Source: Chloroflexota bacterium (GTDB lineage: Bacteria > Chloroflexota > Anaerolineae > Promineifilales > Promineifilaceae). From it: a stretch of DNA of 32,794 bases. Where the stretch lies: the NCBI GenBank assembly GCA_018004935.1, contig JAGNBF010000047.1, positions 22,733 to 55,526 on the forward strand, read 5' to 3'. Under the pieces are notes generated by a model. It saw only the letters and a list, made by a program, of their open reading frames with translations. It was not told the DNA's origin and ran no database searches. The translations under genes were made by a program, and so were the position numbers. This document shows, piece by piece, positions 1-32,794 of this stretch; position 1 is the stretch's first letter, and each line of letters begins with the position of its first letter.

Positions 1-2
1 TT

Positions 3-431
3 TTGTGGGCGATTTACTCTGTTCTGCTCAAAAAATTGCCCCCCACCCTGGCCCAGCCGGTTATCCTCACCGCTACCGTCCTGGCCGGGATGCTCTTTCT
101 CTTGCCCGCCTTCATCATCACCACCCTCGCCGGAGCCACCCTACACCTGACTCCACTCAACGGCCTGGGCATTTTGTATGTGGGCATCTTCCCGTCGGTG
201 CTGGCCTTCTTGTTTTGGAATCGGGGTGTCAGTGTCATCGGCCCCAACAAGGCAGGCATGTACCTGCACCTGATGCCCGTCTTCGGCGCGATTTTGTCGT
301 TTCTCTTTCTGGATGAAGGGCTGGCCGTGTACCACCTGATCGGTGCGGCTCTGGTGTTTGGTGGTATTGTGCTGATGAGCCGGGGCGCGGCCGCGTCTCA
401 AGATATATCAGCCACGAATTTCACGAATTGA
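3..431 (+). CDS. EamA/DMT-family transporter, C-terminal part (cut by left edge)
   Basis: This is the C-terminal half of a drug/metabolite-transporter (EamA) family inner-membrane permease; the N-terminal half lies outside the window, so the first in-frame codon is not a real start. About 140 residues are visible with four to five hydrophobic segments, around residues 20-45, 53-70, 85-100 and 108-126. The region Gly-Ile-Phe-Pro-Ser-Val-Leu-Ala-Phe and the closing helix pattern ending Gly-Ile-Val-Leu-Met-Ser-Arg are typical of the second EamA repeat. The substrate cannot be told. The last residues (Ala-Thr-Asn-Phe-Thr-Asn) are encoded by the left arm of the inverted repeat at 411-477, so the original C-terminus was probably replaced. 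One GCGGCCGC octamer lies at 387. The family call is secure, the function is not. Confidence 0.85.
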   Translation: MWAIYSVLLKKLPPTLAQPVILTATVLAGMLFLLPAFIITTLAGATLHLTPLNGLGILYVGIFPSVLAFLFWNRGVSVIGPNKAGMYLHLMPVFGAILSFLFLDEGLAVYHLIGAALVFGGIVLMSRGAAASQDISATNFTN

Positions 432-477
432 CCCGAATTTCCCTTGTTTGTTCGTGCTAATTCGTGAAATTCGTGGC
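411..477. repeat. Inverted repeat with 19-bp perfect arms
   Basis: The arms at 411-429 and 459-477 are perfect reverse complements (GCCACGAATTTCACGAATT and its complement). The left arm covers the last codons and the first base of the stop codon of the EamA gene. It could act as a bidirectional transcription terminator or be a dispersed mobile palindrome. No T-run follows it. Confidence 0.85.
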
Positions 478-493
478 AAAAGTCTCTTTTTAA

Positions 494-979
494 ATGAACG
501 CCAATCATTCCACCATCCGCCGGGCAGAACAGGACGAGGCGCAAACGATCACCGAAATGGTGGTGCAGTCGAAGGCGCATTGGGGGTATTCGGACGAGTT
601 TATGGAGTACGCGGCCGCGCTCCTCACCGTCACCCCTGATTACCTGGACCAATATCATTGTTATGTGCTGGAACAAGAAGGACAGTTGCAAGGGTTTGCC
701 AGTTGGCAGGCGCAAACAGCCGCAGAAGGGGTGCTGGATATGCTCTTCGTGGCCCCGTCGGCCATGGGGCAAGGGGTAGGGCGGCAGTTGCTGGAATTTG
801 TGAAGGGGATCGCGGCCGCGCACGGCTACCACAGCCTCATCGTCGAAAGCGACCCCAACGCCGCCCCGTTCTACGAAAAAATGGGCGGTCAACTCATCGG
901 CCACCACCCCGTGCCCAGCATCCCCGGCCGCGAGTTACCGCTTTACCGGATATATTTGGACACGGATTTACACGGATGA
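494..979 (+). CDS. GNAT-family N-acetyltransferase
   Basis: This is a single-domain cytoplasmic acetyltransferase of 161 residues that would use acetyl-CoA; the acceptor is unknown. Motif A is clear at about residues 86-110: Leu-Phe-Val-Ala-Pro, then Gly-Gln-Gly-Val-Gly-Arg, the pyrophosphate-binding loop of GNAT proteins. It is followed by the motif B region ending Ala-Pro-Phe-Tyr-Glu-Lys-Met-Gly. The length is normal for the family. No good Shine-Dalgarno precedes the ATG, which sits 16 bp after the upstream palindrome. The last residues (Asp-Thr-Asp-Leu-His-Gly) and the stop codon come from the palindrome at 958-1026. GCGGCCGC at 611 and 812 both encode Ala-Ala-Ala. Confidence 0.88.
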   Translation: MNANHSTIRRAEQDEAQTITEMVVQSKAHWGYSDEFMEYAAALLTVTPDYLDQYHCYVLEQEGQLQGFASWQAQTAAEGVLDMLFVAPSAMGQGVGRQLLEFVKGIAAAHGYHSLIVESDPNAAPFYEKMGGQLIGHHPVPSIPGRELPLYRIYLDTDLHG

Positions 980-1026
980 CACGGATTTTTCTTTTTGATC
1001 CGTGAAATCCCTGTTCATCCGTGTCC
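958..1026. repeat. Imperfect inverted repeat overlapping a stop codon
   Basis: Units of the type ACACGGAT are repeated and inverted: GGACACGGAT at 958-967 faces ATCCGTGTCC at 1017-1026. The left arm contains the stop codon of the GNAT gene at 977-979. The right arm ends about 20 bp before the fadJ-like start. It is probably a dispersed intergenic palindrome. Confidence 0.75.
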
Positions 1027-1046
1027 TAATTTCCTGGAGAAACATC

Positions 1047-3179
1047 ATGGCTTTCCGTTACGACAAAGACGAACAAAACATTGTGACCCTGACCCTGGAC
1101 ATGCCGGGGCGTTCCGCGAATGTGCTCAACGAAGAATTTGGCCGGGGGTTGGCTGAGGTGTTGGCCAGACTCCAGGCCGAAACGGCTCTGGCGGGGGTCA
1201 TTCTCACTTCTGGCAAAAAAACCTTTTTGGCCGGGGGCGACCTGGATTACCTCTACCGCGTCACCGACCCCGCTGAGGTGTTCGGGAGTACCCAACAACT
1301 CAAAACCGGGTTCCGTGCCCTGGAAATATTGGGCAAACCGGTGGTCGCCGCGCTGAACGGCACAGCCCTCGGTGGCGGTCTGGAACTGGCCCTGGCCTGC
1401 CATTACCGTATCTGCCTGGATAATCCCAAAATCAAAATCGGCTTCCCCGAAGTGACGCTGGGACTTCTGCCCGGTGGTGGCGGCGTGGCCCGGCTGACCC
1501 GCATGATCGGCTTGCAGGCGTCGTTCCCGTACCTGAGCGAAGGCAAACAGGTTGACCCGCAGCAGGCGAAAAAGGATGGCCTGATCAACGATCTGGCGGC
1601 GGATATGGACGAGATGATGGCAAAGGCACGGGCCTGGATCACGGCCAACCCCAGCGTCAAACAGCCCTGGGACCAGTCCGGTTACAAAATGCCGGGGGGT
1701 GATCCGAAGCGGCCGCAAATGGTGCAAATGCTCGCCATCGCCCCGGCCATCATGCGCAAAACTACCTACGGCAATTACCCTTCCCCCTCTGCGATTATGA
1801 GCGCGGCGGTCGAGGGAGCGATGGTGGATTTCGACACCGCCTGCCGCATCGAATCCCGCTATTTTGCCCAGGTGGCTACCAGCCAGGTCGCCAAAAACAT
1901 GATCGGCGCGTTCTGGTTCCAGCTCAACGCCATCAACGAAGGGCAGAGCCGCCCACAAGGGATTGAGCCGCAAGACACCCAAAAAGTTGGCGTTCTGGGG
2001 GCGGGCATGATGGGGCACGGCATCGCCTACGTGACCGCCTTCGCCGGGATGGATGTGGTGTTGAAGGATGCCACCTTAGAAAAAGCGGAAGCCGGGAAAG
2101 CCCTGGTAGAGAAAATTTTGCAGAAGCGGGTGAGCCGCGGCCGCATGACTCCCACCGACAAACAGACCATCCTTGACCGCATCCGCCCCACCGCCTCAGC
2201 CGAGGATTTACAGGGGTGCGACCTCATCATCGAAGCCGTCTTTGAAGACCGGGACCTCAAAGCCCGTGTCACCGCCGAAGCCGAGGCCCAAATCCCCCCG
2301 GACGCCATCTTCGGCTCCAACACCTCTACCCTGCCCATCACCGGTCTGGCCGAACGCTCCAGCCGCCCGGAAAACTTCATCGGCGTGCATTTCTTCTCCC
2401 CGGTGGACAAAATGCGGCTGGTGGAAATCATCGTCGGTGAAAAAACCAGCGACCGCGCTCTGGCGAAGGCGTTCGATTACACCCTGAAAATCCGCAAAAC
2501 CCCTATCGTCGTCAACGACAGCCGGGGGTTCTACACCTCACGCGTGTTTGGCACGTATGTCAACGAAGGTCTGGCCCTCTTAGCCGAAGGCCAACACCCC
2601 CGCGCCATCGAATCGGCCGGGTTGCAGGCGGGTATGCCCGTTGGCCCACTGGCCCTCTCCGATGAAGTGAGCATGAGCCTGATGATGCACATCCGCGAAC
2701 AGACGAAAAAGGATTTCGCCGCCGAAGGTCGCCCCTTCCCGGAGCATCCGGCATACCGGGTGCTGGACGTGATGGTGACGGAGCAGAATCGTTCCGGCAA
2801 GGCGCATGGGGCCGGTTTTTATGAGTATCCGGCGGCGGGGCAGAAACATTTGTGGCCGGAATTGCGCCAGTTGTTCCCCCTGAACGGGTTTGGCGAACTA
2901 CCGCAAGCGGAGATGATCGAGCGCATGATGTTCGCCCAGGCCATCGAAACGGTGCGCTGTTACGAAGAGGGTGTCCTGCGCTCCGTCGCCGATGCCAACA
3001 TTGGCAGTATTTTCGGCTGGGGATTCGCCCCCTTCTCCGGCGGCACGCTCCAATACATCAACGCCTACGGCCTGCCCCAGTTCGTCGCCCGCGCCCAAGA
3101 ACTCGCCCACAAATACGGCGACCGCTTTAACCCCCCGGCTTTGCTGATCGAGATGGCCGGGCAGGGGAAGAGCTTTTAA
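1047..3179 (+). CDS. fadJ: Fatty-acid oxidation protein: enoyl-CoA hydratase / 3-hydroxyacyl-CoA dehydrogenase
   Basis: This bifunctional beta-oxidation enzyme of 710 residues hydrates enoyl-CoA and then oxidises 3-hydroxyacyl-CoA with NAD+. The N-terminal crotonase domain (about 1-200) has the oxyanion-hole segment Ala-Gly-Gly-Asp-Leu-Asp (62-67), Asn-Gly-Thr-Ala-Leu-Gly-Gly-Gly (104-111) and the candidate catalytic glutamates E113 and E135. The dehydrogenase domain starts at about 313 with the Rossmann motif Gly-x-Gly-x-Met-x-Gly-His-Gly and carries the catalytic His at 448 in Gly-Val-His-Phe-Phe-Ser-Pro. The C-terminal helical domains follow (Asn-Asp-Ser-x-Gly-Phe-Tyr-Thr-Ser-Arg). The domain order is that of FadB/FadJ, not FadN. 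An ATG at 1002 is in frame but lies in the upstream repeat; 1047 has CTGGAGAA in front. No thiolase is nearby. Octamers lie at 1709 and 2137. Confidence 0.93.
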   Translation: MAFRYDKDEQNIVTLTLDMPGRSANVLNEEFGRGLAEVLARLQAETALAGVILTSGKKTFLAGGDLDYLYRVTDPAEVFGSTQQLKTGFRALEILGKPVVAALNGTALGGGLELALACHYRICLDNPKIKIGFPEVTLGLLPGGGGVARLTRMIGLQASFPYLSEGKQVDPQQAKKDGLINDLAADMDEMMAKARAWITANPSVKQPWDQSGYKMPGGDPKRPQMVQMLAIAPAIMRKTTYGNYPSPSAIMSAAVEGAMVDFDTACRIESRYFAQVATSQVAKNMIGAFWFQLNAINEGQSRPQGIEPQDTQKVGVLGAGMMGHGIAYVTAFAGMDVVLKDATLEKAEAGKALVEKILQKRVSRGRMTPTDKQTILDRIRPTASAEDLQGCDLIIEAVFEDRDLKARVTAEAEAQIPPDAIFGSNTSTLPITGLAERSSRPENFIGVHFFSPVDKMRLVEIIVGEKTSDRALAKAFDYTLKIRKTPIVVNDSRGFYTSRVFGTYVNEGLALLAEGQHPRAIESAGLQAGMPVGPLALSDEVSMSLMMHIREQTKKDFAAEGRPFPEHPAYRVLDVMVTEQNRSGKAHGAGFYEYPAAGQKHLWPELRQLFPLNGFGELPQAEMIERMMFAQAIETVRCYEEGVLRSVADANIGSIFGWGFAPFSGGTLQYINAYGLPQFVARAQELAHKYGDRFNPPALLIEMAGQGKSF

Positions 3180-3303
3180 GCTAGTCAGCCGGTCAGCTTG
3201 TCAGCCGGTCAGCCGGTCAGCAAAAAAGCTGACTAGCTGAAATGCTGAAATGCTGACTAGCTGAAGTGCTGAAGTGCTGAAGTGCTGAAATGCTGAAATG
3301 CTA
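3179..3303. repeat. Stem-loop plus tandem 9-10 bp repeats
   Basis: The stretch holds repeated GTCAGCCG units (3184-3220), an A-rich centre, and then many TGCTGAAA/TGCTGAAG units to 3303. AGCTAGTCAGC at 3179-3189 is inverted as GCTGACTAGCT at 3228-3238. The element starts on the last base of the fadJ stop codon and ends just before the Shine-Dalgarno of the next gene. Confidence 0.8.
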
Positions 3304-3317
3304 TCAAAGGAGCACAC

Positions 3318-4259
3318 ATGCAGTATCGTCAACTAGGTAATTCCGGCGTCCGGGTGTCTGTCATTGGCATGGGGACGAATCAGTTTGGGAAGGTGGTGGC
3401 GCAGGAAGCGGTGCATGAGATTATCGCGGCCGCGCACGATCATGGCCTCAACTTCATAGACACCGCCGACGTGTACGCCGACAGCCAATCCGAAACCACG
3501 CTGGGCCACGCTCTCAAGGGCCGCCGTGAACAGTTTGTCATCGCCACGAAGGTTTACTTCAAGACGGGCGCAGGCCCCAACGATTACGGCGCATCTCGTT
3601 ACCACATCATGAACGGGGTCGAGGCCAGTTTGCGCCGCCTGCAAACGGATCATATTGACCTGTACCAGATGCACCGCTGGGACGACACCACCCCCATCAC
3701 CGAAACCCTACGCACGCTGGACGACCTGATCCGCAGTGGCAAAGTTCGTTACATCGGCGCGTCCCAATATGCCGCCTGGCAACTGGCCGAGGCCAACCTG
3801 CTGGCCGAACTACGCGGCTGGAGTTCGTTTGTCACCATCCAATCCCATTACCACATGCTAGAGCGGGACGTGGAGAAGGAAGTGTTGCCCTATTGCCGGA
3901 CGCATGGCGTGGGTTTTATCCCCTTTTTCCCCCTGGCGGGGGGCTTCCTGACGGGCAAATACAAACGGGGCGAAGCGGCTCCGGCTGGCTCACGCGGTGA
4001 GAGCAGTGGTTATGTCCAGCAATACATGACCGAGGCCAACTGCACCCGGATTGAGAAATTGGCGGAATGGGCGGGGGAACGCGGCCGCACCCTCGGCGAA
4101 TTAGCTCATGCCTGGCTGTTGGCCCAGCCCCAGGTCTGCTCCGTCATCTCCGGTCTGACCCGGCTCGATCATCTCCTGCAAAACCTCAAAGCGGCGGATT
4201 GGGATTTATCCGCTGAGGAACTCAAGCAGGTTAACGAACTACTTGACGACAAATCGTGA
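3318..4259 (+). CDS. Aldo/keto reductase
   Basis: This is a soluble NAD(P)H-dependent oxidoreductase of 313 residues with the (alpha/beta)8 aldo/keto reductase fold; the natural substrate is unknown. The catalytic tetrad is visible: Asp48 and Tyr53 in Phe-Ile-Asp-Thr-Ala-Asp-Val-Tyr, Lys78 in Ala-Thr-Lys, and His119 in Tyr-Gln-Met-His. The late segment Leu-Ala-Gln-Pro-Gln-Val-Cys-Ser-Val-Ile-Ser-Gly is the usual cofactor-binding end. The start is supported by AAGGAG about 7 bp upstream. The stop codon runs into the palindrome at 4258. Octamers at 3426 (Ala3) and 4081 (Arg-Gly-Arg). Confidence 0.93.
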   Translation: MQYRQLGNSGVRVSVIGMGTNQFGKVVAQEAVHEIIAAAHDHGLNFIDTADVYADSQSETTLGHALKGRREQFVIATKVYFKTGAGPNDYGASRYHIMNGVEASLRRLQTDHIDLYQMHRWDDTTPITETLRTLDDLIRSGKVRYIGASQYAAWQLAEANLLAELRGWSSFVTIQSHYHMLERDVEKEVLPYCRTHGVGFIPFFPLAGGFLTGKYKRGEAAPAGSRGESSGYVQQYMTEANCTRIEKLAEWAGERGRTLGELAHAWLLAQPQVCSVISGLTRLDHLLQNLKAADWDLSAEELKQVNELLDDKS

Positions 4260-4332
4260 CGCGGCGAGGGGGCGACACGGCGAGGGGGCGAAAGATCGCC
4301 GCGTCGCCGCGTCCCCGTGTCGCCGCGTCTCC
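4258..4332. repeat. GC-rich inverted repeat at the aldo/keto reductase stop codon
   Basis: GACGCGGCGA at 4258 and a nearby CGACACGGCGAG face CGCCGCGTCTC near 4321-4331. The first two bases of the repeat are the last two of the preceding stop codon. A related fragment is seen at about 30167-30200 (GACGCGGCGATAAAGCGTCA). Confidence 0.75.
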
Positions 4333-4343
4333 CCCCCTGGAGT

Positions 4344-5267
4344 ATGATGAACTTATTACCCGATAATCTCACGGTGCGGCCGCCGACGTTGGACGATTTG
4401 GCCGCTGTTCTGGCTCTGGTGCATCTGGTCGAAACGCACGAACATGGCGAACCGGACACCTCGCTCGATGAGTTGAAGGCCAACTGGTCAGAAGTTGATC
4501 TGAACCAAAACATCTGGCTGGTGCATACAGCGGATGGGCAGTTGGTGGGTTATGCCCTGGCCACCCCGGAACACAAGGAATACATCCTTGATTTTTACGT
4601 TCACCCTGATTGGCTGGAAAGTTCCCTGCCCGATTTCTTCCTGGCCGAAATGGAAGCCGTGGCCCGCGCCCACCCCCGCACCCCCGAAGGCTCACGGCTT
4701 AAAAATTACATGCCGGATGTGGCTGTGCCGGAGCAGGCGGCTTTACAGCGAGCCGGTTTCACCTGTGTCAAACACCATTTTCGGATGCAGATTGAGCTGG
4801 CGGAATTGCCGCCGCAAGTGAGTTGGCCGGAAGGGCTGACCTTACGCACTATTCAGCCGGGCGTGGATGATGCGAAGGTGTTTGATCTGATCCAGCACGC
4901 TTTCACCTACGAAGAGGACGATGACGGCACACGGTTTACTTCGTGGCGGGATTACATGATGCGCCCCGATCATTTTACGCCTGACCTCTGGTTTTTGTTG
5001 GAGAAGGGGGATGAACTGGTGGCCTGTGCCCTCTGTTTTGATTATGAGACGTATGGCTGGGTGCGGCAGTTGGCGGTACGGGATGTGTGGCGCGGCCGCG
5101 GGCTGGCCTCAACCATGTTGCAACACATCTTCCGCGTCTTCCACCAGCGGGGTCTGCCCAAAGTCGCCCTGGGGGTCAACGCCACCAACCTGACCGCTTT
5201 CCGCCTGTACGAACGCCAGGGCATGAAGAAAGTGCGCCAGTACGACGAGTTCCACAAACAGGCTTGA
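4344..5267 (+). CDS. Tandem GNAT acetyltransferase (MshD-like layout)
   Basis: This protein of 307 residues has two GNAT folds in tandem, the arrangement of mycothiol synthase and related acyltransferases. The C-terminal copy is well preserved: Val-Arg-Gln-Leu-Ala-Val followed by Arg-Gly-Arg-Gly-Leu-Ala (acetyl-CoA loop), then Leu-Gly-Val-Asn-Ala-Thr-Asn-Leu-Thr-Ala-Phe-Arg-Leu-Tyr-Glu. The N-terminal copy (about 1-145) is degenerate. An in-frame ATG at 4317 lies in the repeat; CTGGAG sits directly before two adjacent ATGs at 4344 and 4347, so either may be used. Mycothiol synthesis itself is not supported by any neighbour, so the acceptor is open. Octamers lie at 4376 and 5092, the latter coding the acetyl-CoA loop. 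Confidence 0.85.
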   Translation: MMNLLPDNLTVRPPTLDDLAAVLALVHLVETHEHGEPDTSLDELKANWSEVDLNQNIWLVHTADGQLVGYALATPEHKEYILDFYVHPDWLESSLPDFFLAEMEAVARAHPRTPEGSRLKNYMPDVAVPEQAALQRAGFTCVKHHFRMQIELAELPPQVSWPEGLTLRTIQPGVDDAKVFDLIQHAFTYEEDDDGTRFTSWRDYMMRPDHFTPDLWFLLEKGDELVACALCFDYETYGWVRQLAVRDVWRGRGLASTMLQHIFRVFHQRGLPKVALGVNATNLTAFRLYERQGMKKVRQYDEFHKQA

Positions 5268-5268
5268 G

Positions 5269-5334
5269 CTAAGGGCCTGTAAAAGATTAAGTTCCGCCAA
5301 GACCTGACAGGTTTCCGAAAACCTGTCAGGTCTA
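5269..5334. repeat. Dispersed hairpin element, family R3, copy 1
   Basis: A conserved lead (CTGTAAAAGATTAAGTTCCG) is followed by a strong hairpin with arms ACCTGACAGGTTT/AAACCTGTCAGGT at 5302-5331. The same lead plus hairpin occurs at 18757-18820. Both copies lie just downstream of a gene, here 2 bp after the GNAT stop codon, so it may terminate transcription. Confidence 0.85.
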
Positions 5335-5361
5335 AACCGGGAAGTTGTATTTTTACAAACC

Positions 5362-5944
5362 CTAAGCGGTTAAAACTTGAAGGATTCGCAGGATCAACAG
5401 CCTGATATTCTCGTGTTCGGTTGTTATCCTGCTGATAATCAGTTGCAGTTTGTTTTCATCAATCAAAAAGCCATATATTTTCGTGGCGACATGACGAAAG
5501 GCCATTAACTCCAGCAGTGTCTGCCGCGTATGGTCGCCCATTTCAACCTCGTACTCTTCGATGAGCTGATAAAAACTCTGTAACGTTTCTTTATGGGAAA
5601 ATGCACCTGAAGGCGTAGCCATATGCAAATATTTGGTAAATCATAATATCAAATGTTCAATCGCGTTGTAATAACCAAAACATTCATACGTCAAAGCTGA
5701 AATTTTCATGGTCGGATCAGCATCTTGGGCGGCCATGTAGATTATTCTGTCAAAAATCTTGCCCAAATTCTCCTGACCAAACGCTATTTCGGCGTGGTTC
5801 AAAAGTCGGCAAACGGTGCTTAACACTTTGTAGGGCGATTTGGTAAATCGCCCACGAGACGATTTACCAAATCGTCCTACAAATTTGTAAAGTTGACCTG
5901 AACCATGCCGCTATTTCTTGGGCCAATTCATTGGCCTTGTTCAT
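5362..5944 (-). pseudogene. Broken helical-protein gene downstream of the nucleotidyltransferase
   Basis: Three minus-strand pieces look like one gene. The start ATG at 5944 overlaps the end of the nucleotidyltransferase by 17 bp and gives Met-Asn-Lys-Ala-Asn-Glu-Leu-Ala-Gln-Glu, but the frame ends inside the palindrome at 5828-5883. After the palindrome a second frame runs from 5826 to a TGA at 5641-5643. The same frame continues without a gap to 5362. The joined product would be about 165-170 residues, rich in helices (HEAT-like character by eye), with no catalytic motif I recognise. The overlap with the nucleotidyltransferase suggests a toxin-antitoxin style pair whose second gene was inactivated by repeat insertion and then gained a stop. 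The alternative is two small independent ORFs. No RX4-6H HEPN motif is evident. Confidence 0.55.
5828..5883. repeat. Palindromic element, family R6, inside the broken gene
   Basis: Arms 5828-5851 (TTTGTAGGGCGATTTGGTAA...) and 5860-5883 are complementary apart from one base. A partial copy (TTTGTAGAGCGATTTACCAAA) lies at 18824-18844. It sits exactly between the two frames of the broken gene. Confidence 0.85.
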
Positions 5945-6272
5945 ATAACACCTTCCCTTCGGCTAAAACTCGTTCACGGAAATAACCTGCCGTTTGTTCA
6001 AGGTTTGTTAAACTAACAGCATGAGAAGATAACATCAAACATTGGCCTAAAGCCAGAAAAAAATAATCATCTGCTAACCCCTGAACACAAATATCAATAT
6101 CCGAATTTTCACGGAAATCGCCACGAGCTAACGATCCATACAAGATAACTCGTTTGACATGATAAGTTTTCAGAACAGCCAAAATTTTCTCCAGGTCTTT
6201 TTCCATAGAGGGGACAAGATGGAGGTCGTTGAGCAGACTGAGTCTTCGTGGGGAGTTCGCAGATTTCATCAT
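5928..6272 (-). CDS. MNT-type nucleotidyltransferase domain protein
   Basis: This small cytoplasmic protein of about 115 residues belongs to the minimal nucleotidyltransferase fold. The signature is complete: Leu-Tyr-Gly-Ser-Leu-Ala-Arg-Gly-Asp, then Ser-Asp-Ile-Asp-Ile, which places the two metal-binding aspartates of the Gly-Ser...Asp-x-Asp motif. Such proteins often pair with HEPN or other helical partners as type VII-like toxin-antitoxin systems, in which the MNT protein can AMPylate the toxin. The partner position downstream is occupied by a broken gene. Start choice is open: Met at 6272 or 6269, or Met at 6206, and none has a clear Shine-Dalgarno. It is divergent from the thioesterase gene with almost no space between them. 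Base composition is more AT-rich than in neighbouring genes and no GCGGCCGC octamer is present, both compatible with recent transfer. Confidence 0.8.
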   Translation of the reverse strand: MMKSANSPRRLSLLNDLHLVPSMEKDLEKILAVLKTYHVKRVILYGSLARGDFRENSDIDICVQGLADDYFFLALGQCLMLSSHAVSLTNLEQTAGYFRERVLAEGKVLYEQGQ

Positions 6273-6304
6273 GGTCAAACAAAAGTATAGTTGAAGCAAA
6301 TCAA

Positions 6305-6745
6305 ATGACAACCACACAAAATATGACGAACATTCTACAACAACTCAGCCAACAAGCCCCCCAAAACGGTGGCTTAAAACTCCCACCGCCGGTGGCCTTA
6401 CTCATGGAAGTGGAGTTTGTCAGTTACGAAGAGGGGCAGGCGATGACGAATCGTTTTCCGGTGAAGGAGATGTACCAGAATCCGGTGGGGCACATGCAAG
6501 GGGGGATGATCGCGGCCGCGATAGACAACACCCTCGGCCCTCTCAGCTTTCTCCTGGCCCCCTACTCCACCACCACCCACCTCAACCTCACCTACATCCG
6601 CCCCGTCACCCCGGAGATGAGCCACATCCTCGTCACCGCCCGCCTCGTCGAGCGCACCCGCTCCCAACTCCACCTCACCGCCACCGTCACCAGCGAAGAG
6701 GGCAAAACCCTCGCCATCGCCCAGGCCACCCAACGAATCTTATAA
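6305..6745 (+). CDS. PaaI-like hotdog-fold thioesterase
   Basis: This protein of 146 residues has the hotdog acyl-CoA thioesterase pattern: Pro-Val-Gly-His-Met-Gln-Gly-Gly-Met-Ile-Ala-Ala-Ala-Ile-Asp, where His-x-x-Gly-Gly is the family signature and the Asp lies on the hot-dog helix. Beta strands with Thr-Thr-Thr-His-Leu-Asn-Leu-Thr-Tyr-Ile-Arg-Pro follow. It probably hydrolyses an acyl-CoA; substrate unknown. An upstream in-frame ATG at 6248 would overlap the divergent nucleotidyltransferase, so the ATG at 6305 is preferred. The octamer at 6512 encodes the Ala-Ala-Ala of the signature helix. Confidence 0.85.
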   Translation: MTTTQNMTNILQQLSQQAPQNGGLKLPPPVALLMEVEFVSYEEGQAMTNRFPVKEMYQNPVGHMQGGMIAAAIDNTLGPLSFLLAPYSTTTHLNLTYIRPVTPEMSHILVTARLVERTRSQLHLTATVTSEEGKTLAIAQATQRIL

Positions 6746-6804
6746 AAAAGCCTGAAGGCTGAGGGAAACCTCTATAGATAAAGACGGGCGCGATTACGCT
6801 CGTA

Positions 6805-6893
6805 CAAGGGGGGAACTGAACGGCGCGGGTTTTCGGGGCCTTCGCCCTGAAAACCCGCGCCCAGAAAAGTCCCCCGCCCCAGGGGCGGGGTAA
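6805..6893. repeat. Dispersed GC-rich double hairpin, family R5, copy 1
   Basis: AAGGGGGGAAC is followed by a hairpin (GCGCGGGTTTTC facing GAAAACCCGCGC) and ends with CCCCGCCCC-AGGGGCGGGG. Related elements lie at 17355-17432 and 30021-30145, sharing the AGGGGGGAA start and the CCCCGCCCC...GGGGCGGGG end while the middle hairpin differs. This copy fills most of the gap between the thioesterase and the surface-protein gene. Confidence 0.8.
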
Positions 6894-7004
6894 CGTCACC
6901 GCACTTTATGGAGCAGATACCGGGTACCCGTAAAAACATATCGCCAGGGGTCACGCGTCGGCATTCTCATAACGCGTGGTCAAGACGACAGTCAAAAACA
7001 GGGC

Positions 7005-8573
7005 TTACGGCACAGGTACCACCGACACATACTCATATCGAACAACCGTACTGTTTGTCGTCCCCCCAGATTCATTAAAGGTAGACGCAAAAAGACCGAA
7101 GTATCTCTGGCTAAAGTAACTGGTCTCGCCAGTTATCGTCTTGAATAACTGATTCGCTACCCAGACCTTTATCGTTCCATTGCTCTCATACTGTACGTCC
7201 CACTCATTCACCCCATTGGGATTAATCGTGACACCGTTAACCAACCGTGCCTCCGTCCAATCGAAGAGAATAGTCCCGGTGGGGTTGTTGTTGCTATCAT
7301 GCCCAGTAATTTCACGCATTCTGGCTACCAATAATGGGTTATTGTTGTTGGCCAACCAACGAACTTCCAGCACATAGTATGAGGTAAAACAAGATGTGTA
7401 ATTACTGTTAGGGCAGGTCTGACCATTCCAATCACCACCAAACACAATCCCATAACCACTCTGATCTTGAGGAGTGATGAATTGGGCCTGGGTTTCAAAC
7501 TTATAGGTATTCCCACCAGCAACAGCCATAGGTGCGGCAATCTCATATTGACCTGACTTGCCCACACTCATTTCCAGCCGCCCCCCTGTCACATAACTGA
7601 CGCCATTACTCGGTGAAGTTGGCCCTGTACTCTGGCGACGCATCGTCCAACCTGTGCTGGAAAAATCGAAATTATCTACATAAGGGCCAACTGTGGCGGT
7701 AGCGGTAGGTGTGGGGGAAGATGTAGGAGTAGCAGAAGGGGTAGGCGTAATCGTTGGGGTGTGAGTTGCCGTGGGGTCTTGCAGAACATAGGGCAAATAT
7801 TGTTTGCTCTGCATGTTAAAGGCTAAAACAACCTGATCTAAAAAGACAGATTTGAGGTTGGTAGGATTAGCCGTTCCATCACTGTTAAAAACGAAGGCCA
7901 GATAAAGTTGCGCCTGACCCGCATAACTACCCAAATCATACATCACATTCGACCAATTCCCACCACCACCACTACTGGTGGCCAGACCCGTATAATTGGT
8001 TCCATCGGTTGAAGCCATCACGGCAAAGGTATCACCCACACTGGCCTGGAACCAATAATCAAACATGATCATCCCATCCACCATTTCGGTGACATTGATA
8101 GGGCCGTAGATGAGCCAGGATTTGGCGTTGGGCGGATAACCATCCGTGGCCGGGTCTAGCAGACCTCCTTGTTCACCGTCGCCCACACTCCAGGCGCTTC
8201 GTGTACCCGATGGGGTAGTGTTGGTGTAGGTTTCGGTGCCCCATTTATATTCACCATTTGTAACACCATCTTCATCAAAGACAGTCCAGATGGCAGAAGA
8301 GATGCCTGACTCAAAGGTTTCGGTGAAAACTTCTTGCCAACCACTGCCTTGAATCAGCAAAGGAATGGTTGTGGTAGGAATGTTGACAGATTCAGGCAAA
8401 ACATAGGCAACAGGTTTGTCGCCAAAAGCGGGGCGTGGTTCTGGGGGTTGGCCCTGAGCGGCCAGGCGGGTCTGCTGGCCAATCCAATTGCCTAGCAGAA
8501 TCAGCGCTATGAGGCTAACCCCAATCGCTATAAACCAGGTTAACCGGTTATCTGAGTAGGTGACTTGTTTCAT
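7005..8573 (-). CDS. Membrane-anchored extracellular protein with Thr/Pro linker
   Basis: This protein of 522 residues has a single N-terminal membrane helix (about 12-32), so most of it is outside the cell. The first region (about 70-262) resembles MAM/jelly-roll-type domains found beside secreted peptidases: Thr-Phe-Glu-Ser-Gly at its start and Lys-Ser-Val-Phe-Leu-Asp-Gln-Val at its end. Next come Lys-Gln-Tyr-Leu-Pro-Tyr-Val-Leu and a Thr/Pro linker (about 272-300). The C-terminal half (about 305-520) looks like a concanavalin-like beta-sandwich with Asn-Asn-Asn loops. No catalytic residues are recognised, so a binding or adhesion role is an inference. ATG 8573 is chosen because AGGAG lies 8 bp upstream. 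It has no GCGGCCGC octamer despite its length. Confidence 0.75.
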   Translation of the reverse strand: MKQVTYSDNRLTWFIAIGVSLIALILLGNWIGQQTRLAAQGQPPEPRPAFGDKPVAYVLPESVNIPTTTIPLLIQGSGWQEVFTETFESGISSAIWTVFDEDGVTNGEYKWGTETYTNTTPSGTRSAWSVGDGEQGGLLDPATDGYPPNAKSWLIYGPINVTEMVDGMIMFDYWFQASVGDTFAVMASTDGTNYTGLATSSGGGGNWSNVMYDLGSYAGQAQLYLAFVFNSDGTANPTNLKSVFLDQVVLAFNMQSKQYLPYVLQDPTATHTPTITPTPSATPTSSPTPTATATVGPYVDNFDFSSTGWTMRRQSTGPTSPSNGVSYVTGGRLEMSVGKSGQYEIAAPMAVAGGNTYKFETQAQFITPQDQSGYGIVFGGDWNGQTCPNSNYTSCFTSYYVLEVRWLANNNNPLLVARMREITGHDSNNNPTGTILFDWTEARLVNGVTINPNGVNEWDVQYESNGTIKVWVANQLFKTITGETSYFSQRYFGLFASTFNESGGTTNSTVVRYEYVSVVPVP

Positions 8574-8693
8574 TTTGTTACTCCTGTGGAAATATGACAT
8601 GGGTAGGAAAAAGGGGCCGAAAAAGCACGTTTAGGGTTCGCTCAACATTCAGTTGGGTGGCGCGGTATCGTTACCAGTTGTTTACGTACGAAC

Positions 8694-8783
8694 CCTTAGT
8701 AATCGTCTAAGAATAACTTCCCGTTTTGCTGTGGCCGGTCTCCTGACCGCGCCACCCAAGTTATTTTTAGACACTCACTAAGG
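8694..8783. repeat. MITE-like element, family R2, copy a
   Basis: About 90 bp bounded by CTTAG and CTAAG, with a central hairpin at 8728-8757 (GTGGCCGGTCTCCTGACCGC then GCCAC). Similar elements with the same ends and core lie at 16289-16384 and 19888-19977, and a half copy at 28893-28947. Confidence 0.75.
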
Positions 8784-8900
8784 AATAAGAACTAAATAAC
8801 TTGTTCGGCCAGTATACCTGTGGTTAATCTATTTTCCCTGATTGTCGCAAAATCAGGGGCGGGAAACTCAACGGATAAACGACGAAATGCTGACTCACGT

Positions 8901-8906
8901 TATAAT
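8901..8906 (+). promoter_or_regulatory. Possible -10 box upstream of the amylase-family gene
   Basis: A perfect TATAAT lies 52 bp upstream of the chosen ATG. No good -35 hexamer is visible at 16-18 bp spacing, so this rests on the -10 match alone. Confidence 0.3.
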
Positions 8907-8957
8907 TTAATGAGTGATGACCCAATAGATTGTCGCACAAAGGAGCATAGATATAAC

Positions 8958-10826
8958 ATGAATTCTTATCCTACCTGGCTGGAGACGGTTCACCATGATG
9001 GCTCAGGTTTATATGTTTCTCATCTTTATCCCCGATTGGGTGAAATGGTTCACCTACGTTTGCGTACGGGGGTAGATGCCCCTATCAAGCGGGTTTTGTT
9101 ACGCACATTTCCTGATGGGGAACAGGCGCTGACTTTGTTGGCCCGCGGCCGCGTGGCCGGGCCAGCCCAATGGTGGGAGGTAGCCCTTCCCATCCGTGAG
9201 CCTCAAGTACATTACCGTTTTCTGCTTGAAGCTGAAGATGGTGTGTGGTGGTACACAGCCGCCGGACCAGTCCAGTTAGAACCCCGTGATATTTATGATT
9301 TCCGCATCATCGCTGATTATGATGCCCCGGCATGGCTTCCGGGCAGTGTGTTTTACCAGATATTTCCTGACCGCTTTGCCAATGGCGATCCTACCACCGA
9401 TCCCCAACCTGAGGAGTACGAGTACCGCGGCCGCAGACCTCACACCTACCCCTGGGCCTCATCCCCAGACCCGGATCAACCTTTCTCCCTTGTCTTTTAT
9501 GGTGGGGATCTCCCGGGCATCCAACACCATCTAGACTATCTGGAGCAACTGGGGGTTAATGTTCTGTACCTCAACCCCATTTTCACCGCCTACTCCAATC
9601 ACAAATACGATGTGGCCGATTATGCCCATGTGGATGCCCATTTTGGGGGTGATTCGGCTCTTGTCAACCTGGCGGAGGCTTTACGCCAACGTGGACTACG
9701 CTACATCCTGGATATTGTGCCCAACCATTGCGGTTACTGGCACCCCTGGTTTGAAACCGCACGCACAGATCCCACCAGTCCAGAAGCCTCTTTCTTCACC
9801 TTCCACGATCACCCAGAGCAGTATGAATCATGGCTGGGGGTGTGGTCATTACCCAAATTAAATTACCAGAGTGAGATGTTACGCGGCCGCATGTATGCCC
9901 ACCCCGACGCCATTTTCCGCCATTGGTTGCGTCCCCCCTTCCTGGCCAATGGCTGGCGGGTAGATGTAGCCAACATGCTAGGACGGCAAGGGGTCATCCA
10001 GTTAGGTGTTGAAATTAACCAGGGCATACGCCAGGCAGTAAAAGAAACCCGCCCCGATGCCTATCTATTGGGGGAAAACTTCTTCGATGCCAGCCCTCAG
10101 TTACAGGGAGATCAACTAGATGGGGTCATGAATTACATGGGGTTCACCATTCCTTTGTGGCACTGGCTACGCGGCTACCATGTGGGCGCCCATGGGCTAA
10201 ACGAGTCGGTTAGTTCCCCTGTGCCCTATTCCACAGCCGCTCTCATCGCCACCTGGCAAGACCGGCTGGCGTCCATCCCCTGGGCCATCGCCCTGCAACA
10301 ATACAATCAGCTTGATAGCCATGACGTATCCCGTATTCGCACCATCGTTCAGGGTAATGATGCCCTCCACCGGTTGGCCGTCATCGTGCAATTCACAATG
10401 CCCGGTCTGCCTGCTCTCTACTATGGTGACGAGATCGGAATGGAAAATGATCCACACCTGGGGCCACGGGGGTGCATGGTATGGGATGAAAACCAGTGGC
10501 ATCACGATCTATTGGCTTTTTATCGCCAGTTAATCAGCCTGCGCCGTCAATTATCTACCTTGCAAACCGGCGGGTTCCAGGTGCTCCGTGTAGAGAAAGA
10601 TACCTTTGCTTATTTACGGGCGGATGAAAATGGATTTGCGCTGGTGGTGGCGCACCGTAACGAAACGCCTTACCCGGCGGGTCATTTGCCGGTGGCACTG
10701 GGGGGTATTGCTGACGGTACATCGTTACGCGAATTTTTTACCGGCCAGACGATTGATGTTGTTGACGGGCAATTAGCACTACCCGTTTTGGGGCAAGGGG
10801 CCACCCTATGGTTAGGGGAAAGGTAA
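8958..10826 (+). CDS. malZ: Maltodextrin glucosidase-like GH13 enzyme
   Basis: This alpha-amylase family (GH13) enzyme of 622 residues closely follows E. coli MalZ in order and wording of motifs. It should release glucose from maltodextrins in the cytoplasm, since no signal peptide is seen. An N-terminal beta domain (about 1-125) precedes the barrel. Motifs: Phe-Tyr-Gln-Ile-Phe-Pro-Asp-Arg-Phe, Tyr-Gly-Gly-Asp-Leu, nucleophile Asp336 in Gly-Trp-Arg-Val-Asp-Val, acid/base Glu373 in Leu-Leu-Gly-Glu-Asn, and Asp456 in Leu-Asp-Ser-His-Asp. Upstream in-frame codons back to 8820 exist, but AAAGGAGC precedes the ATG at 8958 and homology begins there. Neopullulanase/cyclomaltodextrinase is the alternative activity. 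Octamers at 9145, 9427 and 9883 all code Arg-Gly-Arg. Confidence 0.87.
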   Translation: MNSYPTWLETVHHDGSGLYVSHLYPRLGEMVHLRLRTGVDAPIKRVLLRTFPDGEQALTLLARGRVAGPAQWWEVALPIREPQVHYRFLLEAEDGVWWYTAAGPVQLEPRDIYDFRIIADYDAPAWLPGSVFYQIFPDRFANGDPTTDPQPEEYEYRGRRPHTYPWASSPDPDQPFSLVFYGGDLPGIQHHLDYLEQLGVNVLYLNPIFTAYSNHKYDVADYAHVDAHFGGDSALVNLAEALRQRGLRYILDIVPNHCGYWHPWFETARTDPTSPEASFFTFHDHPEQYESWLGVWSLPKLNYQSEMLRGRMYAHPDAIFRHWLRPPFLANGWRVDVANMLGRQGVIQLGVEINQGIRQAVKETRPDAYLLGENFFDASPQLQGDQLDGVMNYMGFTIPLWHWLRGYHVGAHGLNESVSSPVPYSTAALIATWQDRLASIPWAIALQQYNQLDSHDVSRIRTIVQGNDALHRLAVIVQFTMPGLPALYYGDEIGMENDPHLGPRGCMVWDENQWHHDLLAFYRQLISLRRQLSTLQTGGFQVLRVEKDTFAYLRADENGFALVVAHRNETPYPAGHLPVALGGIADGTSLREFFTGQTIDVVDGQLALPVLGQGATLWLGER

Positions 10827-10830
10827 AGCG

Positions 10831-12495
10831 TTACGCCTCGTTCAGGAGTTCCTGAGCGATGCGTGACCAGCGAAATGGTTCGATCCGTTCCAGTTGGTCA
10901 AAGAAATATTCATCAAGGTAGGGCAAAATTTCCATTTCCCAGATGTCGCGCAGTTCGGTAGCGAGCCGCGGCCGCATAAAAAATGTTACCCCTACCTGAT
11001 AATGCTTCTCAATCTGGCTGTTAAGCCGTTGCAACACACGAATTAGCCCATCTAGTTGTAAATCTGAGTTATGTTGGCGGTGATAATAACGCAGGAGTTC
11101 ATAATCTGGAGCCAGTTCTAAGAAGGCAAAGCGGCGACGCAAGGCATGATCAACAAGGGCAATAGAGCGGTCGGCGGTGTTCATCGTGCCAATGATGCGG
11201 ACGTTGGCGGGAATGCCAAACAGCCCACTCCCGGCCAAAAAGATACGCTCTTCCCGATATTCTAACAAGTACATCAGTTCGCCAAAGACGCGGGAGAGGT
11301 TAGCCCGGTTGATTTCGTCCAGGATGAGGACACAGGTGGCGGAGGGGGTGCGGCGGGCCAGTTCGCAGAAACTGATAAAGCGACCAGGGGTCATTTTGAG
11401 TTCCAGCTTACCCTCGCTGTTTTCTTGGGGGCGGATACCTTCGATAAAATCTTCATAGGTGTAGGCGGGGTGGAATTGCAGGATGGTGACGAAGCCATTG
11501 TCTTGGGCCAGATAGTCAGCCAGGTAACGGGCGACGTAGGTTTTGCCTGTTCCTGGTGGGCCATAGAGGACGGCCTGCCCTTTGCGTTCGATGGCCCGGA
11601 GCCAGGTTTGTAGGGTATCAAGGGGGAGACCAGTCGCGGCCGCGATCTCATCTAACTCAATTTTGCGCCGTTTTACCGGGCCAACTCCCACCATAGAGGG
11701 GGTCTGGCGCAGGGTGGGTGTGGGGGTGTAGGGCATGTTGGCAACCTCATGGATGGTTAAAGCTGTTTTAGTAAATTCATAGTCAGGTTCGGTCTCATTA
11801 ATGAGCGGTACATCCAGTTCCACCTGCCCTTTGGGGGTGAGGCGGCCGGTGTGCTGTTTGGCCTGTTGAAACGCCACCCAGATAAGGCTCTGGACAGAAA
11901 TCATATCGGGCAGGTTGAGAGCCTGTTTGAGTTCGTGAGCGTGGTAACGAATGGCGGTGTACGCGGCCGCGCCCGGCATTTTCGTCCACACATCCGTCAC
12001 CCCCAAGAATTTTAGCCACCACTGGATGGGTTCTGGTTTGATGAACAGTTCACTTTTGGGGTGGAGCAGAAAGAGGAGATAGGTAGGGAAGGGCCAGGAG
12101 AGCGGGAGATGGTTCGCGGCCGCGTACCGGGCATATTGCTCCAACCGCTCAGGGGCAGAGGCTGGGCCATAGAGCAAATCACGCATAATCAGGGCAAACT
12201 CGGCTTTGTTCAGGCCATCGGCATACAAAATGGCCGTATCACCCCGGCGGGGCAACCGCCGCCAAAGCAGATTCGTGGCCCGACTTAGCGTTTCCATACA
12301 AGAAATAAGCTCATCATATTGTTGGGTATTAAGTAAAGTTTGGTATTCGGATTGACTAAGGAGAACCTGCGCCTGGGTCGCGGCCGCGTGTTTGTATTGT
12401 ATTTCATCTTCTACCCAGCCCGTAGCTTCTCCCCTCGTCCAGGCAGGGTATTTTTCCTCAACCAACGCCAACAACGCTGTAAATTGTCGTTTCAT
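10831..12495 (-). CDS. McrB-like AAA+ ATPase (no McrC seen)
   Basis: This 554-residue protein carries the McrB/AAA_5 type ATPase module: Walker A Gly-Pro-Pro-Gly-Thr-Gly-Lys-Thr at about 312-319, then Phe-His-Pro-Ala-Tyr-Thr-Tyr-Glu-Asp-Phe, Walker B Leu-Ile-Leu-Asp-Glu-Ile-Asn-Arg-Ala at about 390-398, the McrB-specific Gly-Thr-Met-Asn-Thr-Ala-Asp-Arg-Ser at about 436-444 and Arg-Arg-Arg-Phe. In McrBC, McrB is a GTPase that translocates DNA and needs the McrC nuclease. No McrC-like gene lies beside this one: the neighbours are malZ, converging 4 bp away, and a repeat region. The N-terminal 240 residues are mostly helical and not a known methyl-DNA-binding domain to my eye. It could be a defence remnant or a MoxR-like remodelling ATPase. 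It carries five GCGGCCGC octamers, four of them coding Ala-Ala-Ala. Confidence 0.85.
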   Translation of the reverse strand: MKRQFTALLALVEEKYPAWTRGEATGWVEDEIQYKHAAATQAQVLLSQSEYQTLLNTQQYDELISCMETLSRATNLLWRRLPRRGDTAILYADGLNKAEFALIMRDLLYGPASAPERLEQYARYAAANHLPLSWPFPTYLLFLLHPKSELFIKPEPIQWWLKFLGVTDVWTKMPGAAAYTAIRYHAHELKQALNLPDMISVQSLIWVAFQQAKQHTGRLTPKGQVELDVPLINETEPDYEFTKTALTIHEVANMPYTPTPTLRQTPSMVGVGPVKRRKIELDEIAAATGLPLDTLQTWLRAIERKGQAVLYGPPGTGKTYVARYLADYLAQDNGFVTILQFHPAYTYEDFIEGIRPQENSEGKLELKMTPGRFISFCELARRTPSATCVLILDEINRANLSRVFGELMYLLEYREERIFLAGSGLFGIPANVRIIGTMNTADRSIALVDHALRRRFAFLELAPDYELLRYYHRQHNSDLQLDGLIRVLQRLNSQIEKHYQVGVTFFMRPRLATELRDIWEMEILPYLDEYFFDQLERIEPFRWSRIAQELLNEA

Positions 12496-12801
12496 TACCT
12501 GCCATCCTCAACTCTTCGGCAACAGATGCCATGGGTTGAGCCTGTCGAAACCCGGCTCAACCTTCGACAAGCTCAGGCATCGCCAGATAACACCTGTATA
12601 GTGACGATATTTATAACCAAATCCGAACCTTAGCTAAATGACTTTCGTAAGAAAGATTTAATAAGCTAGTACTAAGGTCACATTACAGGTGGTCGCCGAG
12701 TTTCACTTCAGACCATTTTGTTACCCCGTCATTTTGCCAGCACGCCACCCTTGTCATCTCCACTTTTTCTCATCCTCTTTACCCAAAAAGGAAAGGACGT
12801 T
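12496..12801. other. Divergent intergenic region upstream of the repeat-rich secreted protein
   Basis: It contains an inverted repeat at 12525-12581 (GAGCCTGTCGAA facing TTCGACAAGCTC, with outer GATGCC/GGCATC). The rest, 12600-12780, is AT-richer and presumably holds promoters. AAAGGAAAGGA just before 12802 is the ribosome binding site. No operator is recognised. Confidence 0.55.
12525..12581. repeat. Inverted repeat with TTCGACAAGCTC arm
   Basis: GATGCC at 12525 pairs with GGCATC at 12576, and GAGCCTGTCGAA pairs with TTCGACAAGCTC apart from one base. This is a stem of over 20 bp with interruptions, and no other copy was noticed in the window. Confidence 0.75.
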
Positions 12802-15800
12802 ATGTCACGTAAATCACTCGTTCATCTGGGGCTCAGTTTAATTGTAGCACTATTCTTATGGACGTTAAGCGGGGCCAGCCCTGCGGCCGCGGAACCCAAC
12901 GCCACCTGTACTTTCACCGCGACAGGAGGCGTAGACTGGGGAACAAACGCTGGCTGGACAATTACCGGGGCAGGGTGTCCAGCCAGTGGTACAACTTACC
13001 CTGGCAATACAGTGGGTAATACCGACAATGTCGTTATTGCCGTAGGGAGTACTGTTACCCTGGATGTATCACCCCCTAATCCTGTCGGAACCATCACCTT
13101 CAATGGCGGAGCAGGGTCCAATCGCCTGACCTTCAATCCGGGTACAACCCTCACATCTGGCGACATAACCATGAACGGAACAACAGTCACTTCTGGAAAT
13201 CAGGCCACAATCTTGGCTGTAGGTTCCGGTACGTTGTCTGCTCCTTCCATCGCCCTCATTCCCGTTGCCGGTAATTACGGTAGCAACAACCGGCGCACCC
13301 AAATTACGATTTCCACAGGAACAATCAACGTTACCGGAAATATTACGACACCCAATGTAACTACAGGGAGTGGCACAGGGGTACTTTTTACCGGGGCTGG
13401 GGCAATCAATATAGGTGGTAACTTTATGGGTGATGCTCAAGCATCATTCACAGCCAGCACAAGCAGTATCAATCTCAATGGTGCGGCCCAAACCGCTGGC
13501 CCATACACCTATAACAACCTGACACTCTCCGGGAGTGGGGCCAAAACCATAACAGGAACTACAGTTAACGGTATTCTTTCCCTGCAAGGAACTGCCACCA
13601 CAGCAGGAACTTCACCGACCTATGGGGCGAATGCAGTTCTTGAATATGCGGGTAGTGGAGCGCAAACAACTTCCAATGTTGAGTTTCCTGCCGCTATGTC
13701 GGCGGATGTTACGATTAACAATGCATTGGGCGTGACATTAAATGCCGCTAAAACAGTGGCCGGTTTACTCACCATGACAAACGGCACTCTGAATATGGCC
13801 AATACCAATCTTGCCGTCGGATCATTAACCGGTTCAGGTGATTTGACACATTCATCGGGTACGGCCGGAGCCAGAACATTAACAATTGGGTCTGACAATA
13901 CCAGCCCAGCCGCCTACACGGGTGTAATCAGTAATGGCACGGCAACTTCTACCAGCGTCACGAAAACGGGCACAGGTACATTAATACTTTCAGGATTAAA
14001 CAGTTATACAGGTGCCACAACAATTAGTGCTGGCACACTGAGCATCAACACTTTGCAGAATGTCAGTGGTGGAACCAGCTCGCTAGGTGCACCGACAACT
14101 ACGGGTAACGGCACGATTGCCATTGACGCCACCGGGATATTACAGTACACAGGTTCCGGTCATTCTTCCAACCGCGTGATCAATGTGACGAATGATGGTG
14201 GCACGGTTGATGCATCGGGTAGTGGCACACTTACCCTATCAGGTGGAGTAACGGGTAGTAACGATAACCTTGTACTGACAGGAACAGGAACTGGGGTTCA
14301 AAGTGGTGTTATTGCAACTGGGGCCGCCACTGTAACCAAGAACGGCACGGGTACCTGGATACTTTCAGGATTAAACTCTTATACAGGTGTCACAACAATT
14401 AGTGCTGGCACACTGAGCATCAACACTTTGCAGAATGTCAGTGGTGGAACCAGCTCGCTAGGTGCACCGACAACTACGGGTAATGGCACGATTGCCATCG
14501 GGGCCACCGGGGTATTACAGTACACAGGGTCTGGTCATACCTCAAATCGGGTAATAAACGTAACGGCCGATGGTGGTACGGTTGATGCCTCGGGTAGTGG
14601 CACATTTACCTTAACGGGTGGTGTAACGGGTACGGGAAATAACCTTGTCCTGACAGGAACTGGGGTCGGGGTCGAAAGTGGCGTTATCGCTACAGCAGGA
14701 GCCACATTAACCAAAAACGGTTCCGGCACCTGGACTCTTGCGGGAGTAAATACCTATACCGGTGGAGCAACACTCAACACCGGAACCTTAAACATCAACA
14801 ATGCCAACGCGCTTGGTACTGTGGCCGGGACGTTCACTATTAACGGGGGCACCATTGACAATACGAGTGGGGCTAACATTACAACGCTCAGTTACCCCCT
14901 GGCACTGAACGGTGATTTTGCTTATAGCGGTTCGGTTCCTCGGAACCTGAATCTGGGAACCGGTACAGTCACGCCGAATGCTGACCGGCAAATAACGGTT
15001 GATGCAGGCACACTGACCATCGGTGGGACACTCTCTGCCGGTACGTTAAACCTGACAAAAGCAGGTTCAGGCACGTTGAGCTTCGGGGCCAATGCAGTCA
15101 CATTGAATAATCTTACCATTAGCGCGGGGTCTCTAACCGGAACTTCAGGGGTGCTGAGTCTGGCGGGGAATTTAAACAACAATGGCACATTCACGCATAA
15201 TAACGGGAGTGTCACCATAAATGGCACAACCACCCAAACCATTAGCGGCAATGTGACCCCCTTCAACAACCTGACGGTTAACCTCAATGCTGTCGTCGTC
15301 ATACCCAGTACCAATATCCCCACTGTAGCAGGCACGATGACGAACAATGGCACACTGCAACAAACGCTTAATGTTGATAACAGTGCTCCGGTTTCCTTTT
15401 TGACTATCAGTACGGATAAATATCGCGGAGTAGATATTGATACGACGGGGACCGGGACGAATTTGGGAGCAGTCACGGTTACGGTGCGGAGTACGGCGGT
15501 GTTTGACTGCCCTAATGTGAGCGGTGTGGCACCGATTTATGCACGACGTTGTTTTGATATAACGCCAACAAATCAGGGCGCGGCCGCAGTCACCCTCTGG
15601 GTTTTGGATAGTGAACTAGGTGCTATCCCTACTGGTGAGATTGTGCCATACCGCTTCGCCACTGGCTCGTGGGGGGCGTTGACCGGTGTAACCAGAGGGT
15701 CAGGTAGCAATAACTACTCCTACACACAGGGCACTACCCCAGGATTTTCTAACTTCCTGGTTGGTCAGTCTGGTTTCAGTCCCACAGCCATCACCTTGAG

Positions 15801-15903
15801 CAATGCCGGGGTAATTTCTGGTGTGAGTGGTTTATGGCTGGGGTTGGTAGGGTTGTTGTTGTTGCTAAGTGCGGGCTGGTGGGTACGCGGCCGCAATGCC
15901 TGA
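12802..15903 (+). CDS. Secreted protein with autotransporter-associated beta-strand repeats and C-terminal anchor
   Basis: This large exported protein has 1033 residues. A signal peptide (about 1-31, ending Ser-Pro-Ala-Ala-Ala-Glu) is followed by Gly/Thr/Asn-rich sequence expected to form a beta-helix. Three units carry the PATR-type signature Thr-Lys-x-Gly-x-Gly-Thr-x-x-Leu-x-Gly-x-Asn-x-Tyr-Thr-Gly, spaced by exactly 375 bp. The third contains Thr-Leu-Ala-Gly-Val-Asn-Thr-Tyr-Thr-Gly-Gly. A C-terminal domain (about 850-990) with two Cys residues precedes a membrane helix and the tail Trp-Trp-Val-Arg-Gly-Arg-Asn-Ala. There is no autotransporter barrel, so it is probably anchored in the cytoplasmic membrane or sorted through this tail. 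ATG 12802 has AAAGGAAAGGA upstream; the longer frame to 12718 is not needed. A terminator follows. Adhesion is plausible but unproven. Confidence 0.8.
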   Translation: MSRKSLVHLGLSLIVALFLWTLSGASPAAAEPNATCTFTATGGVDWGTNAGWTITGAGCPASGTTYPGNTVGNTDNVVIAVGSTVTLDVSPPNPVGTITFNGGAGSNRLTFNPGTTLTSGDITMNGTTVTSGNQATILAVGSGTLSAPSIALIPVAGNYGSNNRRTQITISTGTINVTGNITTPNVTTGSGTGVLFTGAGAINIGGNFMGDAQASFTASTSSINLNGAAQTAGPYTYNNLTLSGSGAKTITGTTVNGILSLQGTATTAGTSPTYGANAVLEYAGSGAQTTSNVEFPAAMSADVTINNALGVTLNAAKTVAGLLTMTNGTLNMANTNLAVGSLTGSGDLTHSSGTAGARTLTIGSDNTSPAAYTGVISNGTATSTSVTKTGTGTLILSGLNSYTGATTISAGTLSINTLQNVSGGTSSLGAPTTTGNGTIAIDATGILQYTGSGHSSNRVINVTNDGGTVDASGSGTLTLSGGVTGSNDNLVLTGTGTGVQSGVIATGAATVTKNGTGTWILSGLNSYTGVTTISAGTLSINTLQNVSGGTSSLGAPTTTGNGTIAIGATGVLQYTGSGHTSNRVINVTADGGTVDASGSGTFTLTGGVTGTGNNLVLTGTGVGVESGVIATAGATLTKNGSGTWTLAGVNTYTGGATLNTGTLNINNANALGTVAGTFTINGGTIDNTSGANITTLSYPLALNGDFAYSGSVPRNLNLGTGTVTPNADRQITVDAGTLTIGGTLSAGTLNLTKAGSGTLSFGANAVTLNNLTISAGSLTGTSGVLSLAGNLNNNGTFTHNNGSVTINGTTTQTISGNVTPFNNLTVNLNAVVVIPSTNIPTVAGTMTNNGTLQQTLNVDNSAPVSFLTISTDKYRGVDIDTTGTGTNLGAVTVTVRSTAVFDCPNVSGVAPIYARRCFDITPTNQGAAAVTLWVLDSELGAIPTGEIVPYRFATGSWGALTGVTRGSGSNNYSYTQGTTPGFSNFLVGQSGFSPTAITLSNAGVISGVSGLWLGLVGLLLLLSAGWWVRGRNA
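13975..14760 (+). repeat. Coding tandem repeat, 375-bp period
   Basis: Equivalent codons fall at 13987, 14362 and 14737. Units 1 and 2 are almost identical in DNA over roughly 130 bp (about 13986-14125 against 14361-14500), including synonymous positions, and similar beyond. Unit 3 is diverged. This points to a recent in-frame duplication of one 125-residue unit. Confidence 0.85.
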
Positions 15904-15939
15904 AATTTCCCTCTAACACAACCTCATACCTGACCTTAT

Positions 15940-15978
15940 AAGACCCCTGGCGTTTTTAAAACGCCAGGGGTCTTTTGT
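15940..15978 (+). terminator. Rho-independent terminator
   Basis: The arms AAGACCCCTGGCG and CGCCAGGGGTCTT are perfect complements around a short T/A loop, followed by TTTG. It lies 37 bp after the stop codon of the secreted repeat protein, with a weak A-run on the other side. Confidence 0.85.
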
Positions 15979-15986
15979 TAATAAGC

Positions 15987-16108
15987 GTTCAGTTACGTTA
16001 CATCAACGGATTAAGAAACAAACGGATTTTCCCCTTTAATCCGTGCCTTTCTAAATCCGCTGAAGTCATCCAAAACGGCCTAAAATCGTCTCTGAACTGA
16101 ACAGTTAC
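15987..16108. repeat. Direct repeat R4, copy 1
   Basis: It starts GTTCAGTTACGTTACATCAA and ends near CTGAACAGTTAC. It shares AAACGGATTTTCC, TTTAATCCGT and CAAAACGGCCTAAAATCGTC with 16399-16527. GTTCAG at the left end is inverted as CTGAAC at the right end. Confidence 0.8.
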
Positions 16109-16113
16109 TTTTG

Positions 16114-16227
16114 TGGGTCTTCGGGATTTCGTGGGGTACGGGCAACCCTTGTGGTTGCCTCACACTGGGCAGGCACAAGGCCCGCCCGTACATATAGTGT
16201 CAACCCCCTGAATTCCCAAAGAGCCAC
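16114..16227. repeat. MITE-like element, family R1, copy a
   Basis: Terminal inverted repeats of the form GTGGGTCTTCGGGATTTC face GAATTCCCAAAGAGCCAC. Inside is a conserved core with two mini-hairpins: GGGCAACCCTTGTGGTTGCC and GGCAGGCACAAGGCCCGCC. Other copies lie at 18871-18981, 28065-28189 and, core only, 32132-32190. Confidence 0.85.
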
Positions 16228-16288
16228 TCTTGTTTTCCAGAGGTCGTAACGTCTCTGTAATAAATTACCCTACAATCAATAGAGTATG

Positions 16289-16384
16289 CTAAGGAATGAG
16301 AACTAAACAACTTGTTTATTGGGAGTGGCACGGTCAAGAGACCGACCACAGCAAATGTTCAAGTTATTTAATCGTCAATCCTAA
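16289..16384. repeat. MITE-like element, family R2, copy b
   Basis: It is bounded by CTAAGGAATGAGAACTAAA and a closing CTAAG, with core GTGGCACGGTCAAGAGACCG at 16325. It lies in the opposite orientation to the 8694 copy; its left part matches 8778-8811. Confidence 0.75.
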
Positions 16385-16398
16385 GTGACTGTGCAACC

Positions 16399-16527
16399 GT
16401 TCAGTTGTGTTACATCAACGAATTAGAAAGTAAACGGATTTTCCAGAGGTCGCTTTAATCCGTTCTTTTCTACATCCATTGAAGTAACCAAAACGGCCTA
16501 AAATCGTCTCTGGACGGAATGGTTACG
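16399..16527. repeat. Direct repeat R4, copy 2
   Basis: It starts GTTCAGTTGTGTTACATCAA. Relative to copy 1 it has a small insertion (CAGAGGTCG) and several substitutions, and it ends GACGGAATGGTTACG. The two copies enclose one R1 and one R2 element. Confidence 0.8.
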
Positions 16528-16603
16528 TGACTGTCTAAAAACACAGGGTAGGCAACGCAACATTTGCCCACACCCCCTCCCTATCAGGATTCCCCCCCCA
16601 CCT

Positions 16604-17311
16604 ATGAACGAAATAGACGAAATTTTAGTTGTAGATGATGAAGCCTCAGTCGGTGAAGTTGTCAGCCTTTACCTCAAACGAGAAGGGTATCAGGTACGCA
16701 TCGCACGTGACGGGCGGCAAGCCCTGACCGAAATCGAGCGCCGCCCACCCACCCTGGTTATCCTCGATCTAATGCTCCCCCACATAGACGGCCTGGAGAT
16801 CATGCGCCGTTTACGATTAGATTTTCATTCCACCGTCCCGGTAATCATGCTCACCGCCCGCCGCCAGGAAACAGATCGCATCTATGGTCTGGAATTGGGT
16901 GCGGATGATTATGTGATCAAACCATTCTCCCCGGCTGAACTGGTAGCCAGGGTCAAAGCGGTGCTACGCCGAACAAAAGGGAATAGCTCACCAGGGATAA
17001 AAGAGCAAAAACGACTAGAGTTTGCCGGATTAACAATCGATCCCTTAACACGCCAGGTCGTTGTCAAAGAAGAAATTGTGGACCTGACGGCCACAGAGTT
17101 TAACCTGCTCTATTTCCTGGGTTCCCATCCCCGCCAGGTATTCAGCCGTGATCAATTATTGGAGAAGGTGTGGGGCTTTTCTGAATATGTTGACCCCAGC
17201 ACAGTTACCGTCCATATCCGCCGCCTGCGCGAAAAAGTAGAGATTGATCCCAGTCAGCCACAGCACTTGTTGACTGTTTGGGGTGTTGGCTATAAATTTG
17301 AACCCGGTTGA
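16604..17311 (+). CDS. OmpR/PhoB-family response regulator
   Basis: This two-component DNA-binding regulator has 235 residues. The receiver domain (about 5-118) has the acidic pair Asp11-Asp12, the phosphoacceptor Asp55 in Leu-Asp-Leu-Met-Leu-Pro, the Thr of Met-Leu-Thr-Ala and Lys of Val-Ile-Lys-Pro-Phe. The winged-helix effector domain (about 135-233) has Leu-Thr-Ala-Thr-Glu-Phe-Asn-Leu-Leu and Val-Thr-Val-His-Ile-Arg-Arg-Leu-Arg. Its partner kinase follows 157 bp downstream. An AGGA lies 14 bp before the ATG, a long spacing. Targets are unknown; the large secreted repeat protein directly upstream is a possible one, but this is only a context guess. Confidence 0.93.
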   Translation: MNEIDEILVVDDEASVGEVVSLYLKREGYQVRIARDGRQALTEIERRPPTLVILDLMLPHIDGLEIMRRLRLDFHSTVPVIMLTARRQETDRIYGLELGADDYVIKPFSPAELVARVKAVLRRTKGNSSPGIKEQKRLEFAGLTIDPLTRQVVVKEEIVDLTATEFNLLYFLGSHPRQVFSRDQLLEKVWGFSEYVDPSTVTVHIRRLREKVEIDPSQPQHLLTVWGVGYKFEPG

Positions 17312-17354
17312 TGAACCAGCATGTCATCACTGAAAATGGGTAAACTCAGGCAGA

Positions 17355-17432
17355 AGACCCATCCCCCTTCGACCCCAAGCAAGGGGGGAAAACCGCGCCG
17401 GAAATCATTCCCCGCCCCTGGGGACGGGGTTA
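17355..17432. repeat. Dispersed GC-rich hairpin, family R5, copy 2
   Basis: It holds GACCCATCCCCCTTCGACCC, AAGGGGGGAAAA and CCCCGCCCCTGGGGACGGGG in the order of the family. It sits between the response-regulator and kinase genes, so it may attenuate transcription into the kinase. Confidence 0.75.
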
Positions 17433-17468
17433 ATTGAGAAGATACAACTCAAAAATATTAAGCCCATA

Positions 17469-18728
17469 ATGCCAAACAATACGCAATGGTATACCGAATC
17501 TTCCTGGCGGGTAATTGCCTTAGGTGTCGCGGCCGCGCTCTTACTGGCTAGTGGCCTGATGGCCTGGATGATGGAACCCCCCTGGGAAGACCTGGCCCAA
17601 CTGGTTTACACCCTGACGCTGACCTCAGTGCTTTCTTTACTACTGGGCTATGGATTATTTCGCCGCGGCCGCACCCACTCCCCATCTCTTAGCTGGACCC
17701 TCGTATTTACCTATGGCTGGGGTGCAATCCTAAACCTCATCAACATTTGGGTCATCGCCCAACTGATGTTCGCCAGCCCCCATGACCTGGCCTTGATCGT
17801 CATCCTACTCCTGTTCGCCTTTGTTATCGCCACCACTTTTGGCATTCTGGTCGCCCGACACATTGCCGCCGCTCTTAGCCAATTAGCCCATAAAGCCAAA
17901 CGAGTAGCCAATGGGGACCTGAGCGCCCGGGTAACTGTCTCTGGGCGTGATGAGGTAGCTCAAGCGGCCCTATCCTTCAATGAAATGGCGCAACAGCTAC
18001 AAAACGCGGCCGCGCAACAACAAGAAGTCGAAAAACTTCGCCGTGACCTCATCGCCTGGACCAGCCACGACCTACGAACCCCCCTCACCAGCATCCGGGC
18101 TATGGTTGAAGCCCTACATGATGGCGTTGTCACCGATGAGAACACCGTTCACCGCTACTACCGCACCATTCGCGCTGACATCATTGCCCTCAATGACCTG
18201 ATTGATGACCTATTTGAACTGGCCCAACTCGACACGGGAAGCCTTCACCTGGACCTGTCATCCCACTCATTACACGATCTCATCTCCGACACCCTGGAGA
18301 GTTTCCAGCCGCTTGCCCGGCAAAAAAACATTATCCTTTGCGGACAAGTGGACGAGAGTGTAGACCCCGTCACATTGAACGCGCCCAAAATGGGGCGTGT
18401 CTTGGGCAACCTGATCAGCAACGCCCTTAACTACACCCCCAACGAAGGCATCGTTCATGTCTCAGCCGAGCGTCAAAATGATGGGGTGATCGTTCACGTA
18501 AAAGACAACGGCCCTGGCTTTGACCCCAAAGATTTACCTCGTGTTTTCGAGCAGTTTTATCGGGGGGAAGAAGCACGTTCACGCACAACGGGGGGTGCCG
18601 GATTAGGGTTAGCCATTGCCAGAGGAATTGTTGAAGCCCATCGCGGCCGCGTCTGGGCCGAAAATGTCTCCACGGGCGGGGCACAAGTCTCTTTCTTTCT
18701 ACCTAATTCACCCCCAGCCCAAACATAA
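17469..18728 (+). CDS. Membrane sensor histidine kinase
   Basis: This 419-residue kinase probably phosphorylates the regulator encoded just upstream. Four hydrophobic helices fill the first 130 residues (about 13-35, 45-64, 75-100 and 106-130) with very short loops, so it has no sizeable extracellular sensor and may sense within the membrane. A HAMP domain (about 130-180) is followed by the phosphoacceptor His200 in Ser-His-Asp-Leu-Arg-Thr-Pro-Leu, the N-box Asn-Leu-Ile-Ser-Asn-Ala-Leu-Asn-Tyr (about 314), G1 Asp-Asn-Gly-Pro-Gly (346) and G2 Gly-Ala-Gly-Leu-Gly-Leu (376). All catalytic motifs are intact. No clear Shine-Dalgarno precedes the ATG. Octamers at 17529, 17665, 18006 and 18643. Confidence 0.92.
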   Translation: MPNNTQWYTESSWRVIALGVAAALLLASGLMAWMMEPPWEDLAQLVYTLTLTSVLSLLLGYGLFRRGRTHSPSLSWTLVFTYGWGAILNLINIWVIAQLMFASPHDLALIVILLLFAFVIATTFGILVARHIAAALSQLAHKAKRVANGDLSARVTVSGRDEVAQAALSFNEMAQQLQNAAAQQQEVEKLRRDLIAWTSHDLRTPLTSIRAMVEALHDGVVTDENTVHRYYRTIRADIIALNDLIDDLFELAQLDTGSLHLDLSSHSLHDLISDTLESFQPLARQKNIILCGQVDESVDPVTLNAPKMGRVLGNLISNALNYTPNEGIVHVSAERQNDGVIVHVKDNGPGFDPKDLPRVFEQFYRGEEARSRTTGGAGLGLAIARGIVEAHRGRVWAENVSTGGAQVSFFLPNSPPAQT

Positions 18729-18756
18729 CACTGGCAGAAATCATAACGATACCTGG

Positions 18757-18820
18757 CTTAGGGTCTGTAAAAGATTAAGTTCCGTCAAAACCTGACAGGT
18801 TTTCGGAAACCTGTCAGGTC
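18757..18820. repeat. Dispersed hairpin element, family R3, copy 2
   Basis: The lead GTCTGTAAAAGATTAAGTTC matches 5274 onwards, followed by the hairpin AACCTGACAGGTTTTCGGAA with its complement and then TCTTG. It follows the histidine-kinase stop by 28 bp and could terminate that transcript. Confidence 0.85.
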
Positions 18821-18870
18821 TTGTTTGTAGAGCGATTTACCAAAGGGTGTGTTGCAAATGAGTTGAATAA

Positions 18871-18981
18871 TGAGTCTTTGGGAATTCAGGGGGTTGAGAG
18901 CAGATGTACGGGCAGGCCTTGTACCTGCCCCGTGTGGGCAACCACAAGGGTTGCCCGTACCCCACGAAACCCCAAAGAACT
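18871..18981. repeat. MITE-like element, family R1, copy b (inverted)
   Basis: It reads in the opposite orientation to the 16114 copy: GAGTCTTTGGGAATTCAGGG at the left, core GGGCAGGCCTTGTACCTGCC and GGGCAACCACAAGGGTTGCC, right end CCCACGAAACCCCAAAGAAC. Confidence 0.85.
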
Positions 18982-19055
18982 TATTTTCTTCCTCTCAACC
19001 GAAATGAAACACGCCCTTTACCAAATCATCCTACTTGCCTCATTTCCCACCTGCC

Positions 19056-19775
19056 TCACCCAAACCCCAAACCCCGTTCTTTTAAGGACACATAACGATG
19101 ATGACCGATCACCAGGTGATCGAGTACGCCAATATCCAAAAGCGTGCCCGCTTGCACCAGCTCCCGCGTCACACGAATATCTTCTGGCGAAGGGGAAGGA
19201 TCACCAGAGGGGTGATTATGGGCGACAATGATCGCGGCCGCATTCTCTTTAATAGCCGGTTTAAACACTTCTGCCAGTCGCACCACCGACGTATTCAAAC
19301 TCCCCACATAAATCGTAGGCGTCCCCAACACCCGGTTACGCGTGTCCAACAAAATGACCCGCAAATGTTCCTGCTCCAGGTACATCATCTCCGTCATGAG
19401 CAAATTGGCCGCATCGGAAGGAGAACTGACACGCGGCCGCTCTTCCGGCGAGGCAATCATCGCCCGCCGTCCTAGCTCTAAAGCCGCTTTTATCTCCAGC
19501 GCCTTGGCCTCGCCAATACCCTTCACCTGCATCAGTTCCTTGGCTGAGGCCCGCACCAGGCCCGGTAAACCACCACACCGCACCAGGAGCCGTTCTGCCA
19601 ATCGCACCACATTTTCACCCCCGGTGCCGGTACGTAAAACAATCGCTGTCAGTTCGGCCGACGAGAGTGCGGCCGCGCCCACTTGCATCATTCGTTCACG
19701 TGGCCGATCATCGGGCATCATATCCCGAATCATCGGCGCATAGTGCGGTAAATTGTTTGCTTCTGCTTCAGACAT
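19056..19775 (-). CDS. radC: RadC-family JAMM-domain protein
   Basis: This protein of 239 residues is a RadC/MPN+ family member. The family is conserved and common beside mobile DNA; its biochemical role is unresolved and the old DNA-repair assignment is doubtful. An N-terminal helix-hairpin-helix-like region (about 80-102, Val-Lys-Gly-Ile-Gly-Glu-Ala-Lys-Ala) precedes the JAMM metal site His186-Asn-His188-Pro-Ser-Gly...Asp199, which is complete. The Met at 19775 is chosen because GGGAG lies upstream at good distance; the longer frame to 19796 is less likely. Three octamers (19234, 19433, 19669) fall in a 720-bp gene, one of the densest runs in the window. Confidence 0.93.
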
Positions 19776-20082
19776 AATGTGCGCTCCCATAAGCAAAAAC
19801 AGTTCCCACAGCCAGACACCGTTGGGAAGTTAACGATATAAATTTTCAGAATTTTGGGGATTACGACTTTACTTTGCAACTAAACCACTAAGGGTTCATT
19901 CGTCAATAACTTTGGAGATTGCTGTGGCGCGGTCTCCTGACCGCGCCACCTATCTTATTTCCGAACGATTACTTAGGTGCTGTGGCCGGTGTCCCCACCG
20001 AGCCACACCGAGCACAGTCAGGAGATCGGTTCAAGCAACCCCGTAAGTCCTAAGCAATAGAAGGATCTTCCGGCCCAATGAG
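19776..20082. other. Intergenic region between radC and the small pnp-linked gene
   Basis: It contains R2 copy c at 19888-19977 and, immediately after it, a second related hairpin segment (19978-20055) with GCTGTGGCCGGTGTCCCCAC and CACAGTCAGGAGATCGG, ending in a CTAAG. No gene is seen. Confidence 0.65.
19888..19977. repeat. MITE-like element, family R2, copy c
   Basis: It is bounded by CTAAGGGTTCATTCG and a closing ACTTAG, with core GTGGCGCGGTCTCCTGACCG plus CGCCACC, a near-perfect hairpin at 19923-19949. It is the cleanest member of the family. Confidence 0.8.
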
Positions 20083-20259
20083 TTACTTCGGCAAACTCTT
20101 AAACAACGTCACTAACTCATCCCACTCTTCCGTTAGTAAGTGTAAAGAAACACCCCCTAACTCCACGTGGTAGACAAAACTGCCGTCGTCACCTTCACTA
20201 CGCCAGACAAAATAATTTTCGGTTTCAGCGAGAATATCGCCATCTGGTTCGATGTTCAT
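20083..20259 (-). CDS. Small acidic conserved-looking protein downstream of pnp
   Basis: This putative cytoplasmic protein of about 59 residues has no signal peptide or membrane helix. Its composition is acidic, with Asp-Gly-Asp-Ile-Leu-Ala-Glu-Thr-Glu-Asn-Tyr near the start, Tyr-His-Val-Glu-Leu-Gly in the middle and Glu-Glu-Trp-Asp-Glu at the end. It begins 20 bp after the pnp stop with AGAGG placed 5 bp before the second of two ATGs (20262, 20259), so it is probably translated from the pnp transcript. I do not recognise a named family. A longer hydrophobic frame reaching 20487 overlaps the pnp tail and is not credible. Confidence 0.65.
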   Translation of the reverse strand: MNIEPDGDILAETENYFVWRSEGDDGSFVYHVELGGVSLHLLTEEWDELVTLFKSLPK

Positions 20260-20278
20260 CATACCTCTACTGTGCGTA

Positions 20279-22525
20279 TTAGCGGCGTGGCCCACCAAAA
20301 CGATTGCCACCACCATTGCGGCCGCGGTCTCCACCACCGCCCCCACTACGATTATCACGGCCACCACGATCCCCACCACCAGGTCGTGGGCCTTTGTTTG
20401 CCATGTCATTCGCACGTGCGTCTTCCAGCGTCCAGCCTTCCAGAATCGCTTTACGGGAGAGGCGAACTTTGCCCGATGATGAATCAATATCCGTCACCAT
20501 CACCATAACCTCATCACCCAACTGCACAGCATCTTCCACCCGATTAATTCGTTTTGAAGCCAGTTGCGAGATATGCACCATACCATCAATACCGGGCAGA
20601 ATTTCCACAAAGGCACCGAAATCAGTAATACGCACTACCTTACCCGTGTAAGATTGCCCCAATTCAGGCCCGGTCGTTAAGGAACGAATTTGGTTCAGCG
20701 CCGCATCCGTTTTAACCCCATCCACACCAGCCACAAAGATAGTGCCGTCTTCTTGAATATCAATAGACACCTGATACGCTTCTTCCAAACCCCGAATGGT
20801 GCTACCACCCTTGCCAATAACGGCTCCGATTTTATCCGGGTCAATCTTGATGGACTCCATACGGGGGGCGTATTTGCTCAATTCCTGGCGCGGCCGCGCA
20901 ATCGTCGCCGTCATTACATCCAAAATCTGTAACCGGGCATCTCGTGCCTGGGCCAACGCCTCTGCCATAATCTCCTGGGTCAACCCGGAGATCTTAATAT
21001 CCATCTGCAACGCCGTAACCCCTTCTGCCGTCCCTGCCACCTTAAAATCCATATCCCCCAGGTGATCTTCAACCCCCTGAATGTCCGTCAAAATGGCATA
21101 TTTTGTCCCATCAGAAACCAGCCCCATCGCAATACCCGCTACCGGGCGACGAATCGGTACACCAGTATCCATAAGCGCCAACGTCGAAGCACACACACTG
21201 GCCTGGCTGGTACTCCCATTAGAAGAAAGAACTTCCGAAACCACACGGATCGTGTAGGGGAACTCTTCTTCCGAAGGAATCACATAACGCAAAGCTGTTT
21301 CAGCCAGCGCACCATGACCAATCTCCCGCCGTTTCGGGCCACGTAATGTCCATGTTTCACCCGTAGAAAAGGGAGGAAAATTGTAATGGTGAATATAGCG
21401 ACGGGTTTCTTCTGGGTGCAGACCATCCAATTTTTGTGCTTCGCGAGGAGTTCCCAGCGCCACAATAGACAAAACCTGAGTTTCCCCTCGTTGGAACAAA
21501 CCGGATCCATGAGCGCGAGGACTTAACCCCACTTCCGCAGACAGAGCACGAATATCACGATGACTGCGGCCATCCGGGCGCACCCCTTCATACAAAATCC
21601 GCTGGCGAACTGTTTTCTTAAACTGCTGTCCAAACGCTTCCAGCAAATCTTTGGGCAACGCCGACTCATCATCCGAAACCATCTCGTTAATGATCTCTTC
21701 ACGCAACTCATCAACGGCGGTACTACGCTCATGGCGATCCGTCTGTTCCGCCACTAACAATTCCAGGCGGTCCCCCAGACGAGCTTGCATGGCCGTGACC
21801 ATTGCTTCATCCATGATATTGTAACGAATATCACGTTTGCCCTTGCCTATCGCCTCACGCATCTGCAATTGCACATCAATCAACCCCTGGAGACTGCTGT
21901 GACCAAACGCCAATGCCTGAACCAACACTTCTTCAGGGATCTCATTGGCTCCGGCTTCTACCATAATGATAGCGTCCCGCGTGCCCGCCATCCGTAGATC
22001 AAGCTGGCTATGTTCCATCTCAGCAATTTCGGGATTAGCAACAAACTGTCCATCAATATAACCAACACGGACAGCCCCAATCGGCCCTTCCCAAGGAATA
22101 TCCGAAAGCATAATCGCCGCACTGGCCGCATTTACAGCCATTATGTCCAGATGGTGAACACTATCAGAAGATAACGTGGTCACAATAATCTGAACTTCAT
22201 TACGCATACCATCGGGAAACAGCGGCCGCAACGGGCGATCCACCAACCGGCAGATCAACGTCGCTTCTGTCGAAGGGCGGCCTTCCCGACGGAAAAAGCT
22301 ACCAGGAATACGTCCGGCGGCATACATTTTTTCTTCATACTCAACACTCAAGGGAAAAAAGTCTAATCCTTCCCGAGCAGATTTCGACATGGTAGCAGTA
22401 GCCAAAAGCATGCTCTCACCGACTTGAATCGTGACAGCGCCTCCCGCTTGCTGGGCAAGTTTGCCCGTAGTGAAAGTAACCGTCGTTCCGGCCACTTCCG
22501 TGGTAAAAATGTGTTCTTGTGACAT
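20279..22525 (-). CDS. pnp: Polyribonucleotide nucleotidyltransferase (PNPase)
   Basis: This 3'-5' phosphorolytic exoribonuclease of 748 residues works in mRNA turnover. Two RNase-PH domains are present: the first has Phe-Phe-Arg-Arg-Glu-Gly-Arg-Pro-Ser and the second [11 protein letters not shown]. The KH domain ([11 protein letters not shown]) and the S1 domain (Thr-Asp-Phe-Gly-Ala-Phe-Val-Glu-Ile) follow. The tail after S1 is a Gly/Arg/Asp-rich disordered stretch of about 45 residues with RGG-like units, reminiscent of RNA-binding tails. The Met at 22525 with GAGGAAAACC upstream is preferred to the one at 22537. It lies downstream of rpsO, the common bacterial order, but here about 700 bp and a terminator separate them. 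Octamers at 20318, 20890 and 22222. Confidence 0.96.
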
Positions 22526-23227
22526 GGTTTTCCTCATTATTCAGATATTATTCTGTATGTAATTGCATCTATTTGTCCCTTCTCGGAGCGTCAGTTCAGG
22601 GGATCTATTGCGCGTCATTAACCAACCACAAAACCTGACTGCCTGAAGGGAATGGGCTATTGACGGAGAGTTACCGCCAATGAACCAAAAGGACGTTCTA
22701 TTTAACTTCCCGGGATATTGCTTAACCAATTGAGGTTGATAGCGCTAATAGGTACACCGAGCATACCACAGGGTTTTCCGAGAAGTTGGTTTGGCCGTTG
22801 TTTGCCCTACGGGTTATCTACACTCTACGATTGCCTGAAAGGGAGTAAAGAGTGGGGTTTTGGTAATACTCAGGGGAATGACGTACACAAAATCAGCCAA
22901 TCCCTAAAGGGTCTCCAAACTTTAGCAACCTGAGTCAGGCGCACTCCAACCCGTAGCCTGGATCAGAGACAATCTGCTGGCCATAGGATAGAAACCAACA
23001 ATCGCCGTTTTCACCGGCAAGAAAGATAATTTCGTTGAGGTAACAAGGAGAAGATTGTTTGAGGGGATTAGGGACTGGGGTCTGACTCATACCAAACCGA
23101 AGAGTATGAAACAAAGCCCAATACCTAATACCTAAACGCCTCAAACCACCACGAACATTATTACCTGCGACCAATGGTTACAAAAAATGCGTAGGCGGTA
23201 ATACCACCTACGCATTTCATCATTTTC
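22526..23227. other. 700-bp region between rpsO and pnp
   Basis: Apart from the rpsO terminator at 23185-23221 I recognise no gene, tRNA or member of the repeat families described elsewhere in the window. Short ORFs such as 22935-23174 on the minus strand lack coding character. The region should contain the pnp promoter. An unusual small RNA or leader is possible but unsupported. Confidence 0.5.
23185..23221 (-). terminator. rpsO terminator
   Basis: Read on the minus strand, AAATGCGTAGGTGG pairs with CCGCCTACGCATTT around a TATTA loop and runs into a T tract. It begins within a few bases of the rpsO stop codon, so most rpsO transcripts should end before pnp. Confidence 0.85.
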
Positions 23228-23497
23228 TTAGCGCCGGATACCCAAACGGTCAATGACATCACGGTAACGGTCAGGGTCTGTATCACGTAGGTAGGACAAG
23301 AGGCGACGCCGCTTACCTACCAGCTTGAGCAAACCGCGTCGCGTACTTTCATCATGTTTGTGAAGCCGCAAGTGCTCCTGCAACTGATTAATACGCTGAC
23401 TAAACAGAGCAATCTGCACTTCAGGGGAGCCAGTGTCTCCAGGATGCTGTGCATACTCTGTAATAATCTCGGTCTTTCGTTCCTTGGTGAAGGACAT
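23228..23497 (-). CDS. rpsO: 30S ribosomal protein S15
   Basis: This is ribosomal protein S15 at 89 residues, the normal length. It binds 16S rRNA early in small-subunit assembly. Diagnostic stretches are [11 protein letters not shown], Arg-Ile-Asn-Gln-Leu-Gln-Glu-His-Leu and [10 protein letters not shown]. The Met at 23497 is fixed by AGGAG 8 bp upstream; the frame remains open to 23638 but that part is untranslated leader. Translation is probably self-regulated by S15 through the leader, as in many bacteria. Confidence 0.97.
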
Positions 23498-23499
23498 AT

Positions 23500-23565
23500 T
23501 GTATTCTCCTGTGAAAGTGTGCCGGAAAAAGTCGTCGTGCCGAAAAACGTCGCACTTTCCAGCAT
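23500..23565 (-). promoter_or_regulatory. Possible structured rpsO leader
   Basis: On the minus strand GAAAGTG (near 23562) is complementary to CACTTTC, which ends directly before the AGGAG of rpsO. GTGCGACG, CGGCACGACG and CCGGCAC lie between. The fold could sequester or present the ribosome binding site, matching known S15 autoregulation in principle. It is not assignable to a described leader class by eye. Confidence 0.4.
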
Positions 23566-23671
23566 AAGTTAAGACAGGCGGAATTATAGTCCATCTGTTC
23601 GCCTTTCGCAACCTGACCTTATCGCTCTCATATATCACTCAACATGTCATGATGGTAGAGTCAGGATGTCA

Positions 23672-24370
23672 TCAAGGCGCAATTGTTGATGTTACTGGCA
23701 CCGTACTGGTAACAGAAATCGTTGGTGTTATCGGAGCGGTATCACTGAAGGGCAACGTGTTCGTGAAAGGAACAGTAATGATCGTAGGTGGGGGAACAGG
23801 AACAGCAGTTAACAGGGCAATTGCTCCATCAACTGCAGTGCGATCAACGACATAAACACGCTCATCGCCCTGGCGTTGCAGATAATAACCAGTTTCGCCC
23901 ACGATGGTTGCACCTACGTTGAATACATAACGAACCGATTCACCATTACGGTCAGCGACAACAATAATGACATAGGTTGGATCGTCAAGGCCATAAGCTG
24001 AAAGAGGGTTTTCATCGGCGGGCAACACCAAACGGCTGGAGATATTGAGCATGGCGGTGGCCTGTGAAACGATAGAACCGCTGATGAGTTGTGTGGCAGT
24101 CGGAACAATCTGTGCCCAGATACCCCCCTCACCCGCCATATAAACCCGGTTAATCAGATTACCCTCTTCATCCGTTCCTGAAAGTTCCAGGCGAACGGGT
24201 GTTAATACCTGTTCGGTTTCGGGAAGAACCTGGGTGCGCGGTACTGGGGTTGGGGCCGGGGGAACAGTGGCCTCAGCCGCCTCTTCTCCGGCTGTCCGGT
24301 TACTAATAACCAGATAACCCACGAGCACCAGAAGAACTACCCCGAGAATCCAGGTTGTCCGTGAATTCAT
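23672..24370 (-). CDS. DUF4340-like membrane-anchored protein of the ABC cassette
   Basis: This 232-residue protein has one N-terminal membrane helix (about 7-23), a Pro-rich spacer (Pro-Pro-Ala-Pro-Thr-Pro-Val-Pro) and an extracytoplasmic domain with Tyr-Gly-Leu-Asp-Asp-Pro-Thr-Tyr and Tyr-Tyr-Leu-Gln-Arg-Gln-Gly-Asp-Glu, features of DUF4340 proteins. These are found next to GldG-like proteins in ABC-2 cassettes; function unknown. The Met at 24370 overlaps the gldG-like stop by 4 bp (ATGA), showing translational coupling. The C-terminus is a Thr/Pro/Val-rich tail unlike the core domain. Confidence 0.75.
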   Translation of the reverse strand: MNSRTTWILGVVLLVLVGYLVISNRTAGEEAAEATVPPAPTPVPRTQVLPETEQVLTPVRLELSGTDEEGNLINRVYMAGEGGIWAQIVPTATQLISGSIVSQATAMLNISSRLVLPADENPLSAYGLDDPTYVIIVVADRNGESVRYVFNVGATIVGETGYYLQRQGDERVYVVDRTAVDGAIALLTAVPVPPPTIITVPFTNTLPFSDTAPITPTISVTSTVPVTSTIAP

Positions 24371-25950
24371 CGTACCTGTCTCCGTGAGTACCAGACCGCC
24401 CCGCCAATGATCAGCATTAAGACCGGGCCAAGCCAGGTACTGATCCAACGCAAAAGGGTCAATTGTTCTTGAGGAATAGCGATAGACCGTTGTATGGATT
24501 CGCGAGGTGTCAGATTAATGCTGAATTCGTCACGGGCTAACCAATTCATTGAATTGGTAAAAAGCAGGCTATTACCTCCCGTGGCACTACCGGTATTACG
24601 GATAAAGTCGGAGTCACTAAAAAGCACCAGGCGTCCACCGGTTAATGTATTTTCGGCAGACACACCTACTGCTAGAGGGCCACCGTTGTCATCTTCAGTT
24701 TCAGCCACGCTCCCTGTCTGGAAAAGGCTCACGATGTCTGTCTCACCCCAGGCGGCTTCGCTGGTACGTACAAGTTCTACAGAGGTAATCGTCTCCTGGG
24801 GGGCAATGGCGATAGAACGGGCCACGCGGAAAACGGTACCAAACTGGGGTAACTCTTCGGTGATGATGGGGCTAGAGCCAAAATCTACGCCCAGAAAGGT
24901 TACGCCATCGGATACACCTGCCTGTGCTAATTCCAGATCAACGATCACATCAAAACGAACAAACAAACCCCAATCGTCTAGTAGGGGTTGGATGGTATCG
25001 GCTCCATTCGCGGCCGCGTTGACCATTTCTTCTGTAGCCGGGAAATCTATAGACAGGAAGACAGATCCACCTCCATTCAGGTACGTGCGCAGGGCTTCTA
25101 CTTCTTCTGCCGGAATTGGGGCCTGTGGATCCACCACAATTACAGCCGAAGCATCGGTTGGGACACTTCCTTCAGTAAAGAGATTTAAGGAGGCTAAAGT
25201 AAACCCTACTTCTTCTAAACCCGCCTGAAGTTGACCTAAACCCGTTTCATCAAAGCCATCATAGGCTGGTTCCCCATGTCCAGAAAGGAAATAGAGTTTC
25301 TTTTCTTGGGGGTTGAGCACCTGCACCAAAGCGGCATGAATATCACGCTCTGCTGTCCCACTGGCTTTAGAAAACTGTTCGTTTTCACCTTCACCCTGGG
25401 TAAACACCAGCGTAGCATCGGCGGTTAGTGCGTATTGCTCCACCAACAAGGGGTTAGACAGCGGGTCTTCAAATTCATAACTAATTTGATCCGTATAGGC
25501 AGTCAATGAGTCCAGGACACTGCGAGCTTGTTCTTGCTGGAAAGACGCCTGAGGGGTGTAAAACCCAATGACTTTGATAGGCTGGTCCAATCCTTCAAGC
25601 AGGGCCAAGGTCTCCGGCAAGGGAGTGAATTCGCCCGCTTCGGTGAGATCATAACGCCAATCATTATTGCTATAAGCCACGTAGTAAAGAATTGCGGCGA
25701 TGGCAACGACAAACAGGATGGAGAGAAAGGTGTTGAGGCCATAGCGGAAATTGCGGCCGCTGAGCATGATCCGCACATCATCAGGCCGGAAAACGGCAAA
25801 AAGAAGCAAAAGCAGAGCACCCAACCCCAAGAGAATGTTGACCAAAGTGGTAAAACGGTCTACCACCACATAGGTCACAGCCCCAGACAGGAGTAACAGT
25901 AGCCCTACCCAGGGAAAAACGGAAATCAAGTTTTGTGTGGTTTTATTCAT
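24367..25950 (-). CDS. GldG-like auxiliary component of an ABC exporter
   Basis: This 527-residue protein has three N-terminal membrane helices (about 10-32, 33-52, 70-93), a large extracytoplasmic domain and one C-terminal helix before Tyr-Ser-Arg-Arg-Gln-Val-Arg. The domain matches the ABC_transp_aux family: Phe-Glu-Asp-Pro-Leu, Phe-Leu-Ser-Gly-His-Gly-Glu-Pro, and Leu-Asn-Gly-Gly-Gly-Ser-Val-Phe-Leu. In Bacteroidota GldG works with GldA and GldF in gliding, but the family is wider, and no other gliding gene is here. It starts 29 bp after the permease gene with GAGG upstream. Octamers at 25010 and 25753. Confidence 0.87.
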   Translation of the reverse strand: MNKTTQNLISVFPWVGLLLLLSGAVTYVVVDRFTTLVNILLGLGALLLLLFAVFRPDDVRIMLSGRNFRYGLNTFLSILFVVAIAAILYYVAYSNNDWRYDLTEAGEFTPLPETLALLEGLDQPIKVIGFYTPQASFQQEQARSVLDSLTAYTDQISYEFEDPLSNPLLVEQYALTADATLVFTQGEGENEQFSKASGTAERDIHAALVQVLNPQEKKLYFLSGHGEPAYDGFDETGLGQLQAGLEEVGFTLASLNLFTEGSVPTDASAVIVVDPQAPIPAEEVEALRTYLNGGGSVFLSIDFPATEEMVNAAANGADTIQPLLDDWGLFVRFDVIVDLELAQAGVSDGVTFLGVDFGSSPIITEELPQFGTVFRVARSIAIAPQETITSVELVRTSEAAWGETDIVSLFQTGSVAETEDDNGGPLAVGVSAENTLTGGRLVLFSDSDFIRNTGSATGGNSLLFTNSMNWLARDEFSINLTPRESIQRSIAIPQEQLTLLRWISTWLGPVLMLIIGGAVWYSRRQVR

Positions 25951-25979
25951 TGCTGTCCCTCAATGGTGCAAAGAACAGT

Positions 25980-26720
25980 TTAACGCCAACGACGGCTCTC
26001 AAAGATGCGTGCGGCCGCGAACAGGAATATCCCTGTCAGCAAAACAAAATACAGGACATCCTTCACCGTCAACACCCCATTAAAAAAGTTATCTTGGTGT
26101 GACAACATTGAAAGCTCCCGCATAATCGTACTGACATTTGTGGGCAAAGAAGGGTTACTCCCCAAAAAGGCCATCAGATAAAAAATCAGAATCACAGCAA
26201 ATGAGAGCATGAAAGCATTGATCTGATTGGTTGAAATCGCAGACGCAAAAATCCCGATACTAATCAAAGCACTCCCCCATAACAGCACCAACAGATACGC
26301 TGTAATCATAGGGCCAACATCCGGGTTGCCAAAACGCAACAAAACGAAGGGATAAATAAGCGTCAACGCCGTTGTCGCCACCCATAACAAAAAGGCGGCG
26401 ATAAACTTACCCAAAATTACCTGACCATCCGTTATCGGCATAGTCATCAACAACTCCACGGTCCCACTCTGCCGCTCCTCAGAAATAAGGCGCATCGTAA
26501 TCGCGGGCACCGCAAACACTGCCAGGAAAGCAAAGGTAGCCAGAGAATCGGCGACTGTAGGCGCGGCTCCACTCTGTGCCCCTTGTGTTGCCAGGAACAA
26601 AATCTGTTGGGCAAAAATAGCCCCACTGATCAGGGTCATGGCGGCAATAAACACATACGCTATAGGCTGAACAAAGATAGCCCCCAGTTCGCGGCGGGCA
26701 ATAAACCAGGCGTTTTGCAT
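25980..26720 (-). CDS. ABC-2 type permease (GldF-like)
   Basis: This 246-residue permease has about six membrane helices. Typical ABC-2 features are the start Ala-Arg-Arg-Glu-Leu-Gly-Ala-Ile-Phe and Leu-Ile-Ser-Glu-Glu-Arg-Gln-Ser-Gly-Thr-Val-Glu-Leu-Leu after the second helix, which is the coupling region in GldF-type permeases. Its start codon shares one base with the ATPase stop (TAATG), so the two are translationally coupled. The substrate is unknown. The octamer at 26011 codes Ala-Ala-Ala near the C-terminus. Confidence 0.9.
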   Translation of the reverse strand: MQNAWFIARRELGAIFVQPIAYVFIAAMTLISGAIFAQQILFLATQGAQSGAAPTVADSLATFAFLAVFAVPAITMRLISEERQSGTVELLMTMPITDGQVILGKFIAAFLLWVATTALTLIYPFVLLRFGNPDVGPMITAYLLVLLWGSALISIGIFASAISTNQINAFMLSFAVILIFYLMAFLGSNPSLPTNVSTIMRELSMLSHQDNFFNGVLTVKDVLYFVLLTGIFLFAAARIFESRRWR

Positions 26721-27712
26721 TATTCTTCCTCCTCACTGCTCTCGCTCTCCGCTTCTACTTCCTCTTCTTGAACTGCCAGGGCTTCAGCTTCACGGAGATA
26801 ACGCAGGAACAGGTTTTCTAGACTAACGCGTTCCGTACCGAGTTCTAACAAACCCCAACCCCGCTCCGAGATGATATTAGCGATTTGCACTCGTGTATCA
26901 TCTCGCCCATCAAAAGTCACCCGGTACTGATTCGTGCCATAAGGTACGACAGCATGCACCCCTTTCAGATCGGCCACCGTCTGAATAAAGGTTTCTCCAG
27001 GTTGCGCTACCTTCAGCGTCAAGGCTCGTTCTTCCCCCTGACCCAAATCACGCAGGGCAATGTCAGCCCAGACCTTACCGGCAATGACGATTATGGCCCG
27101 GTCACAAATCTGTTCTACTTCGGTTAAAATGTGCGTACTCAAGAGAACAGTGCGATCTTTGCCTAATTCTCTGATGAGTTTACGCACATCTATAACTTGC
27201 CCGGGATCAAGACCAATAGTCGGCTCATCCAAGATAAGCACATCAGGGTTGTGGATGAGCGCCTGGGCTAACCCCACTCGTTGGCGCATCCCCTTAGAAA
27301 GCTTACTGATATGACTTTCAGCCCGATCTAAGAGGTGGACCATTTCCAGCACATCATCCACGCGCTCCCACAAGTTATCCACACGGCGGAGGCGACCCAC
27401 AAAAGCCAGGTACCCTTCCACACTCATTTCTGGATAGAGTGGTACAGTCTCCGGCAGGTAGCCTAAATGGCGCCGCGCATCCATTGATTGGGTTACAGTA
27501 TCGTAACCGGCGATGGTAGCTGACCCACTGGTGGGCGGCATGTAACCCGTGAGAATACGCATGGTGGTGGTTTTCCCTGCCCCATTGGGGCCAAGAAAAC
27601 CGACAATTTCACCTTTTTTACAATGGAAATTGATGTCACGAATAGCTGTGTAGGTATCATAAACCTTTGTCAGGTTTTCTACCTGGATCATGACGTTTGG
27701 TGATTGACTCAT
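26720..27712 (-). CDS. ABC transporter ATPase (GldA-like)
   Basis: This 330-residue ATPase powers the cassette. Motifs: Walker A Gly-Pro-Asn-Gly-Ala-Gly-Lys-Thr-Thr, signature Leu-Ser-Lys-Gly-Met-Arg-Gln-Arg (a variant of LSGGQ usual in this subfamily), Walker B Leu-Ile-Leu-Asp-Glu-Pro-Thr and the switch His in Ser-Thr-His. The last 18 residues are almost all Glu/Ser/Val, an acidic tail not part of the fold. Start choice among Met at 27718, 27712 and 27691 is open because Shine-Dalgarno matches are poor. It has no GCGGCCGC octamer. It is the first gene of the four-gene operon. Confidence 0.93.
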   Translation of the reverse strand: MSQSPNVMIQVENLTKVYDTYTAIRDINFHCKKGEIVGFLGPNGAGKTTTMRILTGYMPPTSGSATIAGYDTVTQSMDARRHLGYLPETVPLYPEMSVEGYLAFVGRLRRVDNLWERVDDVLEMVHLLDRAESHISKLSKGMRQRVGLAQALIHNPDVLILDEPTIGLDPGQVIDVRKLIRELGKDRTVLLSTHILTEVEQICDRAIIVIAGKVWADIALRDLGQGEERALTLKVAQPGETFIQTVADLKGVHAVVPYGTNQYRVTFDGRDDTRVQIANIISERGWGLLELGTERVSLENLFLRYLREAEALAVQEEEVEAESESSEEEE

Positions 27713-28284
27713 AAGCATCACTCGCAAAAGATTGATTGTGTAATCACGATAATTTTTGGGCAAAAGAAAAAGCACACCAGGCTTGTGATTGTGGATTAAG
27801 CAAGATGTGCTCGGTCAAAAACTATGCAGGCAAGAGCGGTATAGTAGCGAAAACCAAGGGCCTTGTCAAACCGGGGAAACTGGTCTTTCTCTCATTCTTT
27901 AGATAGCATTAGTTATTGAACGGGGTATTCTGAACAAGTTGCGCTTAAAATCTGAGCGTAAAGGTTGCTGGAGCAGTTGGCGCGGATGGGGGAACAATCG
28001 TATGAAGCTTCGATTTTCGCTTGTTTCCGCTCTGGGTGAAACACCGTAAAAGCCAAAATCTTTTTGGGTCTTCGGGAATTCAGGGGAGTAACACCATCTG
28101 GTGGGGGCGACTCTTATGGTTACCCTCGACGGGGCAGGCACAAGGCCAGCCCCTACATGTAGCCACACCTCGCGAATTCCGAAAGAACCTGGATAGGATC
28201 GCTCAGCGGCCTAACCGTGAGTTTTACCAAGTTGCTTGTCATTTTTGTCGTCGGTGCCGGATCGGTGCACTAGGAAAAGTTTGC
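27713..28284. other. Divergent intergenic region with an R1 element
   Basis: It lies between the ABC operon and the P-loop kinase gene. R1 copy c occupies 28065-28189. The remaining sequence shows no RNA gene. The kinase frame is open upstream to 28021 but that part crosses the repeat and is not coding. Confidence 0.6.
28065..28189. repeat. MITE-like element, family R1, copy c
   Basis: The left end TGGGTCTTCGGGAATTCAGG and right end GCGAATTCCGAAAGAACC are inverted. The core GGGGCAGGCACAAGGCCAGCC matches the other copies; the other mini-hairpin is diverged. Confidence 0.85.
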
Positions 28285-28896
28285 ATGGACGTGGCCACCC
28301 TGGTGGAAGTTGTGGATACCTGGTTGCCCGAAACGCCATTTGTGCGTGATGGTGGAAGCCTGCTGATCATGGTTGGTCTGCCAGGAACAGGGAAATCGTC
28401 TCTGGTTGAAGAAATGCAGAAACAGTTGGCCTGTGTCATTATTACCACTGACCGAATACGTCGTTTCTTACCTGAGAAGCCCACTTATACACCGCTAGAA
28501 ACGGTTTTTGTTTATGAAGTGTGTCATGCATTGACTGAATTACGCCTGCGCCAAGGTCAGCGTGTGGTTTTTGATGGCACCAATTATATTGCTACGCAAA
28601 GACAAAAGTTGTACTCAGTAGCCGAGCAACAAGGGTCGGCTTTGGCTATTTGTCATGTGCAGGTGGCCAAAGATATTGCCCGCCGCAGACTAGAGGGTCG
28701 TTTTACGGCACAGCGCCGTCATACAGATATGTCGGAGGCTGATTGGGCCGTATATCAATGGATGGTGGAAGCACAGGAACCCGTAGAGCGGCCGCATCTT
28801 GTTTTAGACACCACAGACACCCCCACAGCCGTACTGGCCTGGCAATTGCGGGAATATTGGCTGGCGTGCGAACAGACATCTGTAGATGAGTGGTAA
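28285..28896 (+). CDS. P-loop kinase-like protein (AAA_33 type)
   Basis: This 203-residue protein has Walker A Gly-Leu-Pro-Gly-Thr-Gly-Lys-Ser-Ser at about 34-42, followed by Ile-Ile-Thr-Thr-Asp-Arg-Ile-Arg-Arg and Val-Val-Phe-Asp-Gly-Thr-Asn-Tyr. This is the layout of small-molecule or polynucleotide kinases of the zeta-toxin/T4 Pnk-like P-loop group. The substrate is unknown. The Met at 28285 has AGGAAAAG upstream. The stop codon at 28894 falls inside the left end of an R2 element. A diacylglycerol-kinase-like gene follows. Octamer at 28788 (Arg-Pro). Confidence 0.8.
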   Translation: MDVATLVEVVDTWLPETPFVRDGGSLLIMVGLPGTGKSSLVEEMQKQLACVIITTDRIRRFLPEKPTYTPLETVFVYEVCHALTELRLRQGQRVVFDGTNYIATQRQKLYSVAEQQGSALAICHVQVAKDIARRRLEGRFTAQRRHTDMSEADWAVYQWMVEAQEPVERPHLVLDTTDTPTAVLAWQLREYWLACEQTSVDEW

Positions 28897-28947
28897 GTGA
28901 TCGTTCGGGAATAGGCGGGGTGGCACGGTCGGGAGACAGGCCATAGG
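28893..28947. repeat. Half copy of the R2 element overlapping a stop codon
   Basis: GTAAGTGATCGTTCGGGAAT and GGTGGCACGGTCGGGAGAC match the reverse complement of 19925-19977. The TAA stop of the kinase is formed by bases 2-4 of the element. Confidence 0.7.
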
Positions 28948-28984
28948 GAGATGGGAGCAAATTTGCCCTGGAGATCAATCATTT

Positions 28985-29941
28985 ATGCCCAAAGGAACGC
29001 TTATCTACAACCCAACAGCCGGACCGCTCAATGTGATGGTTACGATTGAAAAGGTGGCCGATTATTGGCGGGATCGGGGCTGGGACATGCGAGTAGAACC
29101 CACGCGATATCCAGGTCATGCGGTAATTTTGGCCCGAGACGCGGCCGCAACGCATCATGATCTCGTTATTGCCGCTGGGGGAGATGGTACATTAGGGGAA
29201 GTCGCCAATGGGCTGGCGTTTACAGATACTATCCTGGCTCCGTTACCCGTAGGCACAGGCAACTCTTTTGGCAAAGAATTAAAAATGCCGCGGCCGCAGT
29301 TATTTAACCAATCTCTTCTCCTCCAGGCCTCTGAAGGGCTGTATCGCGGCCGCGTTCACCAAATGGACCTCGGTTGCCAAAATGACAAATACTGGGTCCT
29401 CTGGGCTGGAGCTGGCGCTGATGGTTATTTGGTAAAACAGATTGAACCCCGCTCTAAATTAACGAAAAAATTGGGGTCTGTCGGCTACTTCCTACAAATT
29501 TTACGTCTTATCCCCAAATTACCACCCGTCAAAGCCACCATCCATGTAGATGGCCAGACTTTTCATGATACCTACTTGCTCGTCACCATCAGTAATTGCC
29601 GCCTCTTTGCCGGAGGCGAGCTGGTTCTCAGCCCTAAGGCCTTCCTTGACGACGGCCTCTTTGAAGTCTGGCTCTTCCCTGGTCATGGTTTAAGCAATAT
29701 TTTGCACTACCTCTGGCAAATCCGCCGGGGCCGACACACCTTTAATCCCAATATCTGTCATACCACCGGCCGTTATGTCGCAGTAGAAAGTGACGCTCCC
29801 CTCTATTTTCATACGGATGGCGACCTCGGGGGCACAACCCCCATGGTTACGAACATCCAACCAGACGCCCTCCGTGTACTCATTCCCAACACAGCCCCCA
29901 GAGATCTGTTTCAGCGGGCGGGAATACCCCTCCTGGAATAA
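28985..29941 (+). CDS. Diacylglycerol/lipid kinase family protein (DagK/YegS type)
   Basis: This 318-residue cytoplasmic or membrane-associated lipid kinase probably phosphorylates diacylglycerol or a related lipid. Signatures: Tyr-Asn-Pro-Thr-Ala-Gly at the start, Ala-Gly-Gly-Asp-Gly-Thr-Leu (ATP-binding loop), Pro-Val-Gly-Thr-Gly-Asn-Ser-Phe, Ala-Gly-Ala-Gly-Ala-Asp-Gly and Phe-Leu-Asp-Asp-Gly-Leu-Phe-Glu-Val-Trp. The C-terminal beta-sandwich ends with His-Thr-Asp-Gly-Asp. Length and motifs are normal. GGAG lies 12 bp before the ATG. Octamers at 29141, 29290 and 29346 lie within 213 bp, two of them only 56 bp apart. Confidence 0.92.
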   Translation: MPKGTLIYNPTAGPLNVMVTIEKVADYWRDRGWDMRVEPTRYPGHAVILARDAAATHHDLVIAAGGDGTLGEVANGLAFTDTILAPLPVGTGNSFGKELKMPRPQLFNQSLLLQASEGLYRGRVHQMDLGCQNDKYWVLWAGAGADGYLVKQIEPRSKLTKKLGSVGYFLQILRLIPKLPPVKATIHVDGQTFHDTYLLVTISNCRLFAGGELVLSPKAFLDDGLFEVWLFPGHGLSNILHYLWQIRRGRHTFNPNICHTTGRYVAVESDAPLYFHTDGDLGGTTPMVTNIQPDALRVLIPNTAPRDLFQRAGIPLLE

Positions 29942-30242
29942 TCAAGTGATGGGATATTTCGCAGTAATTTGTAAATCGTCTAGTTGTTCATTAAATTTTT
30001 AATCGGGTAACACATTCATTGACCCCATCCCCCCTGCCAATTCCCTCGGGAAGGGGGGAATTCCAAGGGGGCATTTTTCGGGGCGAATGCCCCGAAAAAT
30101 GCCCCTTAGAAAAGTTCCCCGCCCCTGGGGGCGGGGTTAGGGGTAGATGTGCTCCAGATATTCCTGACGCGGCGATAAAGCGTCAGGGCGACACGGCGGG
30201 AAAAGGTCAGATTATGCCCTTTGGCAGTATAATTCCCATTCC
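29942..30242. other. Convergent intergenic region with an R5 element
   Basis: R5 copy 3 covers 30021-30145. A fragment resembling the 4258 repeat lies at about 30167-30200. No gene is seen; one frame runs through but is made of repeat sequence. Confidence 0.65.
30021..30145. repeat. Dispersed GC-rich double hairpin, family R5, copy 3
   Basis: GACCCCATCCCCCCTGCCAA, AAGGGGGGAATTCC, the middle hairpin GGGGCATTTTTCGGGG with its complement, and CCCCGCCCCTGGGGGCGGGG. It is the longest copy of the family. Confidence 0.85.
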
Positions 30243-31982
30243 TTAGCGATTCAGCAGAGGCAAATAGAGTTCATCCGTTATCATGGGGCATTGTTCATAA
30301 GTAAAGGCTACCACATAAGTTCCCCAATGGGCTTCGTTAGGAATATCTTTGCTATATTCGCCAATGGCCCAAAAGGTTTCCCCATCTGGATCAATTGTCA
30401 TTGTCATGTAATCACCCCACCGGTAAGGGGGTACGTCGCTGGGAAATGAGGTATAGGCCACTTCACCCCCTTTCACTACCCCTTCTAACCAGACCTGGGC
30501 AGGGTAAATGGTACCACTACGGCAGGTAAAAAAGGCACCCGGATAGCTATCAGAACTCATTCGCGCATAGACCATCGCCATATTGCCAAAACGGTCTACC
30601 ATTAGATCCGGGTAGGCGCGATAGGTTCCATTACTGCCTAAAACCCCATATTGAACAATGGAACCCGAATTAGGCTCTATTTTGGCCCAGCGTATGCAAT
30701 TGACCGAACCATAACCAGGATTACAACTGATGTGCATTGTTGTCCAGAGGAAACCGTTACGATATTCCAGGTCCCATTGGCGGGAGTCAATGCGCCCCTG
30801 ATTAGGGCGGCCGCCAATATCTGCCCCATTTTTTTGTGGCATAATGAGGGGAGTTCCTGCGGGTATGCCTGTTGTGGCCGTGAGATCAAAGACCGCCACG
30901 GAGGTCAGGTTATTGGCACCAAAGGGGGCATCCCAGGCATAAAGGGTATACACATCATCATCATAGTGGTGAACCAGAATGTGATGGGGGCCGCTGGTGG
31001 GCCAGGTGCCCTGATCAAAACCATGCAGATGGGCGGGAGTAGGCGAGGGGTTCGTGAGAGAGGGGTTGATAGTACGCATGATCGCGGCCGCGCCCACACC
31101 TGCATAGAGGTCGGCCTTACGAATCGCATAAATCTGCCCTACCCCACCCGGTGCCCCATAATTGTTGGCCCCAACAAACAGCTCATTTCGGCCAATCCCC
31201 GCCTGGGGAAAATCAAAAAAGCCTGTTCCGGTATTAAATGTGTAGACATACCAACCACTGGTGGGGTTGCCGGTTTGGGAAACGGCTACACACAAGGCAG
31301 TACCCCCACCATCGGCGATGAGCAAGTAACGATTGTCTTTTTCGTCGTACAGCAATTCAGGGTCAAAGGGGGCTGTGCCACAACCACTGCCTGTCCCGGC
31401 AAATAAGGCGGAGAGGGTGATGGGTCCCAGTAAAGAGGCACCATTTTTGTCATAGATAGCAAAGGCTTTGTTTACAGCTACCATCACATGATTTGTCCCT
31501 ACCGCTAACACCGGGTCAGGTGGAGTCAGGCCACCAGATGGGCCACAACATTGGCTGTAATCCAGTGTATCAAACCCCAGAAGAGGCTCACTAGATGGCG
31601 CGGCCGCGTCCCATACCTGTATCACCTTATCACTGGGGGGTAAATTCAGAGCCTGAGCTTCCTGCTGTGCCCACTGCTCCAGCGGCAAAATATCGGCCTC
31701 GTTGGGGCCAAGGTTGCCCTGATGTTCCCAGGTATCAAAAGCCGTCGCAGGCGGCAGATCGACCAGGTTGACCGTTATCGGCAATACCGGATCGAAACGA
31801 ATCGTGTCGGTGATAGCGAAAGTGTTTGGGTTCGCGGCCGCGGTTTGCCTACTTATATTCAAACTACCTGCCGGAGCCTGGGACGCTCCCCTTGGCGGCA
31901 CACCTTGCGGCACGGCCCCAATCACTCCCACAACCACTATAACTAACATACTTAACCCCAACCATCGTTGTAATTTACCCAT
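30243..31982 (-). CDS. Secreted protein of unknown function ending in Tyr-Leu-Pro-Leu-Leu
   Basis: This 579-residue exported protein has an N-terminal signal or anchor helix (about 7-25). The mature part has repeated short motifs with Trp/Tyr/Gly blocks separated by loops, suggesting a beta-propeller: Ala-Val-Gly-Thr-Asn-His-Val-Met-Val-Ala-Val-Asn, Tyr-Asp-Glu-Lys-Asp-Asn-Arg-Tyr, and Tyr-Arg-Ala-Tyr-Pro-Asp-Leu-Met-Val-Asp. Several Cys residues occur, including a Cys-Cys pair. The final residues Glu-Leu-Tyr-Leu-Pro-Leu-Leu-Asn-Arg resemble a segment of the 7005-8573 protein. No enzyme motif is recognised. Octamers at 30807, 31084, 31600 and 31834. Confidence 0.75.
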   Translation of the reverse strand: MGKLQRWLGLSMLVIVVVGVIGAVPQGVPPRGASQAPAGSLNISRQTAAANPNTFAITDTIRFDPVLPITVNLVDLPPATAFDTWEHQGNLGPNEADILPLEQWAQQEAQALNLPPSDKVIQVWDAAAPSSEPLLGFDTLDYSQCCGPSGGLTPPDPVLAVGTNHVMVAVNKAFAIYDKNGASLLGPITLSALFAGTGSGCGTAPFDPELLYDEKDNRYLLIADGGGTALCVAVSQTGNPTSGWYVYTFNTGTGFFDFPQAGIGRNELFVGANNYGAPGGVGQIYAIRKADLYAGVGAAAIMRTINPSLTNPSPTPAHLHGFDQGTWPTSGPHHILVHHYDDDVYTLYAWDAPFGANNLTSVAVFDLTATTGIPAGTPLIMPQKNGADIGGRPNQGRIDSRQWDLEYRNGFLWTTMHISCNPGYGSVNCIRWAKIEPNSGSIVQYGVLGSNGTYRAYPDLMVDRFGNMAMVYARMSSDSYPGAFFTCRSGTIYPAQVWLEGVVKGGEVAYTSFPSDVPPYRWGDYMTMTIDPDGETFWAIGEYSKDIPNEAHWGTYVVAFTYEQCPMITDELYLPLLNR

Positions 31983-32016
31983 ACAAACCTCAATCTGATT
32001 GTTAATAATCGTAACC

Positions 32017-32099
32017 GTTCAGCCTTCGGAAGGTTTGTATCACTGGTCAACGTCTCTCCTCAAACCTTCGGGAGGCTTCCTCCCCAGAGGGACTGAACG
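32017..32099. repeat. Nested inverted repeat
   Basis: Outer arms GTTCAG (32017) and CTGAAC (32093) enclose CCTTCGGAAGGTTTG facing CAAACCTTCGGGAGG. The outer GTTCAG/CTGAAC ends are the same as those of R4 at 15987-16108. Confidence 0.75.
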
Positions 32100-32131
32100 C
32101 TTACTATAGCTTTTAAGAAAAAGATTTTGAC

Positions 32132-32190
32132 TGTACGGGCAACCCTTGTGGTTGCCCCAGTGCAGGGCAGGCACAAGGCCAGCCCTTACT
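32132..32190. repeat. R1 element, core only (copy d)
   Basis: GTACGGGCAACCCTTGTGGT and GGGCAGGCACAAGGCCAGCC match 16136-16190 closely, but the outer terminal repeats seen in copies a-c are missing. Confidence 0.8.
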
Positions 32191-32400
32191 CCAAATCATT
32201 ATCTTAAGGTCTACAATAACCCCTATTCATTGCATTATAACAACCGCCAAAACGCACAGACAACGCCCGCCCCCCGACTCTCCCTCGATTCTCAGGTGAA
32301 GCACCCTGGCCCCTCAAGAGTTTGGTAAAATAAGAAGAGTGTGAGCAATAAACTCTATATTCAAAATCCCAAAGACCCATTTTTTACAACGAGGTACATT

Positions 32401-32794
32401 ATGCGACGGTTTTGGCTCTGGTTTTTTTGTTTACTCCTGTTATCTCTGGCCTGCGGCCGCACGGCTCCCCCCAGCCCTGTCACATCTACAGCCGCGCCCA
32501 CAGCTACCCCCCAACCAGCTACCCCAACCCCCATTGCGGCCGCAACCCGTACCCCTTTCCCGGCCACCATCACCCCTGCCCCCAGGCCTACCCTGGCTCC
32601 GGCAAACGCCACACCCACAAAGAACGCGGCCGCGAATCAGCCTACGCCTGCCCCAGATACCCCCCCCCCCCCCCCCCCCCCCAAACCCCCTCTCTTTTAC
32701 TTTTAAACCCCCCATGGTTCCCCCCACCTCATTGTCCAAGAAAGCCCCATGGTCTGGATGAAACTGGCCGGGGAAAGGGGGGAGAGTGGGGGTT
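32401..32794 (+). CDS. Putative lipoprotein with Thr/Pro/Ala linker, cut by the right edge
   Basis: The start ATG at 32401 has GAGG 7 bp upstream. A signal peptide (about 1-18) ends in Leu-Ser-Leu-Ala-Cys, a plausible though imperfect lipobox. A Pro/Thr/Ala-rich linker follows from residue 21 onward, which in this group usually carries a substrate-binding or unknown domain outside the membrane. A run of 23 C residues at 32660-32682 comes next, and in the current frame a stop falls at 32706. Because the sequence after the homopolymer is low complexity and close to the window end, the true frame probably continues past it. Octamers at 32453, 32536 and 32626, the last two coding Ala-Ala-Ala. Confidence 0.6.

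Follow-up and report, generated by a model that had tools for sequence, protein, structure and literature searches.

The genome from which the window under study comes (G000) carries the palindromic octamer GCGGCCGC thousands of times, and the core of this octamer recurs across the family with an outer base pair that varies by lineage. We read it as a signal of the HIP class, i.e., a chromosome-wide palindrome with a conserved core and a lineage dialect, which would serve as the recognition site of a sequence-specific DNA-processing system; we give this reading a probability of roughly 0.4. The window is the whole stretch of DNA analysed (32.8 kb). The sequence-only reading of it had proposed a maintained genome-wide signal akin to HIP1, a claim now supported by the number of copies in the genome (12,040), the retention of A-dialect sites in place between orthologues, and the density, shape, and flank asymmetry of the sites.

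One palindrome in large excess

A string count found 45 copies of GCGGCCGC in the window (Table 1), at exactly the positions that the sequence-only reading had listed. That reading expected about 0.5 copies by chance, or 1–2 at higher GC, and 100 dinucleotide-preserving shuffles gave 0.77 on average and never more than 3. Over the whole genome (7.98 Mb) the count is 12,040, or one copy every 663 bp (1,509 per Mb), compared with just 2 for the reversed word CGCCGGCG, used as a control. A sample of 24 loci (378,663 bases) yielded 591 copies (10.3 expected under a first-order and 16.3 under a second-order Markov model; observed-to-expected ratio [O/E] by base composition, 64.8), and 27 loci including the window (432,616 bases) contain 662 copies, with 11.4 expected. 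The excess over the first-order Markov expectation is 58-fold. The remaining 15 G/C-only palindromic octamers are mostly under expectation in these 27 loci, with 0–9 copies each, except GCCGCGGC, with 76. Only 3 of these are left when the GCGGCCGC octamers are masked, so that GCCGCGGC mostly represents parts of overlapping octamers. Hence, the counts are neither near the Markov expectation nor equally raised for all GC-only palindromes, the two outcomes named beforehand as speaking against a maintained signal.

Table 1. Copies of the octamer in the window.
Feature	Position	Strand	Remark
octamer GCGGCCGC	387..394		exact match
octamer GCGGCCGC	611..618		exact match
octamer GCGGCCGC	812..819		exact match
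octamer GCGGCCGC	1709..1716		exact match
octamer GCGGCCGC	2137..2144		exact match
octamer GCGGCCGC	3426..3433		exact match
octamer GCGGCCGC	4081..4088		exact match
octamer GCGGCCGC	4376..4383		exact match
octamer GCGGCCGC	5092..5099		exact match
octamer GCGGCCGC	6512..6519		exact match
octamer GCGGCCGC	9145..9152		exact match
octamer GCGGCCGC	9427..9434		exact match
octamer GCGGCCGC	9883..9890		exact match
octamer GCGGCCGC	10968..10975		exact match
octamer GCGGCCGC	11636..11643		exact match
octamer GCGGCCGC	11963..11970		exact match
octamer GCGGCCGC	12116..12123		exact match
octamer GCGGCCGC	12380..12387		exact match
octamer GCGGCCGC	12883..12890		exact match
octamer GCGGCCGC	15580..15587		exact match
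octamer GCGGCCGC	15887..15894		exact match
octamer GCGGCCGC	17529..17536		exact match
octamer GCGGCCGC	17665..17672		exact match
octamer GCGGCCGC	18006..18013		exact match
octamer GCGGCCGC	18643..18650		exact match
octamer GCGGCCGC	19234..19241		exact match
octamer GCGGCCGC	19433..19440		exact match
octamer GCGGCCGC	19669..19676		exact match
octamer GCGGCCGC	20318..20325		exact match
octamer GCGGCCGC	20890..20897		exact match
octamer GCGGCCGC	22222..22229		exact match
octamer GCGGCCGC	25010..25017		exact match
octamer GCGGCCGC	25753..25760		exact match
octamer GCGGCCGC	26011..26018		exact match
octamer GCGGCCGC	28788..28795		exact match
octamer GCGGCCGC	29141..29148		exact match
octamer GCGGCCGC	29290..29297		exact match
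octamer GCGGCCGC	29346..29353		exact match
octamer GCGGCCGC	30807..30814		exact match
octamer GCGGCCGC	31084..31091		exact match
octamer GCGGCCGC	31600..31607		exact match
octamer GCGGCCGC	31834..31841		exact match
octamer GCGGCCGC	32453..32460		exact match
octamer GCGGCCGC	32536..32543		exact match
octamer GCGGCCGC	32626..32633		exact match

Single-mismatch neighbours of GCGGCCGC are not in excess in G000 (0.61 when the outer base is changed, 0.65–0.88 inside); the corresponding values in the pooled A-dialect genomes (see below) are 2.67 and 0.66–0.99. The spacing of the octamers in G000 is Poisson-like (coefficient of variation 1.01; 1.38 in the A-dialect pool and 0.77 in the T-dialect pool), so that a periodic structural role is not visible. 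Their density is higher in coding than in non-coding DNA (1.71 versus 0.58 per kb), genes being simple open reading frames throughout this work.

A common core with lineage dialects

The element common across the family is the core CGGCCG, and the outer base pair varies by lineage, giving what we call dialects. Among 52 family genomes, 28 carry the A dialect (ACGGCCGT), G000 alone carries the G dialect (GCGGCCGC), and two sampled genomes carry the T dialect (TCGGCCGA), although calls for single genomes are weak where the sample is below 10 kb (e.g., G002, G004, G011, G019, G026, and G032) and the survey had no sequence sample for G051 and G054. The remaining genomes include some in which the core alone is enriched and others that have lost the signal. 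Most of the family has an outer A/T pair, and the dialects are mostly genus-stable. The functional word is the CGGCCG core flanked by a lineage-dependent outer pair, a point absent from the sequence-only reading. The set of dialects named for the family also includes TGCCGGCA. One genome, G019, looked T-like in a small sample and is core-only once more sequence is used. The best named relative of the G000 RpoB is from an uncultured Anaerolineae MAG (77%; records of the genome itself were possibly excluded from the comparison). The idea that ACGGCCGT is the ancestral dialect is unsupported, as the RpoB tree sets G000 outside the A-dialect group and its base is unresolved.

The DNA uptake sequence dialects of Neisseriaceae are likewise marked by an obligatory core, by variants particular to lineages, and by copies in the thousands (PMC3630211). 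The octamer could thus be a self-recognition sequence for DNA uptake, its copy number driven up by transformation. We consider this very unlikely: the octamer is a perfect palindrome and denser in genes, whereas uptake sequences, according to a 2007 survey (PMC1939737), lack palindromic symmetry and are in excess outside genes. Uptake would also leave unexplained the strand flip and the dense phage copies described below.

A DNA word written into proteins

The octamer is present in all three reading frames and in non-coding DNA, and 367 of the 622 coding copies in G000 (59%) lie in one frame, where they read Ala-Ala-Ala. The latter would fit a mere by-product of base composition or of a protein or codon preference (Ala-Ala-Ala in G+C-rich codons), an explanation that can practically be dismissed. 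The AAA tripeptides of G000 have an O/E of 2.44, and 364 of 426 are written GCG GCC GCN, where codon usage predicts 51; these codon counts and the deficit of most other G/C palindromes refute it. Copies in the other frames and outside genes also speak against it, as does the use of different tripeptides in the other dialects: TAV in the A dialect (O/E 3.51) and SAE in the T dialect (O/E 3.69). A DNA-level force writes the octamer into proteins as dialect-specific tripeptides and upholds it at the cost of amino-acid sequence.

The sequence-only reading had called for a comparison of conservation in relatives, and its outcome favours a maintained signal. Between orthologues, 24 of 50 A-dialect sites are retained, versus 4.8 for matched 8-mers, when each conserved site is counted from both members of a pair and RpoB loci and pairs above 92% identity are excluded. 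RpoB was of no use as an in-place test, the 3,567 nt of G000 RpoB used having no GCGGCCGC.

The GC skew flips at the sites

GC skew switches sign at each octamer, the DNA 5' of the site being G-rich on both strands, and does so most strongly at third codon positions. Around the 45 sites of the window, it is +0.188 in the left flank (−4 to −40) and −0.274 in the right one (SE about 0.034). We quantified this flip as half of the upstream minus downstream skew at third codon positions. It amounts to 0.31, 0.36, 0.42, and 0.28 in the G dialect (G000) at 2–5, 6–10, 11–20, and 21–35 nt, and to 0.51 and 0.48 in the A dialect at 2–5 and 6–10 nt. It is about 0.14 at 61–100 nt, and the flank asymmetry extends beyond 100 bp. 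The T dialect lacks the flip at 2–5 nt (0.04 ± 0.08). All 25 genomes with an octamer dialect have a positive 5' skew (by more than 2 SE in 23), in a survey that left aside its control because this contains the octamers' own GGCC. Core-only genomes show little or no flip despite their enriched core, and there is none at CGGCCG cores with both outer bases wrong. In paired orthologues (53 sites, each counted once per genome pair, with RpoB loci and pairs above 92% identity again excluded), the flip is 0.36 with the site and −0.03 in the orthologue without it. The flip is tied to the octamer site itself, and it is a quantitative fingerprint by which octamer dialects can be told apart from enrichment of the core alone.

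Several origins of the flip were rejected. Mirrored flank positions show no consistent covariation, contrary to a hairpin, and the pooled flanks are two-sided, contrary to an effect of replication direction. Deamination of C to T is not the sole cause, since the largest third-position change upstream is a C/G exchange (C>G 113 versus G>C 43; C>T 91 versus T>C 50). The flip is weaker at conserved, presumably older sites (0.19) than where the orthologue has no core (0.36), which misfits a scar growing with age, unless gene constraint confounds the comparison. The apparent skew of CCGCGG, GCCGCGGC, and CGCG in G000 is gone once octamer neighbourhoods are masked (36, 4, and 2,011 strand-sites remaining). 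Among 57 loci (26 G, 26 A, and 5 T), one side is wrong-signed in 6 (L003 left, −0.10; L014 right, 0.02; L017 right, 0.01; L035 right, 0.11; L083 left, −0.12; L139 right, 0.06) and one side of L131 is at 0.00. The spread between loci exceeds sampling error (z standard deviations of 3.3, 2.3, and 1.7), and the excess probably comes from local background skew.

The flip is common to the octamer dialects and HIP1, and not clearly to E. coli Chi, GATC, or CCWGG. At 144 cyanobacterial HIP1 sites pooled over six loci, it is 0.36, 0.30, 0.19, and 0.15 in the first four bins, positive in all six loci and reaching at least 2 SE in three. The 72 sense sites of E. coli Chi have no comparable flip (−0.15 to 0.06), three bins of the 33 antisense sites give 0.13, 0.08, and 0.16 (no more than 2.7 SE), and E. 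coli GATC and CCWGG have none past 10 nt.

An abundant nucleoid or chromosome-organising protein that prefers G-rich 5' and C-rich 3' flanks, with dialects tracking its DNA-contacting residues, would account for a flank preference that travels with the octamer, for the sharpness of the word in G000 (no cloud of near-misses), and for dialects that are mostly genus-stable. We think it unlikely, because an asymmetry past 100 bp with no mirrored covariation is beyond an ordinary footprint, and because of the Poisson-like spacing, the higher density in genes, and viral contigs that are dense in the octamer and lack the flank. In these contigs, there is no flip beyond 6 nt (0.04, 0.04, 0.03, and 0.01), so it is not needed for the role of the octamer there. 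A phage-like region of G000 has 25 GCGGCCGC and no ACGGCCGT, and a related viral contig, L322, has no GCGGCCGC and 47 ACGGCCGT; the two thus differ in dialect.

Methyltransferases and restriction systems

A solitary methyltransferase was among the causes suggested by the sequence-only reading. Following the model of Elhai (2015), an orphan enzyme acting on CGGCCG or GGCC, with G-methyl-C-directed mismatch repair, would ratchet near-sites into GCGGCCGC. The word has the predicted form (G+CGGCCG+C, as HIP1 is G+CGATCG+C), and its density falls within the range of 300–2,700 per Mb given for HIPs in the accessible text of PMC4390886. The same text states at least one fitting enzyme for all cyanobacteria with highly over-represented words, and lists four high-HIP1 strains without a recognisable CGATCG enzyme. 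In G000, the search for candidate cytosine methyltransferases gave PF00145 matches in 5 stretches at four places, besides 14 matches to PF01555. None of the methyltransferase families searched accompanies the octamer in all of its carriers. G005 (94% complete; core O/E 6.9) has no match to PF00145, PF01555, or PF02086, and PF00145 has no match in 10 of the 21 ACGGCCGT genomes sampled, including 6 with a completeness of 90% or more. These results do not support a solitary methyltransferase as the general cause. All six D12 (PF02086) proteins that we read carry DPPY, which is typical of adenine methyltransferases. With methylation of the first C of CGGCCG, the model demands an outer G/C pair, whereas most of the family has A/T; if the inner C were methylated instead, the outer pair would be left free. 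The lack of a flip past 10 nt at E. coli GATC and CCWGG also counts against the model, which we regard as improbable. A 421-aa protein beside the C180 methyltransferase was discarded as a candidate: its only strong relatives are in G013 and G015, neither of which has GCGGCCGC above the reversed control.

NotI recognises GCGGCCGC and EagI recognises CGGCCG, and restriction normally depletes its own sites. G000 does have one gene of the NotI family (PF12183), adjoining an N6/N4 methyltransferase gene. A NotI-like system is nevertheless rejected as the cause, since GCGGCCGC is enriched instead of depleted, and PF12183 occurs in 7 of 59 genomes with no visible relation to dialect.

Comparison with known systems and a proposed explanation

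HIP1 of cyanobacteria was reportedly described by Robinson in 1995 and, to our knowledge, still has no agreed function. In the available text of Elhai (2015; PMC4390886), a HIP is a palindrome in gross excess throughout the genome (from hundreds to thousands of copies per Mb), at least 75% G+C in genomes low in HIP1, with one-off words biased toward the first or last base and a methyltransferase able to modify it in every carrier. The octamer has 1,509 copies per Mb and is 100% G+C, and the HIP1 word GCGATCGC has 0 copies in the 432,616 bases (27 loci) of G000. Like HIP1, it is a palindrome of eight bases whose inner hexamer is constant, occurs at about 1.5 per kb, and has outer-pair variants in relatives (as TCGATCGA beside GCGATCGC, according to the same text). 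It also shares the skew flip, which we measured here and which lies outside the published HIP definition. It is not HIP1 proper, from which both sequence and host differ: the core is CGGCCG instead of CGATCG, the host is Chloroflexota-like, an outer A/T pair is commonest in the family, near-miss words are not in excess in G000, and no universal methyltransferase was found among the families searched. Among the titles and abstract openings that we searched, none dealt with this octamer in Chloroflexota or with a flip of GC skew around HIP1, a scope that does not establish absence from print.

E. coli Chi, which attenuates nucleases of the RecBCD/AddAB type, is likewise a short over-represented octamer. 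Its G-rich strand lies on the 5' side, the side of the 3' tail. Unlike our octamer, Chi lacks symmetry, is less frequent (107 in 450 kb), and has no clear flank flip; on this last point the analogy failed its one direct comparison.

Under the HIP-class reading, the palindrome would be recognised, from either side, by a DNA-processing system, for which recombinational repair or DNA-end processing, by analogy with a symmetric Chi, is a first guess. The sites may mark DNA as self, and selection would favour them both in the chromosome and in phages. Of the two strands, the one that enters the site in the 5' to 3' direction would be treated unlike its partner, and this unequal treatment would leave, or require, a G-rich, C-poor strand at the site. 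No protein reading the octamer was found. A broader and rather doubtful reading, held tentatively, takes HIP1 and the CGGCCG octamers as one undescribed bacterial system, with a two-way-read self-signal, a strand-polarity switch, dialect tripeptides, wholesale re-specification together with the reading protein, and phages copying the host dialect.

Implications

The octamer would place a HIP-like system in another phylum than cyanobacteria, and a single family offers natural 'mutants' of it: different octamer dialects, genomes with the core alone, and genomes from which the signal has gone. The skew flip can be used to test such sites in any genome. The question of what HIP1 is for becomes a set of concrete ones, about the gene that changes with the dialect and the process that treats the two strands differently. 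The effect on the proteome, in which a DNA word prescribes hundreds of tripeptides, matters for protein evolution and codon statistics.

Abundance of the octamer

All 45 copies of GCGGCCGC that the sequence-only reading had listed in the window proved exact in position, and 100 shuffles of the window preserving dinucleotides gave a mean of 0.77 copies and a maximum of 3. The assembly (7,977,649 bases in 229 contigs), in which the window is positions 22733-55526 of contig C210, contains 12,040 copies, and 2 of the reversed word. Markov models bore out the proposal of a genome-wide signal: 24 loci of the window's own genome (378,663 bases) hold 591 copies, which is 57.6 times the first-order and 36.3 times the second-order expectation, and 64.8 times that from base composition. 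Across 27 loci (432,616 bases, 662 copies), the other 15 palindromic octamers made of G and C occur 0 to 9 times each, except for GCCGCGGC, whose 76 copies fall to 3 once the octamer is masked. One-mismatch neighbours of GCGGCCGC stand at 0.61 to 0.88 of expectation, depending on the position, so that this genome lacks a cloud of decaying or imprecise copies. GCGGCCGC behaves like a HIP, with the abundance of that class, and is distinct from HIP1 itself (GCGATCGC, a cyanobacterial palindrome). We met no earlier HIP-like system outside cyanobacteria in the literature accessible to us, which did not cover a survey of prokaryotic HIP1 published in 2011.

Other words of the same 378,663 bases also depart from expectation. 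Several hexameric palindromes are almost absent (GAGCTC 0, CTGCAG 1, CAGCTG 2, GTCGAC 2, GGGCCC 6, GCCGGC 5), as might result from the action of many restriction systems, and the decamer ACAAATTTGT, perhaps an operator, occurs 14 times for 0.64 expected.

A common core with dialects

The common element of the family is the core CGGCCG, which ranks first or second of 64 palindromic hexamers by over-representation in 31 of 35 genomes (the window's own, G000, to G034), several of them sampled for less than 10 kb; the exceptions are G009, G011, G020, and G027. The base pair around the core varies between genomes. Of the 52 family genomes, 29 (28 if G025, where the core has mixed outer pairs, is set aside) carry between 2,887 and 15,176 copies of ACGGCCGT (the A dialect); the reversed control does not exceed 459 copies in any of these genomes. 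The window's genome has just 83 copies of ACGGCCGT and is alone in having GCGGCCGC (the G dialect) at such abundance, the family runner-up having 1,959. TCGGCCGA (the T dialect) prevails in G007 and G031, as judged from samples rather than whole-genome counts. In genera g4 and g6 and in the sister family f2, the genomes sampled have an enriched core whose outer pair is not fixed (core-only), and G011 (whole genome, about 4.0 Mb) has a different core, with 3,665 copies of TGCCGGCA versus 14 of ACGGCCGT. A named contig of an Anaerolineae MAG (L185) carries 22 copies of ACGGCCGT in 17,120 bases.

Dialects agree within 11 of the 13 genera with at least two sampled members. Genus g17 includes the core-only G016 and G031 with TCGGCCGA; in g10, CCGGCCGG is in excess in G027 (14 versus 1.6 expected) and not plainly so in G009. 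An RpoB phylogeny of 26 genomes, based on this one gene and modestly supported (88/92 for the A group), clusters its 11 A-dialect genomes with the core-only G003 and with G020, where the signal is lost; it places G007 and G016 as sisters and the window's genome at an unresolved base.

Placement in genes and turnover

With genes called as simple open reading frames, the density of GCGGCCGC in the 27 loci is 1.71 per kb within predicted genes (622 copies) and 0.58 per kb elsewhere (40 copies). All three reading frames are occupied (367, 145, and 110 copies), and spacing is Poisson-like (CV 1.01; 1.38 in the A-dialect pool and 0.77 in the small T-dialect pool). The preceding base is C at 66% of strand-sites in the window's genome, A at 48% in A-dialect genomes, and T or A at 95% in T-dialect genomes. 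The tripeptide AAA occurs 426 times in 118,262 residues of the window's genome, 2.44 times the dipeptide expectation, and 364 of these are encoded by GCG GCC GCN, where codon usage predicts 51. TAV likewise stands at 3.51 in A-dialect genomes (301 of 324 as ACG GCC GTN), and SAE and SAD at 3.69 and 2.08 in T-dialect genomes (together 68 of 76 as TCG GCC GAN); each tripeptide stands at only 0.74 to 1.35 in the two octamer dialects other than its own. These excesses indicate that a DNA-level force overrides amino-acid preference at many positions.

We compared sites between reciprocal best-hit genes, leaving out RpoB loci and pairs more than 92% identical, and counting a conserved site from both genomes. 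Within the A dialect, 24 of 50 sites are still the octamer in the orthologue, versus the 4.8 predicted by matched 8-mers taken from the same frames of these alignments. Between the window's genome and A-dialect genomes, only 2 of 18 sites have GCGGCCGC in the one and ACGGCCGT in the other, where 0.6 would be expected (P about 0.1). In this small sample, sites are thus maintained inside a dialect, and the G dialect is mostly built elsewhere.

A strand flip at the octamer

On both strands, the DNA flanking the octamer is G-rich on the 5' side and C-rich on the 3' side, a change that extends about 100 bp either way. The 5' skew over all bases is 0.24 to 0.31 at -7 to -12 and about 0.1 at -25 to -36. 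At third codon positions, the flip (half of upstream minus downstream skew) in the G and A dialects is, respectively, 0.31 and 0.51 at 2-5 nt, 0.36 and 0.48 at 6-10 nt, 0.28 in both at 21-35 nt, and 0.22 and 0.18 at 36-60 nt, staying close to 0.1 as far as 400 nt. The T dialect has none at 2-5 nt (0.04 ± 0.08) and 0.48 at 6-10 nt, declining to 0.04. Third positions of the A dialect at 6-10 nt pass from C 0.15 and G 0.49 upstream to C 0.47 and G 0.19 downstream, with little change in A and T. The flip is seen in all three frames and at noncoding sites. The 5' skew is positive in all 25 octamer-dialect genomes (by more than 2 SE in 23), and the 45 window sites alone give +0.19 on the 5' side and -0.27 on the 3' side (SE 0.034). 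The 22 sites of L185 give flips of 0.27, 0.27, 0.40, and 0.30 in the first four bins (2-5, 6-10, 11-20, and 21-35 nt).

Within the A-dialect genomes themselves, a CGGCCG whose two outer bases are both wrong gives a flip of about zero, and one with a single wrong outer base a weak flip (0.25 dropping to 0.08). TGGCCA and GGCGCC give values near zero, and CCGG values from -0.13 to 0.03, near zero to slightly negative. The core-only G003, G005, and G023 have no flip, and G016 and G025 a slight one (0.1-0.2); TGCCGGCA in G011 has a seeming flip (0.30, 0.21, and 0.30, each ± 0.10, then 0.13; 15 sites). At 53 orthologous positions where no core lies within 60 nt in the partner, the flip is 0.36 ± 0.03 in the octamer genome versus -0.03 ± 0.03 in the partner; its presence thus follows that of the octamer. 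Where both orthologues have the octamer (28 positions), it is 0.19 ± 0.04 in both. Mirrored flank positions show no consistent covariation.

HIP1 also has the flip. Pooled over six cyanobacterial loci (133,787 bases, 144 sites), the first four bins give 0.36 ± 0.07, 0.30 ± 0.07, 0.19 ± 0.05, and 0.15 ± 0.04, and the three after them -0.01, 0.06, and 0.10; the GGCC and other GATC sites of these loci are near zero at third positions. Taken singly (all bases, -4 to -40), all six loci are positive (0.041 to 0.100) and three reach 2 SE; in one, L249, the GATC control (27 sites) matches the HIP1 value. We found no prior report of this flip at HIP1 in the literature accessible to us; other publications could contain one. 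TGATCA is repeatedly among the top over-represented hexameric palindromes in many genomes of the class, and a passage of Elhai 2015 (PMC4390886) describes it as over-represented in picocyanobacteria.

Methyltransferases and neighbouring genes

A methyltransferase as the general cause fared poorly in a search of 59 genomes, where none of three families tracks the octamer (PF00145 in 22, PF01555 in 55, PF02086 in 43). PF00145 was not found in 10 of 21 A-dialect genomes, six of which are at least 90% complete, and G005, with a 6.9-fold enriched core, matches none of the three. This patchiness argues against one universal cytosine methyltransferase; the enzymes may instead differ between genomes, belong to other families, or be encoded on contigs absent from the assemblies. 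We consider a model combining methylation with mismatch repair unlikely.

The window's genome has five stretches matching PF00145 in four places, with a complete gene on contig C180 and a gene on C76 whose match covers just the first half of the profile. The 421-aa protein on C180 has a CPF..C motif, weak similarity to the NotI-like place on C49, and no Pfam match, and its relative in G013 contains several stop codons. The C49 trio is possibly a defence operon, and the repeat frame beside it is probably a DNA repeat array rather than a protein. Passenger-associated transport repeats, present in the window, are to our knowledge not expected in a Chloroflexota-like genome.

Features located in the window's own genome
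Feature	Location	Strand	Remark
NotI-family endonuclease-like gene (PF12183, 5.5e-11), 676-aa N6/N4 methyltransferase, NurA nuclease	L058:4576-8664 (contig C49)	minus	three adjoining genes
Cytosine-5 methyltransferase gene and gene of a 421-aa protein	L033:5210-7421 (contig C180)	minus	overlapping
Open frame of near-identical repeats of about 59 residues	L058:9154-9594		adjoins NotI-like gene
1,061-aa frame with passenger-associated transport repeats (PF12951)	window:12718-15903		

The octamer in mobile DNA

Viral contigs were scanned for two copies of ACGGCCGT within 30 nt, a search biased to close pairs and with hosts not recorded, which gave at least 120 stretches. Of the 80 loci among the matches listed, 12 (two on a single contig) are dense in ACGGCCGT (up to 3.7 per kb); these listed dense loci show no flip beyond 6 nt (0.04, 0.04, 0.03, 0.01), and one, L292, is as much conjugative-element-like as phage-like. 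The flip is small too in 17 viral loci dense in HIP1 (0.04, 0.05, 0.01, and 0.03 beyond 6 nt). A region of the window's genome (L035), called phage-like from its DNA-methyltransferase genes and not from structural genes, has three genes in common with a viral contig (L322), at 28 to 55% identity. Its methyltransferase genes match PHROGs, and one also matches 296 phage records at below 60% identity. L035 holds 25 copies of GCGGCCGC and none of ACGGCCGT, and L322 none of GCGGCCGC and 47 of ACGGCCGT; related mobile DNA therefore bears two different dialects. The dialect is the host's in L035 and, we infer, in L322. Their skews at -4 to -40 are 0.08 ± 0.03 and 0.00 ± 0.02.

A possible mechanism

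A mechanism must unite drive or selection for an exact palindrome with a resettable outer pair, a strand-polar change in composition, and dense occurrence in mobile DNA that lacks this change. All three would be explained if the octamer is recognised, from either direction, by a DNA-processing complex, and we give this reading a probability of roughly 40%. A binding site for a nucleoid protein seems improbable, and a DNA uptake sequence more so. We put end processing first because the strand left as a 3' tail in a Chi-like event would be the G-rich one. The comparison with Escherichia coli Chi does not support end processing: in 450 kb of strain K-12, Chi (107 sites), unlike the octamer, lacks a consistent flip, and beyond 10 nt neither GATC nor CCWGG shows any. 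If the octamer is the signal of a DNA-processing complex, phages would need it too, and the altered composition of its flanks would be a mark of long residence in the chromosome, or would form a loading region absent from phages.

What the first reader, a model, noticed from the sequence alone, without database searches (positions are those of the whole stretch)
5362..6272. Nucleotidyltransferase pair broken by a repeat insertion and a nonsense codon
The MNT gene is intact (Gly-Ser...Asp-x-Asp). Its overlapping partner gene is split exactly by the R6 palindrome at 5828-5883 and again by a TGA at 5641-5643 with the same frame continuing. The partner looks helical but lacks the HEPN RX4-6H motif, so the intact version may be a new class of MNT partner.
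Basis: partly seen in the sequence, partly recalled or inferred. Interest (0 to 1): 0.6.

Follow-up and report, generated by a model that had tools for sequence, protein, structure and literature searches.

The report
Dead HEPN–MNT toxin–antitoxin pair
This is a broken bacterial toxin–antitoxin gene pair, with its probable toxin gene interrupted by a small jumping DNA element and a premature stop; the intact relatives form a little-studied branch of a known toxin family in which a usual catalytic histidine is always a lysine.

Summary
An open MNT gene (5928-6317, minus) overlaps a partner gene that carries two lesions. The insert is not just the 5828-5883 palindrome. It is a 119-bp MITE (5791-5909) with terminal inverted repeats (GGCRTGGTTCA) and an 8-bp target duplication (GCTATTTC), present in at least 40 near-identical copies in this genome. 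The second lesion is an in-frame TGA (5641-5643) at a position that is Arg in relatives.

Homologues of the partner occur beside or fused to MNT genes in at least six phyla. They belong to Pfam HepT-like_2 (PF20797) and are predicted to have the HEPN fold; the closest solved structures are HEPN toxins of HEPN-MNT pairs (Z about 15). The canonical R-x4-H-x-Y motif is present as R-H-V-A-T-K-I-Y: Arg and the AMP-acceptor Tyr are kept, the catalytic His is Lys. This Lys form is one deep, fully supported clade. It is therefore a variant of a known partner, not a new class.

In 16 loci the partner is disrupted in 6 and the MNT in none, which hints that the partner is the costly (toxic) half. The window copy itself is a recent pseudogene.

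The parts
5928..6317 (-). MNT (minimal nucleotidyltransferase) gene, open; the GTG at 6317 is the longest start, the ATG at 6269 is likelier. GSLARGDFRENSDID = GSX10DXD; third Asp replaced by Asn (VSLTN)
   Evidence: ORF; Pfam Polbeta 3e-14; NCBIfam MntA_antitoxin 49.6 bits, cut-off 60; alignment with relatives
5910..5944 (-). N-terminal fragment of the HEPN (HepT-like_2) partner, MNKANELAQEI.., overlapping the MNT frame by 17 nt
   Evidence: frame 2 translation; resembles MNANEFEQEV of L019; relatives overlap their MNT by 11-23 nt, L018 and L024 by more
5910..5917 (.). target-site duplication copy GCTATTTC
5791..5909 (.). 119-bp MITE: terminal inverted repeats GGCGTGGTTCA / GGCATGGTTCA, strong internal palindrome (5828-5883), no coding capacity
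   Evidence: ends; fold, z -8.2; genome copies; 8-bp duplications at other copies
5783..5790 (.). target-site duplication copy GCTATTTC
5362..5790 (-). body of the HEPN partner pseudogene; closes at the natural stop 5364-5362
   Evidence: tblastn through the stop; profile hit 206 bits over positions 8-149; PF20797 35.4 bits
5641..5643 (-). in-frame TGA at a position that is Arg (residue 58) in relatives
5473..5496 (-). RHVATKIY motif: Arg and AMP-acceptor Tyr of RX4HXY conserved, His replaced by Lys (codon 5479-5481)

Best explanation
The locus is a recently killed HEPN-MNT (type VII-like) toxin-antitoxin module whose HEPN belongs to a lysine-bearing branch of HepT-like_2. Shown: the MNT gene lies first and overlaps the HEPN gene. 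A 119-bp MITE inserted near codon 11 with an 8-bp target duplication, and a nonsense codon lies at residue 58, so no full HEPN protein can be made by ordinary translation. Intact relatives pair a GSX10DXD MNT with a predicted five-helix HEPN carrying R-H-x3-K-x-Y. Inferred: in intact pairs the HEPN acts on RNA, using the invariant Arg-His pair with Lys in the place of the usual His. The MNT silences it by moving AMP onto the invariant Tyr. Loss of the HEPN relieves the cell of a cost and leaves the MNT as an orphan that is free to decay.
For: Homology of the body to intact relatives beside MNT genes. PF20797 membership and profile alignment with H-type members. Predicted HEPN fold (pLDDT 86) whose best solved matches are HEPN toxins 7AE6, 7AE8, 7AE9, 7AE2 and 6M6U, Z 14.7-15.9. 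Natural MNT-HEPN fusions in two cyanobacteria, modelled with pLDDT 92.8 and pTM 0.83, matching an MNT antitoxin (8XEO, Z 13.0) and HEPN toxins (Z 15.9). Tyr conserved in all 79 rows read and Arg in 77. MITE anatomy and copies with 8-bp duplications of their own. Partner disrupted in 6 of 16 loci and MNT in 0. AMPylation of the Tyr in RX4HXY is established for HepT/MntA (PMC7641770).
Against: No activity was tested. RNase action is an extrapolation: the catalytic His is Lys, and in the Legionella HEPN the RX4H residues are not the catalytic site at all (PMC11586414). The window MNT lacks the third Asp. The disruption asymmetry rests on six loci, most from metagenome assemblies where frameshifts can be errors, and is only weakly significant (p about 0.04-0.06, rough length model).
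Confidence: 0.72

Rival explanations
1. The Lys-type HEPN is a catalytically dead HEPN kept as a substrate-binding or regulatory subunit of the nucleotidyltransferase, which modifies some other target. The pair is a domesticated enzyme and not a toxin-antitoxin.
For: The catalytic His is absent. Fusions of MNT to HEPN, seen here in two cyanobacteria, are typical of inactive HEPN domains according to PMC3710099. The fusion model also weakly resembles two-domain ANT/kanamycin nucleotidyltransferases (Z about 10-11, rmsd 12-13).
Against: Arg, the adjacent His, Lys and Tyr are invariant in the clade across six phyla, more than a binding role needs. The HEPN half, not the enzyme half, is the one repeatedly lost.
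Confidence: 0.25
2. The partner is a genuinely new class of MNT partner unrelated to HEPN.
For: Direct profile comparison with three DUF86 proteins gave no match, and Foldseek E-values against HEPN chains are weak.
Against: PF20797 membership, hhalign 98.2% with H-type HepT-like_2 members and no gap across the motif, and the best PDB matches are HEPN toxins of HEPN-MNT pairs and HEPN-family proteins.
Confidence: 0.03
3. The disruption is not decay but a regulated or reversible switch (MITE excision, stop read-through) that turns the toxin on and off.
For: The sequence beyond both lesions is well conserved, including the whole motif, and the MITE is young (mostly 95-100% identical copies).
Against: There are two independent lesions, and the other broken relatives carry different lesions in different places, which is what loss under selection gives. 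MITE plus duplication adds 127 bp, not a multiple of three.
Confidence: 0.04

Closest known systems
HepT/MntA (HEPN-MNT, type VII toxin-antitoxin; Shewanella SO_3166/SO_3165, PMC7641770)
   Same: MNT first, overlapping HEPN; GSX10DXD in the MNT; five-helix HEPN; Arg and acceptor Tyr in register (R-x4-?-x-Y)
   Different: Lys instead of His in RX4HXY; the residue after Arg is an invariant His; different Pfam family (PF20797, not PF01934/PF08780); the window copy is dead
Pfam HepT-like_2 (PF20797)
   Same: Family membership by score; invariant RH and Tyr; conserved Glu in helix 2 and His after P-x-G
   Different: Sampled members have Asn (33 rows), His (17), Ser (3) or Gln (1) where this clade has Lys (25); the clade sits on a long branch with 100/100 support
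Class II HEPN/MNT pairs (PF05168)
   Same: An MNT with GSX10DXD beside a HEPN that keeps a conserved Tyr but lacks RX4H (PMC7641770)
   Different: Different HEPN family; there Asp often replaces His (PMC3710099)
MITEs (non-autonomous transposable elements)
   Same: Short, non-coding, terminal inverted repeats, fixed-length target duplications, many near-identical copies
   Different: No autonomous partner element was identified here; the 8-bp duplication and GG-starting ends recall ISL3-type elements (own knowledge, untested)

Membership tests
HEPN-MNT (HepT/MntA, type VII) toxin-antitoxin | MNT gene directly upstream of, and overlapping or fused to, the HEPN gene | tested here: met
   17-nt overlap in the window; overlaps of 11-23 nt in most intact relatives, more in L018 and L024; in-frame fusions in L023 and L027; an MNT motif upstream of 24 of 25 Lys-type rows
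HEPN-MNT (HepT/MntA, type VII) toxin-antitoxin | GSX10DXD in the MNT | tested here: met
   GSLARGDFRENSDID, window 5928-6317
HEPN-MNT (HepT/MntA, type VII) toxin-antitoxin | RX4HXY in the HEPN | tested here: not met
   RHVATKIY: Lys instead of His in the window and in all relatives whose motif is whole
HEPN-MNT (HepT/MntA, type VII) toxin-antitoxin | Acceptor Tyr of the motif | tested here: met
   Tyr in 79 of 79 rows read
HEPN-MNT (HepT/MntA, type VII) toxin-antitoxin | HEPN fold of the partner | tested here: met
   On intact relative L017: five helices, Z 15.9 to 7AE6, above unrelated helical rows at about Z 10
HEPN-MNT (HepT/MntA, type VII) toxin-antitoxin | Toxic RNase neutralised by AMPylation | not testable with these tools
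   needs experiment
NCBIfam MntA antitoxin (NF047752) | Score above the curated cut-off of 60 bits | tested here: not met
   49.6 bits: a relative, not an equivalog by that model
Pfam HepT-like_2 (PF20797) | Score above the gathering cut-off of 27 bits | tested here: met
   34.5-44.6 bits for five intact relatives; the window body 35.4 bits read through the stop; the C-terminal piece alone 26.0
MITE | Terminal inverted repeats and fixed-length target duplication | tested here: met
   GGCRTGGTTCA ends, GCTATTTC duplication here, 8-bp duplications at other copies
MITE | Many copies, no coding capacity | tested here: met
   about 45 copies found at 83-100% identity, mostly 95-100%; 119 bp without a usable ORF
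MITE | Related autonomous transposon with the same ends | tested here: inconclusive
   none in the twelve extra regions examined

The most novel reading that the evidence does not exclude
The Lys-type HepT-like_2 clade is an active toxin that cuts its target with an Arg-His-(x3)-Lys centre instead of the Arg...His dyad of other HEPN RNases, and is silenced by AMPylation of the adjacent Tyr: a distinct catalytic variant of HEPN-MNT systems.
Probability: 0.3. Interest if true: 0.5.

Novelty: new variant of a known kind. Interest (0 to 1): 0.33.

Why it matters
The window copy itself is an ordinary pseudogene. What it led to is a compact test case: a deep clade of MNT partners, spread over at least six phyla, in which the residue thought to be the HEPN catalytic His is invariably Lys while Arg and the AMP-acceptor Tyr are kept. 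The wider HepT-like_2 family keeps Arg, the next-door His and Tyr but varies that position (Asn, His, Ser, Gln, Lys). That makes it directly testable whether RX4-6H is really the catalytic centre of MNT-linked HEPN toxins, a point already questioned for Legionella (PMC11586414).

Tried and rejected
Search of plasmids with the partner: none; with a fusion protein: only the MNT half of DUF86-type systems. Viral contigs: none. Solved structures by sequence: only chance hits. Direct hhalign against three DUF86 proteins failed, so the link to canonical HepT rests on H-type HepT-like_2 members and on the fold. An early reading that many more Chloroflexota copies are broken (6 of 8, and notebook entry) was withdrawn: the tool counted natural terminators, and one search showed G704 and G301 to be intact, leaving 4 of 8. 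The idea that the Lys is a decay mutation of this copy was rejected: it is invariant in the clade, including L091 and L119, which were found by profile and not by the HVATKIYG pattern. No autonomous transposon for the MITE was found.

Full report
What is in the window. On the minus strand an open MNT gene (5928-6317) is followed by a partner gene starting at an ATG at 5944-5942, 17 nt inside the MNT frame. Pfam gives Polbeta/NTP_transf_2 for the MNT (3e-14) and a sub-threshold HepT-like_2 hit (1e-5, 26.0 bits) for the last 88 codons of the partner. Read in the frame of the whole body, the partner scores 35.4 bits for HepT-like_2, above the cut-off, with one TGA inside.

The insert. Comparison with intact relatives shows that the partner begins MNKANELAQEI.. 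and resumes EIAFGQENLGKIF.., with the DNA GCTATTTC on both sides of the break (5783-5790 and 5910-5917). The inserted DNA is exactly 119 bp (5791-5909), begins GGCGTGGTTCA and ends TGAACCATGCC, and has a long palindrome inside. The same element occurs about 45 times in the 8-Mb genome, mostly at 95-100% identity, even though only 40 of 571 first-look candidates were scored. One end of it is matched about 190 times against 1 for a reversed-pattern control. Other copies show their own 8-bp duplications, for example CCATTCTC, ACAATCGC and GATTTTTC. The duplication shows that this is an insertion into a formerly continuous gene.

The nonsense codon. TGA at 5641-5643 falls where relatives have Arg58. 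An intact relative aligns across it without a gap at 60% identity. I did not remove the insert or join the frames; the intact protein was studied through natural relatives instead.

What the intact partner is. Thirteen loci in public genomes encode a close relative, and two more (L091, L119) came from profile searches of whole genomes. They lie in Chloroflexota, Cyanobacteriota, Acidobacteriota, Armatimonadota, Pseudomonadota and Thermodesulfobacteriota, always downstream of an MNT, and in two cyanobacteria they are fused to it in frame. Five intact ones score 34.5-44.6 bits for HepT-like_2, cut-off 27. The profile aligns with H-type HepT-like_2 members along 132 columns, with no gap in the motif (98.2%, E 4.7e-14). 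AlphaFold gives a five-helix bundle (pLDDT 86.4) whose best solved matches are HEPN toxins of HEPN-MNT pairs: 7AE6 Z 15.9, 7AE8 15.5, 6M6U 14.7, 8XDJ 12.5, against about 10 for unrelated helical proteins. The natural fusion is modelled at pLDDT 92.8 and pTM 0.83, with one half matching the MNT antitoxin 8XEO and the other HEPN toxins.

The motif. In HepT/MntA the HEPN motif is R-x4-H-x-Y and the MNT adds AMP to the Tyr (PMC7641770). Here it is R-H-V-A-T-K-I-Y. Across the HepT-like_2 rows read, Arg is present in 77 of 79, the next residue is His in 79, Tyr is present in 79, and the sixth position is Asn (33), Lys (25), His (17), Ser (3) or Gln (1), near-duplicates included. The Lys proteins form a single group with 100/100 support and a stem of 2.4 changes per site. 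Caution: thirteen of the Lys loci were found with search patterns that included HVATKIYG, so the lack of variation is partly built in; L091 and L119 were not chosen that way, and both have Lys.

Which half is lost. Among 16 primary Lys-type loci the partner is disrupted in 6: the window; L021 with two stops, one at the motif Arg; L022 with its N-terminal half missing; L024 with a C-terminal frameshift; L025 with a frameshift; L029 with a stop at codon 7 and a C-terminal frameshift. The MNT is open in all 16. A crude length-weighted model gives p of 0.04-0.06. In-frame stops also look commoner than in the other HepT-like_2 hits (3 of 16 against about 3 of 158, p about 0.01; the 158 is my approximate count of that listing), but that list was ordered by score and so leans to intact genes. 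I take this as suggestive that the HEPN is the costly half. Some of the frameshifts may be assembly errors.

How it most likely works. By analogy with HepT/MntA (shown there, inferred here), the HEPN would be an RNA-acting toxin and the MNT would neutralise it by AMPylating Tyr. Whether Lys can serve in place of His, whether the adjacent invariant His takes over, or whether, as in Legionella (PMC11586414), catalysis lies elsewhere in the dimer, is open. The main rival is a dead HEPN kept as a partner subunit, as reported for fused MNT-HEPN proteins (PMC3710099).

Verdict. The window feature is a decayed toxin-antitoxin pair, killed by a MITE and a stop codon. The intact family is a new variant of a known kind, not a new class of MNT partner. 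No paper in the held library names this family or motif, which is weak evidence because most papers are not held.

Noticed in passing
L006 (own genome, C18:31017-34322): A second decayed MNT/HepT-like_2 pair in the same genome: truncated MNT, HEPN with a stop after WHR and another at the motif Tyr. A copy of the same MITE with an 8-bp duplication (TTAACTTA) lies just upstream.
   Followed up: partly
L125/L126 (own genome, C143:71440-71717): A canonical DUF86/HepT gene beside an MNT is split into two frames, so several HEPN genes of this genome are broken.
   Followed up: no
L112 (own genome, C50:7600-8650): Tandem cluster of at least five copies of the 119-bp MITE within about 1 kb.
   Followed up: no
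L027:5735-6007: A second, partial Lys-type HEPN fragment on the same Oscillatoria contig, motif HHVATKIY, without a detectable MNT.
   Followed up: no
5268-5333 and 18756-18821: 66-nt direct repeat, 91% identical, containing a palindromic stretch (CCTGACAGGTTT..AAACCTGTCAGG); a different small repeat family from the MITE.
   Followed up: no
3171-3304: Minisatellite with 8-bp period (AGCTGAAATGCTGA...) between two genes.
   Followed up: no
13952-14251 and 14327-14626: 300-bp direct repeat (87%) inside the long repetitive secreted-protein-like ORF 12718-15903.
   Followed up: no
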